Shown: positions 1-64,000 of the stretch, one piece after another | Position numbering within the stretch: the stretch's first letter is position 1 | Layout of the letters: each line of letters opens with the position of its first letter | The notes under the pieces: model-generated | What the model was told of the DNA's origin: nothing | Databases searched by the model: none | Seen by the model: the letters and a program-made list of their open reading frames with translations, nothing else | Translations under genes and position numbers: made by a program | Assembly: GCF_026151205.1 (NCBI RefSeq) | Contig: NC_087077.1 | Location: 12,932,983 to 12,996,982 of the forward strand | Origin: Bolinopsis microptera | Lineage: Eukaryota > Ctenophora > Tentaculata > Lobata > Bolinopsidae | Direction of reading: 5' to 3' | DNA length: 64,000 nucleotides

Positions 1-247
1 GAGCATGGCACTTTGAGAAGGAGAACTGCTCAGTATATTGTTTCTTCCAGCACTTGTCCTGTTTCGTAATTGCTCCTCTTCTACGGAATTAATTGTTGAA
101 TTATTTATATAGATTATGGGGCAGTACCTATTGATATATCATGATCTTAATTAAGCTGTATTCAATCAGGAGTGACACAGCCGGTTCAGGCCATGGAATA
201 GGAGAAAGGTCGGATAGATTTAATCGATCTGAATGTCTTCAAATTTC

Positions 248-411
248 TTACTTAAACCATCCCTTGTATTTGCCACAAAGGTCGGGGTATTGCTTCTTGA
301 TGGAGAGATAGTAATCACTCCAAGCCTTCTGGAACATCAGTTTCTCATTGCCCATAGACAGACACTTAGGTGGTGTCCAAGATAGACATTGCTGACACTG
401 CAGCCTGTAAG
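248..411 (-). CDS. C-terminal exon of the giant protein
   Basis: Follows acceptor accctaacag, and ends at TAA (248-250). Encodes [20 protein letters not shown] and a tail with [19 protein letters not shown], a last copy of the YP-containing module. The alternative acceptor 9 nt downstream (cttacag) would put the exon out of frame with exon 527-1675, which fixes the splice choice. No canonical AATAAA was seen on the minus strand before the window edge. Confidence 0.65.
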
Positions 412-3400
412 CTGTTAGGGTGTATGTTAGATAGATGTCCCATCGAAATAACAGAAAAACTGCATTGGTGGAAATTTACGACAAATATTTAATATCATTT
501 ACTTACTTATTTTAATATTTACTTACTTTTCTGCGGGGTTATGTATTGTATAACTTTAGGTTTGCAGCGGATCACTGGAGTATCTGGTGCGTGAGGTTTT
601 GGATGAGTCTTCGGTGGTTTAAATGGAGGAGGAGGGGGAGGAGGTGGTGGTAGAGGAGGTGGTGGTCCACGAGGAGGCGGTGGTCCATGAGGAGGTGGTG
701 GTCCATGAGGAGGCGGTGGTCCATGAGGAGGTGGTGGTCCATGAGGAGGTGGTGGTCCATGAGGAGGTGGTGGTCCATGAGGAGGTGGTGGTCCATGAGG
801 AGGTGGTGGTCCATGAGGAGGTGGTGGTCCATGAGGAGGTGGTGGTCCATGAGGAGGTGGTGGTCCATGAGGGGGTGGTCCTCCATGAGGCGGTGGTCCT
901 CCATGAGGCGGTGGTCCTCCATGGGGTGGTCCTTCATGGGGTGGTCCTTCATGGGGTGGTCCTTTATGAGGTGGTCCTTCATGAGGTGGTCCTTCATGAG
1001 GTGGTCCTCCGTTGGGTGGTCCTCCATGGGGTGGTCCTTCATGAGGTGGTCCTCCGTGGGGTGGTCCTCCATTGGGTGGTCCTCCATGGGGTGGTCCTTC
1101 ATGGGGTGGTCCTCCAAGCCGTGGTCCTTCATGGGGTGGTCCTCCATGGGGCGGTCCTCCATGGGGTGGTCCGCCGTGAGGTGGCCCTTCATGAGGTGGT
1201 CCTTCATGAGGTGGTCCTTCATGAGGTGGTCCTTCATGAGGTGGTCCTCCGTGGGGTGGTCCTCCGTGGGGTGGTCCTCCGTGGGGTGGTCCTCCGTGGG
1301 GTGGTCCTCCGTGGGGTGGTCCTCCGTGGGGTGGTCCTCCGTGGGGTGGTCCTCCGTGGGGTGGTCCTCCGTGGGGTGGTCCTCCATGGGGTAGTCCGCC
1401 GGGAGGTGGCCCGCCATGAGGTGGTCCTCCGTGGGGTGGCCCTTCATGGGGTGGTCCGCTGGGAGGTGGTCCTCCGTGGGGTGGTCCTCCTTTGGGTGGT
1501 CCTCCGTGGGGTGGCCCATCATGGGGTGGTCCTTCGTGTGGAGGCGGACCGGGTCCATCACCGCCCGGTGGTCCACCAGGTCCATCACCGCCCGGTGGTC
1601 CACCAGGTCCATCACCACCTGGTGGTCCACCAGGTCCTTCTGGTCCTTCTGGTCCTCCTTCGGGAGGCTGTAGTCCTGAAATTTGAAGAAGTGTATTTAC
1701 CTTTACCGAGAAATTTCTTGCAATATTATTTTGATTAGCAATAACTTTAGCAACCCTTTTTATAAACGAAAGTTTAGTTCATGAAACTTACCGGCCATTT
1801 CTCTCATTATCTCTTCATCGACCAAATCTGCTTCGTCATCAATATTCGATTCGAACATGCTACCAATGTCAAGGTCTCTCTTGGCAATGTTCAGTAATTG
1901 GGACTGTTGACCAGTAGATTGGAGACGGCATTTTCCCCATGGCAACACAGGGAAGAAACCAGCTGGAATGATATCAGATCATTATATATTATAATCGGAT
2001 TATCAGTTATGTGATCATTAGATATTTGCGTTGATTGATTTAAAATAAAAACGGTTGATCTCGATTGCAATCCTTATTACAATAACATGGTAATATTTCA
2101 GAACAATTTAATAAAATGATGAACTCTAAACAGCGCTTCAAATTTCACATCTTATAAAATTTTAAAAATCTATTAACAAATGCATCAGTAATATTGAAGA
2201 TAATATAATCAATATTCAAATTCAATACCCGGCCGAGGACAAAGATTGTATGTGTAAAGCTTGTGGCAGACTTGGATCTGGGTGCTTCCTATATTATTGC
2301 CGCAATTCCTCGTGAAGCACTTTTTGACCCTCGTAGCACCTTGTAATTATAGGGTGATTAAATTTAAAACTTTAAAAAAGATAAATCAGATCTTTTACGT
2401 TGTGCGCATTCTCACAAAGCTGATATTTTGCGAAAATAGGAACATATTGTGAGTCTACCACTGATTGAGAATTTTTGCAAAACTTAAATTAAACTTATCA
2501 ATTTAAAGGAAGATTAAACATAAGATTACTCACAGCCCTGCACAAAGTGAGATTTGGCGTGGTTACAGGGTACTGTTAACTGTTTTCTAACTTTAGATTC
2601 ACACTGATTCTTTAAACTGTCCGTCAGCACGAACTTAGGAACAACCGTCTTCTTGAAAAGCGCGTATCCTAAAAATTTACAAATCACAATGAGTTGTTTT
2701 ATAAAAATATATTATTGCACAAGAAGCACCGTCTAGCTATAGTCTTAGAGCTCGGTTAATTTGACAGGAAGAAAGATGCTCAGTCATTAATAATAAATAA
2801 AAGTGCTCCGTTGGACTGTTTAACGACTGTCGCGTCGCTCTGCACCGCTAGGTAACCACTGGTAACCTAGGTAACTACTAGGTAACTACTTATAACCACT
2901 TACCAGTAGGTCTGTAAGTGACGTACACCTCGTTACAGTTAGTATAACTGGAGCACATTGTCACCGTGTAGATCATATCGTGAGGTTCGTCTGTTCCCGG
3001 ACAAATCTCCTTCCGGGTTCCTTTTGAAACGGACTTTATCTAGTGGAATATTGAAGTTGATGTTTTGTTCGAATTTGTTTAATATTGAAATAATTTGACT
3101 GTTTCGTCGGGCGTAGAGCACCGCTCAAATAAATTAAAGTGAAAGAATAGCAGTTAACTATATGAAAGCCTAGAAATTCGATTTGTTACAATGCATTGGG
3201 CTTTAATCCGATTAACTTGGGAGCACGTTCGTATGTTCATGTAGCCGACTACAGCTATTCATTCTTTCACTTTAATTTACTTGAGCGGTGCTACAGCTTG
3301 TCTTGCCGGTGATATAAAACCAATTTCGTGACTTTAATCTTTTAATGAAGATGGAGAATAGGGCAATCCTTTTCTTTAATAAAAGTTATTAAAACTGTCA

Positions 3401-6400
3401 TGGGTTCATTAATAAAGAGTTAATAAAGACCTAAAATATAAACATTTTCCATTCACTAACCCTGTATTTGGAGCGAGGTCTGTGTATGTACAAGTACCTC
3501 TGGTCTCGCTTCACCATCGTTAGAGACACCTGCTTTATATCTCCTTTATAGCCAATACCTGTGTTATTTGTGGGTGATTAGAGGGGCAATATGGAATTAA
3601 AGTTTATTTAACGAATATTTTAAACAATTCTGGTTATATTTCATTCATTTAATAAAACAAGAGAAGCGTTTAAGTCAGCATTGGCAAAAAAATGTGAATT
3701 AATCATTAAAAGATTAAATTATAGCATGTATCATACTATGATTTCTCTTGGAGAATTTCTCTTTACACTCTTAACTTGCGAACAAATTGAAGCAGCAGAC
3801 TTTAAGCTAGAAACTTTATTGAATAGAAATAATCATTTCACGTAACTACGTCTTCTTCAGTTCTCAAATTATTTGTTATATAGTAGTGTTGAAAGTATTA
3901 AAACTTGAACTATTTATCATACTATGATCCCTAGGGATAGCACCTGCTATTCAGAATTACTGAGCTAGCCACTTAATTTAACATTGTTAGCAATTGGCCA
4001 ACAATGTGAATTAATCATTAAAAAATGTGAATTAAATGTGATTAAACTAAAGCATTACCTGAGGGGAATTTCCGGGAGATGGTGTTGAAACACCGTCCCT
4101 TCTGGTTGCCAGCTCGACACACTCTGAACAGGTAATGACACCAACATCGCCCACGTGTTGTCGCGCACCGCTCGTCTATCTTCGACACCACGAAGAAGTA
4201 GCGGGGGTCCACGTAACCTGTGTTGGGGAGGTTGTTCTTAATTCTTATTTAAAATCCGGATTGTAATATTATTTTTGAGTCGCATAGTTGAAATGTTTTC
4301 TTGGGTAAATTTTTATTGATCCCGTTTGATGCGACAAGGAAAAGACTCTTATCAGGAATTATTAATTCTTATGTTGTAACTTGAACAAAAACTGAAAAAT
4401 GAATGATATTTCCTGCATAAAAACATTATATTCGTTGACTTACTTAAATCAGTTCTTTCACTGTAAACCACCCTTGTTGTTCCTGAAAAATAATATAATC
4501 ATTTGAAAAACTGTTTTACATGTGTCTATTTTATATTTCAATACGAATAAGATAACAAATGTTTAATTTAAAAAGCAGCTCTGCACACAGGGGGGGGGGG
4601 GGGGTTCACCCTGATTTTTTTGTAAAACTTGGTTTCGAGATAGCAGTTGACCAACAAACTAGGACCAGTGACCAGACTTTTGAGGGGGTCCCGGATCCCA
4701 ACCGCCAAACGGTGCCCGCGGGGCATGGGCAGCCACGCCCATATTTGGTCCATATCAGGCCCAATTTAGCCAAATACCCTGAACATGCCCAAAACACAGA
4801 TTTTAGGTGCTTTACTTGTAGCTAGTGGTCCCCTGAACTCGTATATGAAGTTTCATCAAGATTGGACAAAAAATGACTGAGTTATGAGCTTAAGGGGGCA
4901 TACACCAAAACAGTGGTTTGTGCCGTCCAGACCAAATGACCTCATAGGCAGTTCAGTGACCTTCTAGCGCACCGTTTCAACACCAAAAAAAAATATTTTG
5001 AGAATACCCATTTTTGTAATCGAGCATTTCCTGGTTAGAGTGGAATTTTCGGAAAAACACAATTTGTTTCGTGGAGAGGCTATAAGTTAATCATTTCTTG
5101 CGGTATCGGGTTGAAATTTTGCTCGCCGTCTATTCACATCTATTTCAAGGTGTGTGTAAAATCTTGCTATCGTATCTAAAAAGGCTGGTGTGTTATAAAT
5201 TTTTAAAGTTAACAAAAGTCAAAAAGTTGAAATTGTCCTTTTCAGACTTATTTTAAACAAAAAGTCAGTCAGGGAAGATCGGATTGATTTTATGGTTGAC
5301 ATAAACTTGTTCTCTGAATTCTGGCGCAGTTTTTGATGCCCTCTAAAATGTTTTTCCTCATTTGTGTTCAGATCTATTAGACTTCAAAGCCAAACAACAA
5401 ATTTGGGCACATTTTTCGTTTTAAATATTTACTAATTTTTCTAAAATTTTGATAGGAATGTGCTAGTGACTTTTGGAAGGGTGCAAAATAACTGCAACTA
5501 GCACATTTATATATGAGTTATGAACAACAAAACACCCTAAAATGCTTCCCTTTGAAGTTATTGGAGAAAATGTGATTTTTTATCTGCAAAGCCAAAAAAT
5601 CACATTTTCTCCCATAACTTTAAAGGGAAGCATTTTAGGGTGTTTTGTTGTTCATACCTCATATATAAATGTGCTAGTTGCGGTTATTTTGCGCACTTCA
5701 AAAAGTCACTAGCACATTCCTATCAAAATTTTAGAAAAATCAGTAAATATTTAAAATGAAAAATGTGCCTAAATTTGTTGTTTGGCTTTGAAGTCCAATA
5801 GATCTGAACACAAATGAGGAAAAACATTTTAGAGGGCATCAAAAACTGCGCCAGAATTCAGAGAACAAGTTTATGTCAACCATCAAATCAATCCGATCTT
5901 CCCTGACTGACTTTTTGGTTAAAATAAGTCTGAAAAGGACAATTTCAACTTTTTGACTTTTGTTAACTTTAAAAATTTATAACACACCAGCCTTTTTAGA
6001 TACGATAGCAAGATTTTACACACACCTTGAAATAGATGTGAATAGACGGCGAGCAAAATTTCAACCCGATACCGCAAGAAATGATTAACTTATAGCCTCT
6101 CCACGAAACAAATTGTGTTTTTCCGAAAATTCCACTCTAACCAGGAAATGCTCGATTACAAAAATGGGTATTCTCAAAATATTTTTTTTTGGTGTGGAAA
6201 CGGTGCGCTAGAAGGTCACTGAACTGCCTATGAGGTCATTTGGTCTGGACAGATTTGGTGTATGCCCCCTTAAAACTATATGCCCATATTTGGGCATACG
6301 CACTAAATTTGATCGATTTTGGCCCATAAATTGGTCAAATATCAATATTTTTGAATAAAACTAACTTTATATGAAAGGTAAGCCTAAACTACACATTCTC

Positions 6401-9400
6401 TATGATTATCAGCTCAATATCTACCTAACTATGGATTCTGTGTTCAAATAATCGCAAAAAATGAACAAAATCGCCCATATCTCAGTTCGCAATATTTGCA
6501 AAACTGATTTCGCTCAAAACAATATAACTCAATAGGGTTTCAATATTTTTTCATGAAATTTTCAGAATCAACGTAGAATTGTCTCATGACCTTAAGTTTT
6601 GGGACAGAATTTTGAGTTAGGCCTTTAAAAAAATTTGGCGGCCAAATTCTAAAATTTGCCGGGCATTTTTCACAAAAAAATCAGGGTGAACCCCCCCCCC
6701 CCCCCCCCGCCGACTACTTACCAGCTACCCATTATCCCTGCACGATTAGAACACGAATATGTCAGAGTATTCTTTCGGTCGGATCAAGCTATTCCAAGCT
6801 ATTCAAGCGTTTAACCGGAATTATAATTACAAACTGCATGCTGCGTGCACTAAACAGGGTCTGAGTAATGCACACTACTTTAAAGTGATTACATCATAGT
6901 TGCAGGGTGCAGGTGATTTGATGCACATCGTCGACGGTCTTGGAACAAATGTTTTACGAGTATCACCCGTTAAGCTGCACATCGAGTTCATTTGGTAGTA
7001 CCAATATGCTTAGATGCTTAGATGGCTGGTAGTGGTGCATTGTACCAATGTACATGTTACATGCCATTAATTTAATAAAACTATTAGCCGGTTTTTGACA
7101 CTACTTTTAAGTGATTGCATTAACAGGTGGTGGTTTGCTGCACATCATTTGGTAATTACAAATTACAAATTACACTCGTTGGTATCCACTGCAGTTTATA
7201 TTCACTGCATTGTTCGCTCTTTTGCCGTGCTTTAACGCCACTCAATCAAGATCAAGCCTCATAATTATCATTAGACGTTACTCCTTGACCGTGCGAAATA
7301 CGTTTGAATTGTTCCTTTGAAAAATTCTCAATTCCTAGCATGTACCTATATGATAAGATGGCTGGTACATTGTACAATGTTATACATGCTACATGCCATT
7401 AATTTTATCAAGCTATTAGCCGGGTTTTGACGAATTTCATCGGCTGGAGTTTTATATCATTTAAAAATGGCAATGGTTATTTTCTTTGTGATTAAGGTAT
7501 ATTCTGATGATCAGGAACTTTCACTTTTTTGTAAAATGTTTGTACGGCGTATTCGAAAACAATTTTCATCCTAATTTACTTATATTTTCGGTTTTTATGT
7601 GGCGTTCATTGTAACATGTCCATAAAATTAAATGCATCTGAATGAACCACAGGATCCATGGCACATACTAAACGTTTTACTGACCCCAGTCCTATAAGCT
7701 CCTACATAAGCGTTTTTCATTCATCTCACTAATTTACTATACGAGGCTTGTAAGTAACAGTGGGCCATATGATAACGCACGTGTGCCATATAGCGCACGT
7801 GTGCCATATATCGCACGTGTGCCATATGATAGCGCACGTGGGCCATAAAGCGCACGTGGGCCATATGATAGCGCACGTGGTCCATATAGCGCACGTGTGC
7901 ATTATGTTACGAAGGGTTGTAAAAATTAGTTGTTACTGTGTAAGAACTAAGAAATAAGATAGGCTTAGTCCATCTTATGTCCCATCTGCCATTTACAGTA
8001 GATTAATAGCTTTTAAGATACTGACCATGTCGACTGACTAGATCCTCTCCTATGGTGTCAGTTCAAAAACGTTTTTACAAGATCGTTAAACTCTCGTAAA
8101 TATGTTTACGCTAGATTTCTAAGATGGATATTTAAGATGGCTAGCGCGCATCAACCCTCATATTTAGGTATCTTAGACTTAACTCTTAAGAAAACCTTTT
8201 TAACTTTAAGATGGTTATTGCGCGCTAGCCATCTTAGATTTTTTGTAGGGGTACTGACTAGGTCCTCTCCTATGGTCTCAGTTCAGACACTTGGTACTGG
8301 TAACCACGATCTAGTGCTTCTGCAATTCGTTCTTTTGACGTTTAGCAGTATGTTAGTATATTTGTGGCTATATCATAAAAGTACTTAGGTAGAGATTGAA
8401 ATATTTAATGCTCAAGTGCAGAGCTAATATATATATGATACTATACACAGTGTATAATATGATATGACACGCGGTATCTTCCTATTTAATTGAATCAGTC
8501 TCGAAGTCTACTTGGAAACTGGTCTTAACATGGTTAAATCCGGTTCAAAGCCGAAAATCCGGTTAACGATCCCGAACTATTGCTCGAAACCGCTTAGGAT
8601 ATATAAACGATATAGCTCATTTCGGTAGCTCATTTCTCGACTCGATCGTTTAGACTTTAGTTTACCAACTCGTTTTGGGCATCTCGTGCATAAAAAACTA
8701 AACCAGAAGTGTACATCAGATCTGAGATCATGTTGGTTGAAGTTTGAACATTTAACGGCTGAACATTAATAAGCTAAACGTTAATGACACTAGAAATCGA
8801 GTTAGAGTACCACATACATATGTCAGCTTGCTTGATAGTTTGGTAGAGAGTAGGTCTCAGATATACAAAGGAAGCTATCCAAGACAAAGAAGCAATGAGA
8901 AGTATACATACATTACTATTAAAACCATGAATACTAATCTGTGAAAGCTTTTTCCGGGATCGTCCTGGAGAAAGGGACATTCTTTGTTCTGTCATGCCCA
9001 TGGTTGCTCAATACTTTTGGTTTACTGCCCCCTTCCTTGTTAAATACTTATACACATTGAATGTACAAGCGTAGAGTTTGTAGCTTGAACTAGTTTAATT
9101 TCGCATAGTTTTAAGAAAAAAAACCCAAGATCTAACATTTCAAACATCATCAAGTGAGTCTAATGAACAAGTACCGGCCGTCAGTAGATATACAGGACCA
9201 GAGAGTGGTACTACCCGCGGGAAAATGGGGACCACTGTACAACTTTGCAGATGAGACCACAACCCATGGAGTAAAGCTTATGAGCAGGGGTCGAGGTCCC
9301 ATCAGAATACTGTCTCTCATAGTCTTCATCGTCTTCTTGGCGATTACAGTCAGAACGATTATACTAGGTATTATTTTGTATCTAAATACTAACATTGTGT

Positions 9401-12400
9401 TCATACCAGTAGAGCTTGATAATTTATGAATTTTGATTGGAATTAGAAGGCTCCAGTTTGGAAAACAAATTAATATAATTCCGCTCTCAGTTACGCCGAT
9501 GTAGGAAGAAATCCAAAATATCGAAAATATTTCAGATTCAGTGGATTATCAGGATGATCCCCGAGGGACGAGAATGCACCAAAACGTGCCCATCACGACA
9601 AGCCACAGTCCCTCCATCTTCTACTGTCCCACTAACCGTATTGATCTATCAAGACTTCATCCCAAACTTCATGAACTTTACTCCCACATCAAGACCTCAA
9701 ACTTTACCTTACAGCCAAACGAGACTATATTTGAGAACTTTTACATGAACCAGAGGAAAAGTATGCTAATGGATCAGTATGGAAACATGACGTACACGGA
9801 ATTCACTCTAAAGTAAGAAAATTACGAGATCTGGGAAACAAGAACAAATTATTTCAATCGAAAAATTTGATGTCCTTAAAGGTCAAATAAATTCTCGTTT
9901 CAGAAAAGTAATCAACCTAATCATTATTCGTTGTTTTATCGCCTAAAGGATATCAGAATAATAAAACCATGTAATTTTCTGTCATAGAATGTTGTAAAAC
10001 ATTCATTAACAGGTACAGCAGTCTAAACGAAGAGACCTTGAAGAAAACACACTGCTACATAGGGTACGAACTGACAGGAAACTCTAACTACACCTGTAAC
10101 TCTGATATAAAGCTCGTTCTTACAGAGCGAGGAGTTTGTTATCAGGTGAACGCTGAGAGGAGGATTCCACTGGAGGAGGGCTCGCTCGGAGCTATTAACC
10201 TCCTGACTATCCTAGATCTCAGCAAGTCTCTGAGGGTGGATCTGGAGAACGGGTTAGAGGTCTTCATCAAGGATCAGGGTTCTTTTCCAAACAGGTAAAA
10301 AGGAATTTCTTTAAAAAATTACGGTGGAAATGGTAAAAAGCTGTTTCATGTACACTGTTTTACTCTGAAGACGACATCTCCACACTTATCTAATTAATGA
10401 TTCCATTTCTACTAACTGACATGATTAATTCTAAAACAGGTTCGACAAAGGTGACGTATTGACTCCAGGCCTGGTACACACAATGAAAATGTCAGTGGAA
10501 GAAGTAACAGCCCTGCCAGTCCGAGACAGAAAGACAGTCTGCTACCCTAACACCTCACCAGGGGACTTTTACCCTGTTCCTTTCTACGGACCTCCAGAGA
10601 CGTGCAGTTACGCCTGCTACGCCTCTAACGCTCTGGTGTACATTAACAACACCTACGGTTGCATAGACGTCCCCAACAACTACAGTCAAGGTACGAGACT
10701 CTGTACTTTAAAAGAGCTGGAGGATTTAGTGGATTTCTCCACGGAGATACCTCTTAGTTTGGAAAGTAAACGACTCATTGACAGCCAAATCAAAGAAAAG
10801 GTTTCGTCTGGCTGTCTACCATCCTGCAGGGGTAAATATTACCACGCGGAGATACATTCCACCCCGATATATCCCTTGGCAATGAAAATGGCAGCCGTAT
10901 ATTTCAACGTCTCAGTGGATGAAGCCCGGTCCAGTTTAATCGGAATTCGTGTGGTGTTTCCGAGCACGATGAAAGTTGTGGAGGAAATAAGAACTTACAC
11001 TATTAACAATTACTTGGGTGATGTCGGGGGTGTGTTTGGGCTATTTTTGGGGTTCAGCTTCTTTACGTTCCTCGAGTACATCTACTTCGTTCTCTTTTAT
11101 GTGACGAAACGGTTGTGGAAGGGGTTAAAAGGTGATTGGTTGAAAAACTTAGATAACATTAATAGTGGGAAGATGAACAGTTGTGGAGTTGTTGAAAGTA
11201 ATCTCCGACAAAGGTCAACATCCTACATCTCAACTTGTTAGAGGATCTCAGACAGGGTCAACATCCTACATCTCAACTTGTTAGAGGATATCAGACTGGG
11301 TCAACATCCTACATCTCAACTTGTTAGAGGATATCAGACTGGGTCAACATCCTACATCTCAACTTGTTAGAGGATCCCAGACAGGGTCAACATCCTACAT
11401 CTCAACTTGTTAGAGGATCCCAGACAGGGTCAACATCCTACATCTCAACTTGTTAGAGGATATCAGACTGGGTCAACATCCTACATCTCAACTTGTTAGA
11501 GGATCCCAGACAGGGTCAACATCCTACATCTCAACTTGTTAGAGGATATCAGACTGGGTCAACATCCTACATCTCAACTTGTTAGAGGATCCCAGACTGG
11601 GTCAACATCCTACATATCAACTTGTAAGAGAATCTCAGACAGGGTCAACATCCTACATCTCAACTTGTTAGTGGAGTTGTTGAAAGTAATCTCCGACAAA
11701 GGTCAACATCCTACATCTCAACTTGTTAGAAGATATCAGACTGGGTCAACATACTATATCTCAACTTTTTAGAAAATGCCAGACATTGGTTAACATCCTA
11801 CATCTCAATTTGGATGTCTCGGGATTTAGGAGAACTTCTAACAGAGGTCTCGACCAATTTTGTTAACAAACTTCCAGCTAAATTGAATGTCAGTATGCTG
11901 TAGGCCAAAGGTTCCTCTAGGTCCTAGGACCATAAAAGGAGTTTTATGCTGCTGATTTATGCTATCAGCGCTATTGAAAAGTTAGAAGAATTACATATAA
12001 AAGAGATCGTTATAAATGGTTTTTGGTAATATATAAAATATAGACTCCCTTAAAGGATCTATTTTTACTCGCACTATAGAGAGCTAATTGTTTTATCTAT
12101 TGAGTCACCGTAACTTTATTATCATATATCATAGAGCGTTATTTCAAAATATCACTGTCTGTTCAGAGGTTTGCACCCCTTTATTTAACTAACCTGTTCT
12201 GCTGGCGAGGAAGGTGTGCTTTACTAACTGTTTCACGTTGTTCTTGTTGCAGTGAGTGGGAGCTGCAACATGTTGAATGATGACATTTCCATTTGAAGGT
12301 TGTCAAATGTTAATCACCGAATGATTTACAAGTGTTGTTACAAACTACTATTGGTAGTATCACTAAATTGTTCTGTAACCGCCCAGATCTTGTCTGCGTT

Positions 12401-15400
12401 TATGGTCAACTAATCAAAATTATACTATGTGTTGATGGTTGGTCGCGTTTATGAATAAACCTTTAAGTTACCAATTGCGTCAGAACTTTATTTTAGATTA
12501 TTCTAGAATCATTTACTTACCTTTAGCTGGCTTCTGGAAACATATTCTTCCCATGCTCCCTGGATAAAGAGTTACTATCAATGAACGATATTGATTTATT
12601 TAGTTATTGAATTGTGGCGTCAACTTTTACTATTTCAAATCTTGTATTGATTTTATGTTTGTAATTTATTGCTTGTATTAAATTAATAACCACATTATCT
12701 TTCGAGATGAGGTTACAAGCACCAAAATAATGGCATTATTACGTCAGAGAATCATTTGTGGCATTAAATACCTAACCCCATACTTCAATGGAATGCTCTA
12801 TTAGATTAAGCCGGTTTGAATACCGACTATCAAGGAACAATGCATGGCCTGATGCCAAGAACTGCGGGTGTTAGTTAACGATCCTGTCACTTTAAAAAAT
12901 GTTTGTAATTTTGTCGCTGCTCCCGTCAAATGCTTGTGCAATAGCAGGTGGTGACACGAGATATAATTTAGGATAATATTTGTTTGAAATTCCTTACTTG
13001 ACTTCAAGGTCCACACAGAAAGTGGGTATTGTCGAGCTAAGAGAAGGGGTGCCACAATCCTCACAAACTTCTTGTAGGGGTAATGTTCGCTGGTGAAGAG
13101 TTGTGTGTTCCACTCGATAATCATTGATTTGTTAATTCCATATAATCCTGAGATGATGCAGACGTGTCGTTACAATAATTAGCATTTTAAATCAAGTCTC
13201 ATTTTATGGTGAAAATTCAATAATTCATTTATCTTAAAATATATTGCTTCATAAAATAATTGCAAAATTCTTCTTAAATACATAAAGTCCATAAATGGGA
13301 GCTGTCAATAATAGTTAGTGTTTATTTTTTAGTGTCTTCATGTGTTGCCTCGTCTAATAAATTAAAATTATAATATATAATAAATCATAATAATATAATA
13401 TAAACATAACCATAACCATCTGTCTACCACGTACTCAGCAATTGATAATGATATAACAGCGCAGCTTTAAACTTATAAGGGTTACTGAATCAAAATTAAA
13501 GATTAGCAACTACTGGTATGACGTTATGTCTGTTATCTGTTCATAATTTGACGCCGATACCGTGAGTTTGTGATCAAACTCAGCATAAGGCATTTTACCA
13601 ATGAACGTTCTTATCTAAAAAGTCGAATGATTAATCTATGATAATTTAATGATAATTGATCGATTGAATAATTAACCGTTAATTAATGAAGCGGAACTCC
13701 CACTTACCCGCTGGGCTGTAAGTAGTCCGGACCTTGTAACAAGACTGCCCATTACAAATAGTAAAGAAGTAGACCTGAACAGATCTCCTGTTGGAGTAGT
13801 GACCCTCCGCTTTACAGTACTTCGTCCTAGTGGTGCGAACCCCTGGGGTCAAGGATGTTAAGTATGTAGCGTATCTTATGGCATACGAAATACGAATACG
13901 TATTTCTCAAGATTGTTTTGCGTACTTCTTTCAAATCTGTCATTAAAATGACCATTTTGGTATCAATTTGTATTCAAGCAGACTATGATGCCAATTACTG
14001 ATTAGCAGATTATAATATCAAATGTGCGGCGCGTGACAGCTGATATGATGTAGGGGTTGATACTGTTTATTTGGGAATGGTTTATTAGCCAGTCAATGTT
14101 TACGAATATAATAATGATTATAGATAAATGATTATACACTGTATCAATGATACAGTGATCATCTCTGGACAGTTCAGCAAATATTATCACCATGAGGTGG
14201 ACCTTTGGGAGCGTTTTCACTTTTCTTCTAGAAGTTTCAAGTTCGCAATTACATTTTTTTAAACAAGTCTAACTCTTAAAGCTGCCGTGAAAAATGAATA
14301 TGACTTTTTAAAAGATTTGTGACCGCTGTGATGAAGATTCACTCTTTAGACGGCCATCATTTAATATTTAAATCTGTTAATAACGATACATCGCCAATCA
14401 TTAATACTAATAGGAAGCATTTAAAGCAACTGCATGAGTATTACTCTCGAAAACCACGTGTACATTGAATATTTGATTCGATAAACGACCTCTACATTCT
14501 GCAACCACTGAAATTTGACAGTTATCCATCGCTGAATATATGATATGACAAGAATATGATGGCAGATGGTGGCAGCCACTAAACCTCAAAATACTTCCTC
14601 CTTTTAAGTCAAACTCTTAATTTCTTACCTGTTCGAATTGGATTATTTCTAAAAAAGGTCATCATGATTTAAGCTCTCAAGATTACTACCATGGGTAACA
14701 TCAAAGTAAGTAAGCTACAGTCGCGACTAAATCTGTCACATGTGTGGCCTTATAACATACCCAGTCACGTCCCAAAATGCTAATGTCTGCTAATATTCTC
14801 TTGTGTTTTCTGGCCTTCAAACTAACATTTGAATAATTCATCTTATAAATTGTAAGGCTAAGTCTCCCCTCACAGTTTTATAATTTATAAGACAAATTAT
14901 TTAAATCGAGCAAAAAAATACGAATAAAATTTTTGCGCTACCAGTTACCCAGTTAACCAAGTAACCATACAGGTCTAGATCAGGGGAGAGCTTTTGACAA
15001 AAGCGGGTATAATATTAAATAGATGGTTTTGAACGCTTCATTAAGATATGATATTGCTACTTACAGCCTTTGACAGAGAAGCTTTTTAAGGGATATCTTC
15101 TCAGGAGGTATGTCTTGCTGTTAAACATCATTTCTTTGTTTATCTCCGCCAGCTTTCCCGAGAATGGTATGCCTAAAAACAGTTTGCTTGTCATTAAATT
15201 TCATGAAAGAGAAGTGGTTCGGTTCCTAAAAATATTTCAACAGAATAGATATCGTTTTATATTTTCACGAAATAAATGGTGGTCAATTTTATTGCTATGA
15301 TGGGGGCACGTATAATAGAATGAAACCTTACAATTGTTGAAATAAAACAACTTTTTACCGGGGAAAGTAGGACTGATGGCTTGGACACAGTACTTAGGAT

Positions 15401-18400
15401 GTTGACAGGTTGTATAGGAATACACACACGTGCACTGCCTCTTTGCTATTCGGCAGCTCTTGGTCACACCGGAGGTTATCTTCCAGCTTCCAGTAAGATA
15501 ACCTAGGTTTTATTCATTTTTTATTTTGTTATAAAAGCTTCCATTCACGGGATAGCCAGTTACCTGGCAACGCCCGCTCATGGTGCTTCCCCAAGCTCAC
15601 ACAAGTGTCAGCAAGGAGGAAGATATCCATGCATTTCTGCACGGGGAGCCTATCACAGCTACCAACAATTAATAAGATAACCTAGGTTTTATTCCATGAA
15701 ATTAGTTATCTGGATTATGTTGATCACAATAATAATGCTCTCATGGCTATCATCAAGTATGATTTCAAGAACTTACTTATTTGAGATACTGAAATATTCT
15801 TTGAATTGTAGGTGAAATGGTCCCAAAAGTGAATACAAATTTCCATAATATTAAATAAAATCAAATAATGAAGTTAATGATTTACTTGAAGGTATCCTGC
15901 GTACGTACAAGGTGCTGCATTTATCTGAAAAACAATCAGAAGTTAACGTTCGGGATAGCGTGAATAACCAATAACCAGGGTGTGAGCCTCTAAGTCCCTT
16001 CTCTTAGATTTATTTTATCGTATATTCTTCGAGACTCCAATTTATAACACTCGCACACGAAGTGCCACTACCGATGTCTCATGTTTGAGGGTTTTACCAG
16101 TGCCTCCAAAATCCGAACACGTGCCTACTTTGTTTACGTCATAGTTAGTATCGTAACCCGATTGAGCTTTCGTAAACCTAATTTGCAACTACATAACATG
16201 ATGTTGATGTTAAGGACTTGGCTACAGACGATATGTACTTCGGATCACAGCTTTATATTTAACCATATGATATAACTGCACTTAAAATCTGTCTTGAGTC
16301 TGTTATACTTACCAAGTTATATATGCGTATGCCGTATTATTATATTATATATCGAATAAAATTTGCTGTAAATTATTAGTTAAATACCCACATATTTATA
16401 GGAATATACGTCTGAGCTGTGGCAATCATTGAGGTCATAATATAACATCGGTATGTTTCTCGAGTCAAATATCCGTAGAATACGACAATTGCCACCCAGT
16501 ACTTTAACTTTAAAGAGACGGACCTGTCTAAATCTAGGAATTATAGAACAAAATCTAACGCCTCAATCTTGATGGGGAGTACAGCTTCCATTACAATCTT
16601 CTCAATCGTCTGCAGCTGAAGGTTCATTTACGCCTAATTGCTGTACTGTCTCGAGCAATGATTTTTACCGATATCTAATTCAAATTATAGCGTTTATTAT
16701 ACGTTATTTACACTATATACCCGCACGTGAAGCTCCCTTGTTAACTTACTCTGAATCAAGTATTTTATTATTGACGGAGAATTGTGAATTGTCATTTGAT
16801 TTTTCTCACTGTGGAGATCGAATTTCTTTTACAACCACGATGGCATGGAGATTTAAGGTAATCAGGGTTGAACAATCAAAATGAATTATAACCGATCTGT
16901 TCCAGTGCTCTTTACTTAATTATCGCCAATCGTGTTTGGACTGGTGTTAGTTACAAACCGACATCTTGTTGCCACTAACCTCTGTGCTGTTTTTCGCATA
17001 CTTTAACAGCATAATTCACCATTTGGGCGTTCTTCGGACATTTTGCAGCCTCTGAAAGGAATGATATATTTAGTTCATTTGTATTCTCCTATTTCTATTT
17101 ACCCTTACTTGGCATTCACGATTGACATTAAATGCACTTTTGCTGTCTCTAAGAAAATAATGATATATTTAGATCATTTGTGTCATATGCTTCTCCTATT
17201 TCTTTCCCTTATATTTGGCAGAGTTCACAATCGACAATAAATTATGAGCTTACTCAGGGGAAGTTTCTTTATCCTGCAAACGGTCACTTTCGTCATTTCT
17301 GAAATACAATTTATAGGCTAACATTATAGTCAGACATCAGATTTATATTATAATACATAGTATTAACATTAATTAATTGATTAAGTATTATTTATTGACA
17401 GAACTACGTCAACCGTCTTGTAGATTATTCTTCAGAATACAATCTGTAGTCACGTGATCATTGGTGCAATTATAAGTCTCGGTTTGCTGTCCTTTAATCA
17501 TAATATTGGGTCTTCTGCATATTAATATTCTGCAAATCATAACAATTGCTAGGTTGATATTTTCAATCTAATAATGGTTCCAGCTGCGTCGTTTCGGCTT
17601 GATGGTTTATTTAGTGGATCTTAACGGATAAGCTGAGTTTATTTTAAACTTTAAAACTTCATTTTTGATAATTTAAAACATCTTCTTTCTTACCTCCTGA
17701 TATCGCATATTTGTTCATAGGGTATTTGACGGCCATATCGAAAGGCTCGAGCATGTAGTTGGAAATGCCTGCGGAGTAGATGTAACTCTCGCTGCTCCTC
17801 TCCGCATATACAACTGGCGGCATCTTCACCTTGTACTCTGTAAAGAAACATTGTGTCGCAATTTTAGGTGTAAAATACAAGATTCTTACACAGTTACACG
17901 TACATGGTGTTTTAAGCAAATCAAGCAAGAGATTTTGTCAAGTCTAAGAAATCACGATTAATTTAAACTGGTTGATGGTTATGATGCTTCGTGAATTATG
18001 AAAAAAAACCTCGAAAAGAAGAGGACCAAGACTATTATGCTAATAACATTTAGGCTATAACATTTTAAACTAACTGCAACACTACAAATCTATTACATTT
18101 ATTGAGAATTATGTAATATAACGCGGTGGAAATATTTTAAACGGGCATATCCTGTCCAAACCCAAGATGCACTACATGAAGAATTCGTTGTAACTTTGTT
18201 TGAAAAGCATTAATATTAATAATTGAATAATAATTTAAATATTACTTGGTGGTGGGTAAGCCGTGACCCAAACTTGACAGCTCTTTAGATTATTCTTACA
18301 AAGCTTGTACCGGTACGTTCCACCCTTAATCTTCACAGCCTTGCCGTATATAACGTAGACAATGAAATCATATTTATTCGTCATGTACTGTGGATGATGA

Positions 18401-21400
18401 CGGACCATCATGTCGGAGATGTTATCACGTGACCCTTTGTACTTCAGATCTGAGAGTTAAATTAGAGTTAAAATAATTTGAGCGAGCAGCAGTGGATTGT
18501 GGAAAAGATTTATCTGTCGATTTTCTAGTAGATTGCGCAATTGCCACGTCAGTAATCAGTTGAGGAATGATTAATATGTCTGCCGTCAGAAGTCAGTGAA
18601 ATTGTTGATTCTTAGCTTACCCATGGGGAACTCTCTTGACCTGGTCACGTAACACTCAGATAACTTGCCAGTGCGGCACGATCGGAATGTATAAAAGCAA
18701 ACAGTCCTGAACTTCGGTTTTTCTTTTTTGCCTTTCTTCGCATTGCTGTGAAGTCGCTGTTTCTGGCAAACTTTCCTGATTTCTGAGAAGAATGTTTTTA
18801 TTTTATACTTCATGCATTTTTTAACAGCGACTGCTAGGAAATTACAGTAGACCGATTTTGTATTTTTTACAGGGATCCAGTAAATTTTGTACAAGGCTCA
18901 AACCCGATTTGATATCAGGAAATTTCTTAGAAATGACAAGAACTAACCTGAAGTAACCATGAACTGATTCCTTGGCTGAAGGTGTGAGTAGGGCATTGCT
19001 AGAGAATACACAGTCACTTTCTTCCCTTTTACCAAAACAAGTTTATAGTATTGTCGAATGTTCTTCTTGTCACAGTTTGTTTTCTTCGTGATGGGTTTAC
19101 CCTCACAGACTTTCTCCGGACCAGACACTCCTGTTTGGGCAGGAATTTAGTTTTAAACATATTGAGAACTTCTCCACAGAGTTTTCCAAAATGGGTGCAA
19201 CCGGAACTTTTAAATAAAACTTAATCTTGAAATGCAAGTGCAGAACTGTTTGGAGGAAAAATCAGGAGAAGAAATTTTAGAAATTTTGTAACTTACGCTC
19301 GAGTTTCCATCCAGGGTATTTATCTCGAACTTGTCTCCATTTTAAGATCTGTACGGTGGAAGTGTAGGGATATCCCTCCAATGTCTGTTTGTAGTAAATC
19401 TTAGGAAACTCCTTGTAACCGCTCGGCAAATACCTAAGGAAGGGGCAGTTTTGATAATCGAACAATAGTTGACGTCACATCAACTACAGACTCGGTGACC
19501 ATTGCTCGGTTGTAATATCTGGTAATGGTAATAGCAGCTCGATATAATGAAGCTGACAACACTTAAAGCCAGTATCCATGATGTTACTTCAAAAGCAAAT
19601 TTCTCCGACGAACAATAGTAAAGTGCTCATTATTTCCCCGCTGCCAGCCATCAAAGATACATGCTCTGGTCAAAAGATTTTCTCGCTATAAATATTGGGT
19701 TTCTTTAAATTCCCAATATTTATAGTAAGTACTATTTATAGGGTTTAAATACCCAATGTTTATAGTAAATACTATTTATAGAGTTGCTAATTACTATATC
19801 ATCGAAAATTTGGTAGGATTCAGAAATTGACGAATCGGTAAATCAATCGAATCGATTCGGTGATTTTGTGATATCTGTGTTCTGTTCGACAAAATAATGG
19901 AATATGCGTCTGACGTACTATAATAGTAATAATTACTATGTAGCATCGTAGTGACCCTTCCCAGCCGTCATTGAATAAGCCTTGTACTAAACATGCAGTG
20001 CTGTCACTTATTTTTGCGACTATCCGGTCGAAGAGAGCAAACAGCAATAAAACACAAACTAGTTTATCCCTACGCAGAAGCAGAACAGATTAAAATTAAA
20101 TTGCGGAATCGTACGCCAGAAGAAAATTTAATCCTTCTCAACCGAATCAGTTTAAACCGTATACACTGACCTGGTTTTGATGGTTTGGCAGACCAGCTTG
20201 TTGCTCGCCATGCACAGTTTAAACTGGTAAAACTGTTTAACATGTGTAGGTTTCTGAACCATTCTCCAGTCAGCCTGCTTGTACTTCAAGTGGAGATATA
20301 CTATATCCCACTGTATCATCAGTTCCGACACCATTCTCACATCCCCTGAGAATCGTTAGAAGTTACAAATCTGCTATTTTTCATATCTAATTCATTTTCA
20401 ACATCTATTAATATTGTGCATATGTAACATGAAAATAACTTTAAGACTTCAGTTGATCGTTTGATTGAGCACTGTAAGTTTTGAAGAATTTAACTTTACT
20501 CATTGCATTTTACAACTGCAAGTGTCTCCTACCTGCAAAGATCATTCCGCGAGGGAAGGGTCCGCTAACAGATCGAGCACAATGCTTCTTTGATATGTCA
20601 CATACATCAAACAAGAACCTGAAAATTCACACTTGATCAAAAGTATGTAGAATCGGACAAAAATGCTGGCAATTTTTAGGCTGCTGCCTCGTTATTTGGT
20701 ATTTTGATGAACTCACTTCATTTCCCCTAGCTATTGTATCGAGGCCTATCAGAACTAAAAAGTGAGCATGTAACCTGCATGAGTTCCCATCCCCGCCAGC
20801 CTTCTTGCACCTCCTCACAATAGCGCTAGTGATTCTGTAGTTAGCACGTGGGCGGAAGTAAGGGTACGGGATCACTGTCAGGTAGAACACGCGTGTCTTG
20901 TGGGCTTTAGTGTGGGAGAATGTTACTTTGTAGTACGACATTCTCTGTGCTTTGGGGCAACTTCGCTTCTCTGGGGGCAGATATGATAGATTTATGGGTT
21001 GAAAAGTACTTTCTAAAACATAAGAAGAAAGAAAAAAGATTGTTGTTTGGATCATGAATATAGTTATACTACGACTAGGAATTCGAACATTGTCTGTGTC
21101 ACTCTTAATTAAGATTTATTCTAACTTGTGTTAGCCCGTCCTTTGCAGAGCGTTATTTGACTGTAAGACTTCATGGACCACAATTGTGGCTTAAGCACTC
21201 TCAACGCCTGAAAAGTGAAAACATTATACATATGCTCAGTTCACATTTGAGATATAAAAAATCATCAAGCCATCACAATGTCTAAATAGTTATTTTTATG
21301 GAAATTTCAAAGGGTGAACATGAATATAAAACATAAGTCCTAACCCTGGTCGATGGCAGCATTTTCAAGCCATAACTCCAGCGATACCCTTCAGTAGTAA

Positions 21401-24400
21401 CCCATATTATCGGTTTCTTTTCCCACAAGGTATACTCTCTGCAATTGTACGATCATTTAAACATTGCATAATACTAAAATGACATAATATTTAACATATA
21501 ACCTCTAAACTTTATAAATAGTAAATCATATAAATCATAAATAGAATGATCTCATACCGGAACAGTCTGAATGCGAACCAGTCAGCAGCACCAGTCATTT
21601 GTACTCGTGTAATCTGCTTAAGAGGGATCCTGTACTTATAGGACCTTCGCGTTATCAAAATACCATTCACCTGATATATGAGCCATATTTATATGACAGC
21701 TTTGAAGGTTTTTTCAAAATCTCATAGTCTCTCTGTATCAAACTATGTGTTTAACATACATATTACATAGAATATAGATGGATATCAATTATTCAAATTA
21801 TGAATGCGGCAAAAGTTTCGAATATATCTCAAATGTAGCTATCATACCACAACTGTGAAGCCTTTACGGTGGGCAACGATGGCGATAGTAAAGGTGCCAG
21901 GTCCATGGGGTCCATGTGGTCCTCCAGGTCCTCCAGGTCCATCAGGTCCTCCAGGTCCATCAGGTCCTCCAGGTCCATCAGGTCCATCAGGTCCTCCAGG
22001 TCCATCAGGTCCTCCAGGTCCATCAGGTCCATCAGGTCCTCCAGGTCCATCAGGTCCTCCAGGTCCTCCAGGTCCTCCAGGTCCTCCAGGTCCATCAGGT
22101 CCTTCAGGTCCTCCAGGTCCTCCAGGTCCTCCAGGTCCATCAGGTCCTCCAGGTCCTCCAGGTCCATCAGGTCCACCTGGTCCATGACGTCCACGGTGTC
22201 CACGGTGCCCTCGGTGTCCACGGTTTCCACGGTGTCCACGGTGTCCACGGTGTCCACGGTGTCCACGGTGTCCACGGTGTCCTCGGTGTCCACGGTGTCC
22301 ACGTCGCCCATGACGTCCATGTCGCCCACGGTGTCCATGACGTCCATGTCGCCCATGACGTCCATGACGTCCATGTCGCCCATGACGTCCATGACGTCCA
22401 TGTCGCCCATGATGTCCTCTAGGTCCACCAGGTCCGCCAGGTCCCCCAGGTCCACCTGGTCCACCCGGACCTTCAGGGCCTCCCCGATGGAAGGGCCACC
22501 GCCTCGATATCACTTCATGTCCCCACCCCCCTCGTTTAGTGTTCATCACTATCTTGCCATCACCCGCTGGTCTGAAGTCCAGGTGAAACGCTATCTGCAA
22601 ATAATTCAGGGCATTTATAATTTATCGTAATAATAGCATCACAACCTCAAGTTCCTCATGTTATTTTAGCGCTATCCAAATGAGGAAACAACTATAAAGA
22701 TAATATAGATATGATGAATCTAATAATCCTAATAACGGATGTAATAATCTTAAATAAAAAGCAATATCATTGACTCTTACATTTCCATTATTAGTGATAA
22801 GATTGACTGTGAACTTTTTCTTCCTATCTTTAGCCACACCCGAGATGATAATGACATCAAAAGGCCTGACTCCTCCGGACAAACCGTATATCTTTGCACC
22901 AACGATCATGCGATAGTTTGTCACTGAGGTACTGCTATTAGGTCACATAATTACAGCGTTAGCATCAACCACAGTCTTGTTAAAGGAAACTTGGTATGTT
23001 ATATTTGATGCAGTAGTTATTGGGTCCACCAATCAGCAAGCCTGTCTAGACCCACTATTTAAACTGAATCTTAAATATCTCATAATATCATTACTTTATC
23101 CTGATTTTGACCTTTGCAAACCCTCCACCCCATCCGTCACTTTACAAAAGGTTATTGTGCAGAAATTACTCTACCGTAAGTTCTTCTACAACCCCTCCCC
23201 TCTTAGACTCGCTTACGCAATGAGTGAACGACCCCCAAATTAGCATTATAAAAGCCACTTTTGGAACTGAACCCTGGTTAACCAATATCCAAATCCTACT
23301 CAGTCACTGAGACTACAATTCAATAAATCCACTTTTTTAAACTGAATCTTAAAAAGTACAATCATATATAATTATCAATTACCTGAAGATCTGAAGTGTC
23401 TGAACTGCTTCACAATTCCACCACGATCTATACCTCTGAACTCGTACCCGGTTAATGTTTTAAGGTCCACTTTGTGGGGGAAAGGGTGGTACATTAAACC
23501 GTTGATCGTTACAAAGTATCCTTGAGGGGCTACCTGCAAGGCGAGGTTCGTTAACTTATTACTAACCTTGTTTTGTTTAATCCAGTACTATGGCGGATAG
23601 ATAGTTCTTTTCTTACATTAGAGTTTATTAATATCAGTTGTTTTGAAGGATAATTTCAAGGTTTTGTTGGTTCACTTTGGAGTTGGACTTTTAAATTTTG
23701 TGACCATTGTCACTTACTTCAATGAGGACAGTGAAGCGGCCTTTGATTCCGGGTGGAGGGAAGGGGGCGTCTGATTTTGATATCACATGGTCTCCTTTTA
23801 GTGCTGTCATCATGAACTTCTTCCTTCTTCCACTGAAACAATATAAAAAAATCAAACTTTAAGATCCCTTTTTCCACTTCCATGTTTATAATCAAAGCTC
23901 CCATCAGGGGTTTAGTAGAATTTAATTAAAACAATCACGACTTAAATTCTTACCCCGTGAAAGTAAGCCTGAGAGCTTCAGTTCCGTGTCCAACAATTGT
24001 AAAGATCATTTCCCCATGTTCCAGAAACTGCCCAACAAAGTAGAGGGTATCTCCAAACATAAGTCCAGCCTCAAACTTGTAGGACTGGTTTAGGATCCCA
24101 TTTCTCCTCTGATCTGAAGGGTTTCAATGCAGCTCATTTGCAGAAATAAAATGACAACCATTGTTATACCAGGAACATCTAAACCTGATTTGAAACCTTC
24201 AAAATTAAAGAAATAGGCCCCTTCCTATTTCTCACGAACACTCAATCCAGTAGCATAATTTCTTCAAATATTGTTCCCTAGGCCCCGTTAATATAAAGTG
24301 ACCATGACCCCTTGTATTTGAAGAGTAACGCAAAAAAATACTCACACATTTTGTATTTGTTAGTGTATGTGAACACTTTTGTCAAAGATTTCCAGTCTTT

Positions 24401-25866
24401 TGAATGAGGATCGACTGAAATGTTTGAAAACTGTTAACTGAACATCAGTTTTTATCGATAGTAATTCGATCACGATGATATTGACAATTTGTGTGGAAAG
24501 ATACAACTATATTTAACAAACCAGGTAGGTAAGGAGGAGGAGGGGGTGGTCCTTCTTGAGGTGGTCCTTCATGGGGTGGTCCTTCATGGGGTGGTCCTTC
24601 ATGGGGTGGTCCTTCATGGGGTGGTCCTTCATGGGGTGGTCCTTCATGGGGTGGTCCTTCATGGGGTGGTCCTTCATGGGGTGGTCCTTCATGGGGTGGT
24701 CCTTCATGGGGTGGTCCTTCATGGGGTGGTCCTTCATTGGGTGGTCCTTTATGGGGTGGTCCTTCGTGGGGTGGTCCTTCGTGGGGTGGTCCTTCGTGGG
24801 GTGGTCCTTCGTGGGGTGGTCCTTCGTGGGGTGGTCCTTCGTGGGGTGGTCCTTCGTGGGGTGGTCCTTCGTGAGGAGGTCCTTCGTGAGGTGGTCCTTC
24901 GTGAGGTGGTCCTTCGTGAGGTGGTCCTTCGTGAGGAGGTCCTTCGTGAGGTGGTCCTTCGTGGGGTGGTCCTTCATGGGGTGGTCCTTCATGGGGTGGT
25001 CCTTCATGGGGTGGTCCTTCATGGGGTGGTCCTCTGTGAGGTGGTTCAGGCTTAGGCTGCGGTGCTGGTGCTGGTTCTCCTCCTCCACCAGGTGGTCCGT
25101 CTCCGCCACCAGGTGGTCCGTCTCCGCCACCAGGTGGTCCATCTCCGCCACCATGTTCACCACCGCCTGGGCCGTCGCCTCCAGGCCCATCTTCTGGTGG
25201 TTGAAAATCTGAGGCGACAATAAATTCGTCAAATTCTAATAGTTAAGTTACTCGAAAAGAGATTTATAAACACATTTTTCGTACCAATGACCATGAACTC
25301 CAGTTAGTAAATAGACAAAGTGTTCGTTATCTATGATTTTCCCTTTACTTTAGGTTCCTTAATGTCATACACGGCAACAAGAGAGAGGCTAATTTAAGCC
25401 TGGAAAACATTTACCGTCATACCTCTTTTTTCAAGAACAACCAGATCATCGTTCTCCCAGGACAGACCCGGCGCGGGCTCTATATTCAATACATCAGCAG
25501 TTAATAGATCTGGATAAAAGGGTTTTGTGAATAGATAATCGGGGATCAAGTTCATGAGGTCATTAATAAAATCGTTTTTTAATTTTAAATCAAAATCAAA
25601 GTTGGTACAAACCTTCATCAGTTAAACTTATTGCATCAGAGGCAACGATACACGGCACAAGTAAGAGTCTGAAAGAGAAAAATAAGTATGAAACTCATAA
25701 TTATGTAAATTGGCAATAATCCTTGCACCATGGTCAGCAATTGATTTAATGATTTCTTAATGCTTGCAAATATTTGTACTTACCTTGAATATACTTAAAA
25801 ATTATATGAATTAACTCACATTAAAAAAGTTGTAGAAATATGAGGTGAAATATTGAGCTTGAACAT
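248..25866 (-). CDS. Giant secreted galectin / Gly-X-Y / Pro-His-Gly repeat protein, 37 predicted exons, 2219 aa
   Basis: Predicted extracellular protein; exact role unknown. Threaded exons (minus strand, listed 5' to 3'): 25866-25820, 25668-25613, 25509-25423, 25208-24522, 24414-24346, 24113-23954, 23832-23718, 23533-23383, 22923-22781, 22594-21848, 21670-21558, 21438-21345, 21207-21126, 21012-20775, 20618-20533, 20345-20171, 19433-19297, 19130-18948, 18833-18621, 18449-18246, 17837-17694, 17051-16980, 15924-15886, 15502-15359, 15172-15065, 13842-13708, 13147-12998, 12559-12521, 12262-12194, 4482-4444, 4217-4059, 3529-3461, 2990-2904, 2668-2534, 1962-1792, 1675-527, 411-248. They sum to 6660 nt with a terminal TAA. 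Order: signal peptide (start [10 protein letters not shown]), PPHEG repeats (aa 64-292), galectin-like domain 1 (about 300-457), galectin domain 2 (458-823) with a collagen-like insert (544-738), Cys/Lys/Tyr modules (about 824-1782), Pro/His/Gly repeats (1783-2165), C-terminus. Every junction is GT-AG; 27 of 36 introns are phase 1. The weakest calls are exons 3529-3461 and 12559-12521 and the 21126/21012 junction. Confidence 0.72.
527..1675 (-). CDS. Pro/His/Gly repeat exon of the giant protein
   Basis: A 1149-nt (383-codon) exon between acceptor caaatttcag and donor gtaagtaaat, phase 1 to 1. It starts with [17 protein letters not shown] and GGDGPGGPP repeats, runs through about 44 pentapeptides PPHGG or PPHEG, shifts to about a dozen hexapeptides PPPPHG, and ends with [19 protein letters not shown] and [16 protein letters not shown]. 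Composition and internal design match exon 25208-24522 near the N-terminus, so the two probably share an origin by duplication within the gene. Alternative open frames read [10 protein letters not shown] or GWSSV repeats; they are minisatellite shadows. Confidence 0.75.
650..1548. repeat. Coding minisatellite, 15-bp and 18-bp units
   Basis: About 893-1548 is built from 15-bp units such as ggtggtcctccgtgg, ggtggtccttcatgg and ggtggtcctccatgg. About 650-892 is built from 18-bp units ccatgaggaggtggtggt, which encode PPPPHG on the minus strand. Both belong to exon 527-1675. The change of unit length without loss of frame (15 to 18, both multiples of 3) indicates selection for the reading frame. 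Confidence 0.9.
1792..4482 (-). CDS. Cys/Lys/Tyr module region of the giant protein (part 2)
   Basis: Exons 4482-4444, 4217-4059, 3529-3461, 2990-2904, 2668-2534 and 1962-1792, all phase 1 to phase 1. They continue the module type: [39 protein letters not shown] and [17 protein letters not shown]. The last exon changes to an acidic segment ([17 protein letters not shown]) before the Pro/His/Gly exon. A 7.7-kb intron, holding the DEG/ENaC gene and a fold-back element, separates this block from part 1. Exon 3529-3461 is the least certain: its frame and phases fit but it lacks cysteines. Confidence 0.55.
4590..6708. mobile_element. Poly-G-bounded fold-back element
   Basis: Starts with a run of G followed by ttcaccctgatttttt (4590-4620) and ends with the inverted form aatcagggtgaa plus a C run (6675-6708). 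The interior holds AT-rich sequence with gcccatatttgg-type motifs and a second, TTAA-flanked palindromic element (4894-6269). It sits in the 7.7-kb intron of the giant gene, next to exon 4482-4444. Non-autonomous: no transposase reading frame seen. Confidence 0.65.
4890..6273. mobile_element. TTAA-flanked palindromic element, copy 1
   Basis: TTAA, then GGGGGCATACACCAAA..., a near-perfect inverted repeat of about 690-bp arms with its centre near 5590 (tttttatctgcaaagccaaa), then ...GGTGTATGCCCCC and TTAA. A TTAA target duplication is the signature of piggyBac-type transposition, so this is probably a non-autonomous member of that class. No protein-coding frame is present. Nearly identical to copy 2 at 40110-41458. 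Confidence 0.75.
7760..7905. repeat. CACGTG-containing tandem repeat
   Basis: Seven or so degenerate units of about 16-21 bp (gcgcacgtgtgccatat with optional gata) each holding the palindrome CACGTG. Located in the large intron of the giant gene, upstream of the DEG/ENaC gene. CACGTG is an E-box core, so a cluster could bind bHLH factors, but this may be a simple satellite. Confidence 0.8.
9163..11241 (+). CDS. DEG/ENaC (ASIC/degenerin-like) sodium channel, 4 exons, 521 aa
   Basis: Trimeric, amiloride-sensitive-type cation channel of the plasma membrane; ligand unknown. Exons 9163-9367, 9536-9812, 10013-10294 and 10440-11241 join in phase (1, 2, 2) to 1566 nt. Seen: cytoplasmic N-terminus with the family HG motif (THGVKL, residues 35-36), TM1 about 49-65 ([13 protein letters not shown]), a large extracellular region with paired cysteines and N-glycosylation sequons, then pre-TM2/TM2 at about 448-480 ([18 protein letters not shown]) containing the G-x-S selectivity motif as GFS (459-461). 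Length is normal for the family. The gene lies in a large intron of the minus-strand giant galectin gene. Its last codons (SYISTC) and stop fall in the first unit of a 43-bp satellite, so the C-terminus may be recently remodelled. Confidence 0.88.
11205..11800. repeat. 43-bp tandem satellite after the channel gene
   Basis: About 12 copies of a 43-bp unit containing gggtcaacatcctacatctc and aacttgttagaggat, starting inside the last exon of the DEG/ENaC gene. Variants alternate cagacaggg/cagactggg and gatctc/gatatc/gatccc. One later unit (11671-11720) repeats the gene sequence gtggagttgttgaaagtaat, so part of the terminal exon was copied into the array. Confidence 0.9.
12194..21012 (-). CDS. 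Cys/Lys/Tyr module region of the giant protein (part 1)
   Basis: Sixteen predicted exons from 21012-20775 to 12262-12194. No known domain was recognised, but the segments resemble one another: a lysine/tyrosine strand, a Cys pair and a Y/V-rich strand, for example [39 protein letters not shown] and [19 protein letters not shown]. These alternate with segments holding a YP motif such as [25 protein letters not shown] and [14 protein letters not shown]. Exon lengths are mostly multiples of three. From exon 19433-19297 onward every intron is phase 1. This suggests an extracellular module amplified by exon duplication. It may be a lineage-specific fold. Confidence 0.6.
15480..15700. repeat. Duplicated splice-acceptor segment
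   Basis: The 22-bp string taagataacctaggttttat occurs at the acceptor of exon 15502-15359 and again about 180 bp upstream in its intron (near 15675). On the minus strand both contain the acceptor-like aacctag followed by GTTATCTTA, so the upstream copy could act as an alternative acceptor. Confidence 0.6.
21115..21126 (-). terminator. Possible internal stop plus polyadenylation signal in the giant gene
   Basis: On the minus strand the sequence after exon 21207-21126 reads TAG directly followed by AATAAA (21120-21115). If the donor at 21125 (gttaga) is not used, translation would end after ...CKGRANTS and the transcript could be cleaved here, giving a short protein of about 850 residues with only the repeat and galectin domains. 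Confidence 0.4.
21345..22923 (-). CDS. Galectin domain 2 carrying a collagen-like loop insertion
   Basis: Exons 22923-22781, 22594-21848, 21670-21558 and part of 21438-21345. The read-through shows [51 protein letters not shown], then WPFHRG, a 195-residue insert, and [19 protein letters not shown], ending [10 protein letters not shown]. This aligns in order with canonical galectin strands. Contact residues are largely kept: H-x-D-x-R (Asp replaces the usual Asn), then N, W and E of the V-x-N...W-G-x-E motif. It may therefore be an active carbohydrate-binding domain. The insert falls exactly in the loop of the normal PF-x-x-G-x-x-F motif. Confidence 0.75.
21896..22480 (-). repeat. 65 Gly-X-Y triplets inside a galectin domain
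   Basis: Within exon 22594-21848 the coding frame carries 195 residues with Gly at every third place: GPE/GPG/GPD triplets at both ends and a central Arg/His block of GRH, GHR, GRR and one GNR triplets. The phase of Gly never slips, even where the block changes from GRH to GHR. Pro is mostly in the X position and Y is Gly, Asp, Glu, His or Arg, so hydroxyproline in Y would be rare. The length (585 nt) is a whole number of triplets and keeps the galectin frame open on both sides. Confidence 0.85.
23383..24414 (-). CDS. Galectin-like domain 1 (degenerate) of the giant protein
   Basis: Exons 24414-24346, 24113-23954, 23832-23718 and 23533-23383. The protein shows the strand order of a galectin fold: [20 protein letters not shown], then [11 protein letters not shown] and LRLTFTG, then [35 protein letters not shown] and LKTLTGYEF. 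The PF-x-PG-x-F-x-V block followed by V-x-I-N-G and a closing L-x-G strand is the galectin hallmark. The sugar-contact H-x-N-x-R and W-G-x-E positions are not recognisable, so this copy probably does not bind galactosides in the canonical way. Assignment rests on pattern reading only; a profile search against the galectin family would decide. Confidence 0.6.
24522..25208 (-). CDS. (PPHEG)n repeat exon of the giant galectin protein
   Basis: A single 687-nt exon bounded by acceptor cctcag and donor gtttgt, phase 1 at both ends. In the only frame joining both neighbours it reads GDGPPGG-type repeats (four copies), a short [10 protein letters not shown] linker, about 30 pentapeptides PPHEG with rare PPNEG or PPHKG, then a [14 protein letters not shown] end. 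Other frames also stay open because the array is a perfect 15-bp minisatellite, but only this one agrees with flanking splice phases and with the biased Pro/Gly composition seen in exon 527-1675. Pro-His-Gly pentapeptides recall the histidine-rich region of vertebrate histidine-rich glycoprotein, which binds zinc; relatedness is not claimed. Confidence 0.75.
24543..25035. repeat. 15-bp coding minisatellite (PPHEG array)
   Basis: About 30 tandem copies of ggtggtccttcatgg on the plus strand (CCA CCC CAT GAA GGA on the coding strand). Variants cluster: an outer block with cat, an inner block with cgt (both His codons, CAT or CAC), and a sub-block with gtgagg instead of gtgggg. The clustering indicates expansion by unequal exchange. 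Third-position changes are mostly silent, as expected under protein-level constraint. Confidence 0.9.
25613..25866 (-). CDS. Signal-peptide exons of the giant galectin protein
   Basis: Exon 1 (25866-25820) begins with ATG and ends TTAAT before the donor gtgagt (phase 2). Exon 2 (25668-25613) follows the acceptor ttctctttcag. Together they give a start of [15 protein letters not shown] followed by [13 protein letters not shown]: a hydrophobic core and a small-residue cleavage site near residue 27, typical of a secreted protein. Only one frame of exon 2 is open, and it needs a phase-2 donor upstream, which is what exon 1 supplies. Exon 1 is short, so another upstream start remains possible. Confidence 0.65.
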
Positions 25867-26366
25867 GTTACACATGCATCACTGTCCCATAAACAATCCC
25901 TTTTCCAGAAGCTATATTTCGGAGTATAGTTTGCGTTATACTGGGCGTTACTGATTAAAAGGTTAAAAAAGGCTTTAACCCAATTTTTATCCAACTCCAA
26001 ATCAATATCTATTTCATAATGAAAGTCCTATGACAAATAAATAATAATCAGCCATGTTTGATGTTAATAAGATGGTTATTGGTTAAACTGATAAAGTTAT
26101 CAAAAGGCAGCTGGTAGAGATAGCGGAAAACCAAATTATCAAAACTAGTCGATACTAAATTTAAATCAACAGCACTGAGACTAATTAACTGTTATGCCAA
26201 TTAAAGAGAACTCTAATTGTATACCAACCGATATTAGTAATACGTTATAGAAAGGCAAGCTCTATGAAAGGTCTCCAGCAAGCTACAAGCTCTCGGCTCC
26301 CACGTCCACTTCCTGCATAGCATGTATAACCAGCATAACTCAAAAGAGGAATCACACCTGGACATG

Positions 26367-26590
26367 GTTATTTCTGAAAATAATGAGCATCTAGAAGTAG
26401 GAACAGTGAACATGGTTCTTTCTGAAAATAGTGAGCATCTAGGAGTAGGAACAGTGAATATGGTTCTTTCTGAAAATAGTGAGCATCTAGGAGTAGGAGT
26501 AGGAACAGTGAACATGGTTATTCCTGAAAATAGTGAGCATCTAGGGGTAGGAACAGTGAACATGGTTATTCCTGAAAATAATTAATATCT
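26367..26590. repeat. 48-57-bp minisatellite
   Basis: About four to five units containing gaacagtgaacatggtt, tctgaaaatagtgagcatct and aggagtagg, with one copy carrying an extra gtagga. Both strands show open frames over the array because the period is divisible by three, but no splice or start context supports coding. Lies upstream of the giant gene and beside the reverse transcriptase remnant. Confidence 0.8.
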
Positions 26591-26726
26591 GAGTAAGGGA
26601 TGTAGATTAGTGTTGAAGGAGAAACAGTTAGCGGACTTAGAGGATTTTATCACCGAATGTATTATGTCAACTATACCTTGACACCTTTGACACCTTTGAT
26701 CTGCTTCGTCGAAACTCGACAGGCCA

Positions 26727-28040
26727 TCAGAGTTGCTGACCACCCCAGAGAGAAGATGCCTCTCGATCGTTACGCCAGTCAAGTATAGAATTGGAGTTCG
26801 GTGATGTGAAGCCCCGGATTGGCGGTTTATCCGGCAAGGAAAGCATGAATGCCGTCATATGATGCTTGAAGCCATCATGTTTGGAGACTGCACGTATGTG
26901 CGAAGGTATACAGTTCCAGAGTCTGGGACCCATTACACCAAATGATGTTTCATATAGAGTCTGGTGAGCAGCTGAGCTTTTTGTACGGACAGCTGGAACC
27001 TTAGCAAGGGTACCCAATCGTGGATTTACTGTGAACTGTACTTCAAGGTCGTTGGATGTGAAACCATGTAGGATTTTCCACATGTGCATGACAATGTAAC
27101 GTTCTCTGCGCCTCTGAAGTGACATGAGGGACAGGGTTTTTAGGCGATCCCAATAATGGAGATGCTGTAAACCATGGATCTTTGAAGTGAAAGTTCTTTG
27201 TACACTTTCAAGCTCCTGAATTTCATACACTTTCGCCGGATTCCACAGAGGAGAACAATACTCTAAGTGGCTACGGACTAGTGACTTGTATAGTGTTAAC
27301 ATAACACCAGTATTGCGAGAGTGGAAGACACTGAATACCCATGCTGCCATCTTCCTCGCTTTATCACAACTAGATCGTATGTGTGATGTCCAGGACGTAT
27401 CACTGGATACTGTTATACCGAGATCACGGAGCTGATCCACAGGACTGAGTATAGTACCAGTTGATGTTCTGTATTGGAACTGTTCATGGACAAAAGGAAG
27501 CTCATAGAGAGGATTACGTTTGTTGGCAAGATGGCATATGTACTCAAACTTATCCTCATGTAGTGCCATGTTGTTTCTTGATGACCACTCAGTGACTTTG
27601 TCAAGATCAGACTGAAGCTCAGTAACATTATGTGAATCACTGATGGATCTGCAAATTCTTGTGTCGTCAGCGAAACATCTTAACGTTGAATGCAACACGC
27701 AGCTAGCAATGTCATTAATGAATATTAAAAACAGTATGGGACCTAAAACTGTTCCTTGGGGGACACCACTCATAATAAGAGCAATGATAGACATGTGACC
27801 ATCTACAACAACTTGTTGAGTTCTATTTGTAAGAAATGACTCGATCCAGATGATGATTTTGGGATGAAAACCATATAGTTGCAGTTTTTTGATAAGAAGT
27901 TGATGATCTACTTTATCAAAGGCCTTGGCATAATCCAAGTATATAGCGTCCATGTCGTCACCATTTGATAACGCCTCGATGATGTCATCAAAATGATGAA
28001 GCAGAATTGATCTAAATGTTTTCGGCAATATACCGTTAGT
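26727..28040 (-). mobile_element. 5'-truncated non-LTR retrotransposon, reverse transcriptase
   Basis: An open frame of about 433 codons encoding the palm and C-terminal part of a LINE-type reverse transcriptase. Motifs in order: DAIYLDYAKAFDKVDH, SGVPQGTVLGPILFLIFIND and the catalytic FADDT. A conserved C-terminal region with SHLEYCSPLWNP and WDRLKTLSLMSLQRRRERY follows. This layout is typical of jockey/CR1-like elements. The upstream finger motifs and any endonuclease are missing: upstream of about 28040 the sequence is unrelated and AT-rich. The frame has no internal stop, so insertion is fairly recent or the copy is young. Dead on arrival by 5' truncation. Confidence 0.85.
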
Positions 28041-31010
28041 TTCGTGTAGTTAAAATGCTAAAATCGTATCTTCAAATAGCCACGTCGCTTCGCGTAATTC
28101 AATTCTTTAGAAATTTCATTAAAACAAGTTTTTCATTAAAATCAAGTTTTAATCCTTTTATGGCGGGGTTCATGTTTTATCAAAAATCAAAAATAATATT
28201 TTTGAATCTGTCTTAAGAATTATAAAAGTATTCGTGAGAAATTAGGAAATTGTTTCAAAATGAATCCTTTTACGGTGTTAATTCTGTTCGATATTACCAC
28301 TTGCTTTCGTCATGCTGTCATTATTTTTACTCACAACAGACACTGAATCCTATTTGATAGGAGATTTTTGTTGTCATTTTAACCTATTTTCTCATTACCT
28401 TAACGAAATGAAACATGGACCAACTTTAAAGTTTAGTTATTGCATTTAAGATAAGATAGATATTTAAGAGAAGATGCACATTTATATTTGTTGCAACACT
28501 AAATAATAGTTACACTATCAAGTATTATTATATTCGCTACAAATATCTCCATCTTGTAGCTGATTGGTTATGTCCTGATTTGCTATCAGACATGATAACC
28601 ATCCCTCCAGTCAATGTAATGTCTTCCTCAAGCGATTTCTTGAGTAGATAACACGTTTTAAAACCACTATACGCAACAGCAAATATAACCATTTGATCAT
28701 TAACAATTTAATTTCTGCAGCAAGATAAATCCGCTCTCACTATAATTTGCTCACCCAAATCTTGTGAAAGGACCCTTTTATCGATGTATTTTTAGACGTT
28801 TATAACTTAGTTATGTCAAAAAACTAATTCGGTCACCTGACAGGCTAATAATACGCAAATTCGGTTGTTTAGGGGTATGCTTAGGCCTACGGTTACCTAG
28901 CTTGCTAGTCCATTGCTCTATTTTCTCACGGGTATGCACTGTGTCCGAGCATTTTACCAGATAGATTCACCAGATACCAATAATTAATTAGGGTGCGACT
29001 GTGACCTCAAATCTTGATACATCAACCTCGAGGATGTTACTCTCAGTCTCAACAATTCCATAATTGCTGTTGAACGGCACCTCAATTTCAAATTGTCGCG
29101 CTTTTGTTATATTTAGCCTTTACAACCATTGGACTTGTTCAATTTGTATTGGAATTAAACATAAGAGTAAGACTTACTAGATTATTACCCACCTCAGATA
29201 GAATTATGTTTTATCTAAACTCTCCCCCCGGCCCCGTTGAGAGGAATCAGTCAAAATGAATTTATATTCTATGTTAAATACATTTAAGGGTACTAAGATA
29301 AACTGTTTACTGCAGGGATGCACTTTAGTCCCCCTGTGGATGGTACACTACTGTCCGTGCTCTCCTAGCACTATCAGAATGCAGTCTCCTCCATACCAAC
29401 CCACTACACCTATAAAATATGTGTATAAGACTGCATACGACTATTAGACTGCATATGACTTTAGGACTGAAATTGGTCATAGATCAGACAAGGCTGGTCG
29501 GTCGGAGGTCGATCGGAGGTCGGTCAGGCGCCGGTCGGCGGTAGGTGAACGCCGGTCGGAGGTCGGTCGGAGGTTGGTCGGAGGTTGGTCGGAGGTTGGT
29601 CGGAGGTCGATCGGGCGCCGGTCGGGCGCCGGTCGAGCGCCGGTCGGAGGTCGGTCGGAGGTCGGTCGGAGGTCGATCGGACCCTGAAATTTGTCTCAAC
29701 AATAAATACATATTCATGCGGTCGTGATGTGTGTCATGTATATCATTATTTATATTATACCGGTGATGTGAGATTTGGCAAATTATGTCAAGATCACGTA
29801 GCTCTGCCTCAATCGTCATAGCCACATGCGAATATTACAATAAAACGTGTAATTATAATCTCATAATCTGTCAGGTTTTTGATTAATTGCTCGATATCTG
29901 CTATACAAGTTTGCACTTGCAAGGCCGAGCCAAGACTGTAATGTACTCACTACTTTTACCATTACCGTTTGCTGAGCATGGGATGCACACTCTAGTCTGT
30001 TGTCTTGATTGTTGATACCTTTTATGATTTATTGTATTATGTTATATAATTTTAGGCTTCGTGTACGTTAGATTCCGTCGCTTTCAATCGGTGTTACTGG
30101 CCATAAAGTCAATTGTACTTAAAAGCGTATCAGGAAGTTATTCAGCATGTTATCGATAGTAGTGGAAATTGGTATATCGACAGTAGTATAATATGACTGA
30201 TACTTGACCGCGAGAAGAGTACATTTGACCACTTTCAACACGAGTCCATATTACCGATATTATGACCTGTGCAACGTGATAAGGTGATACATATCTAGTC
30301 ATTTGTTATATCAACACTTTATACCTGCAATTAAGCAATTAGCAGGCAGAAAGGCACGTACAAGTTAAACAATACGGAGCTTACAAATTATTACAATCAC
30401 TATCAATTATATAGTAAGCGATATGTTCTAAAAATTGTAAAATTCTTGTCACAGCACATACAACTGCATTTTGTGACAGAGTAGAGTGGGGAAATGCAGT
30501 GGGGATCATATGGATATAATAGTCTTTTATTTTAATTTCAGTCTCACCCAATATTATAATTATAATTATCAATGCTACTTTAGTGCTTGCTTTCAAAATC
30601 AAAGTTCCTTTATTTGAATAAATTTTAGTAGCCCTTAAGGTTTAACTTTAAGCCATGAAGTCCTAGAACTTAAGTGAAACAAACTATCATCTATTAAGCC
30701 CGATGCGAATTTAAGAATAATTTACTTGCTAATAATTTGTAAATGCACAAAGTAAAGGTCCCTATGAAAATATTTATGAAGATTCGCAGTTTGTTTTTTT
30801 TTCGTTTCACTTATACAAAGTTTCAGATGTGAGCATGAAATCGAGATTTTGAGGTTTGTAACGTTTTATTTGGAATAAGCAGTCAACATGTCTAAAGGAA
30901 ATTACAAATAAATAATTGAAGATTGATCAATAAAATGGTGCAAACCAAATTTAAAATAAGTTTTTACCCCAAATCATTTTGACATCGCTATAAAACGATT
31001 AACGGCATAT
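28041..31010. other. Gene-free intergenic DNA
   Basis: AT-rich sequence between the reverse transcriptase remnant and the transposon cluster at 31 kb. Open frames are short and lack splice context or family motifs. The only ordered structure noticed is a G-rich direct repeat at 29490-29690. Confidence 0.6.
29488..29690. repeat. GGTCGGTCGGAGG-type tandem repeat
   Basis: About 16 copies of a 12-13-bp unit (gtcggtcggag, with gttggtcggag and gtcgggcgccg variants). Antisense frames read RPTSDRP and similar strings, a by-product of the repeat. Confidence 0.85.
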
Positions 31011-31185
31011 TAACATTAACAAGGATCGACCGGGACCGCTTTTTTGGCCGGGACCGGGATTAGAAAAAGTGCCGGGACCGGGATTAAGTCGGGACCGGGA
31101 ATACGACCGGGACCGGGATTAAGCCGGGATGGCGGGATCATAGCTAAGAAAAATTTGACTTTCAATATTCTTTGATCTTATAATG

Positions 31186-32002
31186 TACAGGGTGGGCCTC
31201 AAAAGTCTACCCATCCTTATCTCTTAAAATTGTAACAGCTCGCTGAGATCTCACTAATTATTTTATTTCAGAATGGAAAAGCGCCATAACTTACCACTTA
31301 CGTTCTGATTAATATTTTTGATTCAAATTTTTAGAGAATGTCAATCATAATTAGACATAACTTCGTGCTAAGTTTTGTGTGAGTCTGAGCTTGTCTGACA
31401 AAGTTAGCTCCTGAGTGTGCTAGCTTTAATTTCTCACCAAGAACTGTTTACATTGGTTAATAGAAACCACCAAAAAAAATCCTGGGTAAAAAATTAAAAA
31501 ACCACCGATTTATTTATGTTTTACTAATTCTATTCACCATGATACATCGCACATTCCATGTAAGAAGAACGATATAAACAAGCAGGAAGGATCATCTGTG
31601 ATAGTCCTTATCAGTTAAAATATAGAGAGAATGGAATGTGCGATGGATCCATGTGCATAGAATTGGTAAAACGTGAATAAATCGCTGGTTTTTTAATTTT
31701 TTTACCCAGGATTTTTTTTGTGGTTTCTATTAACCAATGTTAACAGTTCTGGGTGAGAAATTCAAGCTAGCTCGCTCAGGGGCTAAATTGGTCAAATAAG
31801 CTCAGTGAAGCTCGCAATCACACAAAACTTGCCACAAAGGTTTAGCTACTTGTTATTAACATTCTGTGAAATTTAGAAGCACAAATATTTAGCAGAACAT
31901 AAGTTATGCCACTTTTTGTTTTACAAATAATTAGTGCGATCTCAGCAAGCTGTTACAATTTTAAGAGATAAGGACGGGTAGACTATTGAGGCCCACCCTG
32001 TA
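31186..32002. mobile_element. Tc1/mariner-like fold-back element
   Basis: TA, then CAGGGTGGGCCTCAAAAGTC... and the inverted end ...GAGGCCCACCCTG followed by TA. The arms of about 350-400 bp are inverted copies (for example atcgcacattccatgtaaga against gaatggaatgtgcgat). A TA duplication and a CAGGGTG terminus fit mariner-type elements. No transposase frame, so non-autonomous. Inserted inside the GGGACCGGGATT element. Confidence 0.7.
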
Positions 32003-32219
32003 TAATGGCGTTAGGTGCAGTATTTTTACAATAATTTATGTCAGCAAGTTGGTTGAGTTGCTATCCTCTCGTGGGCTATCTTGGCCCAGCCTCTCTAAAA
32101 AAATTTTTAAAAGTTGGTTGATCAGTGTATTGGATTTTTAGAATATTCTACATTTGATTTTAGCGTAAAACATACTATACTGGTATTTGGTTATCCGTAT
32201 ATATAATTAGAGTCCGAGT

Positions 32220-32414
32220 AGCCGTCGCATTGTATGTGGTTTATCAGAGCGACTCTTAACCTACAAGGCAACTGTTTTTACTTGTACAGAGAAATCTCAA
32301 GCCGCCAAAGAGTTCCTGATCTCTAAGTCTAAGAGAGAGGTGGGCTTCTGTAAAAGAAAGAGTACAAGAATCAGTGTGCACGGTGATATCGAGAAGGCCA
32401 AGGGAAGAATATAA
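32220..32414 (+). pseudogene. Protein-like fragment in a transposon, unrecognised
   Basis: An open stretch reading ...SERLLTYKATVFTC..., QAAKEFLISKSKREVGFCK and TRISVHGDIEKAKGRI before a TAA at about 32412-32414. There is no Met in frame. A possible acceptor (acttgtacag, 32287) precedes the more protein-like half. Composition (Lys/Arg/Glu, few stops nearby in this frame) is unlike the surrounding AT-rich DNA. It could be a remnant of a transposase or a captured host exon. Confidence 0.3.
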
Positions 32415-33576
32415 AATACAACTGAAGAGTGACAGTGTTTCAAAAGAATCGTTGATTTATGCAAAAAATGTTCGATAATTTAACAAATTTTTAAAAATCC
32501 CGGTTCGGTCCCGGTCAAAATTCGGCATTTTAGCCGGGACCGGGATTAAGCCGGAGTCCCGGTCGAACCTTGGGCATATACTCATATATTCTAATATAGC
32601 AGATAGCTTAAAAATATGCTGATTATATTGCGACAACTGATACTGCAAACTACAAATGCGAACACAAAAACCAAAGAGCGATTTGAGTGTGAGTGTACAC
32701 ATTACACAAACATTGTTGCAATAAAGCTCCTCTGTATCACGCGTTACAGTTGCGCCCATCCAGTTTCGATCCACTATCGCCTGACATAGTGCGTCACGTC
32801 ATGATAGCTGTACCACGTGACCGACAAGGCCATGTATACTGTAACTGTAAGGTTTTAGGTTGATGCGCGCACAGACTCAAGTCTCCACGTGCGCGCATTT
32901 TGTACTCGTTCATGGCGTTGCAGCCTTGAATGTTGTAATATTGTCCGCACTCCAATTTGGCCTTTTCGTATACTTTTCAATAGTACGTTGCCTCACGACC
33001 TTTTTCTCTCGTCTGAAGTACGAATTGACTGTTTGCAATTAAGTTGATGTCATCAGTCATTGTCGCACGCAATCAAAGGAATTACAAAATCTTTGACTTT
33101 AGAATGTTATCCCACTTATATTATGAAATAATTTTCATGCTTACGGCTCCAATCATTACGAGTCGCAAATCGAGTCAATTTCTTTAATTCATATCGATAA
33201 TTTAGAGTGAGATCAATTGTTACGCATCTCGATTTAGTATCAATGATATACTTTAAGTTGATTTAATTGGCTTGCTTAAACAGATCATTAATATATTAGG
33301 TATTGACAGTATCTCATATTATCCCGTTTTCCGAAAATCATATTGTGACCTTGAGTATCTTGTATAAATTACAATCTTATTAACCCCACCAACCCCACAA
33401 GATTTTTGTAATTTCAAATTTAGGTGAGCCATGAAGTGGGAGCAATTAACAATAACAATACCTAATGTATTTTTTAATCATTAAATTTCATGAATATTAA
33501 ATATCTCTCACAAAACCCTTTAAAGCTTAATTTAACAGGATTCCTAATATTATGACGTACAATTAAACGTGTTTTC

Positions 33577-36500
33577 ATGGGCTGCACTCTAAGTAAGAGT
33601 CTCAATCCAAATGACAATTTTACGGGTGATGCTGAAAGAAATGAAAATGGGAAAGAATCAGAAGTAGAACACCTAAATGGAAATGGAAATGGAGTCGACA
33701 ATGACGATGATAGTGATACTGATAGCGTGAGCGAGTTTCTTTCTAACGTCAAGGAAGCTCAGACAATTGATTGTATCTACAATGATCAAAAGAGTTCACA
33801 GGTTACCAGAGACAGCTTAACTGGAAACATATCACATTTTGTGACAAAGAAGAGGGAATCGTTGTCTGTTACTTTCCGTAAGTATTTTTTAATTTACCAA
33901 TAAAAAAATTATTTTTTAAATGTGCATAGCACTTATAAAACATAAGTTCCCTTCCATTGTACTTGTTGTAGCTGTAACTTGTAACTGTAACTCGTATACA
34001 TGTACTATGTAGTATATAGATCAGCTTTTATTATATTACCACTAACCAGCTTATTATCATATTAAATTTAATTGAGCTAAACTATCCCTTTCGAATCCCG
34101 AATTCCAATTCAAGTTTATCATTACTATGCTTTAAAAAATGTATAGGGGTCATTCACATATTGCGTAATTTGACCAAAACCCATAATCATGGGTAGAGTG
34201 GACCGCTGCCAGTGTCTCTCTTTCCCAAACAAAAGGAAATGATATTAATTTGATTGACCGTTTTCAAATGCAAAATGATACCGAGAATGAAATCGGTCGC
34301 TCGCTTTTCCCATTCATTCACGGCTTATAGTTATACGAATTGTAATAGGTTTCGATAAATTACATCGATCACTGTATGCTGTAATAATCTCTTTGGGTTG
34401 CGTTCGGGTCGATACCTAGTATTTCGGGATAAGGGTGGTAGTTAGTGAATTAGCTGAAGTTTATTGAATCTTTATTGCTGAGTACAGCTGTCTTCAGGTA
34501 TGGTAGTTCTTCTTAATCTATTACATTTGTAATTGTAAATGAATGGGAAAAGCGAGCGACCGATTTCATTCTCGGTATCATTTTGCATTTGAAAACGGTC
34601 AATCAAATTAATATCATTTCCTTTTGTTTGGGAAAGAGAGACACTGGCAGCGGTCCACTCTACCCATGATTATGGGTTTTGGTCAAATATCATCTCTTTT
34701 TGATAAATGTCAGGGTACTTTATAAAGTCGAAATATAAACTGATATCTTCAATAATAAGGAGGAAGTTTCAACGATTTCGAAATTTTTCCTTTGAAAACA
34801 TTTCCTTGTGTTTGGGTAAGCATATCGGTCGATCACTGACTGAATTTGCCACTTTATACTCATTCAAGTTGGCATTAAATTTATATATAATGACATTGAA
34901 CTGTCGTGGTAAAGCAGAATTTGTTCGAAATCACGAATGAGCAAAATTATCACCTTTCGCACCTGCAAACTATGAGCGGACGTTGCGTGCGCATCCAATA
35001 TTGAATCGCCGTAAATTTTTGCGTGTTGGTGTTTTATATATAGTTTGATAAGCATGCAAAGTTTCAAAGTATTTCGAGAAGAACTGTAATCACAACGGCA
35101 ATCTAAAGTTGACAGAAAATGGTAAAAACAGCAATTTTCAGTGATTTTAGCAATTTTTAATCAATTTGGGCGTGTCCCCACGTGTGCATCTTTTCGATTT
35201 TTAACTTTAAAACTAGCCTAATGCACAATTTATACCTATAGGAAGCAGAACTGAGCTCCACAACCCAAGGGATAGCCCAACACCAGAGAATACTAAATCG
35301 CAAAATTAAAGTTTTTATAAAATAATTCTTCAAAAAAGCACTAACTTCAATGGCAAATATCTTTATGAAGGAGCAAGGTAGGGAAACTTTCCGGTAGATT
35401 TTCAGAATGCTTAAACAATTATCTAACTTCAACATATCCTCAAATTTTGAATAAAATTACTCTTTTATGGCGTAAAATCGATTTTAAAAGTGATTACTTT
35501 GTCAAAAAACAGGTTTTTAAAATGGTTAACTTGATGACGTCATCAAGTGGTAATGATGACGTTAAATTACTTTTTAATATAATGTAAACTAAAGTCTAAA
35601 CAATTATCTTCAAGACCTGTGGTCCGAGATGGCTGTATCTTTAAAGCTTCTGAATCTACGGACACCTTAATATAGCCTATAATTTACTGGCAAAGCGTCT
35701 ATCCCTGAATATATCACAATGCTGGCATGCATAACCGTTGCCCTTATATTCACAACACTATGTACCCCCTATACTATTGTATCCCCTTTATTGTTTTCCA
35801 GGCATTAAGACTCATCGAAAGTAGTTCAGCAGGTATATTTAAGTTCAAAACATTCTAATTCAATGTTAAAGATGACAGGAATAAGAAATAGTTATGTGGA
35901 GGTTTTTAAGAAATTTGCGCAAAATACGCGCCAGCATGTTATACGAAATTAGGTAAAAAACCCAAAATCGCCATATTCAGGTGCCTTAAAAACCATGTTA
36001 AAATTGAGTTAGAGATCTGAAACTTTGCAGAGCGTCTAGACCTTGTCCAAATCGACTGTAAAAAAAATTTCATGTTGCAGGAGTATCGGGAAGTGGGTTT
36101 TCTGGAACCCCTGTTTTACAACAGATTGTCGTGAAGCTATATATATATATAGTATAGACGCTTTTGCAGTAAATTGTAGCCTACATTTAAGTGTCCGTAG
36201 ATTCAAAAGTATAAAAGATACAGTCATTTCGAACCACAGGTTTTAAAGATAATTGTTTATACTTTAGTTTACATTATATCGAAAAATAATTTATCGTCAT
36301 CATCATCACTTGATGACGTCATCAATTTAAGTGTTTTTAAAACTTGATTTTTGACAAAATAACAACTTTTCAAATCGATTTTAAAGCATTAAGGAGTAAT
36401 TTTATTCAAAATCTGAGGACATTTTCATCTTAGATAATTGTTCAAGCATTCTGAAAATCTACCGGAAAGTTTTCCTACCTTGCTCCTTCATAAAGATATT

Positions 36501-38542
36501 CGCTATTGAAGTTTGTGCTTTTTTGAAGAATAATTTTATAAAAACACAAAAGTTGTGAATTAGTATTCTCTGGTGTTGGGCCATCCCTTGGGTTGTGGAG
36601 CTCAATTTTGCTTCCTAAAGGTCTAAATTGTGTTATAGGCTAGTTTTAAAGTTGAAAATCGAAAAGTTGCACACGTGGGGACACGCCCAAATTCATTTAA
36701 AATAGCTAAAATCACTAAAAATTGTTATTTTCACGATTTTTACCAACTTTGGAGTCCCGTTGTGATCCAAGTTCTTTTTGAAATCTTCTTAAACTTTTCA
36801 TGCTTATCAAACTATATATTAAATAACACTATGCAAAAATTTATGGTGATTCAATATTTTATGCGCACGCAACGTCCGCTCAAAGTTTGCACGTGCGAAA
36901 GGTGAGAATTTTGCTCATTCGTGATTTCGAATATATTCTGCTTTCCCACGATATTAAAATGGCATTATATATGAATTTAATGCCAACTTGAATGAGTAAA
37001 AAGTGCTATATTCAGTTTGTTATTGACAGATATGCCTACCTAAACACAAGGAAACGTTTTCAAAGGTAAAATTTCGAAATCGTTGAAATTACCTCCTGAC
37101 ATTATAATCAAAAAGAGATGATATTTGACCAAAACCCATAATCATGGGTAGAGTGAACCGCTGCCAGTGTCTCTCTTTTCCAAACAAAAGAAAATGATAT
37201 TAATTTGAATGACCGTTATCAAATGCAAAATGATACCGAGAATGAAATCGGTCGCTCACTTTTCCCATTCATTCACGGCTTACGTATTGTAATAAAGCTT
37301 ATTGAATGGGAAAAGCGAGCGACCGATTTCATTCTCGGTATCATTTTGCATTTGATAACGGTCATTCAAATTAATATCATTTTCTTTTGTTTGGAAAAGA
37401 GAGACACTGGCAGCGGTTCACTCTACCCATGATTATGGGTTTTGGTCAAATATGTATATCTGTATATCTGTATATCTGTATATGTCCCGACAATCTGTCG
37501 TAAAACAGGGGTTCTAGAAAACCCATTTCCCGATGCTCCTGAAACTTGAAACTTTTTTTGCAGTCGATTTGGTTAACGTCTAGACGCCCTGCAAATTTTC
37601 AGATCTCTAACACAATTTTAACATGGTTTTTAAGGCACCTGAATATGGCGATTTTGGGTTTTTTACCGAATTTCGTATAACATGCTGGCGCGTATTTTGC
37701 GCAAATTTCTTAAAAACCTTCACATAACTATTTCTTATTCCTGTCATATTTAACATTAAATTAGAATGTTTTGAACATAAATATACCTGCTGAACTACTT
37801 TCGATGAGTCTTAATGCCTGAAAAACAATAAAGGGGTATAATAGTAAAGGGGGTATAAAAGTCAAGCCCAAGGGGGTAAATAGTAAAGGGGGTAAATAGT
37901 AAAGGGGTTAAATAGTAAAAGGGGTAAATAGTAAAGGGGGTAAATAGTAAAGGGGGTAAATAGTAAAGGGGGTAAATAGTAAAGGGGGTAAATAGTATTG
38001 TGAATATAAGAGGCACGGTCATGCTTGCCAGCATTGTGATCAACTGAGGGGGGGGGGGGGGGGTTCCGAATGATTACGCTAGTGTAATTTTGACACAATA
38101 GCTATGTGTAAAACTGATTACGGGGGGCGGGGGGGGGCCGGGGGGGGGGGGGGGGGGGTAAAAATGTTCCAAAAAATGATAACGTAATACTAATATGTGA
38201 ACGACCCCATATTTTAAAGGTTTTCTTCTACTAGGAAGGTTGTCGAAAGAAAAGCGGCGGGACACTTTTGGGCGTGAAGTGAAAGTCAGCCCATTTCATT
38301 CATCCTCAACACCAGACTCAGTTGACGAATACGTCTCATCTCTGAATGTAGCAAAAAAATCGATGAACGAAAGGAGGAAATCTGTAGCCACATATGATCA
38401 GGATGACGATGAGGAAATGGACCTTCTGAAGATCAGGGACAATCCAACCCGAGCAAGGAGGCTGTCCTCTCGAACCCCTAAATTTCAACCAATACAAGAG
38501 TTAAGAATGGAGTCTCCGCCTGTCCATTTTAAATCACGCTGA
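33577..38542 (+). CDS. MGC dually acylated low-complexity protein, 2 exons, 202 aa
   Basis: Exon 33577-33877 (donor gtaagtat, phase 1) and exon 38235-38542 (acceptor ttctactag), joined to 609 nt. The protein starts MGCTLSKSLNP: Gly2 with a small residue at 6 is an N-myristoylation signal and Cys3 a likely palmitoylation site, so it should sit on the inner face of the plasma membrane. The remainder is polar: GNGNG, an acidic DDDSDTDS stretch, then basic Ser-rich segments (RRLSKEKRRDTFG, ERRKSVATYD, RARRLSSRTPK) that look like basophilic kinase sites. No folded domain recognised; perhaps a signalling adaptor or kinase-regulated membrane-associated disordered protein. AATAAA at 38729-38734 lies about 190 nt after the stop. 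The 4.36-kb intron is filled by nested fold-back elements. Confidence 0.75.
34170..34689. repeat. Hairpin element H1
   Basis: Arms of about 150 bp: ttgaccaaaacccataatca ... at the left and the inverted ...tgattatgggttttggtcaa at the right. The loop holds unique AT-rich sequence. Closely similar to H2. Confidence 0.8.
37125..37451. repeat. Hairpin element H2
   Basis: Same arms as H1 (tgaccaaaacccataatcat / atgattatgggttttggtca) with a very short loop (about 25 bp), so it could extrude as a cruciform. H1 and H2 flank the long inverted repeat X/X'. Confidence 0.8.
37828..37997. repeat. 16-bp tandem repeat
   Basis: About ten copies of gggggtaaatagtaaa with 15- and 17-bp variants, followed by a G run at about 38047-38062. 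Antisense frames read FTIYPLYYLPPL strings and are artefacts. Confidence 0.85.
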
Positions 38543-38728
38543 CAGCTTGATGTTGTTAAATTATGACCTTCAGTTACTGCGTTCTTTAAGCTCCATCAAA
38601 TACCTAAGTTTGGTATAATGATTATGGCCCATACATGTGGCATTTTTTGTACTGTGTACACTCATCAGACAACTTGATTTTTCCTTCACTATCAACACTT
38701 TTCTATTCGATTTTGACGTACGTGAGAG

Positions 38729-38734
38729 AATAAA
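38729..38734 (+). terminator. Polyadenylation signal of the MGC gene
   Basis: AATAAA about 190 nt after the TGA stop; a second AATAAA follows at about 38760. Confidence 0.55.
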
Positions 38735-38769
38735 TGTGTGATATTGTCGAACGGATTGAAATAAAATCA

Positions 38770-40105
38770 GTTAACAGATTCCATTAACTAAATAATTAAC
38801 AATCACAATGAGAGGACTTTAGTTTCAGAGTATTTGCAAGACAATAAAGCATGCATCAAATATGCAGTATGACAGGAAAACGGTTATCCGAAAACCTAGA
38901 TATTTTCTTTGCTTATGGCGGCAAACTTCCGCATTTATTTTTACCATGGAGAAAAAGTTTTTATTACAAGCTAATTTTCTGATTGACATATCTACATTTA
39001 TTTTTTAGTTGAAAAATAAAGCACACAATTTTATTCATATCAATTGAAATTGTAAAATGATTATATTTATACGTTGTAAACAGTAAAACTTGTAAAAATA
39101 TCAAATCGAATGATTACATGATAATTTAAATGATGCATCTTTCCTTTAAAGATTGAGTCTACCCTTTGCAGTGACTTCTAGAAGTACTAAGGATGAAGGA
39201 ACTGCTATAATTAGCAAATTGTCTTTGATTTTAAAACTTGAACCGACATTTTTATGCCCGCCTGGATATAGCAGCTGGACTGTCTAGATGTGTGGGTCGC
39301 AAATTCTCAGTGTTGATCTTAAAAGATTTTCAAAGAAATCATGATTACTTGATCTTTCCTGTAATCACTTTAACAGACTGCTACTAGATACCGAATTAAT
39401 AACTGAAATTCGATCACGTGATAATTATAAATCTGCGTGAAAGCAGTCGGCGTTAAGATTTTACCGGTGCAGCGGCTAGTACAATGTACACCTAATACAT
39501 TCCAAATGTTTCCGCAGACTATTACTCCACCAGGCCTAGGTCATGTCGGTTGGAATTGTAGTTTTCATATTCATAACAACAATTACAACATATTTTCAAT
39601 CTTATCGGACGATTATTGATCGAATGACTCACATATGTTTATCAATGCATAAATCAATTCCAAAACATTAGATACATCTTTCGCTAGTAGTAGTATAAAC
39701 AGGACGATAAGATTAACAACTTAGTCTTAGATAATATCACAGTGTCGTTATGTGAATAATTATTATATTAATCATGAAGTTTCAAAGAGGGCCAATACAC
39801 AAAAGCAATCTATACTACACCAAATTCCGAAACATTTCACAACTACCATTACCAAAAGCTATTAAAAATCTGCTACCAATTATTGACTAATAAAAGAAAT
39901 AAAACAGCTAAACTAAAAGTACTATATCAATATGAGGTGAATGAAATAAGAAATTAAAAGCCCACTTCACAAGGGTTTCGAAATTCGCGAAATTATTGCT
40001 TCCGATGAATATTTTAAGGGTTCGGGTCTTACAGAATCTGACTCTGAACCCGCTGTTAGTCAGTTATTTTGTTTCAGTCATCAAAACCTAACATTTTTAA
40101 CCCTG
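38770..40105. other. Gene-free spacer
   Basis: AT-rich sequence between the polyadenylation site of the MGC gene and the TTAA element; no gene, repeat or splice signal could be supported. Confidence 0.5.
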
Positions 40106-40109
40106 TCAA

Positions 40110-41458
40110 TTAAGGGGGCATACACCAAAACAGTGGTTTGTGCCGTCCAGACCAAATGACCTCATAGGCAGTTCAGTGACCTTCTAGCGCACCGTTTCCA
40201 CACCAAAAAAAATTATTTTGAGAATACCCATTTTTGTAATCGATCATTTCCTGGTTGAGAGTGCAATTTTCGGAAAAAATTATTTTGTGGTTGAGACGCT
40301 ATAAACTAATCATTTCTTGCGGTATCGGATTGAAATTTTGCTCGCCGTTTATTCACATCTATTTCAAGGTGTGTGTAAAATCTTGATATCGTATCTAAAA
40401 AGGCTGGTGTGTTATGAATTTTTAAAGTCAAAAAGCTAAAATTGTCCTTTTCAGGCTTATTTTAACAAAAAGACAGTCAGGGAAGATCGGATTGATTTGA
40501 TGCTTGACATCAAATTGTTCTCTGAATTCTGGCGCAGTTTTTGATGCCCTCAAAAATGTTTTTACTCATTCAGCTTCAGATGTATTGGACCTCAAAGCCA
40601 AACAACAAATTTAGGCACATTTTTCGTTTTTAATATTTACTGATTTTTCTAAAATTTTGATAGGAATGTGCTAGTGACTTTTTGAAGGGTGCAAAATAAC
40701 CGCAACTAGCACATTTATATATGAGTTATGAACAACAAAACACCCTAAAATGCTTCCCTTTGAAGTTATGGGAGAAAATGTGATTTTTTATCTGCAAAGC
40801 CAAAAAATCACATTTTATCCCATAACTTCAAAGGGAAGCATTTTAGGGTGTTTTGTTGTTCATAACTCATATATAAATGTGCTAGTTGCGGTTATTTTGC
40901 ACCCTTCAAAAAGTCACTAGCACATTCCTATCAAAATTTTAGAAAAATCAGTAAATATTAAAAACGGAAAATGTGCCTAAAATTGTTGTTTGGCTTTGAG
41001 GTCCAATACATCTGAAGCTGAATGAGGAAAAACATTTTTGAGGGCATCAAAAACTGCGCCAGAATTCAGAGAACAATTTGATGTCAAGCATCAAATCAAT
41101 CCGATCTTCCCTGACTGTCTTTTTGTTAAAATAAGCCTGAAAAGGTTTTTGACTTTAAAAATTCATAACACACCAGCCTTTTTAGATACGATATCAAGAT
41201 TTTACACACACCTTGAAATAGATGTGAATAAACGGCGAGCAAAATTTCAACCCGATACCGCAAGAAATGATTAAGTTATAGCGTCTCAACCACAAAATAT
41301 TTTTTTCCGAAAATTGCACTCTCAACCAGGAAATGCTCGATTACAAAAATGGGTATTCTCAAAATAATTTTTTTTGGTGTGGAAACGGTGCGCTAGAAGG
41401 TCACTGAACTGCATATGAGGTCATTTGGTCTGGACAGATTTGGTGTATGCCCCCTTAA
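40110..41458. mobile_element. TTAA-flanked palindromic element, copy 2
   Basis: Same termini (GGGGGCATACACC/GGTGTATGCCCCC), same TTAA flanks and same centre (ttttttatctgcaaagccaa) as copy 1. About 1341 bp between the TTAA sites. Small indels and substitutions separate the two copies, but paired changes in opposite arms are common, as if arms are kept alike. Sits between the MGC gene and the multi-PDZ gene, seven bases from a separate MITE. Confidence 0.8.
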
Positions 41459-41462
41459 GGCA

Positions 41463-41637
41463 TAAGGGGTCGTTCACATATTATTACGTAATCACCTTTT
41501 GGACATTTTTTAACCCCCTCCCCCCTCCGTAATCAGTTTTACACATAGTTATTGTGTCAAAATTACACTAGCGTAATCATTTGGAAACCTTCCTCCCCCT
41601 CGGCCTCGGCTGATTACGTAATTTGAACGACCCCTAA
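41463..41637. mobile_element. Small MITE with 3-bp target duplication
   Basis: Element 41466-41634 has terminal inverted repeats ggggtcgttcacata / ...atttgaacgacccc and is flanked by TAA on both sides. Sub-terminal attacgtaat motifs are also inverted. A 3-bp T/A-rich duplication fits PIF/Harbinger-type integration. The same family forms the outer shell of the composite in the MGC intron (34146-38209). Confidence 0.7.
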
Positions 41638-42091
41638 GTCAAAGTTTGTCACCAATCATTATTTAATCCTATGTTTAATTAAAATTGTCACATCTACTTC
41701 TATTTCTAGTAGCAAAACTTGGGAACAGCAATAAAATCGTCTTGTGAGTGTTTACTGATGACTGAAAATCTTCACTTTCAGGTCACTTACACTCCCTGGG
41801 TGTGTATTTGAACTCTTATGTTCGTTTAATTGCAGAATATTGTTCACCCTAAAATGAAATGTCTATTGCATATTTGCGTTGACCGCAAAGCCAAAAGTCC
41901 CAGACCTAGGTTTTTCATCTTTTATGGCGTTTTCATTTTTGGTGTGAAAAATTGGCTTCAAAGTGCAGGTGTTCCGGACAGATCTGAAGTTCGACAGAAT
42001 GATTGATAGTGACAGCGTAGATCGAATAATTTCACTTGGAGTTGGAACTGATGACGTCACAATGTTTCTTTGTGGTCATGCGATGAGGGCG

Positions 42092-45000
42092 TCACTGTAT
42101 GAATAAAGTGACCGTTTCAGTACACGACTTCAATAGCAATGTCGCTTCTTCTCGGCTGTAATCCTCGATGCTTTTGCCGTTAACAGAAATTATCTGGTCA
42201 CCCCGCTTTAGTTTACCGTACGCAGGTCCTGGGGACAATTTCTTGTTAATTTCGTTAGATATCAGAAAGTATACACCAGGCTAGCAAGCTTGATTTAGTT
42301 CGACAATGTAAGAAAATTAATTCTTGAACTAAGTCTGATTTAATTCAATCAGCTTAATAAAGATCGATCACAATTTGAAATATCTGTGGTGGACATGATT
42401 ATGTTGACAAAAGTTTAACTTACCATTTTCGAAGACCTGTTTGATGGTTATTGGCAGAGATGGAACATTGTCTTTTCCTCCTACAATGCTAAATCCAAAG
42501 CCGTCCTGAGATCTCGTTAACTTAACCATCTTGAAATCAGGCCTGAGGTGGAAAGAGGAGCTGATTTTCAAAAGTTAGGACACAAAATATCCACAAAATC
42601 TGTATAAAGTTTATAAACTAATAACACTACGGCAAATAGGTACAACCCCTACAGTGCCGACCAGCTCTTAACCGGCTAAAAGCCGGCTGTCACGGTTACA
42701 GCTCTGACATCAGGTTCACCCTTAACCTACTCTAGCCCATACCTATTGGTATCAGGATCCGTGACCACCAAAGTAACGGGAGTCGTAGCCTCCTTAAGTA
42801 GCCTCACTGCATCCTCATGACTAAAGTCCTCTACGTTTGTGCCGTTTATGGAAACTATTCTGTCTCTTTCCTGGGTGAAATGTGGGTAAAAGAGGAACGC
42901 TTTCTAATTTCTATCAATTGGAAATCTTAATAAGTTATCCACTCGAAGTCGAACGGCTTTCCATAGGAATCAAAAATGAAACGATAAGCTGAGGGAAAAC
43001 AGTGTGGTACCTTGAGGACTCCCGCTCTAGCAGCAACGCCACCCTTTGTTAATGACGATATAAAGAGAGGTATTGAACCTAGTGGCCAGCCTCTTCCACC
43101 ACCTAAACTCAATCCTAGTGGCTGATTCTTTTCCTGAAACGATGGGGTTATTAAAGTCTAAAGAGAGGCGTAATCGTATCGGTTACTATTCTGACACAGC
43201 AGAATTTCAGAAGAAGTTTCAGCTAAATAATGCTGTTTGTGCTTTCTCATTTCTGCAAAATGTGCTTTCTGCAATGTGCTTTCAAGTTTCAAAATTATGA
43301 AGGACAACAACATAACTGGTGATAAATTCTAATAAAATAACATCCTCGGTCCAAAAATACCGGAAGAGTACCTGAAGGTTAAGAAGTAATAAGTTAAAGT
43401 ATAAATATAATAATTTAGCTGTGCTCCAAAAAAACATACCGTGTCCGTAAATAGTGCTTTGGCGCATATATAATATATATACTACTAAGACATTACTACT
43501 ACTAGCGAAAAGCACTTTGAGCTAGCCTTACATTATCACCCGGACCCAACTTAATTCCTCCGGCTATAACAATACCCAAAATACCATCAGGTCCCTAAAA
43601 AACGTAGACTTGTAAATCACAAAATGTGATTTAAAACGTTTTAAATAAAGTTCGAGGTAACCATAATATCTATTTTTAATGGGCATAATATAGTGGCAGT
43701 CTATGCTATATTGCGATCAACCTGCTACTTTCCCAAACTGTTTTTGTAGATGTCATTTTAAAGATATATTTAAGATATTATATCAGGTCTTTACAAGTAA
43801 TCTTAGTTTTTAAATTCTCGTGTGATTTGAATGACATTAATTTATGTGTTACAAATTATTTTAAAAGCTGTCTGACTGTTAAAATATAAGAACACATACC
43901 CGGTAGAGATTAGCAGTCCTAAGAACGGGGGGTTTCGGCTTCGTGTAGCTGTTAGACGACATATTAGACCGGGTATCGTGCGGTCTAAACACAATTTAGA
44001 TACATTAACAATCGAGAGAAGTGAATCCTTTCTAAAAAGATTTTAAACAATTTGAATTTTTCTACAATTCGGACTCAAAATTAATCAAGAATGACTGCTA
44101 ACCTGGAGTCAAAGGATTGGACACTGTGGGTAGAGATACTCTGGACACTGTACGAAGGAGCGTAGTCCGACTGAAGACTGGTAACTGAGTAGTGGGTCAA
44201 GCTGTCCGTCCTCTGCTGATCCCCTGTAATTGTATAGTGTATTAATTAGCAATTAACATAATCGAGTTGAAACGTAAATCATATTTCTCATCTTTTAACA
44301 TATTTTAAGGTGGTGAACTAAAACAATATTGGCAATACTGTTAAAGTGATAGTGATGTATAGTAATATTGATTACATCTTACAAATTGTTGTTTTAACTG
44401 CAAAATGATGTGAGTATCAGTAATACGTACGGTCGGTTACATTAGATCGTTTGGACTGGGTACTGTGTGTAGAGCGAGAAGGAGAAGGGTGTCTGGGCTT
44501 CCTGTTCATCTGCCTTCCTGACTGTTCAGATGATCTCCGAGATTGGTTGTCTGGTTCTCTGTACCTCTCTCTTGAATCCCTCCCACTAAAGTCCCGCTGT
44601 GAAGCTGGCAAGCTGCCAAATTCTTTCTGTGACCCGTGTTGAGTACTGCCATAGTCTCGTTGTGAACCGTGAGGACTCGAGTTTCCTATGTCTCTGTAAG
44701 ACCCGTGGAAGGAGGATTGCTCCATGGCCAGGTCTCTGAGGGAGTGTTGAGGACTCATGTTAAACTCCCTTTTACTACCAGGATGACTAGGGAAGTCCCT
44801 GGTAGACCCTTGGGGCGTGCTGTGTCTGTCAGAACCGTAGTCATGGTCCCGTGGCATGTCGTACTGATCCCGGGCGGAACCGTGGTAACTAGCATTACTC
44901 AAATCTCGTTGAGAATTAGGGTAACTGTTCAAATCTCGCTGTGAGCCATGATTACTATAATTCAAATCTCGTTGGGAACCTTGGTAACTATTGAGATCCC

Positions 45001-48000
45001 GTTGAGAACCCATATCTCTCAATGAACCAGACAGGTTTTCCAACTGGGAGTTATGATAGCTGACTGGATCCCGCTGCAAACTGTGGTGACTATTGTCCAT
45101 TAACACCTGCTGCTGCTGCTGACTACCTAGCTCTCTCTGGGAACCAAAAGCGGACCCCGTCTGACTGTCTGGCCCGGTTGCTCTCATCTCTTTAGGTGAT
45201 CCAATGGGAGTGTTGCTGGATCGGAAGGAGCCCCGGGGCGAGCTGTGAGGGGACCGGTTGTAGGAGCGATGAGAGAGTCGGGGAGAACTGTGGGGAGAGT
45301 GGGTGGACTGGGGGTGTTGTGCTAGGGGAGAGGGAGGTGGGGACTGTCTCATCAGCCCTCGGGAGGAGTGGAGGGATCTTTGGGAGGAGTAGGGTGAACC
45401 TGTAGGGAAGAGATATTCAGAGGATTGTTGATAATAATACACTTTCAATTTTTGTCCAAGTTTAACTTATTAAGATTTTAAAATATTGTGCACCGAATGA
45501 TGTTAAATCGTCAAATTTAAATCACTGTAACATTAAACATAAGTTAAATAAGTACCTCTAGAAGAAGGCTGGCTGTTCCGTGCACTGCCAGCGGAGGATC
45601 TCTGAGGAACAGGGGACTGTTTAGCACTTGGGGACTGTTTCTGTGAGGAGGACGTAGATCTGTTGTCTGAGTCTCTTGTCGGAGTTCCCACCACTAGTTC
45701 TACCATGCTGCCACAGCTCTGTAAGATATTATGGTAACTTAACTCTTGGGCAAGAGCGATGGGAACAGAAATTATGGCTTGAGATTGAGGTTGTTTGGGT
45801 TTAAAACTAAATTAAATCTACAGTACAAAAACACTAACCCTTGAAAATTGAAAAACCCTACCTTGAGGATAGCGATGAAGTCAGGTTGCCTCATGTACTT
45901 GACATTCTGTCCGTTGATATTGAGAATCCTCTGACCACGCTCTACACCACCATGTTTCTCTGCCACACCTCCGGGCGTTACTTTAGAGATGTAGATACCA
46001 GGGTTAGACCTCTTTTCTGTGATACTTAACCCGAGACTTCCTGAGAAGAAGATCTTAGATGTGACAGGGTAAAGTAATATTGGTCATAACCTCAAAGGAT
46101 TTGTTTTATTTAAGTTTAGTTACTTCACATCGAGTTAATCAATCAACTTAAGTCTAGCAATTGAAGCAATAAGAAACCTGATTTGGGTTTATCGAGGATG
46201 ACATCATGCAGCTGATACATGGGGGAGTCTCGCTTCACCTCTATCTCAATATGTGCTTTCTTTTCCGATAATAAGATGGCAGCATCCGACAGTGCCATGT
46301 CTCGAGTGCTCTGAAATTATATTGATTTAACATGAGTGAGACAGTTGATCCTGATTTTCAAGATGGTGAGCAATATCACAGAGTACCTTGAAGAATATAC
46401 GGCTGTGCCTAAAGCGTTTTACTAACTCAGTCTCGGGCATTAAAATCACCTCCCAATTATTTGAAGCTTTTAGGTTGCGCCGTATTCGTTTTAGAGGTCT
46501 ATAATCTTTCGTAGCCAACAAATCAAACCCAACGACCCACAATTTGATCTTGGGTCGTTTGTTGGTAGAAATGAGCCGCCATGTTGATTTGGTTTTGAGT
46601 GCGTAAGTTAAGCTCTGCATTATAAGTTCTACCTTATCATGATCATCAGACATATTGTCACTTATTCTAGACAATTTCATTATAAACTACAGATAATTAG
46701 ATATAAGCAGAATAGCAGATACTATTAATCTTGAACAGCCTGAATTTACCAAGCTCCGCAAAAATTGTTGAATCGTTTTTCATTGTTTCACAGATATTCG
46801 AAGAATTTCAAGATTGACGTAGTTTTACGGAAAGAGTATTAATTTCAAAGCTAATTGCCAAGTTAAGCAAGTTATCAAGCATTCAAATGATAAGGAACTT
46901 GTTACGGAGGAATTTATTGCTTGATAAAAACGATCACTTCCTCCGTATCAATCTGAACACGCTAATTTTGACTGCACTATAACTGCTAGACCTTGTGATA
47001 ACATGATAACTGTTTCCTTTGTTAACTTTAATAACCTGACGATTGCCTTTAGTTTTTATGTAAATTATTGGTTTAGGTGTCCGAGTGTTGGTAAGTGGTA
47101 ACAATACATTAAATTTTACCCTTATGGAAGACAGGTGATCCTGTGATCTGATAATCAAATAATGGTGAATATTGCATGGGCATCCTTACACTTGCATCTG
47201 ATCCAGTGATCCTGCCTGTATTTATTTGGTGATGTGATCCGAACTCAATTATAACGGTGTTACAGATCACGTCACAAGACTACTTCAGGTTATACAACCG
47301 ACTCGGTTCGCATGACACGTTACCTTGTTGGTGACGAGGCATCAAGGTCACCACAAGGTGAGCCGGATCTGGTGGTGATTATTGCAGGACGACACGTGCT
47401 ATTACGAACTAATAAATCTGAATATATATGGTGCTCTGTTTTCAGAATAGTATCATATTCGTTTTTATCATCCTCTAGCTCTCAACTATCAACAATTACC
47501 TTCAATTACTACAGTCTATACCTCAACATGAATACCTCAACATTCCTCTCCAAAGAACGACCCATCTCATCTGTATTCCCCTCTCACAGCTCACCAGACA
47601 ACTGTTCCACTCCAGTTACTACTCCCACTTTCTCATACCTTCAAGGTGAACCTGCCTACAACCGAAGCAGGTGTTCTGCTGGTAATCTCACCTTCAAGAA
47701 GAAACTGGGATCCCGACTGACAGCTTTTAAACATCTTCTGAGAAATTAACTCTATAGAACCTAACTGAACCCTTTAACTCTGGATTCGAACATACGTTAC
47801 CTCTGGACTTCAGCCTGTTACCTCTCGATCCAAATTGTTACCTCTGGACTTCAGCCTGTTACCTCTGGACCCAAATTATTACCTCTGGACTTCAGCCTGT
47901 TACCTCTCGATCCAAATTGTTACCTATGGACTTCAGCCTGTTACCTCTCGACCCAAATTTTACCTCTGGACTCCAGCTTGTTACCTATGGACCCAAATTG

Positions 48001-51000
48001 TTACCTTTGGACCCAAATTGTTACCTCTGGACCCAAATTATTACCTCTGGACCCAACCTGTAACCTCTCGACCCACATTGTTACCTCGCGACCCAACCTG
48101 TTACCTCTGGATTCAAATCAGTTACCTCTGGACCCCACATTAACCCTGGATTCAATCTTCTACCGTTGAACCCTAACCTGCTACCGATGGACAAGGAATT
48201 ATCATTATTTGTGGATTATTATGTGCGACTCATTTATAACTTTTTTTCATCTACACAAAAGTTCTCTTTGGTTCAAAATTATTAAGACCATCTCAATGAT
48301 GAAATGAAATTGATCTAAACAACAATAACAATTACAGCATATTATCATAAACAATAAATAAATAAAACTGGGAACAGGGAATACATTTAAAACTCACGTT
48401 CTCGTTGATACGAATGATGAGGTCTTGTGGCCAAACAAGTTGCTGTGCAGGAGAATTGTTCGTGATGGACTTCACAAGGATACCCTCAGAATGGGGGTAA
48501 GAGAAGAGGATGATGCCAGAACCACTGTCACCGTTAGCTATTTTCATGGGTATTGTATCCACCTGTTGATAGGGTTGAGATTAGATTTAGTGTAGTAGTG
48601 ATTGTCTGAACTTTTTTAATGTTATTTAATGTAATACAATATAAGTGGTTTTTTCTTTGTTATTGATTGGTTTTTGTAATTTAAAGCCAACCTGCCAACT
48701 ATAATTCTGGGTTTGACTGCTATTCACATAGTTGTAAAATCATGAGTTCAACATAATCAATTTAGATGTTGGGACTCGTCGGGAAAAGGAGAGAGTACAG
48801 TGAATTTAACAGCAAGAATAGCACATTTAGTTATTTTAGCCTGATCGATTAAATCAATTGACCGAACGACAATTAATCAGTAATCAAGAAGGTAGCGATT
48901 AGTTAATAGACAATCTTGCCTGGCAACACACTGCCACAGTGCTTCTCATGGATGAATAACTGCTCCCGCACTAAAAATAGTTAAATCTAAACAGACCAAT
49001 CTTAACGAGGGACGGAATCAAGAAAAACACACACTGTGACACTGCTATCACTCAGTAAACAATTACTGAATTGCCTAAATATTGTAGACGAACGGCCCAA
49101 ATCGACAATCTCACACTGACACAAACAAACTGTCTCCTTACAAGAGAACATAAAGTAAATATTGATATTCCTGATCATGTACCTCAATAGGAGAGTCGTG
49201 CCAGGAGATCCTTCTGTCACCAGAAGGAGCTCTCTCCCCGGTATCTTGTCTCCTTAAAACAGGAGAGCTCCTCTGAGAATGGTCGGTTAGTGACACTGCA
49301 TCTCCCTGCTTCCAACTCTCGTTTGTTAACCTACTGGTGTTCATAACCTGCAGATGTAATGTTATTTAGTGTTCATCACCTGTAGATGTAATGTTATTTA
49401 GTGTTTATGCTTTTATTTCCTTTCCATTTATACGTTAGCAAGTTATAAACTGTATGTTATATCGTTATTATGCACAGTATTAGAATAAAAGACATTTATT
49501 TTGAGAGAAATATTAGACTTGGGCGTTGTTTTCACTATACTTTATTTACAACTTTCTATTAAATATATATCGAGATAAACTTAAGTTTTATCAAACGAAT
49601 AACTTATGCCATTTTGCTGATCCGGTCAACTAAGTGCTTTTATAAATATAACTGATGAACAGCTTACCTCGCCGTAAGACGGAGTCTGAGATCTAAGTGA
49701 CCCAGATGGAGTGACATGTGACCCAGATGGAGTCACATGACCCGGTGAGCTTGTTTCCAACCTCTCAGAGGGTAGGGGCTGGTCCAGTGTGTGGATCGGA
49801 CTGTGCTGACTGTGGGGTAATGTTTTATTAGTCCACTTGATTTAGATTTATTTCCAGCAACAAAAAACATTGAAAACTTATTGGCTATGGACAGACAAAC
49901 AGCTTCATATTGCATAACATTGACGAGAAATCGATGAGTTAACAACTTTACCTGAACTTCTCCGACTGATAGGACCTGAGGGAGATATTATCAGGAGTCA
50001 TATTGTCAGTCCTCTTGAGAGCAGCAATGTCTGGTTCTGAGGATCTGACGCTCGCATCACGTGACCTGTCCCAGTCTGTAGGGTAGGAGGGAGGAGGGGC
50101 GGTGTTCTGGAGGGGGCCCTGGTGGTCCACCTCCACGTACGGTAAGGGGGACCCGGCTGAGGGGGCGTTCTCCTGGAACAGGGTGTAATTTAAAGAATTC
50201 GAAATTATTATTTTATGTCGATACAGCAAATATTGCTGACTCAAATGATCACAAACGGTGTACTACTCTATCATCAAGAGTTTTAATGACTGAGGGTGCC
50301 AGTATTCTAACCTTATCACTGTTGGAGGAGTTGACTTGAGCGACAGCCATGTTGGGTCGTGTAAGCAGGAGGGTCACATCCCCCTCCACCTTCCTAAGGA
50401 TGGCTATGGCCTTGTTCCGGGACAGCCCCGTTAGTCGGTGTTCATTCACCGCTAGAATCTGGTCTCCTGCACAGAACTTGTTATAAACTCTATTGACATG
50501 ATGTAACTTATTGGTGTAAACTTGCAAAAGAGTTCAGTGTTTTATATGAATGACAATATCTAATGTGCATGGAAACAGGAACGCTCCTGCCAAGGCAGCT
50601 TCATCCCTAGAAAGTTTTCGTTGTAAAATTCCAAAGAAACAAAGAAACCGCACCTGGTCTGATGTTGTCACATTGACTAGCTGGGAAGTTATCAAAAATG
50701 TTCTTCACAAATATTCCATCTCCTCGTTGTACCGTGTTTATTCCGAGGGAGGTTGTGCCGGACTTCTTTATCTTCACAGTGAACGCATTCTGGTGTATTC
50801 CATATCCACCTGAAAATAACGGAAGATCATAATTACAGTGATTGAAGTTTGGGAAACAGTCATAAATAGTTAATTAATGGAAATATCTCAGATCCGTCAA
50901 AATGTACATATTTAGATAAAACATGACGTACCAAGTTTGGCGCTATTTGCAGGGGACTGTTCAGGACTATAATAAGATGGAGCTGGTTCCATGTTATGGT

Positions 51001-52042
51001 GTACTGTAACTGGTGCCAAGTGGTCTTGCTTCTGGAGCATAAGGTCTTGTTTCGGTTCCAGGACTGGGGTTCCCGGCAAAGAGTTTATCGGAGTCACCTG
51101 ATAGAAGTAAAGGTTTTACTTTTCATTTTGATGAGACGAGACTTGTTAATATCATTATGCTCTTGTTTATTATGGGGCTGGAATCTGGAAACAAATTCAC
51201 AAGACTGCTGTTTAATATTCTATAATTTGTAATATGATGTGTGGTGTTGGTTATAGTAAGTATTAATGTTGATATGAATTGACTATGAGTGAGAGATGTA
51301 ATTTAGGTAAGCTGGAAACAAGAAGGAAACTATCTAAAACAACCACCTCACAATCCTCCTGAACACAATTCCCGACCCTTATATCCTCCTCACTTCCAAA
51401 GTAGAGCCGTCCGTACAGATCAGGTGAGCCATGACCAAATATCTTGAGAAAACTGGGGAATGTCTCTGAAGTATCACAACTGAAAGTGTTCTCCTCGAGA
51501 TCAAGGTAGTGGCTACGAGCAGAGCTCCCATTAGGCGGATATCCATACACCTCCTCTGGTGGTGGCTCACTGAGACTTAACCTCTCTGAATCTTGTAAAT
51601 ATTCACGCTCGTGGGAGAAACTGAATCTTCTTATTCCGGATTTAGGGGGCGGTACCTGTTCACATGACCCATCACTCATCATCAGATCTATATCCAGAAT
51701 AACACCAGAAGACGGGACATCATCGTATATATTGAGCCCACCCTCAGATTTAGACTGGCTCTGGTAACCTAGATCGTAAGAAGGTCTGCTGACTTCTGTC
51801 AGACTCACTACCTCGTCACTGTACTCCTCTCTGTAGAGCAGGTTCCTCAGCGTGCTGGTCATGTGTTTACTTTTACTAGTTTCAGAGGGAGGAGGGTTGA
51901 TGAGGAACCCGTTAGATAGGATGAGGTTCTGTTGGGAGACAGTGAGAGTGAGGGTGCTGGAGGCTAGGGAGGGACGAGAGGAGCCAAGGGAGGAGATAGC
52001 ATCTAGTTCTTCGTCAAACCATGTCCAGGATTTTATTGACAT
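42092..52042 (-). CDS. Multi-PDZ scaffold protein, 19 predicted exons, 1361 aa
   Basis: Likely a junctional or synaptic-type scaffold under the plasma membrane. Exons (minus): 52042-51347, 51097-50932, 50809-50654, 50466-50312, 50172-49952, 49809-49668, 49347-49183, 48562-48398, 46310-46178, 46040-45862, 45718-45556, 45399-44431, 44223-44103, 43984-43900, 43594-43532, 43133-43011, 42870-42743, 42542-42424, 42228-42092; total 4086 nt, ending TGA. PDZ1 about aa 295-378 (GDQILAVNEHRLTGL), PDZ2 568-655, PDZ3 658-737 (GQRILNINGQNV), PDZ4 1167-1270 (RDRIVSINGTNV), PDZ5 1278-1361 (GDQIISVNGKSI). Between PDZ3 and PDZ4 is a long Ser/Gln/Arg-rich linker with GSQRDL repeats. The first exon starts at ATG 52042, but acceptor-like gatag just upstream allows splicing from an exon at 57.8 kb. 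Which known scaffold it matches was not settled. Confidence 0.8.
43011..43594 (-). CDS. PDZ4 region with two consecutive GLGF-type loops
   Basis: Exon 43594-43532 encodes GPDGILGIVIAGGIKLGPGDN and exon 43133-43011 encodes EKNQPLGLSLGGGRG followed by PLFISSL and AARAGVLK. Both exons carry a carboxylate-binding-loop-like motif (GILGIVIAGG, QPLGLSLGGG) and both are phase 0 on each side with lengths divisible by three. One PDZ domain needs only one such loop. Either the exons are alternative, or a partial PDZ precedes a complete one. Confidence 0.6.
44431..45399 (-). CDS. Ser/Gln/Arg-rich repeat exon of the PDZ scaffold
   Basis: A 969-nt exon encoding a disordered linker: SSQRSLHSSRG, SPHSSPR repeats, then about a dozen degenerate 10-14-residue units centred on GSQRDL or GSQRDY, and a basic tail (RKPRHPSPSRSTHS). 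The RxxS/SP pattern predicts dense phosphorylation and possible 14-3-3 sites. Long PDZ scaffolds often carry such linkers. Confidence 0.75.
46327..46680 (-). CDS. Hypothetical 117-aa protein in a PDZ-gene intron
   Basis: Intact ATG-to-stop frame in the intron between exons 48562-48398 and 46310-46178. It is protein-like in composition rather than low-complexity: acidic start (MSDDHDKVEL), RPKIKLWVVGFDLLATKDY, RPLKRIRRNLKASNNWEVI and a His-containing end. No family was recognised and no second exon or polyadenylation signal was identified. Could be a small intronic gene, a decayed retrocopy or chance. Confidence 0.35.
   Translation of the reverse strand: MKLSRISDNMSDDHDKVELIMQSLTYALKTKSTWRLISTNKRPKIKLWVVGFDLLATKDYRPLKRIRRNLKASNNWEVILMPETELVKRFRHSRIFFKVLCDIAHHLENQDQLSHSC
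47529..47749 (+). CDS. Hypothetical 73-aa basic Ser-rich frame in a PDZ-gene intron
   Basis: ATG at 47529 gives MNTSTFLSKERPISSVFPSH and ends with a basic FKKKLGSRLTAFKHLLRN. The frame extends upstream without a Met of good context. It is followed at once by a 21-bp satellite. Coding status is doubtful; it may be a short antisense gene. Confidence 0.25.
47805..48175. repeat. 21-bp tandem repeat
   Basis: About 17 copies of ttacctctggacccaaattg or ttacctctggacttcagcctg, alternating between the two variants in pairs at the start. In the intron of the PDZ gene. Plus-strand frames read YLWTQIV/LPLDPN strings because the unit is a multiple of three. Confidence 0.9.
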
Positions 52043-52933
52043 GGCGAAGGACTATCACTTTTAAGCACTCTATTTTCGTCAAAAGTTAAGTTTGCAATGG
52101 TAGATATTGTGGTTCAGAGTATTAAACAAAGGTGAACCAGATAAACAACAGCTTGTAACAAAGAAACTACCACACAGCCAATAGTGAAGACTAACTGTCT
52201 ATCGAAACACCGATGTATGTACAGTTCTTACAATAAACCACAACACCAAATCTCCTTCGTTTTAAAGTGTGAAGTACACAGCGATCTATGTTGCAGCTCA
52301 GGATAATGTCCACAGAGGGGGTGCACTGTGCAGAGATCTTGTTGTTTTCGTGTACAGATCTCAGCTGAGCAGGAAACAATTATCTGAACAGTTAGCAGCT
52401 AGGGTAAGGACTGGTAAGAGGACTGTTCTCCACAGCACGTTTTTATGTGATCTGTTAGATAAGCTTGGGTGGCGCGAAAGTAATGTTACATCTTATAAAT
52501 TTCCTCAGAACGGTAAGACAAGTTGTTGTAGATGTAACCAAATTAGCTGTACTCCAAAAGAATAAACTGAAAAAAGGCCCAGATAGTTTCAAATAACGTT
52601 GACCTTGAAGCTGAACTCGAAACATAGATGTCAACATAATATGCTTGTAAACAAAGTATGGAACGGGCGTGGAATGCTAAAAATGTTTGAAGCTTCAAGA
52701 TGGAGTGTGAATGCCGCGTGCAGGGAACAGAATTCTGGTTATTTTTATATTAACAAGCATTAGTATTTAGTACAGTTGAGAGCGTTATAAAATGTCTGTA
52801 GAAATAATAGATTTCTTTTTGGTCTGGAGCTTACCATCATCTTTTCGTGTTTTCCACTTACATCCACACACGACCATATTTCATTTTCTACGTTCGAAAA
52901 ATATTATATATCATAGAAGATACAAATACAAAA

Positions 52934-53140
52934 ATGGTAACTCAAGAAAAATATACAGCATTGTATATTGATAAATTTGTTGAAGAATTAATGAGTCAAG
53001 GCTGTAACTTAGACAAAGAAATTATCGATTTTTTGACATTTATTTTGTTACCAAAATATGTTTATGAGAATTTCTCTTATCTTTCCCATGTGACAACGTG
53101 CATTTTAGATTTTTCTATATTAGACAAATATGATAGCTGA
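52934..53140 (+). CDS. Hypothetical 68-aa frame
   Basis: ATG at 52934 encodes MVTQEKYTALYIDKFVEELM, then SQGCNLDKEIIDFLTFILLP and a Tyr/Leu-rich end, stop at 53138-53140. Alternating charged and hydrophobic residues suggest helices. No family recognised. An upstream in-frame Met at 52847 adds an unlikely N-terminus. Lies between the PDZ scaffold start and the cysteine-module gene. Confidence 0.3.
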   Translation: MVTQEKYTALYIDKFVEELMSQGCNLDKEIIDFLTFILLPKYVYENFSYLSHVTTCILDFSILDKYDS

Positions 53141-53999
53141 AAAATAATGAAACTTAGGCGGTGACATTGTTAATCAGAATACCTTAATACTGAAACAAAC
53201 CCGGAAATAGAAAATGTTAACTGTTAAGATCTAAATTCTGAAATTTACAACTTTTGGGATTTCAACCCCTCACCCATTCCCACAGCAACAAAAACATGAC
53301 TTTCAAAATTGGAAGAAGTACATCAGGATCGATATGACTTGGACAGGCTGTTAAAATGATACGAATAGAACATTAAAGCTGAAAGGACTTATCTATCATG
53401 AATACGAAGGGTTCTGTTCCTCACGCAGTCACGATACGGAAAATATGACTCGTAATTAAATTATTAAAGTGGAGCGGTGGTCGGGCTGGTCCCGGACTTT
53501 ATTAAACTGGAGCAACAACATTTACGGTTATAAATTATATTCAATTTAGGATCTATATTTTAGTCTCGTAGAGATGATGAGGAATGGGTTTTGAGTCGCG
53601 TTTTGAATTTAAAATGATATTTGGAGCCACTTGTAATCTGAGGATTCTTTAAATTTCTTCAAAATGAATAAGCGTATCCTCAGAATAATTTGGAAAATGA
53701 GTTTATCAAAATGGAATGCCAAAGGTAAAGAACTGAAGATAAATAGGCTTCGTATTAATTTTACATATTATTATAACTTTGTAACAACAAAATAGTTTCA
53801 GAACAGGATAATGGAGGTTCGTTCTCATACAATCTTAAGCTTAGCGAGCATTAACGAGACAAAAGTATTAAAGTGCTGCAGTATCCGTTGTCCATAAAAC
53901 AAAGCATGTAGACACAATACCCACAAAAAGGACAGACAGGCAAGACCATCCTGCTTAGAGGCCTACAAGCTCTCTCCTAACGTAACCACGTGATAGGTG

Positions 54000-54165
54000 A
54001 ATACATCACGTGATGCGCGGCTCAATAATAATAATCAACACGTGCACAACAGTGTCACGTGATGCGCGGCTCAATAATAATAATCAACACGTGCACAACA
54101 GTGTCACGTGATGCGCGGCTCAATAATAATAATCAACACGTGCACAACAGTGTCATGTGATGAAC
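54000..54165. repeat. 49-52-bp tandem repeat with CACGTG and CACGTGATG
   Basis: Three near-identical units of cacgtgatgcgcggctcaat plus aataataatcaacacgtgca and caacagtgt. Each unit has two CACGTG palindromes. Located about 500 bp upstream of the cysteine-module gene, so it could act as a promoter-proximal E-box cluster; equally it may be a neutral satellite. Confidence 0.85.
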
Positions 54166-54647
54166 CCATTACGTAGTTAGATAATTTATAGAAATGGAGT
54201 GTTGGCTTGCATGTGTTTTGCGAAAAATAATGACATTGTTAAGCTAGATCTGTGAAACGTTTAGAAGCTAGCAGCTTGAAGCTGGAGGCAAAAGCGTATC
54301 TTATAGGACTGAATTGTGTGGACCATTTTGGAATAAAATAATATAAGATTAGTGTTGAAATTAATCTAGGGATCAGATTAGCACGGAATTTTAAGCTATG
54401 TAGTTCTGAAATGAGAGTACATTAATATTTAAATCCTGGGGATGATTGCGTTCTTCCAAATATTTAGATAACTCAACACATCAATGACCAATTACCGCAC
54501 ATTTCCCTGTCTAATTAGTAATTAGTATAATAACGATGGATGTTATTGTTTGTTTAGTTCATTGTCTGCGTCATCATTCATTTAACAAACTTCGACAAAC
54601 TCATTGTGTTTAGCAGTAATGATTGTTGGTTGCAATACCGTTGGAAA

Positions 54648-57560
54648 ATGAATACTGTTGCTTTCTTAGTTTTATCAGTAGTTGTATCAGTGGAACGCGC
54701 ATCAACGGAGAACCCCGAACTAGGTGAGCCTTTAAGAAACTGCAACAACGAATCCACATCAAACAATCCTATGTGACACAGTGTGTTCATTGTACGGCGA
54801 AACTAAAAACACCTGATTCCACCACTGCACGAGTGTAAAATCATCAGCTGGCTGAAATGAAAGAAAATTTCAGTGTAGGTCAAGGTTTGATCTGCGTTAA
54901 TGAAACAAAATTGTACATTTGTAGTAAAATTTCTGAACAAGATCAATCTAATTTCAGGTAAATCGTGCATGGTGCGAGGACAGCTTGTTAACCACGGACA
55001 ATCAATCAGCACGAACGATTGTAACGCGTGTAAATGTGTGTTTGGCGCGACGGTCTGCACCCAGCACCCTTCATGTGACACGCCCACTACATGTAAATAC
55101 GGAGACAACCTGTACGTCCCCCAGGGAAAGTTCACTCAGACGGACGGAAGGGAATGCGAGTGTTTGGAGTCTGGGGAGACAGCATGTGAGAAAGAGTTGT
55201 GTGAGTATCCTGGGTACGGTGAGATAGAGCAAGGCGCGTCCGCTAACATCGGTTGTAAACTCTGCACGTGCAGAAACCGTCAGCTAACGTGCAGGGAGAC
55301 TGACATGTGCAATCCGAGGGTTTCAGCAGATGGGTCTGTTTGTAACTTGGAGGATGGAAGAGTGGTGTTGAGTGGTCTATCAGTGCAAGTTGATTGTAAT
55401 ACCTGTGTGTGTCAGGACGGCTTTCTGGTCTGTACTCGGCGTATTTGTGGTTCTGATGGAATGTCTCAGAGCTGTATACTCGCTTCAGGAGATACAATCC
55501 AGCACGGAGAAAGGCAGATAAAGGATTGTGAATCTTGCGAGTGTAGTAATGGCGAGGTTACCTGCACTCGTTTCTGCTCCGAAACTACCGGCTGTCAAAT
55601 TGATGACATGATGTTACGGGATGGACAATCCTATGGGGACTGTGTTTGCGTGAATACTGAACTGATCTGTGCTGAAAATGATGATAGAATCTCAGAACTG
55701 AACCCAGCTGATCCCAAGAGTCCTGACACCAGAAAATCATGTGGAACTTTAGATGACGGGCGGATGGTTTTCATAGGATCCAAAGTGAAGACAGCAGATG
55801 GGCGGGAATGTCAGTGCTCAGAATCAGGATCTTATATGACGTGTATCTCGGATAATACCTGTCTGTTCAGGGGACAGAGGGTGCCAGTAGGGCAGATCAA
55901 TAGCCAGTGCTTCTGTATGTACACAGGCATGGTTCAGTGTACCAGTGATGGTTTTATTAGAGGCTCTGGAGCCGGGAGTGATCGAATAAACCAAGCTGGT
56001 GGATTGTTGGGGGCTGGTTCAATCTCTCAAACGTCTGAGTCAAGTCAGCAGCAAGTCAGTGTAAGCTCAGCATTCAAGGACTCAATCTCAACAGATGATC
56101 CTAATCGGGAGATCGTCAACATGGAGCCAACTCGTAAAGTTTCAGATAAATCTGGCACAACATCAAAATACTGTGGTGTCTTGTCCGATGGTAGGAAAGT
56201 TGGACTTGGAGAAGTTATCACTGATTCTGACGGAAGGACCTGCAAGTGCAGCGAGTCTGGTAACTTTCTAGAGTGTACCTCAGCAAGTGCAATGTGTTAT
56301 TACAACCAGATAACTTACCAAGTGGGGAGGATTGACGATAAATGCGCGTGTTTAAACACGGGAAACGTTGTCTGCAACAGTGAGATTGGTGGTAGTTCTG
56401 ACGAGATAAAGATTGATGGTATTAGAAGTGACTCTGGTTCAGATCAAATAAAGACCAATTCGGATCGAATAAAGATCAGCGGTGAATTTCAGTCACCGAT
56501 CAACACAGGTTCAGTTGTCTCTCAGGCGAACGTCAAGGGTATCAGTGACGGTTCCTGTCGTATAGGAGACATCATGTACCGTAACGGACAATTTATCGGG
56601 TACGGACAAGGAACACAAACGTGTGTGTGTAAAGACGGTAGTATATTCTGTGCAGAGGTAGCCGTGGACGGGTGCCCCATGGAGAGCGGAGCAGTGCTAG
56701 CGGAGGGACAATCTGTCCAACTCGCTCTGTACACGTGTCTTTGTAAAGCGCAACGCCTGATTTGCTCTATGTCTAGATCCTGCTTCCACCTTGGTGTTGA
56801 GCTGGCAAATGGGCAGGTGGTAATGAACAACGGACAGAAGTGTGTCTGTTTGGAGAATAAGATGATGTGCTACCCAGTGGGGTCTTGTTTCCTAGGAGGC
56901 AGGGTTCTGACAGAGGGTCAGGTGGAGGTGTCCGTCGCGGGAGAGTATTGCACGTGCACGAACGGTGAGTTATCTTGCGCGGTCACTGAGGTGTTCTGTG
57001 AAGTTGGAGATATTAATAGCAATAGAAGGCTGGAGGTTGGGGAGATGATAAAGCTGACTGATAGAGACTGTACGTGTACCAGCACTGGTATCGAGTGCAG
57101 TGAAGTAACCTCATACTGCGAGTTCACGGTACCATCAGGGGAAACACATAAGCTGCCTAGAAAATCCCAAAGAATCATCCCAGGACTAGGAAAATGCACG
57201 TGCAAAACAGAGGGTTTACAATGTCTGAAGGGGTGTTACCTGGGTGACATTGTGATGAACGAAGGGGAGACAGCAGTGTCAAACGGTAAAATCTGCGACT
57301 GCACGTCTAACTCACTGACCTGCCGCGCGGGTTACACGTGCTACATTGAGGGAGACATCAAACTGGTCTCAGGAGAGAACTCAGGAAGGTGTAAGTGTGG
57401 GGTGGGAGAGTTGAGTTGTGAGGGTGTGGTGGGATGGGAGGTGCAGGCAGCATGTGTAGCGGATAATATTGTGGTACAGGAGGGGGTGACAGTGCCCTAC
57501 CGGTGCGGGTATTGCAAGTGTAGTCGAGGTGTACTCGGGTGTTATCATGTGAACTGTTGA
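54648..57560 (+). CDS. Secreted protein with about 19 VWC/pacifastin-like cysteine modules, 892 aa
   Basis: Exon 54648-54723 (MNTVAFLVLSVVVSVERAST, a clear signal peptide; donor gtgagc, phase 1) and exon 54958-57560 (acceptor ctaatttcag) join to 2679 nt. The mature part is a chain of modules of about 35-45 residues with the pattern C...G...C-x-C-x(2-4)-G-x(3)-C-x(4-6)-C. The first (DCNACKCVFGATVCTQHPSC) matches the pacifastin and VWC C-x-x-C-x-C core. Two Ser/Ile-rich linkers (around SQTSESSQQQVSVSS and SDEIKIDGIRSDSGSD) split the chain. Such proteins are extracellular, binding growth factors (VWC) or inhibiting proteases (pacifastin); which applies here is not decidable. The bulk of the protein is one uninterrupted 2.6-kb exon. 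Confidence 0.82.
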
Positions 57561-57766
57561 GATGATTTGTAAAAAATGGATTTCTGTTTGAATTGTAGTT
57601 CTCATTTTAACGTATAGAAGAAACTATTTGTCTGATTCATGTCGGTTTCCTTCATCGAGAACTGATACCTGTTCAGCCTTGTTGACAGAAAATATCTTGA
57701 AATTAGATGAGGCTTGGCAAGGTCAATTCAATACAGATTAAAAATATGTCTTTGTGTTTGAATTAC

Positions 57767-57880
57767 CTGGCTCTTTCGGGGAGGTTTCCGGACTACGGTA
57801 ACGTTAGTAGGGCCGTCCTGTTGCCGTAGTAGAGGCATCATCATGTCTTGAGGGACTCCCCGTAATATTGTGTCATTCAC
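57767..57880 (-). CDS. Isolated PDZ C-terminal half exon, probably upstream part of the scaffold gene
   Basis: 114 nt, phase 0 at both ends, acceptor ctacttcag and donor gtaattc. Encodes VNDTILRGVPQDMMMPLLRQ followed by TNVTVVRKPP, the usual second half of a PDZ domain (VN-x-x-x-L-x-G ... helix ... V-x-V-x-R). It lies 5.7 kb upstream of the first exon of the PDZ scaffold on the same strand and could splice to it in phase 0. If so, the cysteine-module gene at 54.6-57.6 kb is nested antisense in this intron. Confidence 0.6.
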
Positions 57881-57899
57881 CTGAAGTAGTTTTACTATT

Positions 57900-60570
57900 A
57901 CATTCATTGTAGATTAAGCGCTTTTTGCTATTTCTCATCGAATGACTAAATCGCAATAGTAATTTTGCCTATTCCAACCATATCAATTTCACGGATTTGG
58001 TAAAATAATTGGGGCTAGAACACTCTCAAGTCTCAATTCAACTGAAGCTGAAATCATAGAAATTGGGGGTATCACCGCCATTTCCACATTTGGGATTTTC
58101 CAGTAATCGTGGACACAAATATTTCCGTAAAATGGAGACATTTTCGGGATGAATGGTGATAATTGTTTTCCGCCAAAATTGCAATAGGCAACATTATGAA
58201 TTTCATATCGAGATAGTGAATGAGGCGGAAAAAAAGTCGCCAATTACGTATAGGGCAAATTAATTAGTCTGATTAACACCAATTTGATATATTGGCAAAA
58301 ATCTACCCAGGCTAAACCTGCCGAACGAATATAAAACCACGCCAACCATCAAAACAAGGGCATAAAATGGAGTGACAAAGTAAATTTACTCAATCACATA
58401 ATACACAGAATTTAGTTTAACATCCTCGCTTCCTTAGCTCAGACTCAGATCGAATTTCACGTCCGATCATTACAAATATTTACCATGCCACACAAATTTC
58501 AGATCCTGACTTATCATGGTTACCAGCTAGCAAGGTGTGTACGGTCCAGAGAAAAGTCAGCGTATAATAATATGATAATCAATTATGATTCATCATTGTC
58601 ATTCATTGATCTGTTATCTGAATAGCAGATTGTGTTTCACTAGGTGTCTTACACCGGGATCTACAGGGAACTTGAACCGATTCAGATTGGTACCACGATT
58701 TATCACAATCTTACTATATATAAAGCGAGACGATATATATATGTGTATATATCCGTGCCATTTTACTGACACCACGGCATCAACTTTAACGCGACTTTCC
58801 GCAAAAACCGTAAAACATATACAACTGAAACTTTTTTGACTGGGTCAAATGCTTTAATGGCCTTCAAATCAGCATGAAAAAATAAAAAATTGGCCAAGGA
58901 ATAATAATTTTAGTGCCCAAAATTTGGACTCTCAAGTGGTGTCAAAAACGCGAATTAAATAGGTAATAATTATTTTAGTCTCTCGAGTCTTGACACCACT
59001 TTAGGGTTAGACGGGTTCCTGCTAGTATGACCTAAACCATGCTGAGGTTATCAAAGTTTACCTCGAATCGTAATCGGGAAATCAAACAACACTTGTAAGA
59101 TTGAGATGAATAATGAGATCGAAACAAATATGCTGGCAGGATATACTACTGGGGGTCAACTGCAGTTTGTACTCCTTTCTGAGGATATTGAATTTCAAAG
59201 TAATTACATGAAGGTAGCCAGATGATGCGGGCAATCAACGGTAAACAACCACCCAATCAGTGATCAGTCCGCTGTCAAACTGACCAATCACATTCCACCT
59301 CACCAAACCACGTGACGTGCGCCAGCCAATGAGAACGATTAGTTCATGTCACGTGATTATATTCATTATTGAACACCTGGGATTAGAGGGCTCAAATAGC
59401 TGTGGAGAGTGTCCATCCCGCTCCAGTGAATCTACCAGGAGGGAATGGTGAACCACGTTTACAGGCCACTATTATTTAGATGGGTTTTGTTTAGCGGGCG
59501 CTATTAGCATTATCGAGATGAAAATGGAAAACGGGACGAAAATGCGAAATAAGATACCCGACTAAGAGTAAGCTACTGTTAAACTAGGCTCCGCGAAAAT
59601 AAAACACAGAATGTTCGAGATCTGTGACCTAAAGAGAATGATGAGAAGACAGTAAATGAAATAGAAGGACATGAAATGGAGAGGATAGAGCATTATCGGC
59701 GAGTGGTTACCATGGTAACCAGGAATTTCTAATGGCATCACGCCAGACAGGTTAATCTCATCACACATAACTTAGATTTTTCAGGGTACATTCTGCCTGG
59801 GCTTCATCACTCGGCAGTGAAATTCATCGCAATCAATTATCTTCCTAATGGATCTCATTTCAGAAGTCAGCCAATTTCATCACTTCAGTGTGTCGGTTCG
59901 TAAAGTGTTTAACACAGAATTAAAAATAAATCAGTGAAAAGCGTCACCAGAGAATGGTCACTCCCTTCATCATGTGACGTCTCTACTATCCATATCAAGA
60001 TGTATTCAAACACCCTTCCGATAATCAATACATCAATCAGTGACCATTCTGCATCAGTTATCAGTATGCTAATTTGTATCAGTACGTTAATAATGTGTAG
60101 ATGAAATGCAAATGTTGGTTGAGATAAGCATGAGCGTGCACTCTCGTAAGCTTGTTAGATCGTCATGGTGCAACAAATCATTCTTACTTGCTTGCCAGTT
60201 TTCAATGGTCTGCTTGCAAGTGCTCTCTCGTTACACCGCTTGGACAATCGCTTTTTATTGAAATATCGACCGATTTGTATGTATTGCTGCATAAAGCTAA
60301 TGATAATATCATTAAAGTAAACCCTAAGTTACAGCCTTTCTTGATTGAATACACTATTCGTGCATCGTTAAAATATGCAACCCTTACGAATGGCTCCCGC
60401 TGTTTTAAACTATCTAAAAGCTCCTTGTCTGTTGTCATTTCAATTGTAGCAGAAAAATAGACGGAAAAAAATTTTGAAGAAATAATCATGAAGTTGCTAG
60501 GCAATTTTTTTCTTCCTTACTTTCAAGATTGACTCATGATAATTGATAAGGTTATAATTTCACCCACAGA
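57900..60570. other. Gene-free stretch between the PDZ exon and the ankyrin gene
   Basis: No plus-strand gene seen. On the minus strand one small open segment with splice-like ends (about 59383-59437) reads SLERDGHSPQLFEPSN, which would suit a linker, but its exit phase does not match the PDZ exon at 57.8 kb. The rest is AT-rich. Confidence 0.4.
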
Positions 60571-60575
60571 GGTCT

Positions 60576-63417
60576 ATGTCGATAATCGCCCCCTCTCGCG
60601 AGGGCACCATGGCCAGCAGACTAACAATCCAGGCAGTGGACTTGGGAGCAGAAGATGAGGATGACAATCCTCTGTCCGTAGCCATTGAGATGGGCAACCT
60701 CAGGATCGTAGAAAGATGTTTGAAAGATGGTTGGCCACTTCACCTCGAAAACAAGATGGGGTACAACCCCCTTCAGCAGGCTGCCAGTGACGGAAACATG
60801 GAAATAGTTAGTTTCCTGGTGCGACGAGGAGCGGACCCCAACGCTCAGAACAAGTGGGGGTTGAACGCTCTGCACCGCGCGGCACATAACGGCTTCTCTG
60901 ACGTTGTCATGTTTCTTTTAGAGAACAACGGAGACGTGACCTCTGTAAATGACGGAGGAAACTCAGCCCTTCACTGGGCTGGCTACTTTGGACATTATCA
61001 AGTGTGCACCATGTTGCTGACTGAGGGAGCTGACCCACTGCTGAAAAACAAGAAAGGGATCACGCCTCTGGAACACGCTAAGAGCAGAAAGAAGTTGAAG
61101 TGTGAACGAATTCTGAGGAGCTATGCTGAGGGAAAGATGAAGCCACGGAAGAAAATCAGTAAGAAACCGAAGAAGTCAAAAGCAATGAAACCTCTCACTG
61201 ACGCAGATCTAGCAATCCCAGCTCCTGAAGAACCCGCTCAAGAAGGGAAGCCTCTTCCAACCCCAATGACATACTCTGAACCTACGTACACTGAGGTTAT
61301 CGATCTGACAGTACAAGCTTCAGGAGAATTCCCAGAAGTAGCTGTAGAAGGGACATGTGAAGCCGGAGTAGGAGACGGAGACGTGCAAGAAGAGGAAGTA
61401 GTGATGACAGACGAAACCAAAATCACTGTCACGGAAGGGACCCCAGAAGTGACAAAGGATGCAGGAGGACAAACAGAGGACGGAGCAACTATTGTAGTGG
61501 CTCCATTCGAACAAACTGAAGAAGAACAAACATACAAGAAACTGGACATCGGAGATATAGGAGAGAAACCCGACCCATTGGACATGGAGGAGCTAGCAGA
61601 GGAGCCCTCTCAGACGCTACTACCACTTCGACTAAAGAAGCAGCCCCACCATTTCAACAACACCCCAAGGCTCACCCCTCGGATGAAGATGTTCACCCCA
61701 ATGAAAGGTGGAACTCCAGCAGATCTGTCCAGAGCCGGAAGCGGAATGAGTATTGCCAGTGTTGCCAGTGACAGAACCGTTGCCTACAGAAACGTGGACC
61801 ACAAGGGAGACAAACTGTACTCCAAACATGAGATCACCAAGCAGTACAAGGGAGATTATCAGACTATGGTCCTGGAGCTCACTGCTCTCAAGGCTGAGAA
61901 CATGCAGCTCGTCAAAGAGGGAGAGGTTTTGGCGAATGAAATTCAGAGGTGGGTTTACTAAGCGGAATAAGTTGATGACTATGCGATTAAACGTAAATTG
62001 TATCATTTCAGATTTAATATCTTTAATGCTTTCGTTTGTAAGTGATGTCAATTTTCTTTCAGGTTGAACATTCAGTGGAAGACAGTTCGTCACGAGAACG
62101 AAACAGTAAAGTACACAGTTAAGGAAGTCATGAAAGAGAACGAAGACCTCAAGGAATCAATGTCTACCATGACTCTCAAAATGAACAAAATGAACGTCGA
62201 CATCGACCGATTACTTGCGGATAACACTCGACTCTCAAAAGAAAACAAGAAACTAAACCAGGACCTGATGAAGGAATTGCATTTCTACAAAGCAAAACAT
62301 CTTGAGGAGAAGCAGCGGGCAGAGAGCCTGGCCATATCTCTCACAGAACAAAAGAGAATAGCCATAGACCTAGAAGAACAGCTTTCGCTGCCACCAGAGC
62401 AAAGGCAAAAGATAAAGGAAGACTGCAAGTACAAGGATACGGTACTGGATTTCATCTCCTCACTGAACATCCCGGATTCCTTTAAAGTCCCCAAGTTCAC
62501 CAAATGTTTCTGCACGGACTGTTGTCCAGATCCACATCTTGAATACAGGGGTCAGCCTCTCACCATGTACGCAGTACCTCAAAACTACGTCAGGTTTGTG
62601 CCCACTTAATTCTTTCACAATACTTACTCACGAAGTTGGAACTTAATCCTTCGGTTAACTCGACTAGGAATATTTTCGTTATGATCACAAACTACTACTT
62701 AGATGCATGCTATTTAGAATGTAGATACAAAGGTATAGTTCCCGGACTATAATTAAGTTATGCCATTTCAGGTTTGGAGTAGCAACAGATCCGCGAGTGA
62801 TCGAGCACAACGCAGTGTTCGACAAGTACCACGTGTCCTTCTGCCCAGTCCACCCGGCCACAATCAGGGACAGCATATCTGGCGGAATACTCCTCCCCGG
62901 TTCTACAACTCCGGACGGCGAAAAAATCCCTCTCACTCCCTTCAACGAGGGTAGATTCTCCATCGTGCCGGACGACCCCAAACCGCACAAAAACCCGCAC
63001 AGCAACCACTTCCGAGCGGAGTTCAGACATCCTGAGAAGTGCATGTGCGGTTCCTGCCAGGACTTCCTACCAACTAACTTCTTCTTCACCTCACCGACTA
63101 TCAAGTACATTGAGCACCCCAACTACAGGCCCTACTGGGTCAAGTACCAGGGAAAAATGGTGCGATGTGCGTTCCAGGTACGACAGAAACAAGACGCTTA
63201 CAACATCTTGTGGAGGACGACTGACAAGATGATCTGCTCCTCCAAGCTCATAGACCCCTTCTTTAGGAACGATGAGCTGGAGTACTTCTCAGCAGATGCC
63301 AGAAACTTTGTTATAACAGGGCTTTGTGTCAGCATCACGGACCTGCCTAAAGCTACACCAGCGAAAGCCCTACCTCCAGCAGGAGAACCTGCTTCAGAGG
63401 AGAAGGAGGAGGAATAA
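60576..63417 (+). CDS. Ankyrin-repeat, coiled-coil protein with an unrecognised C-terminal domain, 3 exons, 849 aa
   Basis: Exons 60576-61948, 62063-62593 and 62772-63417 join in phase 2 at both introns (2550 nt, stop TAA). Start chosen at ATG 60576; ATG 60609 (MASRLTIQ) is an alternative. Four to five ankyrin repeats at about aa 27-190 (GYNPLQQAASDGNMEIVSFL, GLNALHRAAHNGFSDVVMFL, GNSALHWAGYFGHYQVCTML), a lysine-rich stretch, an acidic low-complexity region, a coiled coil at about 430-600, then a conserved-looking C-terminal region of about 200 residues with two cysteine clusters (CFCTDCCP, CMCGSC), FRAEFRHPEK and YWVKYQGKMVRCAFQVRQ. The region does not match a domain I know. Ankyrin plus coiled coil suggests a cytoskeletal or ciliary adaptor; this is inference. 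Confidence 0.85.
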
Positions 63418-63818
63418 TTTGGTGAAGTCATCTGGACAGACATACTGTCTAAACTGCTAGACGGATCTAGAAGGATCCAATAGTAGATTGCGACATGACT
63501 GTCGTGATAATTGAGTAGCAAAAGACGTGGAGAAAGGATTGTTAGAAAGACTTGAAAACGATTCAGATTAGTGTGTCGTCAAGCTTAAATTTATGATTGT
63601 TTATAAGTTTATATTTATGGAATCGTATCTTGTTTATAAGAAAATGATTCAAACCAAAAATGAAATGTATTATTTAATTCTTGAGCACATTATGTAGCAA
63701 CAGACTTGTTTCAATGCCTTTAAAGAACTTAAATCGCATGGAAATAATTAAATTCTTTAACATTTGCATGATAAGATTTGAATAGATATTATGTATAATT
63801 CTCCTGTACTCTCCGATA

Positions 63819-63824
63819 AAATAA
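63819..63824 (+). terminator. Polyadenylation signal of the ankyrin gene
   Basis: AATAAA about 400 nt after the stop in an AT-rich 3' region. Confidence 0.55.
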
Positions 63825-63972
63825 AACCACATCACATTTTAAACTTGGACGCAGTTATATCTGGACAATACATCTTGAAAAGTCGATCTGTATACGTTAG
63901 GAATTATTACTGAGTCACTGAGTTCTCTATTTATCTTTACGGCCCTAATGTGGTTCCTGTGGCCATACTTAC

Positions 63973-64000
63973 TATTCGCTTGAATCTCAAAAATGGCGAG
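63973..64000 (-). CDS. Possible exon end at the window edge
   Basis: The minus strand shows a strong donor (GCGAATA followed by gtaagtatgg) at the last bases of the window. Two frames upstream of it are open. It may be a further 5' exon of the PDZ scaffold or of another minus-strand gene lying outside. Confidence 0.3.

What the first reader, a model, noticed from the sequence alone, without database searches (positions are those of the whole stretch)
248..25866. A 37-exon frame for a giant galectin / histidine-proline-glycine extracellular protein
All exons chain without a stop, with correct phase at 36 junctions and a total length divisible by three, which is unlikely by chance. The design (signal peptide, PPHEG array, two lectin domains, collagen tract, about 20 small Cys/Lys/Tyr exons, [11 protein letters not shown] array) matches no family I know. 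It reads like an extracellular structural, mucus or adhesive protein and may be specific to the lineage.
Basis: partly seen in the sequence, partly recalled or inferred. Interest (0 to 1): 0.88.

Follow-up and report, generated by a model that had tools for sequence, protein, structure and literature searches.

The report
Giant comb-jelly lectin-collagen secreted protein
A comb jelly chromosome appears to encode one enormous secreted protein that joins a sugar-binding domain split by a collagen-like rod, two histidine-proline arms and about two dozen unknown cysteine-rich modules, a plausible but untested building block of a glue, mucus or matrix.

Summary
The exon chain is real, but the window holds only about 60% of the modelled protein. 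On the minus strand I chain 41 in-window exons (reader: 37, list not given); the chain runs past the window edge to a stop near -49.76 kb: 66 exons, 3,757 aa, no internal stop. Chain scores in five regions far exceed three controls. One gene is likelier than several: long introns cut cysteine units, and genome-wide single-exon searches link the sections weakly but consistently. The genome is a ctenophore's, probably Bolinopsis microptera.

Architecture: putative signal peptide; PPHEG arm; degenerate galectin; a clear galectin whose loop carries 65 Gly-X-Y triplets; Cys/Lys/Tyr array; [11 protein letters not shown] arm; second array; C-terminal domain. Cys units and C-terminal domain pass no Pfam cut-off; the latter has no PDB match and four database relatives, organisms unnamed.

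Best reading: a secreted, multivalent, cross-linkable fibre protein of glue, mucus or matrix. No cDNA or expression evidence; cell type unknown.

The parts
25820..25866 (-). exon 1, ATG and start of putative signal peptide ([15 protein letters not shown])
   Evidence: by eye, no signal-peptide predictor available
25613..25668 (-). exon 2, rest of hydrophobic segment ([13 protein letters not shown]...)
25423..25509 (-). exon 3, linker
24522..25208 (-). exon 4, GGD/PPGGGD start then 31 PPH.G units (29 PPHEG)
   Evidence: Pfam Extensin_1 81 bits, below its cut-off of 105, probably by composition
23383..24414 (-). exons 5-8 (24414-24346, 24113-23954, 23832-23718, 23533-23383): degenerate galectin-like domain
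   Evidence: PF00337 17.4 bits, cut-off 22.1, only profile 83-123; best PDB match a galectin at E 0.52
21558..22923 (-). exons 9-11 (22923-22781, 22594-21848, 21670-21558): galectin CRD, split by the collagen-like tract inside exon 10
   Evidence: 73.5 bits with the tract left out; galectin-9 E 1.4e-20; exon 10 alone matches profile 44-82 in its first 39 residues (17.2 bits)
21848..22594 (-). exon 10: contains 65 uninterrupted Gly-X-Y triplets (GPG 23, GHR 12, GRH 11, GPD 11, others 8)
   Evidence: (Collagen 31.7 bits, cut-off 27.2)
21126..21438 (-). exons 12-13 (21438-21345, 21207-21126): linker
16980..21012 (-). exons 14-24, first Cys/Lys/Tyr array (21012-20775, 20618-20533, 20345-20171, 19433-19297, 19130-18948, 18782-18621, 18449-18246, 17837-17694, 17491-17414, 17298-17254, 17051-16980)
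   Evidence: repeat relation of exon 14 and exon 18, 34% identity but only E 0.83 genome-wide
12194..15924 (-). exons 25-32, first array continued (15924-15909, 15658-15564, 15502-15359, 15172-15065, 13842-13708, 13147-12998, 12559-12521, 12262-12194); exons 25-26 uncertain
2229..4482 (-). exons 33-38, first array continued after a 7.7-kb intron (4482-4444, 4217-4059, 3558-3461, 3039-2904, 2668-2534, 2339-2229)
1792..1962 (-). exon 39, linker, acidic in its second half
527..1675 (-). exon 40, second His-Pro-Gly arm: 37 PPH.G and 10 PPPPHG
252..411 (-). exon 41, first half-unit (C..C..W..P.C...CGKYKGW) of the second Cys array
1..80 (-). exon 42 (80 to -35), crosses the window edge; exons 43-66 follow outside, to the stop codon at -49755 to -49757 (C6:12883225-12883227). 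Alternative end: a stop just after exon 65 if exon 66 is not spliced on

Best explanation
One giant ctenophore gene, 75.6 kb with 66 modelled exons, encodes a secreted fibre-like protein of about 3,760 residues. Shown by sequence: one galectin domain that keeps 5 of 7 classical sugar-contact residues and carries a 65-triplet collagen-like insert; two proline-histidine-glycine arms; two basic Cys/Tyr/Lys arrays with about two dozen hairpin units (21 by motif); a C-terminal domain with four known relatives. Inferred: secretion (signal peptide by eye); the Gly-X-Y insert lets three chains bundle, so several lectin heads point outward and bind glycans of mucus, cells or prey with avidity; the His-Pro arms are stiff, extended and metal- or pH-responsive, giving reversible cross-links; the disulphide-rich, Lys/Tyr-rich arrays give extensible cohesion and contact with surfaces. 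The product would be stored in secretory granules and released as a cohesive glue, mucus or fibrous matrix.
For: Exon chain well above controls and open over 66 exons. Galectin-2: PF00337 73.5 bits, PDB galectin-9 E 1.4e-20, with H, R, N, W and E kept, N to D and R to I (read from the alignment; residue roles recalled). Collagen over its cut-off. 21 hairpin motifs in 2,898 letters without the three low-complexity exons, against a mean of 3.48 and a maximum of 9 in 500 shuffles. Single gene: exon 43 as query finds 3 places in the 264-Mb genome, itself and two more on the same strand at this locus (-44.4 kb, E 0.010; -12.5 kb, E 0.30); exon 53 finds itself, two more here (E 0.0046 and 0.02) and one elsewhere (E 0.011, three stops in frame). 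In profile order the half-unit missing after -13.3 kb is the one that opens the array at -43.2 kb. P0004, a database relative, carries sequence like exon 64 (by eye) and exon 65 in one frame. Basic: K+R 543, D+E 286. Precedents: galectin as proposed cross-linker of a frog glue (PMC11237159, passages); collagen-like tract, lectin and often a Lys-rich tail in nematogalectin (PMC4195985, passages).
Against: No transcript or protein evidence; splice junctions are modelled and some are doubtful. 23 of 65 triplets are GPG, with no residue in position Y that could be hydroxylated, so a stable triple helix is not assured. Galectin-1 looks degenerate. Searches with 1,481 aa of the far part and 491 aa of the near part found no homologue, though length limits and exon-sized database proteins weaken that. 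The cross-matches between sections are individually weak, and one hit of similar E-value lies elsewhere. The study of colloblast candidates reports no enrichment for low-complexity regions (PMC6278862, passages). The structure model is unusable (mean pLDDT 36.1).
Confidence: 0.55

Rival explanations
1. Two or three neighbouring genes: a lectin gene (window 25.9-12 kb or to 252) and one or two separate Cys-array genes to the left.
For: Introns of 7.7, 10.0 and 29.9 kb in the model, two of them holding opposite-strand genes (amiloride-sensitive channel; 7TM/LDL-A receptor). My gene finder models internal exons only, so it could not have shown a start or terminal exon in the gaps; it placed 5 low-scoring minus-strand exons in the 30-kb gap, unlike the array. 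No cDNA.
Against: Half-units are split across the 10-kb and 30-kb introns in profile order and, by eye only, across the 7.7-kb intron; phases match. Exon queries cross-match between sections, weakly. By eye, -13.08 to -14.42 kb shows no exon like the missing half-unit.
Confidence: 0.25
2. A structural protein of the mesoglea or basal matrix, not an adhesive or mucus component.
For: Collagen-like tract, Cys-rich modules and large size suit matrix as well as glue.
Against: Basic Lys/Tyr-rich composition and His-Pro arms are more typical of cured or glue-like secretions (general knowledge); not tested.
Confidence: 0.3
3. A mucus-borne immune lectin that agglutinates microbes.
For: Galectin domain; collagen-bundled lectin heads are a known immune design (collectins, recalled).
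Against: Most of the protein (two arrays, 2,197 aa; two arms, 612 aa) is not of a kind I know from immune lectins (recalled; I ran no search for immune counterparts).
Confidence: 0.1
4. Decaying or artefactual chain of spurious exons.
For: Some exons are weak and phase was a selection criterion.
Against: Controls; C-terminal exon conserved at 80% identity over 99% in a relative; 66 exons with no stop.
Confidence: 0.03

Closest known systems
Nematogalectin (Cnidaria)
   Same: Secreted; collagen-like GXY tract; sugar-binding lectin domain; often a Lys-rich basic tail (PMC4195985 passages)
   Different: Its gal-lectin domain follows the tract and is, as I recall, of another lectin family (SUEL type); here an S-type galectin is interrupted by the tract. 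No His-Pro arms or Cys array in the passages read. Likeness of design, not membership
Tandem-repeat galectins (galectin-9, galectin-4)
   Same: Two CRDs in a row (recalled); galectin-9 is the best PDB match of CRD 2
   Different: CRD 1 degenerate, CRD 2 interrupted, and thousands of extra residues
Galectin-3
   Same: Pro/Gly-rich collagen-like tract together with a CRD (recalled)
   Different: There the tract precedes the CRD (recalled); here it lies inside it
Frog glue PRIT plus galectin
   Same: A galectin as proposed cohesive cross-linker of a secreted glue (PMC11237159, abstract and passages)
   Different: Two separate proteins; here lectin and fibre would be one chain
Extensins and histidine-rich glycoprotein
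   Same: Pro-rich and His-Pro repeats (the latter recalled); Extensin_1 profile 81 bits on exon 4
   Different: Below the Pfam cut-off; likeness probably by composition only

Membership tests
Galectin (PF00337) | Profile match over the cut-off | tested here: met
   CRD 2 with the tract left out 73.5 bits against 22.1. CRD 1 fails at 17.4, and exon 10 alone at 17.2
Galectin (PF00337) | Classical sugar-contact residues H, N, R, N, W, E, R (recalled) | tested here: inconclusive
   CRD 2 keeps H, R, N, W, E; first N is D and last R is I (read from the alignment)
Galectin (PF00337) | Binds beta-galactosides | not testable with these tools
   needs recombinant CRD
Collagen-like domain | Uninterrupted Gly-X-Y, profile over the cut-off | tested here: met
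   65 triplets; 31.7 bits against 27.2
Collagen-like domain | Stable triple helix | not testable with these tools
   23 of 65 triplets are GPG
Nematogalectin | Signal peptide, collagen-like domain, then gal-lectin domain | tested here: not met
   order differs, tract inside an S-type galectin; definition from PMC4195985 passages
Extensin_1 (PF02095) | Score over the cut-off | tested here: not met
   81 bits against 105
Any Pfam family, for Cys units | Profile match over a cut-off | tested here: not met
   9 pieces: nothing at E up to 1 in 7 (6, 1); DUF7644 E 0.074, 13.9 bits against 27 in one; SPATA1_C E 0.12, 12.8 against 27.8 in one
Any solved structure, for Cys units | Sequence match in PDB | not tested
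   no PDB search was run with the Cys units
DUF642-like jelly roll, for the C-terminal domain (resemblance recalled) | Profile match | tested here: not met
   no Pfam family at E up to 1 for the exon or up to 10 for 3 relatives; no PDB match at E up to 10

The most novel reading that the evidence does not exclude
The gene encodes a core protein of the colloblast glue, a single chain that ctenophores evolved independently of cnidarian nematogalectin but with the same logic (collagen-bundled lectin heads on a basic tail), plus a cysteine module of a fold not yet catalogued. It would be a direct molecular handle on how the ctenophore-specific adhesive works.
Probability: 0.2. Interest if true: 0.85.

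Novelty: new variant of a known kind. Interest (0 to 1): 0.6.

Why it matters
The study of colloblast genes speaks of 'an undescribed biological adhesive' (PMC6278862, passages). A single giant candidate with unmistakable peptide signatures ([16 protein letters not shown]) could be checked at once in tentacle transcriptomes and proteomes. A galectin domain with a collagen-like rod in its loop is a design that I know from no other protein (recalled), and the Cys unit and C-terminal domain look like new families.

Tried and rejected
Paralogue elsewhere: exon 53 gave one weak hit away from the locus (E 0.011) with three stops in its frame; the surrounding stretch, part of it withheld, showed no array in what could be read, so I dropped it. 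Structure: one model, mean pLDDT 36.1, best 10-residue block 58; a beta-meander is suggested over the Cys hairpin but I do not use it. Homology by long spliced queries: nothing (593 candidates,412 candidates); the single C-terminal exon found four (163 candidates). Literature, listings of titles and abstract starts only, open-licence library: ctenophore/colloblast/galectin/adhesive (20 of 2,400 listed), galectin/collagen-like/histidine-rich and others (15 of 27), ctenophore tentacle and single-cell terms (15 of 144), ctenophore with extracellular matrix, galectin and Mnemiopsis (4 of 4), the pentapeptides (15 of 32; listed titles look unrelated). None of the listed titles or abstract starts describes such a protein; unlisted papers were not seen. 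First gene-finder output had a wrong print frame and was replaced. My profiles H1 and H2 were built from many of the exons that they then find, so their bit scores are not independent; I use only the order, and they do not find the 12-21 kb units well (best 14.5 bits). One search also slid 9.65-kb windows over both strands of the region: other windows, many of them holding other genes, also score high, so a high score marks coding sequence, not this gene in particular. Taxon: iGluR L036 has best PDB hit Mnemiopsis ML032222a, 407.5 bits, next kainate receptors at 243.4; another copy, L038, scored best with kainate receptors (195.4) and next with ML032222a (181.6), which does not single out a ctenophore.

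Full report
WHERE. The window is G000:C6:12932983-12996982 of a 264,652,675-base assembly in 232 contigs; the hits lie on contigs numbered 1 to 13 only. An iGluR from it matches Mnemiopsis leidyi ML032222a with 407.5 bits, far ahead of kainate receptors at 243.4; a second copy was less telling. Bolinopsis microptera is tabulated at 265 Mb, 13 chromosomes, GC 38.5% (PMC11797021, passages). I take it as a ctenophore, probably B. microptera; the scaffold count in that table, 346, does not agree. Coordinates below 1 lie to the left of the window (C6 position = 12932982 + coordinate).

OBSERVATION. A simple gene finder (codon bias trained on six other open frames of the region; generic splice matrices; internal exons only) gives a strong minus-strand chain. 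Best-chain scores in five regions without the low-complexity exons were 80.7, 26.2, 34.5, 35.0 and 89.5 bits on the minus strand; the plus strand gave 1.4, 0.0, -0.2, 8.0 and 10.6; the reversed sequence 1.7, 2.0, 0.2, 0.8 and 1.2; 20 Markov simulations each had maxima 16.8, 7.3, 13.4, 4.8 and 11.2. Adding exons that the matrices score low but that fit the repeat by eye, I get 41 in-window exons, ATG 25866 to 252, with AG/GT at every internal boundary and no stop. The chain continues to a stop at -49755: 66 exons, 3,757 aa, 65 junctions of which 44 are phase 1, 11 phase 0 and 10 phase 2. A first joining left a frame break after exon 44, resolved by taking the donor that the finder had preferred. 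Several exons were chosen among alternatives, and phase was a criterion, so the number of exons is approximate. The end is also uncertain: without exon 66 the frame stops just after exon 65, and P0001 ends there, as an unspliced reading would.

ONE GENE OR SEVERAL. Introns over 2 kb are 7,711, 9,958 and 29,870 bases. The first holds an amiloride-sensitive-channel exon on the other strand (67.6 bits), the third a 7TM receptor with LDL-A repeats and a second, interrupted copy. The second and third cut a Cys unit by profile order; the first does so by eye. A genome-wide search with exon 43 alone returns 3 places, all here: itself, -44.4 kb (E 0.010) and -12.5 kb (E 0.30). Exon 53 alone returns 4: itself, -46.6 kb (E 0.0046), -13.2 kb (E 0.02) and one elsewhere (E 0.011). 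Exon 14 returns itself and exon 18 (E 0.83). Each match is weak, but 5 of the 6 non-self hits of these three searches fall within this 75 kb of a 264-Mb genome. Only the best candidates are scored by that tool. I put one gene at about 0.75.

DOMAINS. Signal peptide by eye. Exon 4: 31 PPH.G units. Exons 5-8: weak galectin (17.4 bits, below cut-off). Exons 9-11: galectin at 73.5 bits when the tract is left out; galectin-9 E 1.4e-20. Exon 10 alone matches galectin profile positions 44-82 in its first 39 residues and then passes into 65 Gly-X-Y triplets that score over the Collagen cut-off; the galectin resumes with [20 protein letters not shown]. So the rod grows out of the loop after the WG.E strand. 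The two best other galectin frames in this genome (43.6 and 42.3 bits, 37 and 36% identity) align over about as many codons as query residues, without such an insert. Exons 14-38 and 41-64: 986 and 1,211 aa with 49 and 69 Cys; hairpin motif 21 times against 3.48 on average and 9 at most in 500 shuffles; by eye about two dozen units. Exon 40: second arm. Exons 65-66: C-terminal domain.

RELATIVES. The C-terminal exon finds 4 proteins in a database of 5.8 billion: 98, 80, 81 and 57% identical over 100, 99, 58 and 47% of the query; organisms are not named, so that they are ctenophores is inference. P0004 reads through the exon 64/65 boundary in one frame (the exon 64 part compared by eye), which supports that junction, though it departs from the model further on. 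The same exon occurs once in the genome. Longer spliced queries found nothing. No Pfam match over a cut-off for 9 Cys-array pieces or the C-terminal domain, no PDB match for the latter; the Cys units were not searched against PDB. The one structure model is unusable.

MECHANISM. Shown: domains, charge, repeat content. Inferred: secretion, trimerisation through the Gly-X-Y rod, avidity of clustered CRDs, metal or pH cross-links through His-Pro arms, cohesion through disulphide and Lys/Tyr-rich modules. Glue or mucus and matrix are hard to separate from sequence; I lean to a released secretion. The frog-glue galectin (PMC11237159, abstract and passages) and nematogalectin (PMC4195985, passages) are analogies of working, not relatives.

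AGAINST. No expression data; colloblast candidates in Mnemiopsis were not enriched in low-complexity regions (PMC6278862, passages), although lectin is among their over-represented terms in the same text; GPG triplets are poor helix formers (general knowledge); CRD 1 is degenerate; exon uncertainties as listed.

NOVELTY. The parts are of known kinds apart from the Cys unit and the C-terminal domain; the combination, and the interrupted galectin, I know from no described protein, and the listings show none.

Noticed in passing
window 9505-11238 (+): Exons of an amiloride-sensitive sodium channel (DEG/ENaC; 67.6 bits for 10435-11238) nested in the 7.7-kb intron; a 43-bp minisatellite from 11201 overlaps the end of its frame.
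   Followed up: partly
L009 1873-5697 (+) and left-flank coordinates -18197 to -14367 (+): Tandem pair of large LDL-A/7TM receptor genes: the first is open over 1,275 codons, the second, alike by eye, is interrupted by stops, so it looks like a recent decayed copy.
   Followed up: partly
window 26730-28049 (-): Reverse transcriptase fragment (RVT_1, 68 bits) just upstream of the first exon.
   Followed up: partly
window 54891-57557 (+): 889-codon open frame of Cys-rich repeats with four Pfam matches (FnI_RECK, VWF-like, Pacifastin, VWC), all below their cut-offs.
   Followed up: partly
window 60558-63414 (+): Ankyrin-repeat frame followed by coiled-coil-like frames (by eye; one search gave only a sub-threshold match).
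   Followed up: partly
window 44417-46083 (-): PDZ domain exon (46.3 bits) and a long Ser/Gln-rich repetitive frame with SQRDL-like repeats (by eye).
   Followed up: partly
P0004: A relative at 57% identity that leaves the alignment after IIIKEIGTQV, possibly an intron read through.
   Followed up: no
genome-wide: 30 exon-level galectin matches in this genome (a lower bound), among them a 745-codon open frame with three CRD matches and a 956-codon frame with one.
   Followed up: no

Follow-up and report, generated by a model that had tools for sequence, protein, structure and literature searches.

Collagen-like tracts normally lie between domains. In collectins and ficolins, a collagen-like tract is combined with lectin heads, but there it stands at the N-terminus and joins entire heads of other families into trimers, whereas the tract of the ctenophore gene described here lies inside a galectin domain. 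The lectin domain of the cnidarian nematogalectins is presumably also of a family other than PF00337. According to the accessible text on nematogalectins, a signal peptide, a Gly-X-Y tract and a galactose-lectin domain are present in one protein, as predicted for our gene (PMC4195985). The same text puts the nematogalectin tract in front of the lectin domain, the two being separated by an intron, and in a nematocyst setting, whereas here the tract is within the domain and within an exon (PMC4195985). A cnidarian nematocyst-type reading of our gene was dropped because the genome is that of a ctenophore, close to Mnemiopsis and probably lobate. A glutamate-receptor stretch of this genome (L024) matched the PDB chain ML032222a iGluR at E 2.7e-121 and 408.5 bits, compared with 146.1 bits for the best kainate-2 chain, and names beginning with ML are those of Mnemiopsis leidyi gene models (PMC6278862). 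Searches of the genome for COX1 and GFP gave no match and carry no weight in this assignment.

Among galectins, the chimera-type galectin-3 also has a Pro/Gly-rich N-terminal tract before its carbohydrate recognition domain (CRD), as the available part of one source describes (PMC13084444), and that tract is termed collagen-like in the available part of another (PMC4557014). Galectin-3 has a single CRD with no insert, whereas our model combines two CRDs with a loop tract and a predicted signal peptide. The layout also differs from the chimera type in that a second galectin-like domain stands between the Pro-rich tract and the interrupted domain, CRD2. Tandem-repeat galectins (galectins 8 and 9, sponge HOL-30) have the two CRDs per chain that are predicted here but have no loop tract, and the CRD1 of our gene is degenerate, scoring 17.5 bits against the PF00337 curated cut-off of 22.1 bits.

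Gene model and splicing

The galectin gene is on the minus strand of the window, by which we mean the whole 64-kb stretch of DNA analysed. In-frame joining of exons gave a 12-exon model of 828 residues without a stop codon or frameshift. The phase is kept from the start codon at 25866 to the stop codon beginning at 21123, and all 11 introns have GT/AG borders. The predicted protein consists, in order, of a likely signal peptide, a GPPHE-rich tract, a degenerate CRD1, an interrupted CRD2 and a C-terminal extension, encoded as follows.

25820..25866, minus strand: putative exon 1, with the start codon and the beginning of the likely signal peptide (16 residues)
25613..25668, minus strand: putative exon 2, remainder of the likely signal peptide (18 residues); acceptor with 15/17 pyrimidines
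25423..25509, minus strand: putative exon 3, encoding a short acidic stretch with EKR at its end; both ends in phase 1; 11/17 pyrimidines at the acceptor
24522..25208, minus strand: exon 4, N-terminal Pro/Gly/His/Glu-rich tract of 228 residues
23383..24113, minus strand: CRD1, degenerate galectin domain (exons 24113-23954, 23832-23718 and 23533-23383)
22781..22923, minus strand: exon with the first strands of CRD2
21848..22594, minus strand: exon with the CRD2 contact strands (HLDFR, VMN, WGHE), the Gly-X-Y tract and TFTIAIV...FTVV
21558..21670, minus strand: exon with the last strands of CRD2 (VNGILITRR...FAFRLF)
21121..21438, minus strand: C-terminal extension (exon 21438-21345 and the exon from 21207), with the stop codon

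Exon 1 was found by scanning upstream of 25668 for phase-fitting donors; its donor scores 5.0 and its phase fits. The first 28 residues of the preferred model reach a peak 12-residue hydropathy of 2.97 around residue 13, which points to the signal-peptide model as the likely gene start and to a galectin that is probably secreted. A leaderless ATG at 25555 is a possible alternative start. The exon 4 tract contains 29 GPPHE units with a net charge of -37, and a search with the N-terminal part returned this gene as its sole match. The weakest donor of the model is that of exon 4 at 24522 (score -1.0), and the donor at 21345 is also weak (0.4). Just upstream of the gene is a reverse-transcriptase frame (window 26730-28049, minus strand; PF00078, 68 bits), a probable retroelement.

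Splicing could change what the tract-bearing exon contributes. This exon (22594-21848) has 747 bases with phase 0 at both ends, and its skipping would preserve the frame but lose the sugar-contact strands. Exact excision of the tract needs an acceptor near 21899, and no YAG site was found between 22176 and 21852; as predicted from the splice sites, no acceptor for an exact splice-out exists. The acceptor site at 21852 would take lectin strands out too. Partial splicing inside the tract is possible, as its internal donors (scores up to 1.5) and the internal YAG at 22176 (8/17 pyrimidines) are within the range of the model's own donors (-1.0 to 5.1) and acceptors (7 to 15).

The interrupted galectin domain and its tract

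The profile search with and without the insert, which the original prediction had proposed as a check, assigned both flanks of the tract to one domain. With the tract removed in silico, CRD2 scored 83.2 bits against PF00337, and the full protein scored 74.9 bits in three stretches. The flanks alone scored 45.6 bits on the N-terminal side (profile 6-81) and 23.0 bits on the C-terminal side (profile 83-124), so that the join falls at profile positions 81/83. In the PDB, CRD2 was matched best by Galectin-9 (2.5e-23), whose loop PFQKGMPF aligns to the site of tract removal (PFHRG/GTF). Judged by profile and alignment, the flanks are one galectin domain with the tract in its PF-x-x-G-x-x-F loop and with TFTIAIV...FTVVVNG as the rest of the same fold, exactly as had been proposed. 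We take the PFxxG turn to join galectin strands S6 and F3, away from the sugar-contact residues.

The strand order, with its H-x-D-x-R, N and W-G-x-E contacts, had been called canonical. The strands are there, with HLDFR, VMN and WGHE in place, but the motif as a whole (HLDFR / VMN / WGHEVI) is not fully canonical; compared with the usual set, worded HFNPRF / VCN / WGxExR in the accessible part of PMC13084444, N is replaced by D and the last R by I. The same D occurs at this place in 4/6 other aligned CRDs of the genome. Because two usual contact positions differ, sugar binding by CRD2 is predicted but not assured. CRD1 has lost the sugar-contact motifs, and its PDB matches were at E >= 0.44 only. 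AlphaFold2 on the single exon 22594-21848 gave a mean pLDDT of 50.5, which is uninformative on the fold.

This exon is open in frame through 38 residues, the tract and a further 17 residues. Within it, the tract has the following parts.

21899..22480, minus strand: Gly-X-Y tract, 194 residues (64 full triplets and GP), model residues 521-714
22184..22417, minus strand: 26-triplet Arg/His core of the tract (12 GHR, 11 GRH)
21899..22183, minus strand: 3' arm of the tract, with 31 GPG/GPD-type triplets and a net charge of -12

Counting the G of GTFT, the repeat amounts to the 65 uninterrupted in-frame triplets (about 195 residues) that had been reported. Outside this exon, the longest Gly-X-Y run in six frames of the 64-kb window has 12 triplets. 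The tract had been described as having GPG/GPD ends around a GRH/GHR centre, and these triplet types were recovered, but the ends are unequal, with 7 GP-type triplets before the 26 of Arg/His type and 31 after them. Its charge is not that of a polycationic middle, as first thought. The first 33 triplets are basic, with a net charge of +26 from 27 Arg and 25 His among their residues, and the last 31 triplets with GP are acidic, with 11 Asp.

The tract is built of pure 9-base tandem repeat units. Because such a repeat keeps further frames open on both strands, the open frame alone is weak coding evidence. Stronger evidence comes from the splice phases over 12 exons, from the flank profile matches in the frame of the tract and from the glycine codons. 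Positions 1-2 of the leading Gly codon are invariant in 64/64 units, while position 3 departs from the commonest base in 8/64. When the 20 distinct units were linked in a minimum spanning tree, 0/24 changes fell on Gly codon positions 1-2; the probability of this under an even spread is 0.0024, a figure to be taken as a guide only because the units are non-independent. The glycine codons thus look constrained, and the Gly-X-Y layout within the galectin exon looks real.

We searched the same genome for comparable galectins. The PF00337 profile had at least 30 matches, and all 30 listed ones span profile position 82. Twenty-eight of them exceed the profile stretch by no more than 11 residues; the other two exceed it by 59 and 71 residues, with 5 and 7 stops, and these extra lengths are read as introns. 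The window gene is absent from the 30 listed matches, and similarly split genes would therefore escape that search; inspection letter by letter covered a minority of the 30. A genome search with CRD2 gave 19 matches, four rows of which are the window gene and 15 others, the best of these being 36% identical. No such insert was found in the open reading frames of six loci, inspected by eye, or in six aligned CRDs from four of these loci.

Several of these loci have features of their own. One on contig C4 (L003) has several galectin CRDs in one 745-residue open frame. The proteins encoded at two others, on contigs C4 and C7 (L004 and L011), are nearly identical to each other; besides a signal-like start and a galectin domain, they have a long region in which no Pfam match exceeded its cut-off. 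A transglutaminase identity for the latter protein was rejected, as its only Pfam matches were the galectin domain and, below cut-off, F5/8. The open reading frames at all three loci start signal-like, as judged by eye.

A same-strand neighbour gene (window 522-1830, minus strand, continuing leftward into the adjoining locus L005) contains a similar exon with GPPHGG/GPPHEG repeats. The intron before this exon is of phase 1, which is also the case in the galectin gene, and the two genes look like a case of exon sharing. No galectin domain was seen in the neighbour gene. To its left are exons that encode Cys residues and repeat a motif (KCF..., CW...); one of these exons had no match in a Pfam search. 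Elsewhere, the window contains an amiloride-sensitive (DEG/ENaC-type) sodium channel exon (10435-11238, plus strand; PF00858, 67.6 bits) and a Cys-rich 889-residue open frame (54891-57557, plus strand) whose VWC- and fibronectin-I-like matches are all below cut-offs.

Conformation of the tract and alternative explanations

We propose, with about an even chance of being right, that the gene encodes a secreted ctenophore galectin whose loop is a charge-segregated polyproline-II-type module acting as a second binding surface. The loop-module part of this reading is supported by the single domain found by profile, by the tract being in one exon and frame, by the glycine constraint and by the blocks of charge. 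The position in a surface turn, away from the contact strands, would let the lectin fold around the insert. The tract may have grown by repeat expansion with glycine under constraint. It would take a polyproline-II conformation, as a folded-back extension or a bundle and not as a single straight collagen rod. The Arg/His half could then offer a second, charge-dependent binding surface, perhaps sensitive to pH or metal. Together with the acidic His/Glu-rich N-terminal tract, this surface might combine galactoside binding with the cross-linking of mucus or mesogleal material.

The polyproline-II part of the proposal rests on geometry and on composition. The rise of collagen is 0.286 nm per residue, by which a straight rod of 195 residues would be about 56 nm long. 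Because both ends of the insert share one loop, a straight three-chain rod must fold back or part the two lectin halves; a single-chain polyproline-II bundle escapes this end-separation problem. For the composition, we used 11 collagen runs of at least 30 triplets from one 9.9-kb stretch of the same genome (L019). The Y position of these runs is Pro in 8-33% and Gly in 0-5% of triplets. Our tract has Pro at 0/64 Y positions and thus lacks this site of hydroxylation, and it has Gly at 22/64, which recalls polyproline-II bundles. In the accessible parts of the sources, GGX repeats are typical of polyproline-II bundles and GXX of collagen (PMC13243192), and single-chain Gly-rich bundles use GGX-type repeats (PMC8409303, PMC13243192). 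The 22/64 triplets are GPG, and GGP appears in the +2 register at 17/31 units of the 3' arm. The GGX character is confined to the arms of the tract and has no instance in the Arg/His core, which counts against the polyproline-II reading. So does the estimated mean host-guest propensity for a triple helix. With literature values, and with Y-position Pro taken as Hyp, the tract averages 33.6 and the 11 runs range from 30.9 to 34.9. As the propensity of the tract is no lower than that of the genome's own collagens, its composition does not rule out a triple helix. The comparison stretch itself (contig C13:4154000-4163900) has open frames of 1709 and 1746 residues with interrupted Gly-X-Y runs, and its 11 measured runs are poor in X-position Pro (0-11%).

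The tract could instead be a disordered, fast-changing repeat that is tolerated in a surface loop, serves for spacing only and owes its length to slippage. We consider this unlikely, though it deserves to be weighed. The pure tandem units, the similar Pro/Gly repeat in the adjacent non-galectin gene and the lack of an insert in the paralogues examined would all fit such a loop, but the first two positions of the glycine codons never vary while other positions do, and the charge blocks are ordered.

The trimer favoured by the original prediction, in which three loops form a collagen triple helix, if need be running out and back at mid-tract, and trimerise the lectin heads in a collectin-like manner, fared less well than the anatomy on which it was built, and we regard it as rather improbable. 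The unbroken triplets with constrained Gly codons, the X-position Pro content of 59% and a propensity within the range of the genome's own collagens speak for it. The two ends in one loop, the Y positions free of Pro, the usual site of stabilising hydroxyproline, and the frequent Gly at Y speak against it. PF01391 (collagen) also had no match to the full protein at E <= 1, to which HMMER composition filters may contribute. A true collagen triple helix in the tract is therefore doubtful.

It is improbable, to a degree that we would not build on, that the locus is a pseudogene, a mis-joining of exons or an assembly error in the repeat and gives no working protein as modelled. Long repeats are prone to assembly errors, the two weak donors noted above could mark wrong joins and CRD1 is degenerate; against this, all 828 codons of the model are free of stops and frameshifts, and the tract and its flanks are in a common exon and frame. 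Finally, a split lectin, with a three-chain collagen rod of about 56 nm carrying the N-terminal halves at one end and the C-terminal halves at the other, so that CRDs are completed where rods meet end to end in a sugar-binding fibre, would mean that completing the lectin fold itself polymerises the protein, but it is very improbable.

Comparison with known systems

The anatomy of a galectin with a collagen-like loop insertion is well supported by the sequence, and the tract seems to have expanded within one loop of a compact beta-sandwich of the sugar-binding kind. The expectation that no galectin of this design had been described was borne out in the literature searched, mostly papers open without a subscription and including the accessible parts of PMC8878817 and PMC4944945, where we found none with a collagen-like tract inside the CRD; such a search leaves absence unproven. 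If expressed in the predicted form, the protein would be a candidate constituent of the mucus, the mesoglea or the adhesive secretion of ctenophores. In the available text on Mnemiopsis, colloblast candidate genes are enriched in lectin terms and not in low-complexity sequence (PMC6278862), and prey-capture glue is no more than one of the possible roles of the protein. Ctenophores are regarded as sister to other animals in the accessible parts of two further sources (PMC11797021, PMC10232365).

Large and small insertions into galectin-like folds have precedents. Sponge galectins resemble our model in that an insertion within a galectin and signal peptides are both reported in the accessible part of PMC13084444; that insertion has 10 residues and is not Gly-X-Y, whereas ours has about 195. 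In the evolved Dit proteins of streptococcal phages, as far as the available text describes them, a galectin-like domain is interrupted by a module of about 250 residues, which is flanked by two linkers (PMC9437275). This precedent indicates that a galectin-like fold tolerates a large insert. The Dit insert is, however, itself a folded module that binds carbohydrate, and its host is a phage tail protein; the collagen-like linkers of these phages sit in another protein, between domains, in the same part of the source (PMC9437275).

For the proposed conformation of the tract, the closest systems are the Gly-rich polyproline-II bundles. In ALK, such a bundle is within a beta-sandwich module. The bundles of snow flea antifreeze protein, phage S16 gp38 and ALK are single-chain helices with GGX repeats in the accessible parts of the sources (PMC8409303, PMC13243192), as we propose for our tract; they differ from it in that the tract is known from sequence alone and its Arg/His core is not GGX. 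If expressed as predicted, the protein would be a new galectin architecture, and it would provide a natural experiment on whether Gly-X-Y repeats confined to a closed loop form a triple helix, a polyproline-II bundle or a disordered chain.
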